The notes beneath the pieces were generated by a model, which worked only from the letters and a program-made list of their open reading frames with translations, was not told where the DNA came from and did not search any database. A program made the translations under genes and the position numbers. Positions 1 through 64,000 of a stretch of DNA of 64,000 bases are shown piece after piece. This stretch comes from Ianthella basta (lineage: Eukaryota; Porifera; Demospongiae; Verongiida; Ianthellidae), in the NCBI GenBank assembly GCA_964019415.1, contig OZ025889.1:5554011-5618010 (forward strand), read 5' to 3'. Within the stretch, counting starts at the first letter, position 1. Each line of letters opens with the position of its first letter.

Positions 1-3000
1 CAAGATCTACCAAGATTTGGAAAGATCCACTAAGATTTGGCAAGATCTATCAAGATTTGGCAAGATCTACCAAGATTTGGCAAGATCTACTAAGATTTGG
101 CAAGATCTACTAAGATTTGGCAAGATCTACTAAGATTTGGCAAGATCTACTAAGATTTGGCAAGATCTATCAAGATTTGGCAAGATCTACTAAGATTTGG
201 CAAGATCTACTAAGATTTGGCAAGATCTACTAAGATTTGGCAAGATCTACCAAGATTTGGCAAGATCCACTAAGATTTGGCAAGATCTACCAAGATTTGG
301 CAAGATCTACTAAGATTTGGCAAGATCTACTAAGATTTGGCAAGATCTACCAAGATTTGGCAAAATCCACTAAGATTTGGCAAGATCTACCAAGATTTGG
401 CAAAATCCACTAAGATTTGGCAAGATCTACTAAGATTTGGCAAGATCTACCAAGATTTGGCAAAATCCACTAAGATTTGGCAAGATCTACCAAGATTTGG
501 CAAGATCTACTAAGATTTGGCAAGATCTACTAAGATTTGGCAAGATCTATCAAGATTTGGCAAGATCTACCAAGATTTGGCAAGATCTACTAAGTTTTGG
601 CAAGATCTACCAAGATTTGGCAAGATCCACTAAGATTTGGCAAGATCTACCAAGATTTGGCAAGATCTACTAAGATTTGGCAAGATCTACTAAGATTTGG
701 CAAGATCTACCAAGATTTGGCAAGATCCACTAAGATTTGGCAAGATCTACTAAGATTTGGCAAGATCTACTAAGATTTGGCAAGATCTACTAAGATTTGG
801 CAAGATCTACTAAGATTTGGCAAGATCTACCAAGATTTGGCAAGATCCACTAAGATTTGGCAAGATCTACTAAGATTTGGCAAGATCTACTAAGATTTGG
901 CAAGATCTACTAAGATTTGGCAAGATCTACTAAGATTTGGCAAGATCTACTAAGATTTGGCAAGATCTACCAAGATTTGGCAAGATCCACTAAGATTTGG
1001 CAAGATCTACCAAGATTTGGCAAGATCTACTAAGATTTGGCAAGATCTACTAAGATTTGGCAAGATCTACTAAGATTTGGCAAGATCTACCAAGATTTGG
1101 CAAGATCCACTAAGATTTGGCAAGATCTACCAAGATTTGGCAAGATCTACTAAGATTTGGCAAGATCTACTAAGATTTGGCAAGATCTACCAAGATTTGG
1201 CAAGATCCACTAAGATTTGGCAAGATCTACTAAGATTTGGCAAGATCTACTAAGATTTGGCAAGATCTACTAAGATTTGGCAAGATCTACTAAGATTTGG
1301 CAAGATCTACTAAGATTTGGCAAGATCTATCAAGATTTGGCCCGATCTACCAAGTATTGGCAAGATCTACCAAGATTTGGCAAGATCTACTAAGATTTGG
1401 CAAGATCTACCAAGATTTGGCAAGATCTATCAAGATTTGTCAAGATCTATCAAGATTTGGCAAGATCTACTACGATTTGGCAAGATCTATCAAGATTTGG
1501 CAAGATCTATCAAGATTTGGCAAGATCTACCAAGATTTGGCAAGATCTATCAAGATTTGGCAAGATCTACCAAGATTTGGCAAGATCTACTAAGATTTGG
1601 CAAGATCTACTACGATTTGGCAAGATCTATCAAGATATGGCAAGATCTACTAAGATTTGGTAGGATCTACTAAGATTTGGCAAGATCTACTAATATTGGG
1701 CAAGATCTACCAAGATTTAGCAAGATCTATCAAGATTTGGCAAGATCCACCAAGTATTGGCAAGATCTACTAAGATTTGGCAAGATCTACCAAGATTTGG
1801 CAAGATCTACCAAGATCTGTCAAGATCTATCAAGATTTGTCAAGATCTATCAAGATTTGGCAAGATCTACTACGATTTGGCAAGATCTACCAAGATTTGG
1901 TAAGATGCACTAAGATTTGGCAAGATCTACCAAGATTTGGCAAGATCTACCAAGATTTGGCAAGATCTACTAAGATTTGGCAAGATCTACCAAGATTTAA
2001 CAAGATCTACTAAGATTTGGCAAGATCTACTAAGATTTGGCAAGATCTAATAAGATTTGGCAAGATCTATCAAGATTTGGCAAGATCTACCAAGATTTGG
2101 CAAGATCTACTAAGTTTTGGCAAGATCTATCAAGATTTGGCAAGATCTATCAAGATTTGGCAAGATCTATCAAGATTTGGCAAGATCTACCAAGATTTGG
2201 CAAGATCTACTAAGATTTGGCAAGATCTACTAAGATTTGGCAAGATCTACCAAGATTTGGCAAGATCCACTAAGATTTGGCAAGATCTACTAAGATTTGG
2301 CAAGATCTACCAAGATTTGGCAAGATCTACTAAGATTTGGCAAGATCTACCAAGATTTGGCAAGATCCACTAAGATTTGGCAAGATCTACTAAGATTTGG
2401 CAAGATCTACTACGATTTGGCAAGATCTACTAAGATTTGGCAAGATCTACTAATATTTGGCAAGATCTACTAAGATTTGGCAAGATCTATCAAGATTTGG
2501 CCAGATCTACCAAGTATTGGCAAGATCTACCAAGATTTGGCAAGATCTACTAAGATTTGGCAAGATCTACCAAGATTTGGCAAGATCTATCAAGATTTGT
2601 CAAGATCTATCAAGATTTGGCAAGATCTACTAAGATTTGGCAAGATCTATCAAGATTTGGCAAGATCTATCAAGATTTGGCAAGATCTACCAAGATTTGG
2701 CAAGATCTATCAAGATTTGGCAAGATCTACCAAGATTTGGCAAGATCTACTAAGATTTGGCAAGATCTACTACGATTTGGCAAGATCTATCAAGATATGG
2801 CAAGATCTACTAAGATTTGGCAAGATCTACTAAGATTTGGAAGGATCTACTAATATTGGGCAAGATCTACCAAGATTTGGCAAGATCTACTAAGATTTAA
2901 CAAGATCTACCAAGATTTGGCAAGATCCACTAAGATTTGGTAAGATCTATCAAGATTTGGCAAGATCCACTAAGATTTGGCAAGATCTACCAAGATTTGG

Positions 3001-6000
3001 CAAGATCTACTAAGATTTGGCAAGATCTACTAAGATTTGGCAAGATCTACCAAGATTTGGCAAAATCCACTAAGATTTGGCAAGATCTACCAAGATTTGG
3101 CAAGATCTACCAAGATTTGGCAAGATCTACCAAGATTTGGCAAGATCTACTAAGATTTGGCAAGATCTATCAAGATTTGGCAAGATCTACCAAGTATTGG
3201 CAAGATCTACCAAGATTTGGCAAGATCTACTAAGATTTGGAAAGATCTACCAAGATTTGGCAAGATCTATCAAGATTTGTCAAGATCTACCAAGATTTGG
3301 CAAGATCTACTACGATTTGGCAAGATCTATCAAGATTTGGCAAGATCTACTACGATTTGGCAAGATCTACCAAGATTTGGCAAGATCTATCAAGATTTGG
3401 CAAGATCTACCAAGATTTGGCAAGATCTAATAAGATTTGGCAAGATCTACTACGATTTGGCAAGATCTATCAAGATATGGCTAGATCTACTAAGATTTGG
3501 AAAGATCTACTAAGATTTGGCAAGATCTACTAAGATTTGGCAAGATCTACTAATATTGGGCAAGATCTACCAAGATTTGGCAAGATCTATCAAGATTTGG
3601 CAAGATCTACCAAGATTTGGCAAGATCTACCAAGATTTGGCAAGATCTACCAAGATTTGTCAAGATCTATCAAGATTTGTCAAGATCTATCAAGATTTGG
3701 CATGATCTACTACGATTTGGCAAGATCTACCAAGATTTGGCAAGATCTATCAAGATTTGGCAAGATCTACCAAGATTTGGTAAGATCTACTAAGATTTGG
3801 CAAGATCTATCAAGATTTGGCAAGATCTACCAAGATTTGGCAAGATCTATCAAGATTTGGCAAATATCTACTAAGATTTGGCAAGATCTACTAAGATTTG
3901 GTAAGATCCACTAAGATTTGGCAAGATCTACTAAGATTTGGCAAGATCTACTAAGATTTGGCAAGATCTACTAAGATTAGGCAAGATCTACTAAGATTTG
4001 GCAAGATCTACTAAGATTTGGTAAGATCTACTAAGATTTGGCAAGATCTATCAAGATTTTGCAAGATCTACCAAGTATTGACAAGATCTACTCAGATTTG
4101 GCAAGATCTATCAAGTTTGGCAAGATCCACCAAGTATTGGCAAGATCTACTAAGATTTGGCAAGATCTATCAAGATTTGGCAAGATCTACTAAGATTTGG
4201 CAAGATCTACCAAGATTTGGCAAGATCTATCAAGATTTGGCAAGATCTACTAAGATTTGGCAAGATCTACAAAGATTTGGCAAGATCTATCAAGATTTGG
4301 CAAGATCTACTTAGATTTGGCAAGATCTACTAAGATTTGGCAAGATCTACTAAGATTTGGCAAGACCTGGCAAGATTACCAAGATTTGGCAAGATCTATC
4401 AAGATTTGGCAAGATCTACTAAGATTTGGCAAGATCTACCAAGATTTGGCAAGATCTACCAAGATTTGGCAAGATCTACTAAGATTTGGCAAGATCTACT
4501 AAGATTTGGCAAGATCTACTAAGTTTTGGCAAGATCTACTAGATTTGGCAAGATCTACCAAGATTTGGCAAGATCTACGAAGATTGGGCAAGATCTACCA
4601 AGAATTGGCAAGATCTACTAAGATTTGGCAAGATCTAATAAGATTTGGCAAGATCTATCAAGATTTGGCCAGATCTACCAAGATTTGGCAAGATCTACTA
4701 AGTTTTAGCAAGATCTATCAAGATTTGGCAAGATCTACTAAGATTTGGCAAGATCTACCAAGATTTGGCAAGATCTACCAAGATTTGGCAAGATCTACTA
4801 AGATTTGGAAATCTATCAAGATTTGGCAAGATGTACTAAGATTTGGCAAGATCTAGCAAGATTTGGCAAGATTTACCAAGATTTGGTAAGATCCACTAAG
4901 ATTTGGCAAGATCTACCAAGATTTGGCAAGATCTACTAAGATTTGGCAAGATCTACTAAGATTTGGCAAGATCTACTAAGATTTGGCAAGATCTACTAAG
5001 ATTTGGCAAGATCTACTAAGATTTGGCAAGATCTACTAAGATTTGGCAAGATCTACCAAGATTTGGCAAGATCTACTAAGATTTGGCAAGATCTACTAAG
5101 ATTTGGCAAGATCCACTAAGATTTGGCAAGATCTACTAAGATTTGGCAAGATCTACCAAGATTTGGCAAGATCTACTAATATTGGGCAAGATCTACCAAG
5201 ATATGGCAAGATCTACTAAGTCTTGGCAAGATCTATCAAGATTTGGCAAGATCTACTAAGATTTGGCAAGATCTACCAAGATTTGGCAAGATCTACTACG
5301 ATTTGGCAAGATCTACTAAGATTTGGCAAGATCTACCAAGATTTGGCAAGATCTACTAAGATTTGGCAAGATCTACCAAGATCTGGCAAGATCTACTAAG
5401 ATTTGGCAAGATCTACTAAGATTTGGCAAGATCTACTAAGATTTGGCAAGATCTACTAAGATTTGGCAAGATCTACCAAGATTTGGCAAGATCTACCAAG
5501 ATTTGGCAAGATCTACTAATATTGGGCAAGATCTACCAAGATATGGCAAGATCTATCAAGTTTTGGCAAGATCTACTAAGATTTGGCAAGATCTACTAAG
5601 TCTTGGCAAGATCTATCAAGATTTGGCAAGATCTACTAAGATTTGGCAAGATCTACCAAGATTTGGCAAGATCTACTACAATTTGGCAAGATCTACTAAG
5701 ATTTGGCAAGATCTACCAAGATTTGGCAAGATCTACTAAGATTTGGAAATCTATCAAGATTTGGCAAGATGTACTAAGATTTGGCAAGATCTAGCAAGAT
5801 TTGGCAAGATTTACCAAGATTTGGTAAGATCCACTAAGATTTGGCAAGATCTACCAAGATTTGGCAAGATCTACTAAGATTTGGCAAGATCTACTAAGAT
5901 TTGGCAAGATCTACTAAGATTTGGCAAGATCTACTAAGATTTGGCAAGATCTACTAAGATTTGGCAAGATCTACTAAGATTTGGCAAGATCTACCAAGAT

Positions 6001-8741
6001 TTGGCAAGATCTACTAAGATTTGGCAAGATCTACTAAGATTTGGCAAGATCCACTAAGATTTGGCAAGATCTACTAAGATTTGGCAAGATCTACCAAGAT
6101 TTGGCAAGATCTACTAATATTGGGCAAGATCTACCAAGATATGGCAAGATCTATCAAGTTTTGGCAAGATCTACTAAGATTTGGCAAGATCTACTAAGTC
6201 TTGGCAAGATCTATCAAGATTTGGCAAGATCTACTAAGATTTGGCAAGATCTACCAAGATTTGGCAAGATCTACTACGATTTGGCAAGATCTACTAAGAT
6301 TTGGCAAGATCTACCAAGATTTGGCAAGATCTACTAAGATTTGGCAAGATCTACTAAGATTTGGCAAGATCTACCAAGATTTGGCAAGATCTACTAAGAT
6401 TTGGCAAGATCTACTAAGATTTGGCAAGATCCACTAAGATTTGGCAAGATCTACTAAGATTTGGCAAGATCTACCAAGATTTGGCAAGATCTACTAATAT
6501 TGGGCAAGATCTACCAAGATATGGCAAGATCTATCAAGTTTTGGCAAGATCTACTAAGATTTGGCAAGATCTACTAAGTCTTGGCAAGATCTATCAAGAT
6601 TTGGCAAGATCTACTAAGATTTGGCAAGATCTACCAAGATTTGGCAAGATCTACTACGATTTGGCAAGATCTACTAAGATTTGGCAAGATCTACCAAGAT
6701 TTGGCAAGATCTACTAAGATTTGGCAAGATCTACCAAGATCTGGCAAGATCTACTAAGATTTGGCAAGATCTACTAAGATTTGGCAAGATCTACTAAGAT
6801 TTGGCAAGATCTACTAAGATTTGGCAAGATCTACCAAGATTTGGCAAGATCTACTAAGATTTGGCAAGATCTACTAAGATTTGGCAAGATCTATCAAGAT
6901 TTGGCAAGATCTACTAAGTTTTGGCAAGATCTACTAAGATTTGGCAAGATCTACTAAGATTTGGCAAGATCTACCAAGATTTGGCAAGATCTACTAAGAT
7001 TTAGCAAGATCTACTAAGATTTGGCAAGATCTACCAAGATTTGGGTAGATCTACTAAGATTTGGCAAGATCTATCAAGATTTGGCAAGATCTACCAAGAT
7101 TTGGCAAGATCTACTAAGTTTTGGCAAGATCTATCAAGATTTGGCAAGATCTACCAAGATTTGGCAAGATCTACCAAGATTTGGCAAGATCTATCAAGAT
7201 TTGGCAAGATCTACCAAGATTTGGCAAGATCTACCAAGATTTGGCAAGATCTACCAAGATTTGGCAAGATCTACCAAGATTTGGCAAGATCTACCAAGAT
7301 TTGGCAAGATCTACCAAGATTTGGCAAGATCTACCAAGATTTGGCAAGATCTACCAAGATTTGGTAAGATCTACCAAGATTTAGCAAGATGTACTAAGAT
7401 TTGGCAAGATCTACCAAGATTTGGGTAGATCTACTAAGATTTGGCAAGATCTATCAAGATTTGGCAAGATCTACTAAGATTTGGCAAGATCTACTAAGAT
7501 TTGGCAAGATCTACCAAGATTTGGCAAGATCTACCAAGATTTGGCAAGATCCACTAAGATTTGGAAAGATCTACCAAGATTTGGCAAGATCTACTAAGAT
7601 TTGGCAAGATCTACTAAGATTTGGCAAGATCTACCAAGATTTGGCAAAATCCACTAAGATTTGGCAAGATCTACTAAGATTTGGCAAGATCTACTAAGAT
7701 TTGGCAAGATCTACCAAGATTTGGCAAGATCTACTAAGATTTTGCAAGATCTACCAAGATTTGGCAAGATCCACTAAGATTTGGCAAGATCTACCAAGAT
7801 TTGGCAAGATCTACTAAGATTTGGCAAGATCTACTAAGATTTGGCAAGATCTACCAAGATTTGGCAAAATCCACTAAGATTTGGCAAGATCTACTAAGAT
7901 TTGGCAAGATCTACTAAGATTTGGCAAGATCTACCAAGATTTGGCAAGATCTACCAAGATTTGGCAAGATCTACCAAGATTTGGCAAGATCTACCAAGAT
8001 TTGGCAAAATCTATTACTATTTGGCAAGATCTACTACGATTTGGTAACATCTACTAAGATTTGGCAAGATCTACTACGATTTGGTAACATCTACTAAGAT
8101 TTGGCAAGATCTACTAAGATTTGGCAAGATCTACTAAGATTTGGCAAGATCTACTAAGATTTGGCAAGATCTACCAAGATTTGGCAAGATCTACCAAGAT
8201 TTGGCAAGATCTACTAAGATTTGGCAAGATATACTAAGATTTGGCAAGATCTACTAAGATTTGGCAAGATCTACTAAGATTTGGCAAGATTTATCAAGAT
8301 TTGGCAAGATCTACTAAGATTTGGCAAGATCTACTAAGATTTGGCAAGATCTACCAAGATTTGGCAAGATCTACTAAGATTTGGCAAGATCTACTAAGAT
8401 TTGGCAAGATCTACTAAGTATTGGCAAGATCTACTAAGTATTGGCAAGATCTACTAACATTTGGAAAGATCTACCAAGATTTGGCAAGATCTACTAAGAT
8501 TTGGCAAGATTTATCAAGATTTGGCAAGATCTACTAAGATTTGGCAAGATCTAGTAAGATTTGGCAAGATCTACTAAGATTTGGCAAGATCTACCAAGAT
8601 TTGGCAAGATCTACTAAGATTTGGCAAGATCTATCAAGATTTGGTAAGATCTACCAAGATTTGGCAAGATCTACTAAGATTTGGCAAGATCTACTAAGAT
8701 TTGGCAAGATCTACTAAGATTTGGCAAGATCTACCAAGATT
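1..8741. repeat. 20-bp satellite array with higher-order repeats
   Basis: More than 430 head-to-tail copies of a 20-bp monomer, consensus CAAGATCTACYAAGATTTGG, fill the left end and continue past it. The monomer is two related 10-mers (CAAGATCTAC and CAAGATTTGG), and almost every copy carries the palindrome AGATCT. Variants repeat in blocks, which shows higher-order structure. The stretch from 6041 recurs at 6421, a 380-bp period of 19 monomers. A marked irregular block near 4807 recurs near 5745 (about 938 bp), and a block at 1317 recurs at 2477 (1160 bp). Register breaks occur near 3863, 4115, 4366 and 4537. Open frames inside it arise because 20 is not a multiple of 3 and the T-to-C variant at monomer position 11 removes a TAA; they are not genes. 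The array ends near 8741 in unique sequence. Confidence 0.97.
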
Positions 8742-8939
8742 TTGCACTATTCCAAGGCTTGCATTATCAAGTGTTCTGGGAGCTGGCTGTATCTATGGTA
8801 AAGGTAGAGTGGCCAATACACAGCTCTAAAGGATGCATAGAGAGGAAGAATTCAGCCTAAACCAAGGCTTCTCCCCTCCCCACCCTTGTCACCTAACTGT
8901 ACCCAGCATGCACTGTGTGAGTGGGCAGGCAGCACGCAC
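8742..8939. other. Junction of the satellite with the UBXN7 intron
   Basis: Unique sequence between the last satellite monomer and the donor site of UBXN7 exon 5. No exon of UBXN7 could be recognised here, so the intron that starts at 8939 runs into the satellite, or the gene is cut off at that point. Confidence 0.6.
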
Positions 8940-10772
<1,833 letters not shown>

Positions 10773-10844
10773 TTGCAACAATTTATATTATTTACCACAC
10801 GATACTACAATACAATGACTCATTCTGTACTGCTGACGAAGAAA
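10773..10844. promoter_or_regulatory. Bidirectional promoter between UBXN7 and TAF9
   Basis: Only 72 bp separate the two start codons (UBXN7 at 10772, TAF9 at 10845). The interval must hold both 5' UTRs, or the two transcripts overlap at their 5' ends. It contains a perfect AP-1/bZIP site, TGACTCA, at 10816-10822 and an AT-rich stretch at about 10781-10793. Shared regulation is inferred from the geometry. Confidence 0.75.
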
Positions 10845-13046
<2,202 letters not shown>

Positions 13047-13608
13047 CTGGAACCAATCAACAGCACCTTGTCTGTGTTCACATACAGTCACGTTTCCACC
13101 ATCAACTCCCAATTGTGCAATAGGCTTTATGTGTGCTCAGCCTCTCCACACTTTAGTCACAGTTTATGCCTGGTACACGTCACACTGCTACGATTGTACA
13201 GTACCTTCGCTCCAATGGACCAGGCAAGAGCTTGCTTTTATGCATGGGGGTAGTGTGTACATGTGGGTATGGGACTGAAACCAAAATTTAATAATAGATT
13301 AAAGTTCATGACATCATACTCTGTCCCCTGTTTAGGGCCTTTCTGGTCTCTTGTGTCTAGCTACTTCACTTGACCAGAAGTTTCCCTGGACTGGAGCATT
13401 CCGTGCAGTTTGAGCTGTGAAGAATGTCAGATAGAAGTGCAGCACTTTCAGTCTGCTTACCCCTCCTCCATCACCCGCAGGGGGGCATAATTATGCCCTC
13501 CTGGCCTGGTGACATGATAGAGGCTGGTTTACGCGTGGTTGCCATGGCAACGGGGTATTATCTGTCCCCCCCTCACGGCCATGTGGTCAATTGCAAGCCT
13601 AACCGGGG
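13047..13608 (+). repeat. TAF9 3' UTR and duplicated 3'-flank module
   Basis: Sequence after the TAF9 stop, matched by 50987-51540 in the second copy. A sub-module from about 13390 to 13600 contains GGGGGCATAATTATGCCCTC, GGTTGCCATGGCAACGGGG and CCATGTGGTCA. It occurs again, without TAF9, at 58511-58722, and its second half weakly at 41130-41185. No clear AATAAA was seen, so the transcript end is not placed. Confidence 0.8.
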
Positions 13609-13711
13609 TTAGTCTGACGTAGCCCAGACCCACTTCCAGCCATTTTATATTGCGCAAAGCCCTTTGCGCAATATAAAATGGATGGAAGTGGGTCTGGGCT
13701 ACGTCAGACTA
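13609..13711. mobile_element. Foldback MITE, near-perfect hairpin
   Basis: Two arms of about 51 bp, starting TTAGTCTGACGTAGCCCAGA, with one mismatch and a 2-base loop at about 13660. The flanks are AACCGGGG at 13601-13608 and 13712-13719, a 7- or 8-bp target-site duplication; one A is shared, so the length is ambiguous. The duplicate locus at about 51530 has the unfilled sequence with a single copy (AACTGGGG). There is no coding capacity; the superfamily is not assigned. Confidence 0.93.
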
Positions 13712-13869
13712 AACCGGGGTGGGCTAAATCTCGGAAATCTGATGCTGTGACGTCATGGACAGCAATCCTAGGGCACACAAATGCCTGTATGAATCCGTAG
13801 CCTAGGTATACTAGACCTACCATATAGGATGGCTAAATGTATAGAAGAGACTAAAAATAAAACCAGCTC

Positions 13870-13885
13870 AAACCCTAACCCTAAT
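13870..13885. repeat. Short telomere-like CCCTAA run
   Basis: Two CCCTAA units beside the 22-bp minisatellite. The duplicate at about 51717-51734 has a comparable short run. Too short to be more than a minor interstitial telomere-like tract. Confidence 0.5.
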
Positions 13886-13906
13886 GCTAAAATCCAAGCA
13901 TGCTAA

Positions 13907-15040
13907 GCACATTGGCCGAGCGAGCTAACCCCAGTGGCCGAGCGAGCTAACCCCAGTGGCCGGGCGAGCTAACCCCAGTGGCCGGGCGAGCTAACCCCAG
14001 TGGCCGGGCGAGCTAACACCAGTGGCCGGGCGAGCTAACCCCAGTGGCCGGGCGAGCTAACCCCAGTGGCCGGGCGAGCTAACCCCAGTGGCCGGGCGAG
14101 CTAACCCCAGTGGCCGGGCGAGCTAACCCCAGTGGCCGAGCGAGCTAACCCAGTGGCGGATCCAGGGGGGGGGGCGCTGGGGGCAATTGCCCCCCCCTTT
14201 CAGTCTCCTCCATCAGAATTTTTTTCCTTGAATACTCATCCAATAGTTGAGTTAGCTCAGGAATCATTCAGAACACCTTTATTTAGTAGTTTACTGCTTT
14301 TATAGCTTATTTTCAATTGACACAGGTATTATTTAAGCCAAAACAACATCTCGCGAGCGTTAAGACGGCCATATTATCTAATCTGTGACGTCATAAAAAT
14401 GGCCGCTTGATGCATAAAATTCTGTTCATCCATTGCTATTGCTTCTTTTGCTACTGTAGTGGTACTGCAGTAACAGAAGTTGCACATTTAGGTGTAAATT
14501 TAGTCTAAGGGAAGTATCAGATAATGGATTGACAGGAAAATGACAGTTGCCAGGCTTAGCAAAGAGCCTGGAACTGTAACTACTTAGAGTCTAAAAACCC
14601 GTGTAAAATGCCCCTATTTTAAAAATTTCTCCGGGGGTGGATACCCCCCCTTTACAAATTCCTAGATCCACCACTGTAAAACCAGTGGCCGAGCGAGCTA
14701 ACCCCAGTGGTCGAGCGAGCTAACCCCAGTGGCCGCCCGAGCTAACCCCAGTGGCCGAGCGAGCTAACACCAGTGGCCGAGCGAGCTAACACCAGTGGCC
14801 GGGCGAGCTAACCCCAGTGGCCGGGCGAGCTAACCCCAGTGGCCGAGTGAGCTAACACCAGTGGCCGAGCGGGCTAACACCAGTGGCCGAGCGAGCTAAC
14901 CCCAGTGGCCGGGCGAGCTAACACCAGTGGCCGAGCGAGCTAACACCAGTGGCCGAGCGAGCTAACCCCAGTGGCCGAGGGAGCTAACCCCAGTGGCCGA
15001 GGGAGCTAACTCCAGTGGCCGAGCGGGCTAATCCCCAGTG
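13907..15040. repeat. 22-bp minisatellite, split by a transposon
   Basis: Tandem units close to CCAGTGGCCGAGCGAGCTAACC, about 11 units at 13907-14150 and about 16 at 14683-15040. Variants are CGAG or CGGG and AACCCC or AACACC. A hAT-type element interrupts the array at 14151-14676. The paralogous locus at about 51755-51825 has only about three or four units, so the array expanded, or the other contracted, after duplication. Confidence 0.95.
14151..14676. mobile_element. Non-autonomous hAT-type element
   Basis: Terminal inverted repeats are CAGTGGCGGATCCAGG on the left and, reversed, CAGTGGTGGATCTAGG on the right (two differences). This is a terminus widely seen in hAT elements. The 526 bp between have no long open frame. 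The insertion splits the 22-bp minisatellite. The flanks (AGCTAACC and TAAAACCA) do not give a clean 8-bp duplication, perhaps through mutation. Confidence 0.85.
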
Positions 15041-15195
15041 GGGTAAGCCAGATATGAGCAGAATCCAAGCGAGCCACCAGCGAGGACAGCGAGCGGTAAC
15101 GGTAATGATACCACCAAACTCAACTGCTCCCATCCTACTCTATTGCGACAACGTAGCTAAACAAGCCAGGGAAGGCAGCAAGCAGTCGACCAGAT
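15041..15195. repeat. Distal end of the TAF9-locus duplication
   Basis: Matches 51825-51973 nearly base for base (AGCAGAATCCAAGCGAGCCA onward) and diverges just after AGTCGACCA. This marks the right limit of the duplicated TAF9 segment. Confidence 0.85.
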
Positions 15196-16021
15196 AAAGG
15201 ACTGCTGTTTATGACGTCACAGCATCATTAGCGATTCCAATCCAGATTTCAAACTATTTGACTTGCACTCATTCACCGTATTACTGCACAGTACGTCTCT
15301 TTAGGAGTACAACGGTCTTTATCCCATCCAAATTGGTTAAGGTTAAGCCATACTCCGTTCTCCATTTAACCGGATGAATGACGTTTTCGTTGTACCGCCT
15401 TTGACTTAAGAAAGTATATACTTCCTGCGGAAACACGTAGGAAACACGTTCCGAACTCGTGGCTCGCGAGCTGCGCCTCGCAGTACCGTATCTTGGCCGT
15501 TTCTGGACGGATTCGGACGGGTTATGGCTCAAATTGAAGCTCTCAACAGGACGCAACGACGTTTGTCATAGGCTGTGCCACAGAAGTGAATTATAGTTTA
15601 GTAGTTTCACTTGAATCTACTTTCTCTCGGCCTTGCATAGATCCTCCAAGATTTCGAGGATCTAGCTGCGCAGAAATGTACTTTTGAAGTCTCCGTAGGA
15701 ATAAGAATATTGATGCATACACCATCACAATAGATGTATATGGGCCTTACATACAAGAGATCCTACAAAGTTCTATTTTATAATCTAGTACTAATCATTC
15801 AATTCATAATAATGACATTGTATTGCATGATCTGATCTGCATGCATGCCCAACTCTACCAGCAGACTGCAGTTCAGGCTAGGGCTACTTGTAGAGTTGCA
15901 GGGTTGACCAGGTAAGTAGTACAAGGCATAAAAAAGTTAATTGCTGGCACTAGTGCAAGGGTGTCGGGATATACCTAGCATTGGTCTGGCAGAAGTAATA
16001 ATGTGCAAATGTCGTTAAAGC
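15196..16021. other. Intergenic, no feature recognised
   Basis: No convincing exon, repeat array or TIR pair was found in this stretch. The last four bases (AAGC) are the target-site copy of the LTR element that follows. Confidence 0.5.
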
Positions 16022-16313
16022 TGTAGCGTACTGTGACATGCATGTGACCTTACCTTAGCTTACCTGTCTGTAGTCCTCATGACCACCCTGTTTACAAGTG
16101 TTTTGTTGTAATAGGTCACGATCTCTTGTGTAATTGTCACCTTTTTATCTCAGTTTCCTGTATCACCCTTTTGGTATATAATGTGCTGTTTGTAGTGGCT
16201 CAGAGAGCCATCTTGTTATTGATTCAATGTCTAACCTAAGTTGTGCTCCGTAGTAGCCGGGTAGAAGTGTTTCCTCCTTGGTTTTACATGCCAGTACGCA
16301 CTCCTCGGCTACA
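16022..16313 (+). repeat. 5' LTR
   Basis: 292 bp, TG...CA termini. It contains TATATAA at about 16174-16180, the likely core promoter of the element. Identical by eye to the 3' LTR. Confidence 0.95.
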
Positions 16314-16314
16314 T

Positions 16315-16331
16315 TGGTGACCCGAACGTCA
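16315..16331 (+). other. Primer-binding site, tRNA-Trp-like
   Basis: TGGTGACCCGAACGTCA follows the 5' LTR after a single T. It resembles the complement of the tRNA-Trp 3' end, with about three mismatches to the sequence I recall. tRNA-Trp priming is characteristic of CsRn1-type elements. Confidence 0.75.
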
Positions 16332-16356
16332 ATTTTCACAGCCGCACCCCTTCGCG

Positions 16357-17187
16357 ATGTCGGAAGACGCTCCAGAACACTCCCCACCCGTCTCACCGCC
16401 TGCCACGGTGTCAGCCGTAGCTCTCAAGATACCGCCGTTCTGGCCGGCTGACCCGCGCCTTTGGTTCGCCCAGGTTGAGGCTCAATTCACTACCAGGTCC
16501 ATCACTAGCCAAAAGACTCGGTTCGACCACGTTATCGCCTCGCTTTCACCCGAATTTGCCACGGAGGTACGCGACCTTATCCTCAACCCACCGGAAGCTA
16601 CACCCTACGATACCCTAAAGGCCCAGCTCATACAACGCACTGCCGCTTCGGCCCAACGACGCCTGCAACTCCTGTTCCATTCTGAACAGCTTGGAGACCG
16701 CAAACCAACCCAATTGCTCCGCAGAATGCAGCAACTGATGGGAGATTCTGCTCCGGCTAACCCATCCGACAATTCTTTGCTTAGGGAACTCTTCCTGCAA
16801 CGCCTCCCTAGCAATGTACGGATGGTACTAGCTTCGACAGGGGAAAACTTATCCATCGACAACCTAGCAGCTATGGCCGACAAGATTATGGAAGTGGCAG
16901 TGCCCACTGTGTCTTCAGTCGCCACCCCTCCACCCCCTCCCAACCCCGAGGTCGCCCAACTTAGGGAGGAGGTAGCGGAATTACGCCGGCTCATCAACTC
17001 CCTCCAGGTGTCCCAGCCACCCACTGCCCAACGTTCCAGATCTCGTTCCCGATCTCGGCACAACAGTCCCTCTCGGGACAATTCTCCAGCAGCTGGTTTG
17101 TGCTGGTACCACCAACGCTTTGGTGAAAGGGCCACTAAGTGTACTTCCCCCTGTTCGTGGACGGGAAACACCCAGGCCAAGTGCTAA
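16357..17187 (+). CDS. gag: gag of the LTR retrotransposon
   Basis: 276 residues, starting at an ATG 43 bp after the 5' LTR. Residues about 20-180 form the capsid-like part ([17 protein letters not shown], then [10 protein letters not shown]). A short coiled segment ([15 protein letters not shown], about 195-215) and an RS-rich stretch follow. The C terminus has a CHCC finger ([14 protein letters not shown] then PC), the signature of CsRn1-type Gag instead of the usual CCHC knuckle. It overlaps pol by 49 nt in the -1 frame. Confidence 0.93.
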
Positions 17188-20100
17188 TGGCGACAAGCAC
17201 CTCTGGCCAAACACCAAGTCGCCTATTTTTTGTCTCCGATCGCACTACAGGCCTAAAGTTCCTAGTTGATACGGGTGCAGAGGTGAGTGTTTTACCCCCC
17301 TCCCGTCGTGTTTGCACCCCTTCAACTCCCGGACCTGCTCTACAAGCAGCCAACCAGTCCCCCATTGCGACTTTCGGCACGCGGACCCTTGTCTTGAACC
17401 TAGGACTCAGACGCCCTTTCAACTGGACATTTATCGTCGCTGAGGTGCGTCATCCCATCCTAGGTGCAGATTTTTTGGGGCACTTCAACCTCATGGTGGA
17501 TATCACAGGTAGCCGTTTGGTCGACAACCTCACTCAACTGAGAATCAACGGCATTACTACCCACACCACCTCTCCTAGCCCCTCTGTTCCGCGCCCACCC
17601 TCTAGCAACCCCTTCTCAGCCCTACTCAACGAGTTTCCCACACTCGTCCATCCACCTCCCCCGGATCAACCAGTCAAGCACCAGGTGACTCACCACATCA
17701 CCACCGAAGGACCTCCAGTAGCTGCACGTCCTCGCAGGTTGCCTCCAGAACGCCTTAAGGTAGCCCGTTCTGAGTTTGACCAGTTGCTCGCCTCAGGCAT
17801 CATTCGACCCTCTGCTAGCAGCTGGGCTTCACCCCTTCATATGGTGCCCAAGAAGACACCGGGACAGTGGCGCCCCTGTGGCGACTACCGGGCACTCAAC
17901 CACACCACGGTCCCTGACCATTACCCTGTGCCACACATTCAGGATTTTTCATCCTCCCTACGTGGCTCCATGATCTTCAGCAAGATTGACCTGGTGAAAG
18001 CGTACTACCACATCCCTGTGGAACCCTCAGACATCCCAAAAACTGCGGTTGTTACCCCCTTTGGTTTGTTTGAGTTTGTTCGCATGCCTTTTGGGCTGCG
18101 CAACGCAGCCCAAACCTTCCAGCGTTTCATGGACCAGGTCCTCCATGGGTTGCCGTTCAGCTATGCCTACTTGGATGACATCCTAATTGCCAGCAAAGAT
18201 GCAGAGGAACACCATTCACATCTACGACAAGTGTTCACCCGGCTACAGGATCACGGCATTCAAATCAACCCTGCCAAATGCGTCCTCGGTGAACCTACCT
18301 TGGAATTCCTCGGCCATCTGGTTGACAAAGATGGTATTCATCCACTGAAGGACAAGGTCCAGGCTGTTCGTGGCTACCCACAGCCCACAACTCAACGTGA
18401 GTTAAGGCGGTTTTTGGGTCTTATCAATTTCTATCACAGGTTCATCCCAGGGTGTGCTCGCATTCTTCACCCACTGCACGCCCTATTGTCTGACAAGGCA
18501 CCCAAGAACGCCACCCTGGAGTGGACCCGTTCAGCCACAGAAGCCTTCAACGCCATTAAAGAGGCTTTGTCCAATGCATCAATGCTGTGCCACCCTCAAT
18601 CAGATGCACCAACCTGCATTATTACAGACGCCTCTGATGTGGCTGTCGGAGCAGTCTTACAGCAGTGCATTGACTCCATCTGGAGTCCCATCGCCTATTT
18701 CTCCAGAAAGCTGCGCCCAGCAGAGACCAGGTATAGTACATTCGACCGTGAGTTACTTGCCATCTACCTTGCAATCAAACATTTCCGACACTTTGTTGAA
18801 GGTAGACCTTTCCACATCATCACGGATCACAAACCCCTGATCTTTGCTTTCTCCACCAAGCCCAGGCACCAATCCCCAAGGCAGATCCGCCACCTTGACT
18901 TCATTGGACAATTCACCTCTGACATCCGCTACATAAAGGGGTCAGCCAACTTGGCTGCAGATGCCCTCTCACGCATTGAGGTTGATGCGGTCCACACACT
19001 GCCTATCCCTGGCATCGACTTCAAGGCCATGGCCGAGGCCCAGCGTCAAGGTATCCCACACCATGACTCCTTACAGCTCCAGGAGTTGCCTGCCCCCACC
19101 ACAGACGCCACCCTGCAATGTGACGTGTCCACGGGAACACCTCGACCCTATGTACCACAGCAGTTCCGGCGAAGCGTGTTTGACAGCCTCCACAACCTCT
19201 CTCATCCTGGCATCAGGGCAACACAACGCCTCATTGCCAGTCGTTTTGTGTGGCCTGGCATGAATGCTGATGTACGACAATGGGCACGCTCATGTCTACA
19301 ATGTCAGCGATCCAAGATCCATCGACATACAACCACTCCAGTGTCCACTTTCAAACCCCCTGACAGCCGTTTTGACCATGTACACATTGATTTGGTTGGA
19401 CCACTGCCACCACAAAGAGGCTACACGTACCTGCTCACTTGTGTCGACAGGTTCACTCGCTGGGCAGAAGCACTGCCCCTCCCAAATATCACCGCTGACA
19501 CCGTAGCCCACACTTTTCTACTAGGATGGGTAGCCCGTTTTGGGGTGCCATCAACTATCACTACGGACCGTGGAAGCCAGTTTGAATCCGACCTCTTCCG
19601 TCAACTCACTCGGTGGCTGGGTTCCCACAGGATCCGCACCACTGCCTACCACCCCTCGGCTAACGGCCTAGTTGAACGCTTCCATCGACAGCTCAAAGCA
19701 GCCCTGATGGCCCATTCACCCACTTTCAACTGGCTGGATGCTCTCCCAGTAGTCCTTCTCGGGATACACACTGCCTTCAAGGAAGACATCACCTGTACCA
19801 GCGCAGACCTTGTTTATGGTACAACACTTCGTCTCCCAGGGTCCTTCTTCTCTCCATCTGTGGATACTACCACCATGGACCCTACTTCCTATGTATCCCG
19901 CCTCAAAGCCATCATGAGCAAGCTACGGCCCATGCCATCGCAGCCACACTCACACAGATCAAGCTTCATCAGCCCAGAGCTTCAGTCTACCTCCCATGTC
20001 TTTGTACGGCGGGATGCTGTTCGCAAGGCACTACAGCCACCTTACGATGGCCCATTCCCTGTACTGGAACGAAGTGCCAAATTCTTCACCTTAGACATCA

Positions 20101-20285
20101 AGGGACAGACACAGACTGTTTCACTGGACCGGCTCAAACCAGCCCACATTGACAACACCTTCCCTTGCACACCAGCACAAACAGCACCTGTTCAACCCGA
20201 TTCGGTAGCTACTGAACCAGCACAGCAAGTTCGCACTACAAGGTCTGGACGACGAGTCCACTGGCCAGACCGCTTGACATATTAA
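17139..20285 (+). CDS. pol: pol of the LTR retrotransposon (protease, RT, RNase H, integrase)
   Basis: Open frame of 1048 codons, no internal stop, expressed by -1 frameshift from gag. Its own first ATG is probably not used, so the true pol part starts about at the slippery site. Aspartic protease motif DTGA is at residues 44-47. RT has [11 protein letters not shown] (about 280) and the catalytic YLDD (344-347). RNase H has ITDASD (about 496) and FDRELLAIY. Integrase has the HHCC finger ([17 protein letters not shown]), then [18 protein letters not shown] (about 810) and NGLVERFHR, which supply the D, D and E. No chromodomain was seen at the C terminus, as expected for CsRn1 types. All domain residues I looked for are present. 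Confidence 0.95.
17163..17208 (+). promoter_or_regulatory. -1 ribosomal frameshift signal, gag to pol
   Basis: GGGAAAC at 17163-17169 lies in the exact X XXY YYZ register of the gag frame (codons ACG GGA AAC) and leads into pol after a -1 slip. Five nucleotides later a stem can form: GGCC (17175-17178) with GGCC (17205-17208) and GTGC (17181-17184) with GCAC (17197-17200). Heptamer and register are seen; that the hairpin stimulates slipping is inference. Confidence 0.8.
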
Positions 20286-20319
20286 AGACATTCTCTGTTT
20301 TACCGCTCCCTAGTCGTTC

Positions 20320-20335
20320 ACTGGGGGGGAGCACC
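20320..20335 (+). other. Polypurine tract of the LTR retrotransposon
   Basis: A run of G (CTGGGGGGGAGCACC) abuts the 3' LTR and would prime plus-strand synthesis. Confidence 0.75.
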
Positions 20336-20627
20336 TGTAGCGTACTGTGACATGCATGTGACCTTACCTTAGCTTACCTGTCTGTAGTCCTCATGACCAC
20401 CCTGTTTACAAGTGTTTTGTTGTAATAGGTCACGATCTCTTGTGTAATTGTCACCTTTTTATCTCAGTTTCCTGTATCACCCTTTTGGTATATAATGTGC
20501 TGTTTGTAGTGGCTCAGAGAGCCATCTTGTTATTGATTCAATGTCTAACCTAAGTTGTGCTCCGTAGTAGCCGGGTAGAAGTGTTTCCTCCTTGGTTTTA
20601 CATGCCAGTACGCACTCCTCGGCTACA
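20336..20627 (+). repeat. 3' LTR
   Basis: 292 bp, identical by eye to 16022-16313, followed by the AAGC target-site copy. Confidence 0.95.
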
Positions 20628-20631
20628 AAGC

Positions 20632-22435
20632 GTTGGCCTGCCCCATCCTGGGAGGTGTGGGCATACCCCCAGCAAAATTTAGAAAAATTCCACCTTCTGA
20701 GAATGTTCCTCAGGCAATATTGAGGTACAAACTAAGTCTTGGATACCAAACTGCAAATATAAAATAGCTATATACACCCATATACCCCCTCCCCTCCCTC
20801 CCCCCACCCACACACTCGATCACTGCAGCTGCTTGCAGTAGCTGAGCTAGCATCTAGAATTCAATATAACTATTTCCATAGCTACATAAGTTGCTGGAAG
20901 TAGTAAAACACTGTAAAAGTTTGAGGCAAGCTTCCTAGGAGTTGGTTCCATTGTGGCTACAAAAATGTTTACTAATTGTATGGGACTCGTTGCTCTGCAA
21001 GTGGAAGCTGCATGTTATGAAAACAATATAATTATAGTGAACTTGTAATGCATCCCACTAGACTGCTCAATAATTATAATTATGCAAAATAAAGTCATAG
21101 CAAGATGGCTGCCAAGCAGCACATACAGTGAGTTTGCATTAAAGTGCTGTTTTACTAGTCTGTGTATACTTGTAAAACATCATTGTTACCTTTCAGCCAA
21201 GAGACTAACCCACCAGGGGAGGCCTAGGGAGCACTACCTAATTATATACTTATTTATAATTAGTTGTGTACTGCATGCATGGCAATTTGGCAAACTGTAT
21301 TGTACTCCTGTAACTATAGCTACATTCATCAGACATAAATTTGAACCCGAGGCTGGCAATGCCCGGGTTTGCCCAGCCCTGCAGACGCCTATGCAGTGCA
21401 GCTGCACATGCACTGCAAGCTTATTTTATTGTTGTGAATATGGATTAAGTACAATTATATGAAGTGACCATATAGCTTCATGCCATTGCAGGCTAAATGC
21501 ACAGTTAACCATTGTGATTTAAAATTTGTCATGCTTACAATACACTCCAGTGCAAACGACACACAAAAGTATGTTTCGGCCAATACCAGGCCATCATCAG
21601 GTTTGCTGGGAGTATACTGTGGCTCTGTCTAACTCACTGTATAATATTAAATACCACGTAAGACTGCATGTGGAAGTGGGGTTGATGCCTGCATGGGCAG
21701 CCTCTCAGTCACGCAGCAAGTTTATGCTCATCGAATCCACAGGAGGCGAAATAAATTATTCTTAAATTGTTTTAGGGCTGCAGATTGATTCATTGCAGAG
21801 ATACTGATATAAATCCATGCTAAATGCATTTTCCATGATTATACATGATAATCGCAATGTGGCCACATGGAGGTCATTTATGGCCTCAATTATGATCATG
21901 CATGTCAGGCATCAATGCAAGAGTTTATTATGCACCGTCCTCACATTATGCACCGTCCTCAAAACGTCTCTCCCACTCTTTGCTCAACTTTTTAGCTTCT
22001 CCTTATTGCATGTTGTCATATTTAGGTCTGACCCCATTCTTGGCTTCTGTTACCCTTTCAGAAATACACACTGAAAATATGCCTTTTGCCTTGGCTTTAT
22101 AACCTTTATAGTGCTTCTACAGGGCCTGCACTGTCTCAAGCTCATTTGTTTCAATTGCAAGTGGATCCCTCGTGTACGTTGCCTTTGGTACATACATTGC
22201 TCAATATTCTTAACCTTGCGGATCCCCTTCCTTGCTCATCCCAGTATAGATCCTGGCCACCATATCTATTCCTTCAACTTCTTCTGTGCCATTTCAATAC
22301 AGTCTTATGCTACAAAATGTGGGTATTCTACATAGTTTTATAGAGTCCTTAATATACATTTCACTGATCCTGTAAGCTTGACATACCCCTATAGTGATGA
22401 AGCATTTGGCCAAAAGAATGATGCATCCGTTTATC
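20632..22435. other. Intergenic, no gene recognised
   Basis: AT-rich, with scattered short open frames that lack recognisable domains. There is a C-rich patch near 20788-20808. No TIR pair or tandem array was seen. Confidence 0.5.
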
Positions 22436-22876
22436 TTACACAAATCTTATATCACCAGCGTCAATGTCAGTTTCCAAGTTGAAATGACACTCCTCTTCCT
22501 CATCATCATATGAAACTACAAATTCCCAACTGTTCTTGTCTCCAATTTGCTTCACAATATACCCTGAATACCATGTTAAACTACCATCAGCCTCCTTGAA
22601 TCGATGTTGAATGAATTTTCCGCACAGAGTGGAAGGGTCAGGGCGTTTCCGCTTTGATGGAGGTTCTTCCACAGTGTCATTCATTGAAGGCATGCAAATC
22701 TCATGGCTAGAGAGGTCAATTAATTGAAATAGATTTTGAGTCAGAGTCTGTACTGAATATGGCTTAGACTGTTTTGAGAACAGAAACAGCTCTTTGTCTG
22801 CCTGCTGTTGCAGGACTTTCCTGCGGTATTTCAGCTGCACTTTCAGTGCTGCCTTTTTTTGAGCTATGGTTTTCAT
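22436..22876 (-). CDS. Short downstream ORF with a Tudor/chromo-like segment
   Basis: 146 codons, ATG at 22876, overlapping the stop of the larger upstream ORF as ATGA in the -1 frame. The first half is basic and helical (KKAALKVQLKYRRKVLQQQ). The C-terminal half (LCGKFIQHRFKEADG, WYSGYIVKQIGD, then a run of Asp/Glu and ETDIDAGDIRF) looks like a Tudor-like beta-barrel of the kind seen at the C terminus of some transposon-encoded proteins. It is probably the last part of the upstream protein, separated by a frameshift or joined by termination-reinitiation. No function is assigned. Confidence 0.65.
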   Translation of the reverse strand: MKTIAQKKAALKVQLKYRRKVLQQQADKELFLFSKQSKPYSVQTLTQNLFQLIDLSSHEICMPSMNDTVEEPPSKRKRPDPSTLCGKFIQHRFKEADGSLTWYSGYIVKQIGDKNSWEFVVSYDDEEEECHFNLETDIDAGDIRFV

Positions 22877-25800
22877 TTTGCATAGCTGCTCAGTGACAGT
22901 TGATAACCCAGTTCATGAATCTGAGTCAGGAGCTCTTCCCGTTCTCTTTGCTCCTTCTGTTGTTTTCGCGCCAGTTCCTCTTCTCTCACTTGTAGCTGAT
23001 GTCTGCGGTACGCTTGGATTTCCTTCAACCTCTCCTTAAACAGCTTCCTGTGAGAGGGAGCCATCTTTCTTGCTACTTCAAATATTTCCTTCTTCTCACC
23101 CTCTGTCTTTGTCTGAAGCCACTCACTTGTTTTGTTGTTAGAGTAGAGGATCATGGCCTCTATTGCTAGAGTGGTGGCATGAGGCTTCTCTCTGAGCAAT
23201 CTATCGAACTTCCCAAAATCTCTCTCGCTGATGGCGTTTGTGGTTGGAACAGACTCAGTCTGCATTTGCAGATGGCTGTCAGGGCTGTGGTACTGCCCCC
23301 CTTTCAAGTGATCTTCCAGCATCCTGTGAGCCAATACTTCAAACGATTTCATTACCAATTGCAGGCACTCGGTGACAATATCATCATCAGGATGCTCCTT
23401 CATTAAAGCCTCCATTACAGCATCAGAGTGCAACAGTTCTTCATCTGCAAATAGTGTGTCCTTGCCATGTAGAAGATCAGATGCATCGCTTGCCCAGGCC
23501 TCAAACCTCTCCACCATCTGTACGTAATATGCACTCATATCTGTGATAGACACGTTCGACTCAAGTAGCCTCCACAGTGGGCCTGTAACTAACTTGTTGA
23601 TGATTCCAAGTGCTTTGCATCCCGCAATGTAAATTGGATTGTTAATGTCTGAGTTAACAGATTGTAGGAGTCTATTACTGGTAACGTAACTTTTTGTGAA
23701 GAATTCACGCAAATGCTCATGCAAGTAAAACACTCCACCCCCATCATAAAATATTATATTAAAGCGATTGCCTTTGAAAGCAGCCAAAGGTATCGAATCA
23801 ATACCTTTGTCTCTTAAAAACTCCCGAAATGTGATGTAGCAACCAGATTTTGCACACCCTCTTCTGTGAATGGCTTTGCATGTTGTTCGTACCAATCGAA
23901 CTGTTCCAGACTCACTATCATTTGTGTCATCATCATGGATCATTTCCCACTGTTTTAGCACTTCACTGGCTGTGTCTGCCAGTCCAACTAAAAAGTGAAG
24001 CCCACAAAAAAAGTGATTCATTGACGCAAGGGCCTTCTGTTGCACTGCTGTCAATTCACTCCAGTTTGTGATAATGACAGGGAGTGCCTCCTCTCGATAG
24101 GCTTGAAGCAACTGATTGAAGTTCTTTTGCACAATATGCCTATCAGACATAGTGTTCTTCACTGTGCTGAGTATTTGTGCTCCTACATTTGTACGGCCTG
24201 TTGCAATATTGCACACCCTTTCAACTTCCTGTAGAATTCCCTTGAAAATGTCTAATGTTTGCAAGGCTGTGCCAGCCTGCATGTCTGCTAGGCCAATGGA
24301 ATATGCACTGTCTTCAGCACTAATCTGGTAGCTAATGTATTTGTCACCAAATTTTGTTGTCCCATCACAATGTAATGTCACATTTTCTTTGCCTTGCAGT
24401 TCCTCACCAATTTGTTGGTAAGAGACCAGTTTTGCTACTGTTGTGAGATTCGCCAGTGTTGCACAGCTAGGTAACCTATCTATTTTCTGTCCAGTTAACT
24501 TCTCTACTACCAGTTTTATGATAGGACTCACATGCCTGATGCCTACATTGCGGGCTAACAAATCTATGCACACTTCTGTCACTATAGGAAGAAATTTACC
24601 TCCTTCAATTGTTTTGACTTCCATAGTCATTGCAGTAAGTTCTCTTACTTGATCATTTAGTTCTATGTTCATCTTTTCCAGTTCAGCCAATTCCCTTTTC
24701 AGTCTCATAAAGGCCAGGCCATGCTCATCATCACTACAGCTGTCCATACTATCGCAGTGTTCACTGACGACAGTGGTCTGTGCCTTAGACCTCCAATACA
24801 ACCATCTCTGCTTGTATCTTTGTGCAGCAGCGTGTTTGGCTGCCAGTTGCATATGCAGTGCTTTTTCCTCTTTCGTTTGAGCATCATGCATAGCACGTAT
24901 GCATTCTGTGTATTTTTGTGCCCTCATCAATTCTTTCCGCTGCTGATCAATCTTTTCCTGCTTTCGTTTTTCTCTTTTCCGGGCATTTTTGGGATTGTAT
25001 TTCTTCAGTTTTTCCTGCATTTTACCTATTTCCTCTTCCTTTTTCTGAAGAGTGATTTTGAGGACTGATGCCTCCCTTGCAAATTCTTCATTCACAGTTT
25101 GTACAGCTTCATAGTCTTGCTTGCTCACTGTTTTGCGTGCAGCTTGAGGTATTTGTGGGCTTTGTGGCTCACCGTTTAATGGTGTCAGTCTACGAGATGC
25201 TGAAGTGGGCAAACTGTAAGTCGTGCCATTGAAGGAATTTAACTGCTGATGCTTTCTACCTACAACTAGCCTTCTGTGATGACCGACTAGACGAGTGATC
25301 TGCATAGCGAATTGTTTAGAATCAAATGAATCGTCCTCTGACCATAAAATGGCTTTAAGCCATTTCTCTAATACCTCCATTGAAAGCTTTCTGCGATCTT
25401 TGTACCTATAAATGGTAGCAGTAGCAGTGTATGGTTTATGGGTCAAGAATGATGTGGCTTATAATTACCTTTAGGCTGCAAAATTTCAAAGGTACTGATT
25501 CTAACAAAGTTAACAAGCAATGGAACAATCCATAACATTGTACCTGCCCAATATATACCATTTTGTATACAGGTTTAGTTAAGCATTTTATGCAAGCTAG
25601 ACTTAAAAATTACTGCAATGAGCACCCACCAAGTCCTAGACTGTTTAAATGTGTAATTGTGTAGCAGCCAAAATTGTAAGGTATAATTACTTAAGTCATG
25701 GTCATGCATGCATTCTGCTTACCTATACAACTCAATGACCACTTGATAACTGATTTTGGCATTTCGGTCTCTCCTCACAAACACTGGCCCTACACTCTCA

Positions 25801-25877
25801 CTAATAGTGTGCAGTGTGGCTGGGAGGATGCCTACACGGGTACAACCTGGCCCAAGAAGGCTGACCTTACAAGCCAT
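22873..25877 (-). CDS. Large unrecognised protein, probably transposase-derived, two exons
   Basis: Exon 2 (25405-22873) is a single long open frame with no internal stop; its first in-frame ATG is at 25380. An upstream exon (25877-25723, ATG at 25877) joins it in frame across a GT-AG intron of 317 bp (donor GTAAGC, acceptor TTATAG), giving ELYRYKDRRKLS at the junction. Visible parts are an N-terminal basic coiled-coil (many K/E/R, about residues 110-230), a central region with CDGTTKFGDKYISYQ, and AISERDFGKFDRLL near the end. A charged coil RKQQKEQREREELL precedes the stop. Central acidic residues in CDGTTK and SERDF recall DDE/RNase-H-fold transposases, and I recall similar uncharacterised proteins in cnidarians, but I cannot name the superfamily. 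No terminal inverted repeats were found, so it may be a domesticated gene. Confidence 0.7.
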
Positions 25878-26967
25878 GTCAGGTCCTGCAGCTGTGTGCA
25901 TATGCATACATATGCAGTTGGAGAACACATTTCAATGCACACTTTGCACATACAACTATGAACAATTGCAACTAATATAAATCGGGATATACGCGTAATT
26001 GATATATATGCATTATGTATATGTACAGCTTGTCATGCATCGATATGTACATACACATGACCACAAGCAACATTGGTTATAAGCAGCAGGTCCAAATCAT
26101 TGTACACATGACCTCATGCACAGCAGGACAGCAGCAGCAATGTATGTACAACAATGCTAGCTAGGACACAAGCTAGGAGAAGTACTAATGTGCTGAACAG
26201 CAAGACTCCTACCTGATATGTCTGCTGCTCCAGACTCCTTCTTCTAGATAGTAGCTAGCTAGCTGTGTTGCTGTTCCTGCTGAAAACAATGGCATTTTGC
26301 TTGTTCTTTAATAGCTAGCAGCATGAATTTGCAAGGTGGCTAGCTAAACAGTGTTTACAAACCTTAGTTCAGCTGTTACTGCTAATATTCTTTGAAAGGC
26401 CTCGACAGTCGCTTCCAGTGCGTAGAAATGGCTTCGTACTCTTTTTTCGTATTTCCCGCCACAATAACAAACGAACTTGGAAATTGAATGGAACAAATAG
26501 GAATCGGTTTGGGACCGCTACATCCTAATTATACCAGTACCATAGTTTCAAACTCATTTCCACAAGCAGAAGTGAGCTAGATGGCCAAACAACTACATCA
26601 TATCTACTCCTCAGGAGTTGGGCAAATAATATCTGAATGAAGCTAGTGTGTTGCAGCTCCTGCTACTAAGAAAAATGCAGTTTTTCCCTTAAATCGACGA
26701 CACAAACTACAAGGTAAACGTTACAAACTAGCTTCAACCAGTTTTGCAAGCCTTCATCTACCTTTTACATTTATGAACCTTCAAAAAATCAAGACGATTG
26801 CTTCTCGTCTGTGGAAATCGCTTCGCGTGAACACGGTAGGGGGTGCCATTTTGTGTATATACGAGCCATGTTTTTCAAAGGTACGCGAGGAATTTGGAAT
26901 GGGAATGGGTTTGGAATCGCTAGCATCATCCGAGATTTAGCCCAGCCCAACCGAACTAACACTGAAT
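25878..26967. other. Upstream region of the transposase-like gene; two diverged repeats
   Basis: No coding exon recognised. Two stretches, about 26400-26530 and 26780-26940, look like diverged copies of one module (GAAATGGCTTCG and GAAATCGCTTCG, then AATCGGTTTGGGACCGCTA and ATGGGTTTGGAATCGCTA). They may be old promoter-type or transposon-end repeats. Confidence 0.4.
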
Positions 26968-27037
26968 CTGTAGCGGTCAAGTTTGTGACTATAAAGAGTC
27001 ATTTGGTGAGTGAAGGCAACGACGGGCACGCAAAACC

Positions 27038-27637
27038 CAGTGTCACGGTTTATTCCATCCCCCCAGTTTTGTATCCCCCCGGATAAAATAAACTAGGATA
27101 CTTTATCCCCCGACTTCGAATTTCTGAGTATTCCTTAACTCTTTTTGGTGTGTTTCACCTCGAGGGGTTGTTCTGACAGCCATCAACCCTGCTTTGACAA
27201 GCAGTTGCTAAGATTCGGACCGTTTCATGCTCCTCACATGCTCAGGCTGTAGCATCGATGTACCTGCACATCGATGTCCACCAGTTTGCGAAACTGCACG
27301 CCGTACTGCTACTCAAACACTTCTGCTCGTTGTAGTAGTGCGCTCTTGACATTCTTCGAGAACCCAGAGGACTACACAAGCATCCCAGCCATGGTAGAAG
27401 GACAAAACCTCACCGCGGTCGTCAGTTAACAAGATCGATGTGGTCTTCTGCAAGGACTGCGAAGGAAGTGCAGGGTTCGCAGATACCATTACCTAACAGT
27501 CTTTTCTGGTAGTGGTAAGTCTCATCCTGCAACAGGGTGCATTTTACTAGCTTCTATCAGCATTTCTGTGTCGTTTAACCAACCTTCGGTTACCCGGGGG
27601 GATACTTTATACGGGGGGTAAAATAAACTGTGACACC
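27038..27637. mobile_element. TIR element inserted in a low-copy unit
   Basis: About 600 bp with inverted ends CAGTGTCACGGTTTATTCC and, reversed, CGGTGTCACAGTTTATTTT. Both are followed by C-runs and TATAAAGTATCC-like words, so similarity extends about 50 bp inwards. Two related loci keep the uninterrupted sequence at this point: 58793-58815 (GGGCACGCAAACACCGG) and 41287-41305. No coding region was found. The target-site length is not resolved because the flank overlaps the TIR. Confidence 0.8.
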
Positions 27638-28757
27638 GGACAGTGATTTGCTGGATATAGCTAGCTAGACCCTTCCACATGTTCGGCGCAGTAAATGTTT
27701 TCATCATCGCTAGCTGGCTATAGATTAGACACATTCTGTTAGTGTGTGTAAACTTTGGATAGAACAAAGGTAGCTAGCTAGCTACCGGTTACTGTATATT
27801 GTTACTCGTTACTTGTTAAACTAGAGTGCTACGTTTGCAAACAATGGCAAATTTCGATAGTATAGTCCGTTATTTTCATGCGATCTGACCGGCCTAGGCC
27901 TAGTATAGCTAGCTGTGTAAACTACGCATGCTCTCATTGGCAGATGGCATCATGGCACTCTGGTGTAGCCAGCTGTTATAGCTGGCAGACCTAGTTCGCT
28001 ATGCTATGTACAGGGAAGCTTGAACCCGAAGTCAAGCCCCTCAGAGGAATTGGACTTTTGAGTGAATGTCACTTTCAGCTAAAATAGACTAGTAGATGAG
28101 GATTACACTACAGCCAGTACCACAAATCATGGGTGAGACGAAGACCCCTTTAAGAGCTGCATGCTTCATAGGTTTTGAACCAAGTAGCACAGTGCCTCTC
28201 TACCACCTTTAGCTAGTTATATTGCTCACAATTCGGGAACAGATCCAGTGGCATAGCCAGGATTTTTAAGGTGGCTTAATTGATATGGCACTCACCTCGA
28301 ATGCCAACCAGATGTGCTGGACAGTTCCTTCGATCCTCTTCCTTCACTTGGTGCAACAAAGTATTCACCCTTGTACACATATCATTAAGGTTCTGTTTGA
28401 GTGTATCACCATCTTAGAACAGAGCGCAAAGCTAAGATCTGGGTTACATTTGTTCCAGGTCAAGATATACTGTATCTGCTGTAAAAATTCGTCACCCCTA
28501 GTGCAGTGAAAATTTTGTCTTTTGAGTCAATTAGAGCTGGAATGGAGAAGACCGTCGAAGGTGATGAATATTTAGAGTTTTCAGTCGAAACATTAGACCG
28601 AAGATGAAACATTAGAGAGCTTTTCAGTATGGGCATTTCTTGCTGAAATGGCCGCTTTCACATTGACTGTGCGAACAGCGTCCAAACAAGAAGGATCTGA
28701 TGATTCGTGATCACTGAACTCCATTGTCGCACCAAAAGGAAAATGAATAACGCTTGT

Positions 28758-29606
28758 AGGTTATGGCAGTTATTGTTTACATAAGGCAAATCATAACATA
28801 AAGGTGTGAATTCCTCTGTTACCACGGCTACTTGCGCAATGTCATGTGATGTGCGCATGATCTGCGATTATTTTAGAAAAGAAACCGCCCTAGAACGTCG
28901 TATCTGGCAGCTAGCTATGTACCTAAGGTCGAAAACAAGCCTTACCGAGCAGATTTGATCTAATCGTTCGAGCGAAAATGCCTAAATGCGTGATGTGCTA
29001 TAATGCCGTCAGCCATTTTTGAAAATATCACAAGGACGTCACGAGACATTGCCCCTGTAGGCGGGCTGTTACGGTTGTTCGCGAAAATATCTTTCTGGCT
29101 ATTGGTATTGCTAGGTAGAGGCACGTTGATGGCTCGTTTCGCATGCTAAGGAAATTATCTAACTTTTCCATGCATGCATTGTTCGTACTCGCTTCCTGTG
29201 AGGAGTTACAAGGCGCAGAAGTTGGCCAAAGAGAAACGAAAGTTAGTTTTCTTGCTGTAACTTTGGATAGGATTAGTTTAACAACAATGCATGCATGCAA
29301 AAGTTAGATCGCATGTGTATGAACAGATTAATGTTCGTTTTGTTCCGTTTAGACGTTCCTCCGATAGCCAGAAAGATATTTCCCGCTACTTTGATGGCTT
29401 CGTTAGCGGCGACATTGCTCAGTGAGGCAAGGCGCCATCAGCACATATCGTACGTAGACGTAAAGAGTGTAAAGTGTTCTTTCTACTGGTACTCGCCTGA
29501 CATCGATTGAACAAAGCTTGCAGGAGATATAAGCAATTATACGGAGGTAAAAAAATCGGCCGCGAACACGCCCCATTGTTTACATAGTGCCATAACCCAC
29601 ATGCGG
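28758..29606. mobile_element. Insertion with short TIRs, present in copy A only
   Basis: Copy B runs straight from ACCAAAAGGAAAATGAAC into TACACAGCGCC (about 56640-56672). In copy A about 850 bp lie between, starting TGTAGGTTATGGCA and ending with its near inverse TGCCATAACCCACA. Internally ATATCTTTCTGGCTAT (about 29087) is inverted as ATAGCCAGAAAGATAT (about 29363), so the element is partly foldback. No gene was recognised. Confidence 0.75.
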
Positions 29607-29835
29607 ATGTACACAGCGCCAAGAAGGCTTATAGACGAACAGAACAATGCCAGAAGGACAAAGACAACAGCGAGCGTTGTTGGCTTTGTTCCTTGGCTGT
29701 CACAGCCATATTGCAGGCATTTCCGACGAATATTTAGAATGCTTCCTGTTCATGACAAAAATTAGAACCCAGAGTGTGTAATCTCTATGTATAAACTAAT
29801 TATAGCCACTACTGTATGTTGCATTTTTAGGTTGT

Positions 29836-30201
29836 ATGTATAAGGACAGAACATGCAACCATGCATGGCTCCAGTTACATTGGACAGTACTGTTAGGTTA
29901 CTCTTCTCTTGTACAGTGGTGTCAAGACATGGTCCATCCAGCACACGTTAATAGCATTGGTATGGTAATGGTAGCAGTTGCTGCAATAGTAGCCATAGCG
30001 GCAATTATGTTAGCAGCAGTGGTTACTGACGTTTGGGCAGTTTTCATAAGCATTTCCGGAATTGTCTGTATCTTTGCAATCCTTGCTGTGGTATATACAT
30101 GTATGGATTGGAATGTTCATGGAACTGTCCGCGAAGCTCGCGAGATGATGGCAGAGTTACAGCATGAAGACATCAACAATGCAATTGGAAGTTCAGATTA
30201 G
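29836..30201 (+). CDS. Small two-helix membrane protein, family member A
   Basis: 121 codons from 29836, with a likelier start at the second Met, 29929. Two hydrophobic helices are visible: MVMVAVAAIVAIAAIMLAA, and about 12 residues later ISISGIVCIFAILAVVYTC. A soluble tail follows (DWNVHGTVREAREMMAELQH, then EDINNA). Copies are at 57.0, 62.0 and (broken) 33.4 kb. In copies B and 61.9 kb the turn between the helices reads PDSW. Upstream, TGTATAAACTAATTATAG and an acceptor-like CATTTTTAG precede a short shared segment ending WLQLHW or WFQLH. No known family was recognised; plasma or endomembrane location is inferred. Confidence 0.6.
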   Translation: MYKDRTCNHAWLQLHWTVLLGYSSLVQWCQDMVHPAHVNSIGMVMVAVAAIVAIAAIMLAAVVTDVWAVFISISGIVCIFAILAVVYTCMDWNVHGTVREAREMMAELQHEDINNAIGSSD

Positions 30202-30290
30202 AACAGTTAGATTGACACAGGAGGAACAGGAACAATTGAAACAGAAGTCTAGTACAGCAGAAGTGTAACATAGACTACATTTTGGGTCGG
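30202..30290 (+). other. Conserved 3' module after the membrane-protein ORF
   Basis: After the stop, a stretch encoding LTQEEQEQLKQ in another frame is kept in copy A, in copy B (about 57276) and at about 33706; a diverged version follows the 61.9-kb gene (about 62220). An AG directly before it (TTCAG at the ORF end) could act as an acceptor, making it an alternative C-terminal exon. The conserved reading frame is seen; the splicing is inference. Confidence 0.4.
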
Positions 30291-30570
30291 TTGTCTCGAC
30301 TGGATGGTTGCAATCGGTTATCGGTTATCAACCTAGCAATGTCATTTTTGCATGACTTTTAGTAGGTGTACAGGAGATTCAGGGTATGTGGTGAAGGCGG
30401 GTGACCTGAATCAATGCCTGGTTGTGATTTGACAGTTTTCTCAGTGGTCTGGAACGCAGGTTACAGAAAATTGTTGCACGCGATCGGTATGAGTCTGTTC
30501 AGCCCCCGTGCTGTCTGTTCACTTATTGTGACGGCGTTTTCCTCCTGGTACAGAAACGTCCCCACCATTC

Positions 30571-30801
30571 TTAGCTTTTAATCATCCGAATACGCTTTAT
30601 CTCAGTCTTCGTTGTTCCAAACACCGCTGCTTCAACTAGACTTGTAGCCGCCATAATGATGTCACCAGGTTGATAATTGATAACCGATTGCATATATCCG
30701 GTTGGGACAACTGACCCAAAAAGTACTGTAAGTGTAAGATAGCAATAACAGGGATCAAAGGCATGATAGGCAGGACAAGATAGAAGTGCTGAACAACACA
30801 A
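30571..30801 (-). CDS. Short conserved minus-strand ORF
   Basis: 76 codons, open in both copy A and copy B (57649-57912). It ends in VPTGYMQSVINYQPGDIIM, AATSLVEAAVFGT and KTEIKRIRMIK. Differences between the copies are scattered and leave the frame open. A diverged inverse of the same segment lies on the plus strand at about 30283-30340 (GSVVSTGW, QSVIGYQP). It could be one exon of a larger gene; the domain is not recognised. Confidence 0.4.
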   Translation of the reverse strand: MCCSALLSCPAYHAFDPCYCYLTLTVLFGSVVPTGYMQSVINYQPGDIIMAATSLVEAAVFGTTKTEIKRIRMIKS

Positions 30802-31028
30802 GGCAACTGACTTTGCATGATTAGATCACTTTGCATATAACTTTGTATCTGAGCAGATTCAGTGTGTGTGCTTCATTAAAGTCCTATAAGCTACGTCTAT
30901 CGAGTCCATTTGTCATGCTGCTTGAGCGAGATAGTCCTGTTGCACACACACACACATTTAAACAAACTAGATCCATGAGTTCTTGCAGCAATTCGTGTTC
31001 ACAGCAAGGTTTACAAAATGCATCAACC

Positions 31029-31127
31029 CTTTCACCACAAGGTCCCACCCCTGACAACATTTCGGACTTTTGGCAGATGATTTGGTTCCACAAACCCGCA
31101 GTGATTGTAATGCTAACAAAGGGTCAA
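31029..31127 (+). pseudogene. Protein-tyrosine-phosphatase exon fragment, copy A
   Basis: Encodes LSPQGPTPDNISDFWQMIW followed by FHKPAVIVMLTKGQ. This matches the PTP-domain stretch QGPLPNTxxDFWxMxWE...VMLT of receptor-type phosphatases. The expected donor after GGTCAA is GTGAGT in copy B but CGAGTG here, so the splice site is lost in copy A. No catalytic HCxxGxGR segment is present. Confidence 0.65.
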
Positions 31128-31325
31128 GCGAGTGGAAAGTTGCAGCTAGTGTACACACAGCAAAACATTTCCTGCATTAATTCTGTTCAGTCCCCTATTG
31201 TTATTCATTGTTATTTGTATGTTACAAAACCAGTAAAGTTGTATGTAGGTGGTTTCCTGGTTGAAACTGAAATGGCATAGCTCTGTATTAGATTAGGCTG
31301 TGTTTCCTAAACTGAACGTGCATGC

Positions 31326-32262
31326 ACACGGGGCAAAACATCTCCTTATTATAAGACAACAGTACAAAAATAAGGAAATGGAGTCATCAGAATAACAGTT
31401 ATTGTCTACATGTTGAAGGACACATGGCACAAATTAAAACTGTTAAAAGACTCTTGGTTGGGTTTTTAGTAGTGGCAAGAGTGTATGCATATGGGGATCA
31501 TGTGTATGCATATGGAGGTTGTGTGTATGCATATGAGGCATGGGTTGTGTGTATGCATATGGGGATCATGTGTATGCATATGGAGGTTGTGTGTATGCAT
31601 ATGAGGCGTGGGTTGTCTGTATGCATATGGACGGTGTATGCATGTGTATGCATATGGAATAATGAGTAGTGTGTGTCTGTGTGCATGTGACAGTGTCAAC
31701 TGGTGAGTCAAAAGCTTCTTGATCTTGAGGTGCTGCTCCATGGTTGTGTGTCACTGACAGATCCACTGTGCTGCTGTTACTGGGACTTTTGAGCCAGACC
31801 ATCTTACCAACTGTGGTAGCACTGCTTCAGCTCTGCTCTCCATGGCCAGTTCATTCTGCCGTGTGGTAGTAGCAGGGGACCGTTGGGGATAATTCCCTTC
31901 CAACCGCCAGCCGGTGGGGACACTCGCGTCCCTCATTCGCCTGTCGGGGCCCTGCCAGCTCCGAGTTAGGGTTATGGTACGCCTGACAGACCGGTGCGTT
32001 GTGATAGTCGCCTGTTCCAGTGTAATCGTCGAGGAGGCCGTTCGCCGTTACGATAGATAGCCAAAAGTTCGCACCTCGGACGGGTTGCCATTCTCCGCTT
32101 CGTCCTTTGTGAGGCTCAGACTTTCTCTTTCAGTGCTGCCTAAACGACCGTTCTGGAGTTGTAGGCATGGACTGGGCGTCTTTCAGGCACAAACTTCTAG
32201 CGAAACTGTCTTCCAACACTCGATACCTCGCGGCAGCCATTTTGGCGATGACGTCACACACA
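31326..32262 (-). repeat. Unclassified element X, copy 2 (inverted)
   Basis: Reverse complement of an element also at 48281-49124. Shared blocks include TGACGTCA next to AAAATGGC, CACCGGTCTGTCAGGCG, an internal run of TATGCATA-CACAC repeats (31480-31660 here) and, at the far end, ACACGGGGCAAA and ACAAAAATAAGGAAA. Both copies are bordered by CA/TG repeats. A short open frame starts at the ATG beside the CRE-like TGACGTCA but is not conserved between copies, so coding is doubtful. It may be a promoter-first-exon segment or a transposon. Confidence 0.7.
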
Positions 32263-32300
32263 CCTAACACACACACACACACACACACAAACACACACAG

Positions 32301-32591
32301 GCCCTCACAGGGACCAGTTCCACTACCCCATCCACTTCATCAATTGGTGCCTTCATCCTATCTCCTTTACTTACCTCTCAACAAACTACTGCTACTAATA
32401 GCCAGGGGGGTGTGCTAGGGGGCGGGACCTCCACAGCGTCACAGCTGGGAGTGCCCTCTACCGTCATGTCCCTCTTTGGAGCAAGCTCGATCAGTTCTGG
32501 TAGTCTGACAAGCAGTGATGACCTTCCCAGTATGCCCAGTGTGCAGGGACCTGCAGGAGGTGTACCCAACCTCACTCACAACCTTAACTAG
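32301..32591 (+). pseudogene. TAF9: TAF9 exon 5 copy
   Basis: 291 bp, fully open, ending at the same TAG as TAF9, with few amino-acid differences from the gene. The acceptor CACACAG is kept. Upstream it is joined through a CA run to element X instead of TAF9 intron 4. TAF9-type 3' sequence follows to about 32745, then switches to the low-copy unit. Without exons 1-4 it cannot make TAF9. Confidence 0.88.
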
Positions 32592-32745
32592 CTGGAACCA
32601 ATCAACAGCACCTTGTCTGTGTTCACATACAGTCACGTTTCCACCATCAACTCCCAATTGTGCAATAGGCTTTATGTGTGCTCAGCCTCTCCACACTTCA
32701 GTTGCAGTTTATGCCTGGTATGCATCACACTGCTATGATTGTTAG

Positions 32746-33840
32746 TGTAGCTATATGTAAACTAAGCATGCTCTCTTTGGCAGATGGCATTCTGGTGTAG
32801 CCAGTTATTATAGTTACCAGACCTAATTCACTATGCTACAATCTTTTCAGGGGTGTGAAAATCCCTAGGGGATGCCATATTCCTCGGTAATGTTCATTCT
32901 TGATTTTCAGAAGCCCAATCTTTTCAGAGGATGCCATATTCTCTGGTATAGTTCACCCTTATGTTTTTCTTAGTTCTCTCTTAAACCCAGTCTTTTCAGG
33001 AGATGCCAAAATTCATGAAGGATGCCATATTCCCCGGTAATGTTCACTGGTGATCTTCTGCCCATGTATTCCCCCCAGCCCCCCACATATCATAGGCTAA
33101 GAAGTGGAGGTTGGTGACTATTATTCTGGTGCACTAGCCCCCAACTTCTTATTATCACAGGCCTAGAGATGGATGGCTATGTACCTCTGGCTAACAGCTT
33201 AGCAAAATATTAACATATTTGCATAGTCGTATGAATAATTCACACTTTGCACTAGAAATAGAGGGTTAGTGTTGTTTATTATTTTGCTGAGCTGTTATAT
33301 AATTAGCTGGGTGTGTAATCTCTTTGTATAAACTATATAGCCCCTAATGTATGCTGCATTCATCAACAATGCAGGTTGTATAAGGACACAAGGTGCATGG
33401 TTCCAGTTATATTGGGCATTTTTGTTTACTCTTCTCTTGTAGAGTCGTGTCAATGTTGATCACAGCGTACTCCAGTGTAACAATCACTCTTATTGCTGTA
33501 GTAATAGCCGTATGGTCAGTTGCATGGTTGCCTGACAGTGTGACAACTCGATCGAGCTGCCATTGGAATACTTATCTACATTGCTATTCATGGATGCTTT
33601 ATTGAGATAATGTCAAGGTCCTTTCTTTATATCAGGGCTGTTGAGAAGACCAAGGGATCAAATACCTCAGCTGACCTTGCTTCTTCTATAGGTGTCAAAT
33701 CAAAATTGACACAGGAGGAACAGGAGCAGCTGAACCAGTTGTACATCATGTCCATGCATTATATCAAGAATGTGAATGTGCATGTGCACATACAATTATA
33801 GTGGTGACTGCTATACTGCATGTGCATAACATACACAGTA
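32746..33840 (+). repeat. Low-copy unit, diverged partial copy D
   Basis: Begins TAGTGTAGCTATATGTAAACTA beside the TAF9 exon copy and carries the GGTGTAGCCAG and AGACCTAATTC landmarks. Three imperfect ATGCCATATTC repeats (32872-33036) follow, then the 5' module of the membrane-protein family (GGTTGTATAAGGACACAAGG at 33373). Contents are listed separately. Confidence 0.65.
33453..33605 (+). pseudogene. Membrane-protein family member, broken
   Basis: ATG in the family position, one hydrophobic helix (VTITLIAVVIAVWSVAW) and the family turn LPDS. The frame then leaves the family sequence and stops at 33605. The C-terminal family module reappears at 33610-33801 in another frame, with KLTQEEQEQLNQ. 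A frameshift or lost intron is the simplest reading. Confidence 0.5.
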
Positions 33841-34220
33841 ATGGATAGGACAATACATTTCATTGCTCTAGTTGTGCATACAATTAACTAGCTGTATCGA
33901 AGCTAATTTACAGGCAGTAGCTACAGGGCTATTAGGGTAGTTCCTCATTGCATGCATGTAGCAGGAGTGTATGTCCACATTTTACGGGATTACCTGCCAC
34001 AAGAGTTTGGAAAGTAGGTGTGTCGGGGATTGCCCTGGCGTGCCCCACTAATAACACGTCCTTTCACTGTACGGGTGTAGCTAGCCAGGCGGTTCGGGGG
34101 GTTCGAACGAACCCCCCTCCCTCCTAACTGTGGCCATAAATTATGTGCATGTAGGTAGCTACAAGTCTGTCACGCGCGCTAGCTAGCAGACAGTGTCTTG
34201 TTTAAGGGTAACTGGTTACG

Positions 34221-34800
34221 TAGTCTCGTTCCCAGCCCAATTCCGGCCGCCATTTTATACATGGCCCGAAAGGTGGTCTGGGAAACTGAGCCCAAATTCC
34301 TGGCGCAGTGACGTCATTATCACATGAATGACGAGTTTTTACGCGCGCACTGAACATTTCTCTCCAAGTGAGATCTGTCAACATTGCCTCCGGACTAATA
34401 AATATCAACTGATAATGGCCAGCGAGAATGCCTTCCTTCGTCCTTAGATCATCGCTACCGACGGATGCACATTTCATTCCCCTACTCGAAAACTTGGCCA
34501 CTTGGTCCTCCATCAGACTTTTCAATGGTGAAACCACCATCACAATACTGTGATGCAGACGCGAGTCTGGTTTGTCGCTGGTGCGGATAAAATCGAAGAC
34601 AAAAGGAAGGAGAGCGTAACAGAAAGACTTTCCAGCTCCCGTCGGAAGTGAGATGAATACGTCTTGTCCGCTGACAAAGTGAGTGACAGCTTCGTGTTTT
34701 TCTTCTGTAAGATCCCCATAGCCCAAGCTACGCGATGCGTTAGATATATATAGCTTGTTCAATCGTCTTCTTTGAGTACGTAGCCATTTCGCAACTCCGG
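34221..34800 (-). pseudogene. RecQ-like DNA helicase, broken N-terminal fragment
   Basis: Carries helicase motif I (LPTGAGKSFCYALLPFVFDF, Walker A) and motif Ia (MVVSPLKSLMEDQV), then HYQLIFISPEAML, all typical of RecQ-type helicases. The frame leaves family sequence soon after WREMFS, where a transposon-like end (TAGTCTCGTTCCCAGCCCAA at 34221) begins; motifs II-VI are absent. At the 5' end the ATG at about 34787 reads MATYSKKTIEQAIYI and then shifts frame in a TATATATATC run before SNASRSLGYGDLTEEKHEAV. So there are at least two lesions. RecQ-like genes of this kind are often multicopy in sponge and cnidarian genomes, possibly with transposons. Confidence 0.8.
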
Positions 34801-34817
34801 TAAAGCATGTGATCTAT

Positions 34818-34943
34818 TTATGCGATCTGATTGGTTATCATTTTGCCACTAAACTCCTCTATGATGTCGGCCCAGATGTCGATCAGTCTTCGTTCGATGT
34901 CAGGTGTCCATTTGGCTCTCGTTTTCTTGCTTCCAGACGCCAT
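34818..34943 (-). pseudogene. Myb/SANT-like domain fragment
   Basis: A 41-codon frame from an ATG at 34943: basic start, then KWTPDIERRLIDIWADIIEE, which matches the first helix of Myb/SANT-like or MADF DNA-binding domains used by transposon proteins. It stops after ITNQIA. It lies just upstream of the RecQ fragment on the same strand, so the two may be pieces of one mobile element or of neighbours. Confidence 0.55.
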
Positions 34944-34987
34944 CGTTCGCTAGATCGCTCACAGAACACGGTTCACACCTTCGCCTC

Positions 34988-35150
34988 TATCGTCGCCGTC
35001 ACCGTCACCGTGGCGACCGCTGTCACGGCGACGGTCACGGTACGGCAGGGTCACGGTCGCGGTCCCGGTAAGTTATTCGTAGTGTGACCGCAAAAACGTG
35101 ACGTCACCGTCACCGTCGCCGTCACTTTCGCCGTAGTGTGACCGCCGCCT
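34988..35150. repeat. GC-rich CACCGT/ACGGTG tract with inverted symmetry
   Basis: Runs of CGTCACCGT and the inverse ACGGTGACG-type words, such as GCCGTCACCGTCACCGTG against CACGGCGACGGTCACGG, make an imperfect hairpin. The word AGTGTGACCGC appears at 35078 and 35136. CpG density is far above the neighbourhood. It could be a foldback element; none was identified. Confidence 0.6.
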
Positions 35151-35886
35151 TATAGGCTAGTCTTGTAGCTACCCAGATCCCACCTAGTGTGGCGAGCCAG
35201 CCCCTTTCTCCATTGTGCAATACTACGAGAGGGAAAGGGTCTGGTCTAACTCCTATGAAGGTTTTGTGCAGAATCTGACTGACTGAATAACCAATCAATT
35301 GCAGAATGCACATAAAACGTGTTTGCCACGCATACACTCAAATGCAATGATGACAATGAATATCATTATAACATTCTATTGCAGCGTGCTAGCTAGCCTA
35401 TGTTACGACAGCAACAGTTGAGCTGTGAGGTACGTACCAGATTGATTTCTGCTGCAGAGAGGAGAGTAAAAGCGCAAGAACGCTTGAACAGTTCACGATT
35501 CGGAGCCATTGTCCATTCTCATGCACTTGCGCGAGTATGCACTAACTTCGCCCCAATTGCACAACTTCGTTATAGGAGTTATTCCAGACCTCAATTTCTC
35601 TTGGAAATATGGTCTGGCCCCCACACTAGACCCCACCCGTCCGCCAACCATTTAAAAGCAGACTAATCATGGACTAATCTATGTTAACGTTAATTCCAAG
35701 CCAATCTCAGCAATTTCAGCGATCTGGTAATGAAAATGCATTTTTGTCAGGAGCTTCGATAAAACGGCCATCTTCACAGGTTGTCTTCACTGTTTAGCCA
35801 TGGGTGGCCCATGCAGTGTTCACTATGGCCCATGTCAGTACCTTTCAGCTTTCGTTCGTAATAAGAGAAGCATCGAACACTTCAAC
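35151..35886. other. Intergenic, no feature recognised
   Basis: Short open frames only. A stretch at 35580-35650 (GGTCTGGCCCCCACACTAGACC) resembles transposon-end sequence, but no partner was found. Confidence 0.4.
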
Positions 35887-36144
35887 TCATTCTGATGCAT
35901 GGGTGACTTCTGCACTCTCAGGCTGCTTCAAACGCTGGATCCTGCCTTTCCTTTGACAGGGAACTCTTCTTGGAAATGTAACAAGTTCTCCTACATGAGA
36001 ATGCAACGGTTTCATTCGCATTTCTGCTCCCTGATGCTTACTACCTCGCACAAATGTTTGATTAATTGCATACTTGTGGTTGCGAGGGTGGAAGAACTCC
36101 CATATAGGAAATGTGCCAGACCCTTTCTTGCCTCCCGATGACAT
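35887..36144 (-). CDS. Hypothetical short ORF in an inverted module
   Basis: 85 codons; Gly/Lys/Ser-rich start, then TFPIWEFFHPRNHKYAINQT. No domain was recognised; cysteines of a BED finger are absent. The start region is repeated in inverted orientation at about 39960-40015 (GCCTGGGGACAAGGC, then GGAGGCAAGAAAG), so it may be a duplicated promoter and first exon. Confidence 0.3.
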   Translation of the reverse strand: MSSGGKKGSGTFPIWEFFHPRNHKYAINQTFVRGSKHQGAEMRMKPLHSHVGELVTFPRRVPCQRKGRIQRLKQPESAEVTHASE

Positions 36145-36690
36145 CTAGCCTTGTCCCCAGGCACTTCGTGTTAATTGCGGGGGAGGGATAAAAGGCCTGG
36201 TACACACTGTTTTGATGACGTCACGCTTCCATAAGATGTCGCGTTTGTATATCTTGGTGCCAAATGTCTGCAAGACTTTGTATGTGTCGCGTTTGCTTGT
36301 CAGTCATGGCTGTTTCGAGGTGACAATTTAGTTTTTTCATGCAAACTGGGAACCAGAACCGGACTGGCCAATAATACAGAATCAAAAGGACTAAGGCCTT
36401 TTAGCCTTTCCCTCTTGCTCCCAGTCAAAATCACCACAAGCACTTAATAGAACAGTGAACAGAACTGATAGTGTGCTATGTGCATTTCAGCTTAAAAGCA
36501 TTGCTTATGCCTTAAATTGTGTAAGATTTTGGCATACAACTGTTTTGGTTAACTGCTTGTAGCGCACCTCTCAAAGTTTTCCTGGCATATTGACTAACAT
36601 GCGAAGATAGCCCAGCCATCATAAACAACATCATACTGTTGCGACTGTTCTGCTGCCTTTTTCTAGCACCTGTTTTAAGAGCAAATATTC
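36134..36690. repeat. Left arm of a diverged inverted repeat
   Basis: Shares GCCTTGTCCCCAGGC and GGCCTGGTACACACTGTTTTGA with the reverse complement of 39870-39985. It shares ACATCATACTG, CGACTGTTCTGCTGCC and AGAGCAAATA (36626-36690) with the reverse complement of 39052-39118. The arms flank the SWIM and THAP sequences. GCACCTCTCAAAGTTTTCCTG (36567) also has a direct match at 39314. Confidence 0.6.
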
Positions 36691-36780
36691 TATATCAATA
36701 GAACGGTTGCAACTACGTCACGGATATGACGTCATAACAACTTCCATGTGGCAAAAGCCTTTTCGTCAAGCGTAGAACTG

Positions 36781-37285
36781 ATGGCGCAGCTGGTGCACTT
36801 GTCGGACTACTACTACAGGCTCGAAGCCAAGATGAAAGCGCGCTGTCTACGCAAACTTGCCTGCTTCAAGAACAAAGATCCTTACGTACTGAAAACCAGC
36901 GATTTGTGCAATGACGTAGCTCGTTTGCCAGCTCTTAGGTTGGCATGCATGCAGCGTACGTACTGTAGCTACACGATAAGACAAGACACATGCATCTCTT
37001 CTTCCAGCTATGCAGATATTGTCGTGTACTTGCTACACACAACGTGCTTTGTAACATTGGAGGAAGTCAAGAACTTCAAGAGCCTTCAAAGTTACAAATA
37101 CTTCACCAGTGGGTGGGTACTTGAAACACAATGGAAGAAGTATTGTGATGAGGGAATGGTTGTTGTTTTGGGCAAAGTGAGGCATAGCTATGCTGCTAGC
37201 AAGTCTCCTCTCAAACCAACCGGTTGAAATTGCACATTGCACTTGCATGGCTGGGTTGGCTGAAAACTTGCTCACACGTTGCACA
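36781..37285 (+). pseudogene. SWIM zinc-finger protein fragment
   Basis: The frame begins at ATG 36781. It has the segment CNDVARLPALRL, then YFTSGWVLETQWKKY, VVVLGKVRHSYAAS and SPLKP, which I recognise from a metazoan multicopy family in which a SWIM finger (CxC...CxH) is paired with a YqaJ-like nuclease. The first finger half, HCTCMAGLAE, follows in another frame at 37232-37264 (stop at 37225-37227). CSHVA lies one frame further. Past about 37285 the DNA belongs to an antisense THAP transposase. So it is truncated and frameshifted. Confidence 0.65.
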
Positions 37286-37289
37286 CAGC

Positions 37290-38522
37290 TACATCAAATC
37301 CTCTATCAGCAAGAACAACATCTCCTGGGAGGAGATGCTTCAAGTAAACTGAGTTCTCAACAATGTACCTGTCAGAGAACCTTCCTCCCCACCCATCAGA
37401 GATGAAACATATATATCATTGAGGTGTGATACTGATCAAATACTTGGCTGTGTTATAGTGCTTGTATTGTGACCATGTACAGTTCTTGGCAAGCAGATTT
37501 GAGGGTCTCTCGATAAATATTTCAAAGCAGTCAATAATAGACGTGACTTTCAAACCATAATTACAACGAAAGCAGAAAGGCATTGTTCTTTGCAAAGATA
37601 AATGATCTGGCCATTTGATTAAGAAGGAAAGTTGGGTGTCCATTGCCTCAATCCATCATGAGAAAACATGACTTACTGTGGCTTCACTAATACCAAATCG
37701 ACATGCAAGATCGTAATTACCCAGATTCAGACGCAGTTTCATGAGGGTGAGAGTAAAGCATTGGAAATGGGTAAGTTTTGCTACTGGACTCTCATGGATT
37801 GCTACAGAAACTATCTCGAACAATGCAAGGAGAACGGTAAAGCTACCGAAGCCAGTGTAGAAACGACACATTTTGTCATCATTCCTTAAGTCCTCCTGCT
37901 CAGGATGAGCTTTTGCATGCCTAGTACGTAGCTCAGATAGCTCCTCTAGTCGTTTCCTATAGTCATCTTCTACAGAAAGCAGATGAGATGCTGTTAAATC
38001 TGTCTGTGTACCAGAACACGTCTTGTTAGGTTTGTATTCTACTGGCTCTAGATCATTTGGTTGATCTGCATTGCACTTAGTGTTACCAACAGCTTCATTC
38101 CTGACTTTAGCTTCCTTTCTTCGTTTAGAGGCAATGTACCTATTCATGCTCTGTTCTGCTCTCTTTCTCTTCAGAGCAGCAGTTAAGGAAAACAAACTAG
38201 GAACATACGCGGGAGATAAGGGATCATCTTTCTTTTCACCTACAGCAATATATAAAACAATGCAGTTGCTAGGTACACTCTGCAGGCAGAGGAAGATCTC
38301 AGGCTAACTACATACGACAGCTACAGCCTCCCCACCTCCTACAAAGTGCTGGCTACAAATCACTGTGTCAGGTGTAGGGTGAAAGTCCCTTCAGTTTATG
38401 GCATTGAGCCACAGCCTTCGTTTAGCTTCATCTTGAGAAATTCTATAAAACTTTATTCCTGCTTCCCGGGTCTCCTTAACATTGCGCGCTGTACAATTGT
38501 ATGCGCAACACGATCGAACCAT
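37290..38522 (-). pseudogene. THAP-domain DDE transposase (ISL2EU/Harbinger-like), broken
   Basis: Exon 1 (38522-38336) is a THAP C2CH finger: MVRSCCAYNC, FYRISQDEAKRRLWLNAIN and VICSQHF. A GT-AG intron follows. Exon 2 (38239-37290) continues DDPLSPAYVPSLFSL, a basic linker, a transposon helix-turn-helix (LACRFGISEATVSHVF) and the DDE_Tnp_4 fold: [24 protein letters not shown] (first D), [22 protein letters not shown] and VVLADRGFD (second D). Three TGA stops interrupt it (after LNAIN, after HVFS and after ITPQ), and the part with the final E is missing at the junction with the SWIM fragment. It is dead as a transposase gene. Confidence 0.85.
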
Positions 38523-38679
38523 TGTAGAACAATATTCCAGTCAGTTAAGAACTCATTGGCAGCTGTACGTGCTTTGTAGCATCCACCCCAACGCGCCGTG
38601 TGTATGTACGCAGACCTCTTTTGCCACACGGAAGTGATTGCGCAACGTTTATGACGTCACATGCAACCGCTCTATATAA

Positions 38680-39035
38680 TGGTTGGTGCATACGCCATAG
38701 TCTGCACATGGTACAACTTCCCTATGAGCTCAAATAATGCCGTATTAGTTCAGAATGCTTTAGAATCATCCCACATGAGCAGTATCCCGCATTACAAGGG
38801 GAATGCTGCAGTAAAGAGTCCATTAGCGCATAGGCAGAAATCGCCATTATAATTCACGTAACTATAATTATAATTAAATCGTACAACTGTCCATGAGCTC
38901 AGATATTGCCACAGCATTTCAGAATGCCTTCACAATGCAAACTACTGCTCCTTTGGGATGATTTCATAGGCATTCTGAACTGCTGTAGCATTGTTTGAGC
39001 TTACTGGGAAGTTGTACTGTGCAGTCCAGGGCGTA
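38680..39035. repeat. Three related 60-110-bp segments, one inverted
   Basis: TACAACTTCCCTATGAGCTC with TTCAGAATGC (38692-38760) recurs as TACAACTGTCCATGAGCTC and TTTCAGAATGCC (38882-38930). It recurs inverted as GGCATTCTGAACTGCTG...GAGCTTACTGGGAAGTTGTA (38969-39016). The last two form an imperfect hairpin. Confidence 0.6.
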
Positions 39036-39049
39036 TATGTGCAGTATAG

Positions 39050-39990
39050 CTTATTTGCTCTTACAGCGGGTGCTAAGAAAAAGGCAGCAGAACAGTCGCT
39101 CCAGTATGATGTTGTACAATAGCTGGGATATCTTTGCATGGGAGGTTACTAGTTATACAGCCCATTTCTCCTTGAATGTAGTCTAGATCACCAGAGATAC
39201 GTCACAGAACAGTGATAGTATGTAAGGTGATTTTGACTTTAGAATTGTTTCAATGGCTTTCGTTCGTAAGAGTACGGGTGCAAACTAATTTCTGTTCAAC
39301 TGCTTGTAACAGCGCGCCTCTCGAAGTTTTCCTGACACAATGACCAACTCATGCGAGAGAAATCTCAACTCTGCGCAATAGGTTTCCAAACTAAAACTAA
39401 GTTGCCACATTTTATATTGTCAAAACAGCCATGTTGGAGGTTAGCCCAAAGCTACCCTCTGTCTTGTTCAGCCCAGCGAGGTCGAAGGGAGACATCTTGG
39501 ACACCGTAGTTAGCATCTGTTGGTGCCATTCTACGAAAGCGACGGACTGCCATCAGAGTTGCCGAGCGAAATTCGAGTCCATCACAAACACACTGCGCAA
39601 GGTCTGCCAACTAGCTATACACTTCGCAGCTTACCACCACATTTTTAATGTTGAAAAACGGCAGCACCTTGTAGCGAGTGGAAATCCCACACATTCTCTC
39701 GGTAGTCACAAGTATAAATGTCCTCCCGCTCATGCAGGAGAAGAGTGGCAGCCAGCTGCTCATGTTTCAGTGCAATGTCAGGCAGTCTGACACGAAAAAG
39801 AGAGTACGAATGTGCCTTCACTGAATCCGCCTTTGATCATTATACGGATAACATACTGGCGTGTCAGATTCCATCACCAGCTTTTCCTGGTATAACTTGC
39901 ACAATCACAACAGTGTACACCAGGCCGTCCTTCCCGCCCATGCTAATTATTGCGAACGGCCTGGGGACAAGGCTAGATGACATCATAATA
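39050..39990. repeat. Right arm of the diverged inverted repeat
   Basis: Inverse partner of 36134-36690 (see there), longer because other sequence is interspersed. The open frame at 39431-39790 has no recognisable domain and is not called. Confidence 0.5.
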
Positions 39991-40019
39991 TAAAAATGGA
40001 GGCAAGAAAGTGGTCTGAG

Positions 40020-41219
40020 TACGCGACTATATTTAGGCCACTAGTGTATATATATTGATAATGGTGGATTATTGCTCATCTGGTGATCTTTGACCTATCT
40101 GATGTGCTTAATAGCTATCATACATACTTTAAGTCACATAATGCACACTCAAGTGTGTAATAAGTTAGCTAGCTATTGTGCAGGGTTGTAAGTTGATAGT
40201 ACTCAAACTTTGAGTCCAATAACTCAATCTATGCAAACAAGTAGTCTTGTTCCATCCCACCACTTCCGCTAACAAAATAGCCACAGATATGTGGAAACAT
40301 TCTTTTTCTGGAGTGTGGATAATCTGCAGAACTCAGTGGCGGGTCCAGAGTGGTTTCTGGGGTGCCCAGCACCACCCTTGACATTCTCAGTAGCAGAAAC
40401 GTATTAAGGAATTAGAGCCTTGTCTCAGACTGATGAAAACTATTATTGCAATTTCTAGCCAAAACCTCAAAGAACACAAGTAATTATACTATATAAGTGC
40501 TTCCAAAGTGGCATGTTTGAGTTCAAATGTTCCACCAGATGTATGTGGCAATCCAAACACTCTAACATACTTTTGTTGCCTCTGCAGGCCATTTTATATA
40601 GACGTCATTGTTGGTACATCTATATATTATGGCTCTTGCAATGCACTGCACCCCATGTGTAGTCTGTAGCTAGCTAGCCAGACTATAGAACCCACCTCAC
40701 CATGATCACTGGCAATTTGTCACACTGCTCCACTCTCTATATAAAATTAATGCTGGCTACACCATAGATTATCTAAACTATGTAACAAAAGACGTGGCTA
40801 GACTAACACCATGCCGGAATGTCACCGCGATGTTTATTACAGTTTATTTACCCATGCCACGATGCTTTCTATGTTTTCGGGTGAAAACGACGTTTTAAAC
40901 ATCAACGCGGATGGATGGCACCGACCAATCACGTACAACGTGGTTGCTTGGTGACATCTGGACGCTGCCCAGTGCTGCTGATGAGGAGTGGGATTCTCCG
41001 AAAAGGCCTTCCAGCACAGTGGCAAACCTCCAACTTTTCGTCCAATTGCAGAGGTAAGTACCTTTTTTCTTGTTATCTAAACTATGTTTTGATAATCTAT
41101 GGCTGCATGCACACTGCCAGCTTGTTTGCATGTGGTTGCCATGGCAATGGGTATATCATGTTCCACCCCTCGTGGCCATGCCATCTCCTTTTGTAGATAT
41201 TATATCCACACAGGCCAAA
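40020..41219. other. Intergenic with scattered transposon-like ends
   Basis: A hAT-like end, CAGTGGCGGGTCCAGAG, is at 40334 without a visible partner. A stretch at 40811-41055 ends in a canonical donor, GCAGAGGTAAGT, and could hold a 5' exon. 41130-41185 (GTGGTTGCCATGGCAATGGG) resembles part of the TAF9 3'-flank module. Confidence 0.4.
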
Positions 41220-41466
41220 CTTGATAATCTGTAGTGGTCAAGTTTGTGACTATAATGAGTAATTTGGCGAGTGAAAGCAACCATGGGCACGCAAACAATT
41301 TGCTGGATATAGCTAGCTAGACCCTTCCACAGGCACAGTAAATTAATGTTTCATCGCTAGTTGGCTAGCTATGGACTGGAGGCAATAACATTCTGTTAGT
41401 GTGCATGTAAACTTTGGATTATTTAGCTTAGAGGTAGATAGATAGATAGCTACTGGTTACTTACTC
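41220..41466 (+). repeat. Low-copy unit, short fragment
   Basis: GTGGTCAAGTTTGTGACTAT through GCTAGCTAGACCCTTCCACA matches the start of copies A and C, including the point where copy A is interrupted by the 27.0-kb element. Confidence 0.75.
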
Positions 41467-42063
41467 ATGGTTACAGTTGCACTCACAGCTTGTATGCACC
41501 TGCATGATCTTTCATTACACTACAGGTTGCAAGGATTCATCACACAGTTCCAATTGCACTGGACACTACCCACAATCTTCATACTCTTTGCACTAATTAC
41601 AACGCAAGGCAGTCTCCCGATGGCATCTATGGAACTAGTTCCTAAACTAAGTGAAGCATTCACATTCGTCATTTTTGCAATTGCCATGATTGCTATGATA
41701 TGTTGTAGGGATAAATATCTTGTGGGGTTTTTAGCAATTATCCTTGTGTGTGGATTTTATGCCATGGCAACTGCTGAGATGGAAAACAGATGGAAAGCTG
41801 AGATGGAAAGATGGAAAGCTGAGATGGAAAAGAGAACTGATCATGAGATGGAAGACAGTTGCAGAGCTGAGGTGGAAAACAGATTCAGAGATGAGATGGA
41901 AAACAAATGGATCCCCGATGTTCCCAAGTTGATCTATTTCTTTGTCGGTTTGGTACTAGGGGCAATTTTCTGTCGTTCCCAAAGCAAACCTGTATATGTA
42001 TTGGTCCATCATCCAGTTTGGGTATTGGTCTATCCGATTCGTCAATTCCTGAGACTGAGATAG
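41467..42063 (+). CDS. Four-helix membrane protein with a charged MEN/RWKAEME repeat
   Basis: 198 codons from ATG. A segment LQGFITQFQLHW matches the shared 5' module of the small membrane-protein family. Hydrophobic helices are TIFILFALITTQG (about 37-49), FTFVIFAIAMIAMICC (about 66-81), YLVGFLAIILVCGFYAMA (about 85-102) and LIYFFVGLVLGAIFC (about 153-167). Between the third and fourth is a highly charged stretch of about 45 residues built from tandem RWKAEME-type units (DNA unit near GCTGAGATGGAAAG), probably a helical or coiled-coil loop. It ends in a basic tail. No known family was recognised. Confidence 0.6.
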   Translation: MVTVALTACMHLHDLSLHYRLQGFITQFQLHWTLPTIFILFALITTQGSLPMASMELVPKLSEAFTFVIFAIAMIAMICCRDKYLVGFLAIILVCGFYAMATAEMENRWKAEMERWKAEMEKRTDHEMEDSCRAEVENRFRDEMENKWIPDVPKLIYFFVGLVLGAIFCRSQSKPVYVLVHHPVWVLVYPIRQFLRLR

Positions 42064-42069
42064 TGAATA

Positions 42070-42880
42070 TAATAATGCACCAGTAAATGAGCGCATATTC
42101 TTGTGGTATAGCTACTCAGGTTCTGTATAATTTTTGTTCTATCAGTATCTGTTTGTTATAAATAATACACTGAGTCTGTATTAATTGACCTTCACTGCAT
42201 GGCCATTGGGATAATCTGGAGGAGATTAATGTTAAGGTGGTAAAGATTGCCCGTTCCCCATTTCTGAGGGGTTTATCCTAGTCAGATGAAGAGTCACGCA
42301 ATGCCTGACTAGGTTTACCCTACAACTTCCAGTTCCTTTTGACTCCATTGTAATAGCTGCTTCCGTTCAATACCCACTTGTTACCAATGACACATGAACT
42401 CACCCCATATAATCATTTCTGAAATCTGCTCCCACCTATATACCATTACTGGCTGTTGGTACAGTAGCTGACAGTATGTCAATGCCTACAATGCCTATAT
42501 AATTATTATACTGTCACATGCAGGTATAAGCCCACACACCAAGGTGGGCACTAGCTGGTTTTGCAAGACTTAGTAGCAGCAACATGTGCAAGTGCTGCTA
42601 GCTATTTTCACATTGTGAGGAATTCTAGGTGTGTACGTCTATATATGCATGCAGGAAATCCTGCACGCACACATAGGGCCAGCATTATATGGTGGACTAT
42701 ACTGAGCTATAGCGGCCGGTGCACAATATGTAGACTGTATCACTTTTACTGGATGAATTCCTATACATACACATGCATATTCAATAAGATTTAGTTAGCA
42801 TTCGGTCATGAAGGCGCTACTGTGAATGCAGATGTGTGCGCAAACTGCATGTACAGCTTATATTACCGACTTCTAACATA
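42070..42880. other. Intergenic, no feature recognised
   Basis: AT-rich sequence without a convincing exon, tandem array or TIR pair. Confidence 0.45.
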
Positions 42881-43090
42881 CCACATCTGTATGGGGGTGT
42901 AAGGACATGCAGTGTAATATCATTATAATGTTCATAATATTTGTACAAATCAGTACAAAATTCAGTTCTGTTTGGCACTTGCAGTACTGTGGCCCTTCTT
43001 TGCTGCCTTCTTGGTGCCCTTCTCCTCAGAGCTAGTGCTCAGCAGTGGCTGCTCAGTAGCAGCTGATACCTGATTGGTAGAGGAAGCCGG
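42881..43090 (-). pseudogene. POLD3: POLD3 last-exon fragment lacking the PIP box
   Basis: Matches the POLD3 3' end at 63.3-63.5 kb, including its 3' UTR (GTAATATCATTATAATGTTC). The coding part, on the minus strand from about 43085 to 42966, reads PASSTNQVSAATEQPLLSTS, then EEKGTKKAAKKGHSTASAKQ, then Asn and stop. The ten residues that form the PCNA-binding box in the gene are missing through a 30-nt in-frame deletion. Upstream it switches at about 43091 to UBXN7 intron sequence. Confidence 0.85.
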
Positions 43091-43179
43091 AAGGTGTATT
43101 GTACAGTGTCACTTACCACATTACAAGACAGCGAACACATGTCCTGGCATTATGACACAGCAGGACAATAAGCGGCAAC

Positions 43180-43222
<43 letters not shown>

Positions 43223-43492
43223 GCTTACCTGGTTTAAAGGTCTTGAATGGGTCTTGGTCGAAGACATTTGTTGGGAGGTATCTTCTCTTTCGATGAACTG
43301 AGACAAGAAGGAAGTAGAGGAATAAAGTGTACATGGCATTCATATCGACTTGTGTTACTATATGCAGGTACACATGTACACACACATACGCAGCAGAGAA
43401 TATGTACAAGCATGCATGTATGTTTACACCCATGTGCACATGCACACACACACACCCCACACACACTGCACACACACACACACACAACACAC

Positions 43493-43500
<8 letters not shown>
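43091..43500 (-). pseudogene. UBXN7: UBXN7 exon 3 copy with its introns
   Basis: Corresponds to about 9733-10110 of the gene. The exon copy, 43297-43229, is open and keeps both splice sites (donor GTAAGC, acceptor CTCAG), with one or two residue changes (PTNVFDQDPFKTFKP). The upstream intron runs into a CA tract that leads directly into TAF9 exon 5 on the other strand. Confidence 0.88.
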
Positions 43501-43549
<49 letters not shown>

Positions 43550-43550
<1 letters not shown>

Positions 43551-43840
43551 CCCTCACAGGGACCAGTTCCACTACCCCATCCACTTCATCAATTGGTGCC
43601 TTCATCCTATCTCTTTTACTTACCTCTCAACAAACTACTGCTACTAATAGCCAGGGGGGTGTGCTAGGGGGCGGGACCTTCACAGCGTCACAGCTGGGAG
43701 TACCCTCTACCATCATGTCCCTCTTTGGAGCGAGTCCAATCAGTTCTAGTAGTCTGACAAGCAGTGACGACCTCCCCAGCATGCCCAGTGTGCAGGGACC
43801 TGCAGGAGGTGCACCCAACCTCACTCACAACCTTAACTAG
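43550..43840 (+). pseudogene. TAF9: TAF9 exon 5 copy
   Basis: 291 bp, fully open, same start (GCCCTCACAGGGACC) and stop as TAF9 exon 5, with the CACACAG acceptor. The CA tract before it (about 43444-43549) is shared with UBXN7 intron sequence in opposite orientation. TAF9 3' flank continues to about 44115. Confidence 0.9.
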
Positions 43841-44119
43841 CTGGAACCAATCAACAGCACCTTGTCTGTGTTCACATACAGTCACATTTCCACCATCAAC
43901 TCCCAATTGTGCAATAGGCTTTATGTGTGCTCAGCCTCTCCACACTTCAGTCACAGTCTATGCCTGGTACACGTCACACTGTTATGATTGTACAGTACCT
44001 TCACTCCAATGGACCAGGCAAGACCTTTTATGCATGGGGGTAGTGTGTGGGTGTGGTGAAACCAAGTATTAGGTGAAAGTTTATGACATCACACTCTGTC
44101 CCCGTTTGGGGCCTTTCTA

Positions 44120-45000
44120 ATGTGTCTACATCATTTAATTTATCATGTATTTGGAGAAAAAACAGTTACTTTGTGCCACTTCTACGTGTAGGTGAACGTG
44201 TAGCGAGGCCGCGTGGTGACGTCACACGGACATTTGGGATTGGTGTATACTAGGTTACTAAGGTACCACAGTTGCATATACCGCAATCTAAAACTCTCTA
44301 AATAAGTAATAGCTGGCTGTTATCTCAGTGCCTAATAAGTCGGCGAGTGTATTTCAGAGAGGTGTAAATCCTGTCCTTCTGACAACTGTCCATGTGGTCT
44401 GTTATTTTGCACAATCTGACTGGCCCAGGCCTAGTAGAGCTATGTAAACTATGAGTGCTGGTATGTCTCCCCGCTACTTCACTCAGCATGAGTACAGGAA
44501 TGATGGAGCGATGGGTTCATTTCAATCTATGGCTCATGCAATGCACTGCACCCCATCAAATTACCAGAACGAGTCACGTGAATTCACATGTGGTACCTGA
44601 ACGATCATAGACACAGGAGGGAACCTGCGTCTGGCCTTACCAACTATATAATAATAAATTACTTCCTCTGAGTCTGTGGTGTGCTGGTAATGCTATCAAT
44701 GATTAGCTAGATACTATGGTATTTAGCATCTCATGAAATTCCAGTGAAATCCCAGAAATCTCAAGGAAATCTTTGAGATTTCGAAATCTGTACACTATTT
44801 TTGGCAATAAGTGATCCCTCACACACACATTCTCTGCCAGTGAGCTCTGTGTTTCCTGAAGGAACCACGCCCACTCCATATATAGCAAAGCAACTAGGAA
44901 ATGTGGTTTTAGCTGTCAGGTTCTTGGGCAAGGAGTCATTGGGTGAGTGAAGGCAACCATAACTATGCACACACCAGACAGGGATCGCGTAGATATAGCT
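44120..45000. other. Intergenic, fragments of the low-copy unit
   Basis: ACAATCTGACTGGCCCAGGCC (44411) and GTCATTGGGTGAGTGAAGGCA (44935) are diverged landmarks of the low-copy unit. No gene recognised. Confidence 0.5.
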
Positions 45001-45169
45001 GTGTCAAGTCTAATGAAAGTCACGACTCGAAAGAAATGGGAAGGTTCCGGCTGGTTAGTTAGCTTGGGCTGCTGAAACCCCGCGAAGGGCGTAAGTTGTC
45101 CCGGTTTCGATACCCGCTGGTGCCTCGCCTACATTTCTTTCGAGGTGTGACTTTCATTAGATTTGACAC
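45001..45169. mobile_element. MITE with 38-bp TIRs enclosing a tRNA-like core
   Basis: Ends are GTGTCAAGTCTAATGAAAGT and CACGACTCGAAAGAAATG, and inversely CATTTCTTTCGAG...ACTTTCATTAGATTTGACAC. The roughly 90 bp between look like a degenerate tRNA: an A-box-like TTAGTTAGCTTGGG (about 45057), a B-box-like GGTTTCGATACC (45102-45113) and a possible acceptor strand GGTGCC (45119-45124) against GGTTCC (45043-45048). The core could drive Pol III transcription. The tRNA isotype is not assigned. Confidence 0.75.
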
Positions 45170-46008
45170 GATTACAACCGACTCGTTTATCTTACGTATG
45201 GAGCGGTATAGCTAGCTAGTTGGCTATAACTGGCTGATAAGCTATAGCTAGCTATCTAGACCTTAAGCTTCTACGCTTGGCGCAGCACATCTTCACCCCG
45301 GCCCTAGCTAGTTAGCCTAGGTATTGGGCCGGGGCGACAACATTCTGTTAGTGTGTGTACACTTTGGACAGAACATAGGTAGATAGCTAGCTAGCGGTTT
45401 CTGTCATTGCATTATAGCTAAGCTAGAGGTACGTAGCTATTAGAGTTTTGTACACAAATGTAGATTCAATTTGATGTTATGTCTCTTGATCCAGGCATTC
45501 AAATGAGCTTACATATTTAGGCCACTAGTATAATTATTAATAATGGTGGATAATAGCTCATCTGGTGACCTTTGACCATTCTGATGTGCAAAATAGCTAC
45601 CATAGCCTGCTTTGAATCACATAATGTCCACTTATGTGTGTAGTAAGTTAGCTAGCTAGCTATTGTGCAGGATTGTAAGTTGATATTACTCAAACTTTGA
45701 GCCAGTAACTCAATTTATCCGACTAAGTAGTCTTGTTTCATCACTACTTTTGCTAACAAAATGGCCACGGAAGGGTGAAAATGTTCTCTTTCTGGGTTTT
45801 GGATAATCCGCAGAACTTGACCCCAAGCATGGAACATCCATAATCCAGAATAGAACAATTTTTGCCTTGAAACTTATCCCCCATATATTCATATACAAGC
45901 TTTGCTTGTGGTTTCTGGTATAGACACATGACCAAGCGGCAGTGCATATGATTGGCCAGAACCATTTGGGATCACAAGTGAAAGAATCAGCCCAAAGATA
46001 ACAGACTG
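45170..46008. other. Intergenic, diverged repeats
   Basis: 45510-45720 resembles 40030-40220 (GGCCACTAGT, TAATGGTGGAT, AATAGCTACCATA, GTTAGCTAGCTAG), a diverged duplication. No gene seen. Confidence 0.5.
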
Positions 46009-46074
46009 GTCTAGTCCCAGCCCATTTCTGACTGCCATTTATAACTGGCTGGATCTGGGCTGGGGACGAGACTA
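46009..46074. mobile_element. Small foldback element
   Basis: GTCTAGTCCCAGCCCA at the left and TGGGCTGGGGACGAGACTA at the right are imperfect inverses around CATTTATAACTGG. The ends resemble 34221 (TAGTCTCGTTCCCAGCCC) and, more distantly, the 13.6-kb hairpin MITE, so a related family is likely. Confidence 0.65.
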
Positions 46075-46388
46075 ACAAATATACAGTACACCAGCTAACA
46101 CAAACAGCAACTAAGTGTGGAGTATGTTTGGCTAATGTTGGATTACAGCTAAACAGCAGCTACATGCTAAATAACATTTCAGGCGGTCACCCGGCCATGG
46201 ATCAAGATTGCTGACACTTTGTGGGTGTACTATCCTGTGATTTTATACTACCCGATTGATTCACTTTATATATAAGTATATACAGCCTAGGGCGGCGGGG
46301 GTAGGGGGTTGTAGCCCCCCTCCCCCCAGTAATTGTTAATCCAGAATAGCTGGTGGCTATAGGCCTGACCAGCTTTGCCACCAAGCAA

Positions 46389-46412
46389 CCCCCCCCCCCC
46401 CCCCCCCCCCCC
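46389..46412. repeat. Homopolymer of 24 C
   Basis: An unbroken C run just before the start of the next membrane-protein gene; the G strand could form quadruplex. Length is likely to be unreliable in any assembly. Confidence 0.9.
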
Positions 46413-46417
46413 AAATC

Positions 46418-46957
46418 ATGTCATGTTCTGCTAACTTTGCCTCCACATGGGCTACAGTGTATCAATTCCCATGCAATTTTGTCTATTATCCTTGCACGTG
46501 TTTAATATATTGCATGTGCAGCTGCCCTCACTGTATAAATACATTGCATTGCAGGCTGATTGTAAGAAAGGACACACAGTGGTTCCAGTTGACAGTACTC
46601 ACAACCGCCTTCTCTGCATTTGTGCAAGGCCGTCTCAACCTCTACCTTTGGCTGGCCACAATGCTCTTTGAGTCAATTATATGCATAGTTGTACTTGTAA
46701 CCATAGTTGCAATTGTTCTTGGAGGAGTACTCAACCAAAATTGGGATCCTGGCATGAATGCAGTTCTAATTGCTGGGATTACAGCAATTGTCCTAGTTGC
46801 ATGGGTTTTCCTTAGATCTGCTCAGTTTGCTACACCAGGGTCTGATGAGTTCCAGTATTTCTTAAGCTTGGTGGCTATAGTGTTTTGCGGTTGCTGCTGT
46901 GTCTGTCTTGCTGGATGCGGTGGTCGAGCTGTATTGAGAGCAATTACAGAACGATAG
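46418..46957 (+). CDS. Cys-rich multi-helix membrane protein
   Basis: 179 codons from ATG. The shared 5' module appears as LIVRKDTQWFQLTVLTTAF (about 47-65), following an acceptor-like TTGCATTGCAG, so the true N terminus may begin there or in an upstream exon. Helices are ESIICIVVLVTIVAIVLGGV (about 84-103), AVLIAGITAIVLVAWVFL (about 113-130) and FLSLVAIVFCGCCCVCLAGC (about 147-166), the last unusually Cys-rich. It ends in GRAVLRAITER. No known family; related to the 41.5-kb and 29.9-kb genes by the 5' module. Confidence 0.6.
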   Translation: MSCSANFASTWATVYQFPCNFVYYPCTCLIYCMCSCPHCINTLHCRLIVRKDTQWFQLTVLTTAFSAFVQGRLNLYLWLATMLFESIICIVVLVTIVAIVLGGVLNQNWDPGMNAVLIAGITAIVLVAWVFLRSAQFATPGSDEFQYFLSLVAIVFCGCCCVCLAGCGGRAVLRAITER

Positions 46958-46959
46958 AT

Positions 46960-48170
46960 GTAATTGACATAGGAGTAACTGGAGTAAGCACTATCAAGTG
47001 CATATCAAAATTAGCAGTGACTGCTACTTATATATGACAAGTGCATGTATCTACATTGCTATAGGATTAAACAATGGTGTAGCTTTATGTTCCGTTGTGT
47101 AACTTAGTGACACATTATTAACGTTCACATGTTATTCATTTGTAGACCAACTTAAGAGTACTAACTCAGGGTGACAAATATTATATAGTATGCTTAGAAA
47201 TGTATAGGTTGCATGCAATTGGATTAATTATATGCAGTATGGCATCAATTATTTGCTTTATTGTCTGAATAGTCCATCTGAGACCAGACAAACATACATT
47301 ATTATAGCTAGCTGACTACATAGGAAGAACTGGAGTAATACTGTAACAGTATGCACTACCAATTAAGCTATTGCATGTTATTTAGCGATGTTGACTGTAA
47401 TGAATTGTTTGTATGAATGATTAATGCATCTTTTTAGGACTGATCATTAGTTTGTATTGAGGATATAGCTTCACTAATTGATGTGTTTGTGTAAATTCTT
47501 CTAGCTATAGCTAACTAATAGTTATGTTCACATGTATTAAGCAATACATTGTTGTGCACCATATAGTGTACTGAAGTAGCTATACTTATATACATGTATA
47601 CACACTGGGACCTGCAGACTCGCCCCACCACTGTGAGACAATGTGTCAATCGTCCAAACAGAAAGCTGCACAGGAGCAATATCTATAATACAGAGATATC
47701 TATCCTTGTGACTATTGCTTGCCTCTGTTCTTTAATGCATATGGCCTTTGTTAAATCTTATTTCTGGCCTGGGTCCCGGACCAAATAATTATTAATGTGT
47801 TAAAACATGAAACATGCCCGCTTAGCAATGTAATATAATAATATGAATCTCTATGAAATATCACATGCAGAGTATAGCTACAATGTGTCTCACATATAAA
47901 TATAATATAACTGGGTAACCCTACTGCCGGTTCATGAGTATTCATTTTGCCTTTTATGTGTAAGTGCTGCATGGGGCCAATCTGTGCCCTAGTGCCAATG
48001 GTGCACTTCAATAATGATTGATTGATTGATTGATTGATATAACTCCATGTGTTTTTATCAGTTACCACTACACCCTTTGTTATATTATTGATCATAACAC
48101 AGCAAAAATAGGACATAATATGCCATCCACAAATCAGTAACAGTTGCATGCATTCATTTCTTTAAATTTG
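46960..48170. other. Intergenic with a (GATT)n-tailed repeat
   Basis: AT-rich. A short repeat ending GTGCACTTCAATAATGATTG followed by (ATTG)n at about 48018-48039 looks like the 3' tail of a non-LTR retrotransposon; its body is not recognisable. Confidence 0.45.
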
Positions 48171-48173
48171 TGA

Positions 48174-48237
48174 GGGAGCTAATCAGAGACTTCTGTTTGG
48201 TGCTTACAGTGCTACGGACCTTCTTGGCTGCCTTCTT
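48174..48237 (-). pseudogene. POLD3: POLD3 C-terminal fragment with a degenerate PIP box
   Basis: Reverse complement reads KKAAKK, a changed linker, and QKSLISS where the gene has QKSLTSFF. Only about 60 bp remain. On its right a TG tract leads into element X. Confidence 0.7.
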
Positions 48238-48280
48238 GTGTGTGTGCGAGTGTGTGTGCATGCATGCGTGTGTGTGTGTG

Positions 48281-49124
48281 ACGTCATCCGTCAAAATGGC
48301 GACCGCGAGGAACCGAGTTGGAGAAGGCAGTATGTTTCACTAGACGTTTGCACCCGAATGACGCCAAGCCTGTGCCTGAAGTACAGAACAGTCCCGAAAA
48401 CAGTAATGGACTTGGACTTTGGAGCTTCCGCAAAGGGAGAGTTAGGCAGCGCGAGACCGACGGAGATGCGAACTTTGACCATCGACCGCGAACCTAGGGA
48501 AGCAGACAGATACGTCCTCGGCGACTACTGAAAGGGGAGACAATCACAACACACCGGTCTGTCAGGCGACCTAAGGCCTGACTTGGGGCGGGCAGGACTC
48601 CGACGGGCGGATGAGGGACGAATCTCCCCAACGGCTGGCGGGCGGAGGAGGGAACAATCCCCAACGGCCTCCTGCTACTACATGGCAGCAAAAGTGGATC
48701 GAGAACAGAGCAAAGCAGCGCTGCCATCCAGCTTGGTAAGATGGAACCAATTCAGCAGTCCTTGCCACAACAGCACAGAGGATCAACTGGTGCCCACTCA
48801 AGAAGGAGCAGCAGCGCAAGACCAAGAGACTTCTGACTGGCCTGACAACAATGCACACACATCACTCCATATATTCCTATGCACACACTACCCTATACAC
48901 AACTCACATATATGCATACACACAACCCCCCTATGCATACACACCCTTATGCATACACACCCATACGCATACATACCCATATGCCTACACACAACTTCCC
49001 TATGCATACAAACAGTTATACGTTGTGCCATGCGTCCTGCAGCATGTTGGCAATTACTGTTATACTCAGTGACTCCATTTTTCCTTATTTTTGTACCTTG
49101 GTCTTAATAAGGAGAATGTTTGCC
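48281..49124 (+). repeat. Unclassified element X, copy 1
   Basis: Starts at GACGTCATCCGTCAAAATGG and ends TTGCCCCGTG, with (TG)n on both sides. It matches 31326-32262 inverted, with conserved blocks separated by diverged sequence. It contains a run of CTATGCATACACAC repeats (48890-49010). Its right TG tract merges into the GT tract before TAF9 exon 2, so it replaces TAF9 exon 1 and the promoter in this copy. Confidence 0.7.
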
Positions 49125-49148
49125 CCGTGTGTGTGTGTGTGTGTGCAG

Positions 49149-50608
49149 GGTATGTGACAACCGTGCTAGAGGATGCCAAGGTGTACTCAGAACATGCACA
49201 AAATAAGGAAGTGGACGTCTCGGATGTGAAGCTTGCTGTGGAGAGCAGGATAGACCACTCCTTCACATCCCCACCCCCCAAAGAGGTGAGGACAGCCACG
49301 GACTTGAGTTTGTACCTAACATTTCTCAGCACCATCATCATCAATCATGTTATAAGAAGTGCAAGTTTATATAATAGAGTAATCTGCTTCCAGGAACATG
49401 GTAAATATTAATTTAGTTGTGGTAAGTGAACAAATTGATGCTACTTACCCAGATGTGTGCCATAGAACTTGTTGTTAGCAAATGAATTGACAAGGGCTCC
49501 ATTACATAAGTTGATGGATGTTCATGAAGACAGGTTGGGGCTGGAGTGTACAGTATCCAAGCTCTCTTCCACTGACACTGTCTATCATCTGATGGTTGAC
49601 TGATGTGTGTTGAGTATTATGTAATTTGAGTGAATAATTTGGAGCTTTATAGTTTTGTTTTGCCTTCCCTGACTGTTGGCTGTGACTCTATTTCAGGTCC
49701 TTTAGGAGTTTGCACGGCAGAGGAATTCCATGCCACTCCCACTTGTACCAGAGAAGTTTGGACTCCGCCTCCCTCCCGAGAGGTACTGCCTCTCTGGTCC
49801 AAACTACCGCATCAAGCACAAACCGAAGCAGGTAACACACCACACTAGGGTGTTCACATGCCACCTACCTGGAGGCATACACAGGGGTATTCATTGTCAT
49901 GTATGTCTTACAGGTACAGTGGATGATGTATACACATGTGTTGGCTTCAAGGTAGCGTCATTCTTCTGTTCTTCTGTTATGCTATTATATGCATGGATGT
50001 GTTGCATATAAAGTTACCATGCTACACAGCACTGGTTTGTATCTTTTGACCCATTGTTATTCACATCCTCTCCTGTTGCCTGCTGCCTACTTCCCCTCTT
50101 CCCCTCTTCCCCCCTTTCCTGCTCTCCTCCCATCATCTCTTCCTTTCCCATTCCCTTCTTGCTATCCTCCTCCCCTCCCCTCCCCTCCCCACCCCTCCCA
50201 TCCCCTCCCCTCCCCTCCCCTCCCCACCCCTCCCATCCCCTCCCCTCCCCTCCCCTCTCCTCTCCTCCCCCTCCCTTCCCCTCCCCTCTCCCTCCCCTCC
50301 TCCAGCCTTTAGGCCCAGCTGTACCCCTAACTGCTACATTCAGACACCAGCTGTCCGCTGCAGGGGGAGCAGGAGTGGAGGTCTCCATCCCTCCTAGCGT
50401 CCTTGGTCAGATGGCAGGACAACCACCACACCAGCTTGCAAAGACAGACGTGAGTGAAGACGAGATGTCTTGTGGAATAGAGTGACACAGTTGCACTGCA
50501 GTGGTGTGATGGATGCTGTGGGGCTGTCTTGGGGTGTTGGTGCTATGTAGTTTGAATGTGATGTGTGTTCTACCTCTCTCTCTCTCCACGTGCACACACA
50601 CACACACA

Positions 50609-50696
<88 letters not shown>

Positions 50697-50986
50697 CCCT
50701 CACAGGGACCAGTTCCACTACCCCATCCACTTCATCAATTGGTGCCTTCATCCTATCTCCTTTACTTACCTCTCAACAAACTACTGCTACTAATAGCCAG
50801 GGGGGTGTGCTAGGGGGCGGGACCTCCACAGTGTCACAGCTGGGAGTGCCCTCTACCGTCATGTCCCTCTTTGGAGCAAGTCCGATCAGTTCTGGTAGTC
50901 TGACAAGCAGTGACGATCTCCCCAGTATGCCCAGTGTGCCGGGACCTGCAGGAGGTGCACCCAACCTCACTCACAACCTTAACTAG
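49149..50986 (+). pseudogene. TAF9: TAF9 second copy, exons 2-5 with an in-frame stop
   Basis: Exons 49149-49285, 49697-49831, 50306-50449 and 50696-50986 match TAF9 exons 2-5 with all splice sites kept. Exon 1 is absent. Exon 3 starts GTC CTT TAG where the gene has GTC CTT TTG, so the frame stops two codons into the exon. Introns and the 3' flank are also duplicated, with different microsatellite lengths. It is a segmental duplicate, not a retrocopy, since introns are present. Confidence 0.92.
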
Positions 50987-51973
50987 CTCGAACCAATCAA
51001 CAGCACCTTGTCTGTGTTCACATACAGTCACGTTTCCACCATCAACTCCCAATTGTGCAATAGGCTTTATGTCTGATTGGCCTCTCCACACAGTCTATGC
51101 CTGGTACACGTCACACTGCTACGATTGTACAGTACCTTCACTCCAATGGACCAGGCAAGAGCTTGCTTTTATGCATGGGCTAGTGTGTACATGTGGGTGT
51201 GGGACTGAAACCAAAAATTAAAATTAAAGATGAAAGTCCATGACATCATACTCTGTCCCGTTTAGGGCCTTTCTGGTCTCTTGTGTCTAGCTACTTCACT
51301 TGACTAGAAGTTTCCCTGGACTGGATCATTCTGTGCAGTTTGAGCTGTGATGAATGTGAGATGGGAGTGCAGCACTTTCAGACTCTGCTTACCCCTCCTC
51401 CATCACCCACAGGAGGGCATAATTATGCCCTCCCTGTGACATGATAGAGGTTGGTTTACGCGCGGTTGCCATGGCAACGGGGTATTATCTGTCCCACCCC
51501 TCTCGGCCATGTGGTCAGTTGCAAGCCTAACTGGGGTGGGCTAAATCTCAGAAATCTGATGCTGTGACGTCAGAGCGGCCCTGATGTCATGGACAGCAGT
51601 CCTAGCGCAAACCATAGACCCTACAACAATGCCTGTATGAATCTGTAGCCTAGGTATACTAGGCCTACCATAATAGGATGACTAAATGTATAGAAGAGAC
51701 TAAAAATAAAACCAGTCCTAACCCTAACCCTAAAATCCAAGCATGCTAAGCACATTGGCCGAGCATGCTAAGCACATTGGCCGAGCAAGCTAACCCCAGT
51801 GGCCGAGCGAGCTAACCCCAGTGGGGGCAAGCCAGATGAGCAGAATCCAAGCGAGCCACCAGCGAGGACAGCGAGCGGTAACGGTAATGATACCACCAAA
51901 CTCAACTGCTCCCGTCCTACTCTATTGCGACAGCGTAGCTAAACAAGCCAGGGAAGGCAGCAAGGAGTCGACC
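50987..51973 (+). repeat. Duplicated TAF9 3' flank with short minisatellite
   Basis: Matches 13047-15189 but lacks the hairpin MITE and the hAT element and has only about three or four 22-bp units. It represents the pre-insertion state of the TAF9 locus. Confidence 0.9.
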
Positions 51974-52079
51974 AAGCGAACCACCAGAACGAACCGCCAA
52001 AACCAACCGGCCATTGTGAGCAACAGTATTTTATACTAGTTACTTAGGGTAAGTAACGAAGTTTATACAGTTTACTGCA

Positions 52080-55000
52080 GTAATTTAATGTATGAATATA
52101 GTATATCAATTAAATAAATAAATAATATATATGCTGCTAAATTCTTCCTACAGTAGATCTGCACTAAAACATGCAGTAGCGCAAAAATTGGGGCACAGTC
52201 ACCTGTGCTCACATGCAAGTCATAGTAAAATGTAATTAAGAATTGAAATCATTTAAATCAAATTGATCCTTGATTGTGCCCAAAACAGCAGCTGCGTTGC
52301 CCCTCTGCATGGCAACTGAGATCCTCTGGAAGAGGAATTGAAGGGAGCGTGGCTCCCCTGTTTCTGCCTTGATACGGTGTCCTAGTTCGCAGAGGAACTG
52401 GAGGGCTTCAGGACCGCAGACACCTGTGGTCTCTATGGCCACTGGAACAAAGTGGTGGCTTGCTTTCAGTTCAGCATACTTCATATGTTTCCTTTGCTCT
52501 GCCTGAGCTGCAACAGCGCCTGCTTCTCTGGTTGCTAGCGAGATGTGGGAGGGGGCGAAGGTGTCGGGACAAGTTGCGTCCCACACCAGGACCCGGCCAG
52601 TCTTCCAAGGCATGACTGTGGCTCCATCAGGTCTTTTGCCGTCTGACAGGCATATGCCACTTGGTTCCAGGTGAGAGGGCACCCCCGCGGATGTTAGCGA
52701 TCGCTTAATGATATCGTTGATGGCTGTGTGGCGGGGATGTCTGCCCTGGCTTCTACGGCAGCTTAGCCCGTGGAGGCCCTGGTGATCCACTTGTGTTTGG
52801 CAGTGCTTGCACAAGTGTGGGTGGCACAAAGAGACTCCTAAACGAAGACCCATGGCCACCCGGACCACCTCTTTGTCCATGCGCAGACCCAAAGATGATA
52901 CCGGGAGGGCCTGAAGCCATGCCCCAGACTCCTTTGTACAAGCAGCAAGCAGGCGGGCCCGTGTGGGTGCATCCGGAGCAGTCTCCAGGAGCTTCTTGTA
53001 TGCCAAAGTCACTCGGGGAGAGTCCCAGGACCGCTGAAGGGAAGAGGCTGGAGCCGGTGGGGGGGGATTGTCATGCCCACTGCTCCAGAGGGCGAGAGCA
53101 ACTCCATGAAAAGGACAGGGTGCCTCCTGTAATCGTGGTGGGAGGATCTGGTGGGTGAGCTCGGAGGAACCAGCAGCAGAGGCCAAAAAGGCGGAAGGTG
53201 CAAGCTGAGATGCACTCCGAACTCCTAACCCTCCAGACCATACCGGGAGAACAGCTTGAGCCCAGGCTCGATCATTGGCATCAAGGGAAATGTTGGCGAT
53301 GTCTGCCAGCAGAGATCTCTGTAGGTCATCGAACTTCTGAAGCTGCGAGGATAGAAAACAAGGGGCAGTTCGTAAAGTGTAGAGCATCTTGGGTAAGGCA
53401 AAAGCATTTCTGAGAAGGCAGAATCCATCATGCGCATGGAGCAACCGGAGCCTGTCCCCCATCAAAGCCAAAGCTGAGGTTTTGGCTCCAATGGCGTCCT
53501 CGATCCCTTCAACTGAGTTACCAACCGGTGAACCCAGGAGGGTGGCATGGTCTTGGCTCACCACACAAAATTGAGGAAAGGCAGCAAGCATCGACTGTCT
53601 TGTGGCAGGGTCGTCACAGATTATCTCCGACTTTCTGTGGTTCAGCTGGAGACCCATGTCACCAGCGACTCGTTCCACCATGTGCACATCTCTCAGGACT
53701 TCCTCCAGACTGCCTCCCAGGGTCCCATCGTCTAAGTAAAACACTCCAAATTCTCCTCTCAACTGCATTAACATGTCATGAATGGTGAGGCAGAACAGTA
53801 GGGGGCCCAAGGGGTCTCCCTGTTGTACGCCTTCAGATGACTGAAGGACAGATTCCCCAAAGAAAAGGGAAGATGGGCTGCTATAAGCCGAGTGAATGAG
53901 TGGATATAGCTCAGGCACCATCTCTCTAACTGCTGCGAGCATCTTGTCCCGGTGCAGGCAGTTAAAAGCATTCCGGAAGTCCAACTTCAGGATGAGGTGC
54001 TGTGGCTGCAGGTTGTGGAGGTATATGCGGGTGGCATGGACAGCAGCTTCGGCTCCGCGTGGAATGCCATACCCCAGCTGCTTGGGTCTCAAGAGCTCTG
54101 CCATGGCCTGCATAATCCTGTTTCCGGCACATTTAGCTACCAACCGTCTGAGGGTACAGCCAACAGCAATTGGCCTGACTCCGCCGTCCTTCTTCTCTAG
54201 GGCTATTAAAGAAGCTCCGAAAAAATAGGGGCGCGTGATGGATAAGGTCTTCCCCTCTAGGATCAGGTTGGTGAATGAGGTAAGCGCTCTCAACAGTTGA
54301 GGACCACCCCCCTCCTCCACTGTGCCAATCATGTCTTTGAGGTGTTGTGGGCGAAGCCCATCCGGGCCACCCGCTGACCCACAAGGGAAGGACCTGATAG
54401 CCCTAGCCACCTCCTCCGGAGACACCTGGACAGCTTGACCCTCAGTGGGAGCAGGAGGGGGACAATAGTTGGGGTGGGGGGCAGGGTGTTTGTCTTTGAG
54501 GGCCTGTAAGGTTCTGTCGTTGGGTTCTGCAATGGAATCTTCCGAGCTGGCAAGTCGGACTGCCCCCTTAAAGTCCCCCTCTTCTAGTTTCGATGCCACC
54601 CTGACTGAGAGAGTCTCCAGGGGATCCCGGGGTTGTCTACGGCACTGCTTGACTGAACTCTGCTGGGGAGACTCTGGGTCCGCTTCCTCTCTGATCATCT
54701 GGTTCACATGGGAGGCCAGACTTCTGCGGTGTCCACCTCGCTTCGGTACTCGGAGACAACGGGGTGCAAATTGGAAGAGGCGATCCCACGAGGCTGCGCT
54801 GTTGTCAGTTGAAACCAGGTCGAGGATGGTGGCTAACTTTCTGGCAGCCAGTCCTCGGGACGCCCGGGGGATTCGCTTAAGAATGTTCACCGATGGTCTT
54901 CTAGGACGAAAATCCTGAGCAGGGGTTCTCTCCCTCTGGGGGAGCGAGGATGGAGGGTTCCGCGAGCCTGGGCACCGATCCTCCACTGGGCCGTGAACAC

Positions 55001-55260
55001 GAATGAGCCCCGCTTTCGTTAATGGCATTGTGCGGAGGCAGATCGGACATTGTGCGCGGGAGGGATCTTCGAGCTGACTGGTCGATTGACACTCCGATGG
55101 TTCGGGCCGATCGTTGACCTCAATCGAAGACATACTGTAGACAATTTCGCTGTTTGACAAATGTCGAAGACGCAGTTCTGATCACAGTTCTGATCACTCG
55201 ACTCAACTCAACCCAGCTCGAATCTGCGCGCCATCAGCCGCCATCTTTGTTGCAAAATTT
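52080..55260 (-). mobile_element. Non-LTR retrotransposon with restriction-like endonuclease
   Basis: Contains one long ORF (listed next), a 3' region of about 150 bp that ends in a TTTA-rich tail (about 52099-52131) and a 5' region of about 100 bp bordering an AT repeat. Boundaries are approximate; no target-site duplication was identified. Confidence 0.8.
52236..55133 (-). CDS. Reverse transcriptase with C-terminal restriction-like endonuclease
   Basis: 965 codons from the first ATG (55133); the frame stays open nine codons further upstream. A C2HC finger lies at the N terminus (CPICLRTMPLTKAGLIRVHG, then C). RT motifs are FPCGSAGGPDGLRPQHLK, ILKLDFRNAFNCLHRDKM, VQQGDPLGPLLFCL and the catalytic FYLDD (about residue 465). 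The C terminus has a CCHC knuckle (CKHC, then H and C in QGLHGLSC) followed by KRPDG and LVWDATCPD, the PD...D of a restriction-like endonuclease. This order, finger, RT, knuckle, endonuclease, is that of R2/R4/CRE-type non-LTR elements. No stop or frameshift was seen, so it may be recently active. N-terminal AP endonuclease is absent. Confidence 0.92.
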   Translation of the reverse strand: MSSIEVNDRPEPSECQSTSQLEDPSRAQCPICLRTMPLTKAGLIRVHGPVEDRCPGSRNPPSSLPQRERTPAQDFRPRRPSVNILKRIPRASRGLAARKLATILDLVSTDNSAASWDRLFQFAPRCLRVPKRGGHRRSLASHVNQMIREEADPESPQQSSVKQCRRQPRDPLETLSVRVASKLEEGDFKGAVRLASSEDSIAEPNDRTLQALKDKHPAPHPNYCPPPAPTEGQAVQVSPEEVARAIRSFPCGSAGGPDGLRPQHLKDMIGTVEEGGGPQLLRALTSFTNLILEGKTLSITRPYFFGASLIALEKKDGGVRPIAVGCTLRRLVAKCAGNRIMQAMAELLRPKQLGYGIPRGAEAAVHATRIYLHNLQPQHLILKLDFRNAFNCLHRDKMLAAVREMVPELYPLIHSAYSSPSSLFFGESVLQSSEGVQQGDPLGPLLFCLTIHDMLMQLRGEFGVFYLDDGTLGGSLEEVLRDVHMVERVAGDMGLQLNHRKSEIICDDPATRQSMLAAFPQFCVVSQDHATLLGSPVGNSVEGIEDAIGAKTSALALMGDRLRLLHAHDGFCLLRNAFALPKMLYTLRTAPCFLSSQLQKFDDLQRSLLADIANISLDANDRAWAQAVLPVWSGGLGVRSASQLAPSAFLASAAGSSELTHQILPPRLQEAPCPFHGVALALWSSGHDNPPPPAPASSLQRSWDSPRVTLAYKKLLETAPDAPTRARLLAACTKESGAWLQALPVSSLGLRMDKEVVRVAMGLRLGVSLCHPHLCKHCQTQVDHQGLHGLSCRRSQGRHPRHTAINDIIKRSLTSAGVPSHLEPSGICLSDGKRPDGATVMPWKTGRVLVWDATCPDTFAPSHISLATREAGAVAAQAEQRKHMKYAELKASHHFVPVAIETTGVCGPEALQFLCELGHRIKAETGEPRSLQFLFQRISVAMQRGNAAAVLGTIKDQFDLNDFNS

Positions 55261-55269
55261 TTGCAAATT

Positions 55270-55340
55270 TGCAAGTTGCAATATAGTATATAGTATATAG
55301 ATATAGTATATATACTATATCTATATATATAATTCAGTTC
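55270..55340. repeat. TA-rich repeat
   Basis: ATAGTATATAGTATATAG-type sequence between the retrotransposon and the Helitron; a likely target for both. Confidence 0.8.
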
Positions 55341-55355
55341 GTTTATTTTATTGAA

Positions 55356-55759
55356 TCTATAATTATATATAATTCAGTTCGTTTGTTTGTCTGTTCGTTC
55401 GCGATTCGGGCAAAAACTACTGCACAGAACGCCACCAAGCTCTCAGGGATTATAAAGTGGGGCTCCGCGAGTGTCCTCCATGGTTTGAAATCGCCCGTTT
55501 TGCAGTTCTTGAAGAGATATCCTATTTCCGGATTTTCGTTCGCGGCTGACGGCCATTTTATTAATTATCGCTCTCTGTACTTCCGGTTTTCCGACAGTTT
55601 GATTCGCTGTCGTTCAACGATCAAATTTGAACCCGGCCGTGGGTTATAGCAGGTACCTTCCGTTGCTACCAGCTAACATACGTCAAAACTGGCTGGGGCC
55701 GACTCGCTGTTGTGCGACTCGCCATAGCAGAAGCCTGCCAAAGGCGGGCGCCCTGCTAG
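55356..55759 (+). mobile_element. Non-autonomous Helitron
   Basis: The 3' end has the diagnostic structure: a 7-bp stem GCCTGCC/GGCGGGC (55733-55749, loop AAA), six bases, then CTAG (55756-55759) followed by T. The 5' end begins TC in TCTATAATTATATATAATTC (55356), or one near-duplicate earlier at 55320. No Rep/helicase ORF is inside. It is inserted at the left border of low-copy unit B. Confidence 0.82.
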
Positions 55760-56913
55760 TTTAGTATATATAGTCCGTTATTTTCACGCGATCTGACCGG
55801 CCTAGGCCTAGTATAGCTAACTGTGTAAACTACGCATGCTCTCATTGGAAGATGCCATCATGGCATTCTGGTGTAGCCATCTGTTATAGCTGCAGACCTA
55901 GTTCGCTATGCTGTCTACAGGGAAGCTTGAATCCGAAGTCAAGCCCCTCAGAGGAATTGGACTTTAGAGTGAGAGAATGTCACTTTCAACTAAAATAGAC
56001 TAGTAGTTGAGGATTACACTACAGCCAGTACCACAAATCATGGGTGAGACGGAGACCCCTTTAAGAGCTGCTTCATAGGTTTTGAACCAAGTAGCACAGT
56101 GCCTCTCTAAAACCTTTAGCTAGCTATATTACTCACAATTTGGAAACAGATCCAGGGGCATAGCCAGGATTTTTAAGGTGGCTTGTTATGGCACTCACCT
56201 CGAATACCAACCAGAGGTGAACACTAGATGTGTTGGACAGTTCCTTCCTCTTCCTTCACTTGGTGGAACAAAGTATTCACCCTTGTACATATATCATTAA
56301 GGTTCTGTTTGAGTGTATCACCATCTTAGAACAGAGCGCAAAGGTCTGGGTTACATTTGTTCCAGGTCAAGATATACCATATCCGCTCTAAAACTTTGTC
56401 AACCCTAGTGCAGCGAAAATTTTGTCTTTTGAGCCAATTTAAGCTGGAATGGAGTAGACCGTTGAAGGTGATGAATATTTAGAGTTTTTGGACGAAACAT
56501 TAGACAGAAGATGAAACATTAGAGAGCTCTTCAGTATGGGCGTTCCTTGCTGAAATGGCCGCTTTCACATTGACTGTGCGAACAGCATCCGAACGAGAAG
56601 GGTCTGGAGACGATTCGCGATCACTGAACTCTATTGTCGCACCAAAAGGAAAATGAACGATATACACAGCGCCAAGAAGGCTTATAGACGAACGGAACAA
56701 TGCCAGAAGAGCAAAGACAACAGCGAGCATTGTTGGCTTTGTTCCTTGGCCGTCGCAGCCATATTGCAGGCATTTCCGACGAATATTTAGAACACTTCCT
56801 GTTCATGACGAAAATTAGAGCCCAGAGTGTGTAATCTCTATGTATAAACTAATTATAGCCACTACTGTATGTTGCATTTTTAGGTTGTATGTATAAGGAT
56901 AGAACATGCAACC

Positions 56914-57267
56914 ATGCATGGCTCCAGTTACATTAGACATGTACAGTACTGTTATGTTACTCTTCTCTTGTACAGTGGTGTCAAGACTGTTAACATGGTC
57001 CATCCAGCACATGTTAATAGCATTGGTATGGTAATCGTAGCAGTTGCTGCAATAGTAGCCATAGTGGCAATTATATTAGCAGCATGGATTCCTGACAGTT
57101 GGGCAGTTTTCGCTAGCATTTCCGGAATTGTCTGTATCGTTGCAATAAGTGCTGTGGTCTGGACATGTATGGATTGGAATGTTCATGGAACTGTCCGCAA
57201 AGCTCACGAGAAGATGGCAGAGTTACAGCACGAAGACGTCAACCATGCAATTGGATTTTCAGATTAG
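56914..57267 (+). CDS. Small two-helix membrane protein, family member B
   Basis: 117 codons, or 91 from the Met at 56995 that matches copy A. Helices are IGMVIVAVAAIVAIVAIILA and ISGIVCIVAISAVVWTC, joined by AAWIPDSWAVFAS. The soluble tail DWNVHGTVRKAHEKMAELQH is close to copy A. In this copy the shared upstream segment ends in TAG after WLQLH, so translation from the upstream Met is not possible and 56914 or 56995 must serve. Changes from copy A leave both helices intact, suggesting the protein is kept. Confidence 0.62.
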   Translation: MHGSSYIRHVQYCYVTLLLYSGVKTVNMVHPAHVNSIGMVIVAVAAIVAIVAIILAAWIPDSWAVFASISGIVCIVAISAVVWTCMDWNVHGTVRKAHEKMAELQHEDVNHAIGFSD

Positions 57268-57648
57268 AACAGTTAAATTGACACAGAAGGAACAGGAACA
57301 ATTGAAACAGAAGTGTAGTACAGCAGAAGTGTAACATAGACTAAAGTACTTTTTGGGTCGGTTGTCCCGACCAGATGGTTGCAATTGATTATCGGTTATC
57401 AATTATCAACCTAGCAACGTCATTTTTGCGTGACCTTTAATAGGTGTACAGGAGATTCAGGGTATGTGGTGAAGGCGGGTGACCTGAATCACCAACTGGT
57501 TGTGATTTGACAGTTTTCTCAGTGGTCTGGAACGCAGGTTACAGAAAATCGTTGCATGCGATCAGTACGAGTCTGTTCAGCCCCCGCGCTGTCTGTTCAC
57601 TTATTGTGACGGTGTTTTCCTCCTGGTACAGAAACGTCCCCACCATTC

Positions 57649-57912
57649 TTAGCCTTTAATCATCCGAATACGCTTTATCTCAGTCTTCCTTGTTCCAAAC
57701 ACTGCTGCTTCAGCTAGACTTGTAGCCGCCATAATGATGTCACCAGGTTGATAATGGATAACTGATTGCATATATCCGGTTGGGACAACCGACCCAAAAT
57801 ATACTGTAAGTGTAAGATAGCAATAACAAGGATCAAAGGCATGATTGGCAGGACAAGATAGAAGTGCTGAACAACACAAGACATGACTTTGCATGATTAG
57901 AACACTTTGCAT
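57649..57912 (-). CDS. Short conserved minus-strand ORF, copy B
   Basis: Counterpart of 30571-30801. It ends VVPTGYMQSVIHYQPGDIIM, AATSLAEAAVFGTRKT and EIKRIRMIKG. The frame is open in both copies. Function unknown. Confidence 0.4.
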   Translation of the reverse strand: MQSVLIMQSHVLCCSALLSCPANHAFDPCYCYLTLTVYFGSVVPTGYMQSVIHYQPGDIIMAATSLAEAAVFGTRKTEIKRIRMIKG

Positions 57913-58023
57913 ATAACTTTGTATCTGAGCAGATTCAGTGTGTGTGCTTCATTGAAGTCCTATAAGTCATGTCTATCGAGTCCATTTGTCACACTGCTTG
58001 AACGAGATAGTCCTGTTACGCAC

Positions 58024-58068
<45 letters not shown>

Positions 58069-58139
58069 TTAAACAAACTAGATCCACGAGTTCTTGCAAC
58101 AAGTAATGTTCACAGCAAGGTTTACAAAATGCATCAACC

Positions 58140-58238
58140 CTTTCACCCCAAGGGCCCAACCCTGACAACATTTCAGACTTTTGGCAGATGATTTGGTTCC
58201 ACAAACCCGCAGTGATCATCATGCTAACAAAGGGTCAA
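58140..58238 (+). pseudogene. Protein-tyrosine-phosphatase exon fragment, copy B
   Basis: Encodes LSPQGPNPDNISDFWQMIW and FHKPAVIIMLTKGQ, followed by an intact donor GTGAGT (58239). No neighbouring PTP exons were found, so it is an orphan exon or part of a gene with exons outside what I can recognise. Confidence 0.65.
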
Positions 58239-58442
58239 GTGAGTGGAAAGTTGCAGCTAGTGTACACACAGCAAAACATTTTCTGCATTAATTCTGTTCA
58301 GTCCCCTATTGTTATTCACATGAATGCAGTATATACCAGGTATGTTGCAAACCAGTAAAGTAAAGTTGTATGTAGGTGGTTTCCTGGTTGAAACTGAAAT
58401 GGCATAGGTCTGTATAAGTTTAGGCTGTGTTTCCTAAACTGA

Positions 58443-58444
58443 AT

Positions 58445-58510
<66 letters not shown>
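58443..58510. repeat. CA microsatellite joining unit B to a TAF9-flank module
   Basis: About 68 bp of pure CA. To its left is unit B; to its right begins GCCTGGAATGGAGCATTCCA, which corresponds to CTGGACTGGAGCATTCC of the TAF9 3' flank (13389). Confidence 0.93.
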
Positions 58511-58514
<4 letters not shown>

Positions 58515-58722
58515 GCCTGGAATGGAGCATTCCATGCAGTTTGAGCTGTAATGAATGTGAGATGGAAGTGCAGCACTTTCAGACTCTGCTTAACCCTCCT
58601 CCATCACCCGTAGGAGGGCATAATTATGGTGATACGTAGATGCTGGTTTACGCGCGGTTGCCATGACAACGGAATATTGTCTGTCCCGCCCCTCGCGGCC
58701 AAGTGGTATTGTAAGCTTAACT
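58511..58722 (+). repeat. TAF9 3'-flank module, third copy
   Basis: Matches about 13389-13595 and 51322-51530 (GCAGCACTTTCAGACTCTGC, GGAGGGCATAATTATG, CGCGGTTGCCATG). No TAF9 exon accompanies it. Confidence 0.85.
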
Positions 58723-58729
58723 TAACACT

Positions 58730-59380
58730 GAATCTGTAGCGGTCAAGGTGACTATAAAGAGTCATTTGGTGAGTGAAGGCAATGACGGGCACGCAAACAC
58801 CGGATAGTGATTTGATGGATTTAGCTAGCTAGACCCTTCCACATTCTGTTAATGTGTGTAAACTTTGGATAGAACAAAGGTAGACAGCTGGCTACCGGTT
58901 ACTGTATATCGTTACTCGTTACTTGTCAAACTAGAGTGCTACGTTTGCAAACAAAGGCAAATTTAGATAGTAGTCCGTTAGATAGTCCACGCGATCTGAC
59001 CGGCCTAGGCCTAGTATAGCTATCTATGTAAACTACGCATGCTCTCAATTGGAAGATGCCATCATGGCATTCTGGTGTAGCCATCTGTTATAGCTGCAGA
59101 CCTAGTTCGCTATGCTGTGTACAGGGAAGCTTGAACCCCCCTCTGAAGTCAAGCCCCTCAGAGAAATTGGATTTTGAGTGAGAGAATGTCACTTTCAACT
59201 AAAATAGACTAGTAGTTGAGGATTACACTACAGCCAGTACCACAAATCATGGATGAGATGGAGACCCTTTTAAGAGCTGCTTCATACGTTTTGAACCAAA
59301 CAGCTGGGCGTAGCCAGGATCTTTAAGGTGGCTTGTTATAGCACTCACCTCGAACACCAGCCAGAGGTGAACACTAGATG
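58730..59380 (+). repeat. Low-copy unit, copy C (interrupted)
   Basis: Matches copies A and B from CTGTAGCGGTCAAGG to CCAGAGGTGAACACTAGATG. About 1.2 kb of other sequence follows, and the unit resumes at 60614 with AGCATTAAGGTTCTGT, up to about 60700. Confidence 0.85.
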
Positions 59381-60283
59381 TATTCACACTCAATTGCACA
59401 ACAATATGCAGGTGGAGAAGTAGAGGATGGTATCAAGACCGCAAATGCGGCAAAATGTTGCCAGATGTAGGGATGGTGCAAATGTATTCAAAGTCAGCGA
59501 ATGTTAATGACCTGGTTTTGCATGTACCAGCTGGCCCCCCTCTGCATGGACCGGCCCTCCTCCTTGTTACTACGGTTTTTCTGCCAGGTAGTTTGCTATG
59601 CCCTTGAGACACTGCACCATCCCTGCATCTGCCCTTGTTTTTGGAGGAAACATTTTTACACACCCTATCAGATGTCACGCTCGTGACGTCTATTTAGGAA
59701 TGTGCTCGGTTCAAAATGGCGTCCCTATCTTAATGTATTAGGGCGCTTCTGTGAAACTAGCCAAACGGCAGTGGTAAAGAACAATTAAAGGCCATAGATA
59801 GGCTTCTTTTGATGTATTGACGACGGCAGCGCACCCAAAGGCAACCTGGAGTCCACGTAGGAGAAAAGTGTCATAGGCTGCTCGTACCCCATTTGTTCTT
59901 TTCATATTATTCTTATTTTTCCCACAGAATTTTTGCGCGCTCCTAGCGCACGACACAGGGCACCTACAGACCCAAGTTGTGTACGAGGACTTACGTACCT
60001 AGGTCAAGGACTAGGATCTGAGCGCCGGTGGCAATCCGATAAGTATAGCGCTGGAGCGGGCAGGAAATTTGTCCTCCCCGTGTATTAAAGATACCCCAAT
60101 GCCGCCATTTTGTTGCGCTGGTATACGGTACGGTACATGGCAGCCGCTTCATCTAAAGTGGCATAACTGTGCTTGATGCTCTGCACAATCTTCAACTAAT
60201 TTAAAGAAGGGGTATTAGTCAGCGCTGGTATCAGTCTGCAGCTGGTGTAACCATAGTCCTTTGGATATACAAAAACTGTACAA
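59381..60283. other. Sequence inserted in copy C, no gene recognised
   Basis: No recognisable domain in the short open frames. The region near 59940-60130 is CpG-richer and includes AATGCCGCCATTTTG, a YY1-like word also seen upstream of genes here. It may be part of the same insertion as the palindrome that follows. Confidence 0.4.
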
Positions 60284-60613
60284 ACTAGTGTATAAAAATT
60301 CCTTTAGAATTAAAAGGGATTTAGGAATGGCCAGCAGAAAAGGCATAGAAACAAGCAACAGTAACTCAACACCATGATGAACCCACATTGCCGTGAAGTT
60401 TGCTATGCATTCCTAATTTCCTTGTAGCTACATGGGACTAGCTAGCTAGACATTTGGGCCCATGTAGATGCACAAGGAAATTAGGAATGCATAGCAAACT
60501 TCACGGCAATGTGGGTTCATCATGGTGTTGAGTTACTGTTGCTTGTTTCTATGCTTTTTCTGCTGGCCATTCCTAAATCCCTTTTAATTCTAAAGGAATT
60601 TTTATACACTAGT
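60284..60613. repeat. 330-bp near-perfect palindrome
   Basis: Arms 60284-60425 and 60472-60613, 142 bp each, start ACTAGTGTATAAAAATTCC and differ at one position by eye. The 46-bp centre holds a further inverted pair, CTACATGGG and CCCATGTAG. It interrupts copy C of the low-copy unit. A transcript would fold into a long duplex. Confidence 0.93.
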
Positions 60614-61174
60614 AGCATTAAGGTTCTGTATGAGTACATCACCATCTTAGAACAGAGCAAAGGTCTGGGTTACATTTGTTCCAGGTCAAGATATAGCTTT
60701 ATTTAACTGCCTGTCCCAAGTTGTATGAATGTTGTTGTCCATGTTAAAATTCATTGGCGAACTTGGCAATCTCACATTATATTTATAGAAATTCTGAAGT
60801 GCATGTAGCCTCACCCATTCAGGCCTATTCCTCCCCCCCCCCCCCCTCCCCAGCCTAACATAGGCTACTAGGAATTGAAGGTTGGTGGCTATTAGTCTGG
60901 TGCATGCACTAGCCCCTTCTCATTATCACGGGGATGGATGGCTATGTACCAGTGGCTAACAGCTCAGCAAATAATAAATCAACTCGTTTACATAGTCATT
61001 TGAATAAATGAAATAATAATTATGAATAATGAACAAAGAGAGGTAAATTAAGTAAGAATTCAACAAGCAAACACAGAGAGAGATTGTGGTAACAGCATGA
61101 TTATACAGAGTAAATAGAAATGAAAGTGAAAAAATAGCAAGTGACAAGATGATGTATTTTCAGGAGATCGATAG

Positions 61175-61640
61175 TTAATTGCGTTCCACCTGACCCTCGG
61201 ACATTGCAAGGTCCACGGCACTCATGTCGATTTGGCCTGGGTGGTGATAGGTTGACCATGCACTCCTGAGGCATGCGATAGCTGATCGCAAGAGGGCAAA
61301 ACTGAGGCGGCAGTGAAGCAACTCCACCGTGCTGTAGGTGGAGTGGTGCTTCTCGGCTTGCAAGGCTGCCAGCCTTTGGAAAAAGGTGGTCGCACAGGGA
61401 CCTGCTCCGTGCACTGGTGCAGGACAGCACTAGGGGTACAAATGAGGCATGCTCCACTCCACATATCCGTTCTTCATACTTGCGCCTTTTCTCACATTCA
61501 TGCCGCTGATAGCAGGCTGCTGTCTGCAGGGTTCTGTTCAAGGGGGCGTAGGGGTTAAAAACCCTCACATCAAAAAATGCCCTCTCAAACCTCCCTCCCC
61601 AGAAGCCGCTTGCTGCGACGTCTAGTCTGGCATTGTCCTC
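61175..61640 (-). pseudogene. C-terminal remnant of another retrotransposon-type protein
   Basis: On the minus strand the frames give SGFWGGRFERAFFDVRVFNP, APLNRTLQTAACYQRHECEK and RICGVEHASFVPLVLS. After a frameshift come CATTFFQRLAALQAEKHH and LSFALLRSAIACLRS, then a stop. I recognise this as the nuclease-like C-terminal region of a multicopy RT-family protein common in cnidarians and sponges; FDVRV carries the expected acidic residue. At least one frameshift; no RT domain is present. Confidence 0.65.
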
Positions 61641-61654
61641 ATTTGAATAAATTA

Positions 61655-61755
61655 ATTCACACTCGGCCGTCGTTATAGCAGCTACCTTCGTTGCTACCAG
61701 CTCACATACGTCAAAACTGGCTGGGACCGACTCGCCATAGCAGTAATAGCTAGTA
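61655..61755. mobile_element. Helitron-related fragment
   Basis: CGGCCGTCGTTATAGCAGCT to GACTCGCCATAGCAG matches 55638-55730 of the Helitron near its 3' end. The terminal hairpin and CTAG are not kept. Confidence 0.7.
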
Positions 61756-61968
61756 ATAGCTAGTGATATGTAATAGGGTTAGAGTGTTGCTTGTTTTTGG
61801 TGAGCTGTTTGCTGGGTGTGTAATCTTATTGTATAAATTATAATAGCCCCTAATGTATGTTGCATTCATTACAATGCAGGTTGCATAAGGACACAACGTG
61901 GTTCCAGTTACATCGGACGATTGTGTTGCCTTAATCTTCTCTTGTACCGTGGTGTCAAAGCTGTTAAC

Positions 61969-62136
61969 ATGACCCTTGCAAAATACATTGGTATTGCAAT
62001 CATAGCAGTTGCTGCCATATTGGCCTTACTGCAAATAATTACACGGATGCCTGACAGTTGGATAATTTACCCTTGCACTATAGGAATTGTCATTGTCGGT
62101 ATGTTTGCAATGTGGGCTTATGTCGAGATGAAATGA
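61969..62136 (+). CDS. Small two-helix membrane protein, short family member
   Basis: 56 codons from the ATG in the family position. Helices are YIGIAIIAVAAILALLQII and IIYPCTIGIVIVGMFAMWAY with the family turn MPDSW. It stops at VEMK before the soluble tail; the following DNA still shows remains of it (GCTGTCAGCAAAGCTAATAA) and the LTQEE module. The upstream module reads LHKDTTWFQLH. Could be a shortened functional gene or an early pseudogene. Confidence 0.5.
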   Translation: MTLAKYIGIAIIAVAAILALLQIITRMPDSWIIYPCTIGIVIVGMFAMWAYVEMK

Positions 62137-62229
62137 AGCTGTCAGCAAAGCTAATAAGAACATGGAGGAATTGATCCAAGACTTCAGAAATGCAACTACT
62201 AAGACATTATTAGAATACTTAAATTGACA

Positions 62230-63290
62230 CAGGAGGAACATGCAGGAAAGATTGAAACAGATGTCTAAGTACAGTATAAGGGTGTAGCATGCAAGTACAT
62301 AGTGGAATAAGACAATGATGACAACTACTGTGTAATGTAGTAATACAAAGGACTGAATTTAACAATGATATTTCACTGCTCTGTGCAATTATGTACAGTG
62401 AAATTAATTGTTACGTATATGCAGTGCATATTACTTAGATTATTATACTATAGCAGGAGTGTCCACTGTTGGAGATTACCTGCTGCCAATTTTGTACATG
62501 GAATTTAAAGTAGCTGCTATGATGATGCATGCATGGGGTTAAATGGCAGTTGTCTGACAGTGTGAAGAATGTACGGTATATGGCTGCTGTTTTTAATGGA
62601 CACAGTCACCATGGCTATTTGAACTAAACGTTCAAGCACAGAGGGTCACCACCTGCATTGGCTGCTCAGTTAAACTTAAAAGTGTGCATGATATTCAAAT
62701 AGTGCATGCAAGTGTGTGTGCAGGTGGTAAGGGCATGGTAGTGCTGTAACATTGCTGCATCAATTAGTAGTCGATATATAGTTAGAGCATGGATGTATAC
62801 ACATCGCATTAATTGTTATGTGTTGCATATCATCTCACGAGCGGATAACAGCAAACCTCTGCGCAAAAGTGCGACGCTAGGGTTTTTCAACCTTAGGGAC
62901 ACAGAGTGTCTCAGAGACTGCTTGCTGTGAATTTAAGCATGCATATATGCACTTGGCCACGGTGGCCATATTCTGCAGTCACATGATTGCATTGTCTAGT
63001 CAGATGCCCAAGCTTTTAATGCTCCGAACAAGCATACACACAGCTAGACTGCATGGGAAAATTAAATATATTAAGGATAAGGATTAAGGATACCGGTATA
63101 CTTGTTTGTGAACATTAACATTATATTAGACCAGGCATGCATGATTGATGCAGTGCATTGCATGTGAGAGCAAGCTGCATTATTGAGCAAGTCAAATGAG
63201 TTGTGCATGGCCAGCAGATTGCATACAATTCTGTACATGCAAGCAGTGTGTATGCGCATGAAGAACCTGGAGCTATAGAGCTATGAGAGA
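62230..63290. other. Intergenic, no gene recognised
   Basis: AT-rich; one short hairpin-like stretch (CTAGGGTTTTTCAACCTTAG, about 62877-62896). Nothing else supported. Confidence 0.45.
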
Positions 63291-63382
63291 TGAGTGTGAG
63301 CAGAATTGTAGCCGTATATGGGTGTAAGGACAGTGTAATATCATTATGATGTTTAAAACTTCTGTACAAATCAGTACAAAAT

Positions 63383-64000
63383 TCAATTCTTTATGAAGAA
63401 GCTAGTCAGAGACTTTTGCTGTTTGGCGCTTGCAGTACTGTGGCCCTTCTTTGCTGCTCTCTTAGTGCCCTTCTCCTCAGAGCTAGTGCTCAGCACTGGC
63501 TGCTCGGTAGCAGCTGATACCTGATTGGTAGAGGAAGCTGGAGGGGGTGGAGCTTCATCCTCACCACTGGCGTCTGTTGAGTCACTCTCATAGTACTTTT
63601 CTGTAACTGCACACAAGGAGATCAAGAACATGCTTACAGGGAGGCAAATTGTAATAACTAAACAACAAATAATGGACAGATACCTTTTGACAACAGAGCT
63701 ACAACACTGCTTAGCTTCTTCATAAACCGTGTCAAGTGTTTGGGTACAAACACTCCTTATGAGGTCAGTGCATGCAAGCAATCCAGTATGCAGACTGCTC
63801 ACCCATTGATCCATCATCGTCCACAAACATCCTAGACTTCAGCCGCCTCACTCGCTTCCTTTGCTTCTTTACTGTGGTGCTGGTTGTCATGGAAATGGGC
63901 ACCTCCTTTGTCTCTGTTTCAGCATGCATGACAGGGGCTTCCTTGCAGTGCTTGCTTTCTTCCTCAGCCTGTTCACCCACACTGTCACTGGAGAAGACTA
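63383..64000 (-). CDS. POLD3: DNA polymerase delta subunit 3, C-terminal two exons (partial)
   Basis: POLD3 (p66/Pol32-like) tethers polymerase delta to PCNA. The last exon (63606-63383) and the one before it (from beyond the window to 63803) join in frame over a GT-AG intron. The exon junction reads FVDDDGSMVTEKYYESDS, which aligns with the human POLD3 motif before its C terminus. A basic stretch (KKQRKRVRRLKSRMF) precedes it. An acidic, then Ser/Lys-rich tail follows, and the end is a PCNA-interacting box, QKSLTSFFIKN. The gene continues to the right of the window. Two fragments of its last exon lie at 42.9 and 48.2 kb. Confidence 0.85.

Follow-up and report, generated by a model that had tools for sequence, protein, structure and literature searches.

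A (TG)n-resident mobile element and decaying gene copies as a likely source of CA/TG-bordered joints in a sponge duplication cluster

Introduction

In the window analyzed here, a stretch of 64,000 nucleotides from the sponge Ianthella basta, fragments of several genes abut one another at CA or TG microsatellites, which raises the question of whether such repeats guide the building of new exon combinations or mark the traces of other processes. An earlier note listed six of these joints, took the joined sequences to be unrelated at their home loci and proposed exon-scale shuffling guided by microsatellites. CA or TG runs are indeed present at all six places, the one at 31.32 kb being only a short, imperfect stretch (ACGTGCATGCACAC). 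Yet they do not amount to six fusions of unrelated sequences: one recurrent partner, element X, is a mobile element with dispersed copies, and the pieces labeled UBXN7 and TAF9 exon 5 come from one parental locus. We consider it probable (roughly 0.8) that a duplication cluster decaying by deletion and insertion, together with a CA-targeting retroposon, X, explains the listed joints.

The duplication cluster and its parental TAF9 locus

The joints lie in a local segmental-duplication cluster of about 110 kb (8.7–118 kb in window coordinates), in an array that is 67% covered by duplicated chains and is free of any N. Direct orientation prevails in 120 of the 126 cluster chains of at least 200 bp, the chain set having been reduced from 190 to 181 by removal of nine chains nested in others. 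An Rfam scan of 8,747–64,000 returned nothing at gathering scores. The features from which the argument starts are:

8747..64000, no strand: the part of the segmental-duplication cluster within the window, from chain alignments
9727..13603, + strand: TAF9 locus P1, parental-like, and the neighbor upstream of it, from Pfam, alignments and joint letters

The gene labels fare unevenly. TAF9 is backed by a Pfam match (PF02291) on 11,085–11,531, in the exon 2 frame; the exon 5 frame has no match in Pfam, and the exon numbering is that of the earlier note. The POLD3 match (PF09507) falls slightly under the Pfam cut-off, and UBXN7 finds no support in the two frames compared with Pfam or the one compared with PDB. 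The single PDB match of the UBXN7-labeled frame, CFAP141 (E 0.039), was taken for chance.

P1 carries a native CA tract at 10,091–10,306, a TG tract at 11,132–11,265 immediately ahead of exon 2 and a CA tract at 12,709–12,754 immediately ahead of exon 5. Thus, the proposal that home loci bear CA tracts exactly where the fragments are joined holds for these three points. It does not extend to POLD3, where three copies lack a TG tract at the corresponding point (the letters are CTCTTAGTGCC at 63.4 and 116.5 kb and CTTCTTGGTGCC at 42.9 kb), nor to the TAF9 3′ flank, where a CA tract is absent at the joint in all three homes (13,385; 67,979; 78,267).

Element X, a dispersed family residing in CA/TG repeats

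Element X is about 0.9 kb long and falls into two subfamilies, each with one copy in the window:

31325..32255, − strand: element X subfamily 1, sitting in (TG)n, from the genome search and end letters
48237..49131, + strand: copy of element X subfamily 2, TG edges included, between a POLD3 fragment and TAF9 exon 2

The subfamily 1 copy has its 5′ end (TGACGTCATCGCCAAAATGG) at about 32,255 and its 3′ tail (...AATAAGGAGATGTTTTGCCCC) at 31,325; in the subfamily 2 copy the element proper begins with TGACGTCA at about 48,280. The tail takes the form AATAAGGAGA..GCCCC(GT)n. Genome searches recover subfamily 1 matches on many chromosomes, with identity of up to 95–97% (40 of 213 candidates scored), and two further searches with X, in which 40 candidates out of 504 and 40 out of 167 were scored, again gave hits on many chromosomes. 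The tail-hairpin pattern has 61 exact matches genome-wide, the reversed pattern 0, and the 5′-end pattern, which includes GTGTGTG, has 28; the tail and 5′-end patterns are not equally strict.

X copies share a single type of target. At 21 loci elsewhere, picked from among the better-scoring and mostly complete copies and hence not random, 38 of the 40 ends read have a CA/TG run of 10 bp or more within 40 bp, the two exceptions having runs of just 8 and 5 bp; the background is 2.5–3.9% of windows. Throughout these 21 copies, X has a single orientation relative to the CA/TG repeat. Target-site duplications are not discernible inside a dinucleotide repeat. The element also has a constant 3′ end with 5′-truncated copies, two of which were examined. 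One (L043) retains the tail in about 122 bp, and its truncated edge is not at a TG run, the nearest being about 100 bp off; the other (L089) spans 468 query bases, and its truncated edge adjoins a long TG tract. A 3′ hairpin is predicted with z −4.0 in subfamily 1 and z −0.8 in subfamily 2, where 38 of 200 shuffled sequences fold equally well. A reverse transcriptase was not found in X or beside it, and among the 150 of 3653 reverse transcriptase candidates listed, compared by eye, none is closer than 10 kb to one of the 61 tails.

Because of the constant 3′ tail and the 5′-truncated copies, we infer that X is a non-autonomous, (TG)n-targeted retroposon. Its integration into (TG)n/(CA)n would probably proceed by target-primed reverse transcription, with the 3′ GCCCC tail on the GT strand. 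The suggestion of insertion targeted to CA repeats can be retained for X and for no other component. With X being mobile and dispersed, four of the six joints reduce to the ends of two X insertions, which would have entered microsatellites at gene-fragment boundaries.

Probable deletions among old gene copies

The remaining joints fit deletions among old, decaying gene copies. The copies of TAF9, POLD3 and their neighbors, nearly all direct, would have decayed through deletion and insertion, with segments lost by deletions that broke within a CA tract at one end or at both, whether by slippage, single-strand annealing or microhomology end-joining. The clearest case is the joint at 43.5 kb:

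43093..44118, + strand: TAF9 copy C2, consisting of an upstream-neighbor piece (= 9,727–10,205), CA and exon 5 (= 12,709–13,344)

In a single parental locus its UBXN7-labeled and exon 5 pieces are separated by 2.4 kb, and C2 is equally diverged from this one stretch on the two sides of its CA tract, with 92.5–93.2% identity on one and 93.1% on the other. The joint is what an internal loss of about 2.4 kb, running from one CA tract to another, would leave; it is the only one that combines collinear parental parts with a junction in a shared repeat, as a CA-mediated deletion would predict. A genome search with the upstream piece gave two long matches, the parental one and the joint itself (40 of 173 candidates scored).

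The joints involving the duplicated units A and B are built from the following:

29606..31329, + strand: unit A, offset by 27 kb from its duplicate, unit B, and ending at the CA-like site that holds X
32255..32742, + strand: TAF9 exon 5 copy C1, to the right of element X
56659..58511, + strand: unit B, with (CA)33 where unit A has X, and there joined to a TAF9 3′ flank

C1 is 92.8–93.0% identical to 103,982–105,007 over its longer extent, and the X at 31.3–32.3 kb has no X-less counterpart with both flanks. The unit A/exon 5 joint can reasonably be read as the outcome of recombination or deletion at CA tracts. The flank joined to unit B resembles those at 13,385 and 67,979, and this joint has CA on one side only. 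A CA-tract deletion is probably behind both.

The second X insertion separates a third pair of fragments:

47827..48237, + strand: POLD3-derived fragment, ending at a TG run
49127..51532, + strand: TAF9 copy C3, from exon 2 to the 3′ flank, with its left edge in a TG tract

The same POLD3|TG|exon 2 joint, with CA on one side only, recurs free of X at 103.3–104.1 kb, outside the window. This counterpart has a hairpin insert of its own and is hence not a pristine empty site. A further joint at 103.9 kb, where exon 2 is cut mid-exon, also has CA on one side only, as a CA-tract deletion affecting one side would leave it.

Breakpoints and alternative explanations

The foremost alternative is that CA tracts guide the building of new exon combinations, by template switching or ectopic recombination from tract to tract. 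CA/TG tracts are over-represented at breakpoints: 26 of 331 raw breakpoints lie within 10 bp of one, against a rotation mean of 5.9, and 0 of 5000 rotations reach 26. Left out of these counts are alignments that overlap themselves as hairpins or tandem repeats, those shorter than 80–100 bp and those confined to any of six stretches of minisatellite or low-complexity sequence. Homologous sites were collapsed by star clustering on base-level maps; a single-linkage collapse, which gave 29 components with one engulfing most sites, was discarded. Even after collapsing, 12 of 97 non-redundant breakpoints are at CA/TG, versus 2.2–2.9 expected, an excess of about 4–5-fold. However, two of the 12 (10,124 and 10,306) are one CA tract aligned to itself and two hold element X ends, so about 8 are left. 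Some of these are the two edges of a single tract.

Moreover, CA on both parental sides is plausible at two joints (43.5 kb and unit A/exon 5), for which recombination or deletion at the tracts is a fair option, but it is not the pattern of most joints; POLD3/exon 2, unit B/flank and the joint at 103.9 kb have CA on one side only. Within the parental TAF9 locus, CA/TG tracts extended by 10 bp on either side occupy 12% and take in 4 of 16 breakpoints, which is not significant (P about 0.12). The tract-free POLD3 and flank homes and the exon broken at 103.9 kb also speak against such shuffling, and 85 of the 97 non-redundant breakpoints lie away from CA; most breakage in the cluster takes place outside CA tracts. 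With donors that are local duplicates, microsatellite-guided shuffling finds no support as the general rule, and we regard it as unlikely. If the CA joints stem from a mobile element and from deletions in decaying copies, it is not needed.

A combined process, in which X settles in exon-bordering microsatellites and its cutting of CA provokes deletions and joints, making the CA-flanked TAF9 exons preferred units of rearrangement, appears improbable. Slightly harder to credit is that X itself created the joints, by recombination between its copies or by carriage of flanking DNA. At both X copies of the window the left and right flanks do come from different sources; against this, X is missing from the POLD3|TG|exon 2 joint at 103 kb, identity between the two X copies is just 67.5%, and 29 of 39 other scored matches (40 of 504 candidates scored) end at the identical base, the start of the TG run, which indicates that X does not usually carry flanks. 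Least credible, it seems, is mis-joining in the assembly, for which CA tracts of about 40–215 bp in a duplicated region would be plausible sites, but the joint pieces differ from their counterparts by about 5–17%, two separate copies have the POLD3|TG|exon 2 joint in common, the array has no N, and both long matches of the upstream piece are accounted for among the candidates scored.

Implications and comparison with known systems

A decaying duplication cluster visited by X would reduce a puzzling mosaic to two ordinary processes. The analysis also uncovers a compact (TG)n-resident element family whose many copies allow studies of targeting, and it advises caution, as CA tracts bordering gene fragments may merely mark insertions of an X-like element.

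Gene copies that undergo birth-and-death within clusters of segmental duplications are a known pattern, which the present cluster resembles in its direct local copies, truncated gene fragments and internal deletions; it differs in that several CA/TG tracts adjoin exons of the parental gene. Among elements with comparable targets, Mino is autonomous. It belongs to the R1 clade and inserts into AC repeats, a dinucleotide target identical to that of X (PMC3124438). Similarly, the Togen families are NeSL-related non-LTR retrotransposons of fish that are specific for (TG)n microsatellites (PMC4640811). Both Togen and X insert into (TG)n, the non-LTR type of X being a probable assignment; X differs in its length of about 0.9 kb and in that no reverse transcriptase was found in it or next to it, and the two are likened by target, not by sequence. 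The LINE/SINE elements of the “stringent” type are characterized by a conserved 3′ stem-loop (PMC3747384), and X is like them in its constant 3′ tail, possible hairpin and 5′ truncation. Unlike theirs, the hairpin of X is convincing in one subfamily only, and the tail of X continues into (GT)n, the very repeat that X targets.

Segmental duplication around the TAF9 locus

The best reading of the locus is a decaying segmental-duplication cluster that received two (TG)n-targeted retroposon insertions and lost sequence by deletions sometimes breaking in CA tracts. When the window (contig positions 5,554,011-5,618,010) and the surrounding 200 kb were placed in their native order and compared with themselves, we found one local cluster spanning 8.7 to ~118 kb (window coordinates, continued past the window's end). 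Duplicated chains cover 67% of it, and of the 126 chains that reach 200 bp or more, 120 are in direct orientation. The histone-fold frame of TAF9 has a PF02291 match. When the exon 5 stretch was searched genome-wide (32/32 candidates scored), its exon 5 part turned up only in this cluster. The POLD3 C-terminus matches PF09507 slightly under the cut-off. None of the frames tried supported the UBXN7 identity given in the earlier note; we therefore term that piece the upstream neighbour.

Features of the cluster and its edges (window coordinates)
1-8746: 20-bp satellite, CAAGATCTACTAAGATTTGG, ~438 copies in an 8.7-kb array adjoining the cluster
9,727-13,603: parental-like TAF9 locus with its upstream neighbour
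~10.7-13.6, 32.3, 43.5, 49.1-51.5, 58.5, 64.9, 65.9-68.2, 73.7, 74.6-78.5, 93.8 and 104.0 kb: TAF9-related pieces (self-comparison)
13902-15041 and 51740-51824: 22-bp minisatellite, TAF9 3′ flank
29,606-31,329: unit A
31,325-32,255 (-): element X, subfamily 1
34202-34813 (-): DEAD-box helicase piece, PF00270
37656-38303 (-): DDE-endonuclease-associated HTH domain, PF13613
48,237-49,131 (+): element X, subfamily 2
56,659-58,511: unit B, duplicate of unit A
60284-60613: 142-bp inverted repeat, arms 99% complementary

Mis-joining in the assembly (209 Mb, 96 contigs) is argued against as the source of the joints: no N was found within the array, the joint pieces are ~5-17% diverged from their counterparts, one joint occurs in two separate copies, and the two long genome matches of the upstream piece are both explained (40/173 candidates scored). 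Chains of 400 bp or more stay at or below 96.5% identity, except for a young Gypsy-type LTR retrotransposon (16022-20627; LTRs of 293 bp that are 100% identical to each other, and an open pol frame of 1048 codons), whose second copy at 96,567-101,172 is 99.8% identical and hence a recent insertion or duplication.

CA/TG tracts at the breakpoints

The earlier note had proposed exon-scale shuffling guided by microsatellites from six CA/TG-bordered joints. The observation is partly borne out. The CA/TG excess at breakpoints is real but modest. In the raw count, a CA/TG tract is found no more than 10 bp away at 26 of 331 breakpoint sites (rotation mean 5.9; 0/5000 rotations as high). Because homologous copies repeat the same breakpoint, we collapsed them, which left 12 of 97 at CA/TG against 2.2-2.9 expected; two of these 12 are one CA tract aligned with itself, two include ends of X, and some of the rest are both edges of a single tract. 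Restricted to the parental TAF9 frame, the count is 4/16, at 12% coverage (P ~0.12). CA is absent at the other 85 collapsed breakpoints, including an 11,040/11,818 gap common to two copies and edges near 13,197 and 13,344.

The claim that the home loci carry CA at the joints fails for two parents: POLD3 at 63.4, 116.5 and 42.9 kb lacks a TG tract at the joint position, and the TAF9 3′ flank, which at 58.44-58.51 kb adjoins the CA of unit B, has no CA there at its homes (13,385, 67,979 and 78,267). The POLD3/upstream-neighbour joint at 43,093 similarly has no CA tract.

Four of the six joints are ends of two X insertions: those at 31.32 and 32.26-32.30 kb are the tail and 5′ end of one copy, and those at 49.13 and 48.24 kb the tail and 5′ end of the other. 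Unit B holds (CA)33 where unit A holds X. The unit A/exon 5 adjacency is likely a CA-to-CA joint; a caution is that the sole other full copy of the edge found (40/570 candidates scored), unit B, also lies at a joint. Unit A also contains a ~455-bp MITE-like repeat with inverted ends (30276-30730), with 38 further occurrences when 40 of 570 candidates were scored.

At 103.3-104.1 kb, a further copy runs in the order POLD3, TG, hairpin insert, a second TG run, ~41 bases from the start of TAF9 exon 2, (CA)n and exon 5; the POLD3/TG/exon 2 joint thus occurs in the absence of X. On inspection, the exon 2 piece of this copy shows 1/41 differences from the 49-kb copy and 3 from the parental locus. 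The ~100-bp hairpin inside the TG tract (~9,611-9,710 of the fetched stretch L019, 103,611-103,710 in window coordinates) is perhaps another microsatellite-resident element.

The 43.5-kb joint combines 9,727-10,205 (92.5-93.2% identity) with 12,709-13,344 (93.1%), two same-strand stretches of the parental locus separated by ~2.4 kb; this fits a deletion between two CA tracts of one duplicated copy. Such deletions may have arisen through slippage, annealing or end-joining at CA.

Element X, a (TG)n-resident mobile element

Element X is mobile. Its 926-bp body at 31.3 kb is matched on many chromosomes, at up to 95-97% identity (40/213 candidates scored). The second subfamily, represented at 48 kb, also has matches across many chromosomes (40/504 and 40/167 scored). 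Among the 40 scored of 504, 29 of 39 non-window matches start at the same query base, the TG-run start at 48,237. We examined 40 ends at 21 loci (subfamily 1, both ends at nine and one at two; subfamily 2, both at ten), a non-random sample chosen among better-scoring, mostly complete copies: 38 ends have CA/TG runs of 10 bp or longer within 40 bp; the background frequency of such runs is 3.9% among 40-bp windows of this region and 2.5% among those of the fetched loci L041-L048. At the two exceptional ends the runs measure 8 and 5 bp. Orientation is constant among the ends examined, reading (TG)n-TGACGTCATC...GCCCC-(GT)n on the element strand.

The tail-hairpin pattern has 61 exact matches genome-wide versus 0 for the reversed control, and the 5′-end pattern, GTGTGTG included, has 28, the two differing in strictness. 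Folding of the tail hairpin is strong in subfamily 1 (z -4.0) but unconvincing in subfamily 2 (z -0.8). Two 5′-truncated copies were examined: the one in locus L043 keeps about the last 122 bp, its truncated edge lying ~100 bp from the nearest TG run, and the one beside locus L089, with 468 query bases retained, has a long TG tract directly at its truncated edge. From the constant 3′ end, 5′ truncation and single orientation, we infer that X fits target-primed reverse transcription, by which it would have inserted into (TG)n.

No reverse-transcriptase partner was found: among the 150 listed of 3653 reverse-transcriptase candidates, by-eye comparison placed none within 10 kb of any of the 61 tails. 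The window itself carries a 981-codon reverse transcriptase frame (PF00078) at 52236-55181 (-), with an AT-rich repeat just past its 5′ side (55,281-55,331); by eye, the motifs at its C-terminus resemble those of the restriction-like-endonuclease type of non-LTR element.

Microsatellite-specific elements are on record elsewhere: Togen of fish is a (TG)n-specific non-LTR element (PMC4640811) and Mino an (AC)n-specific one (PMC3124438).
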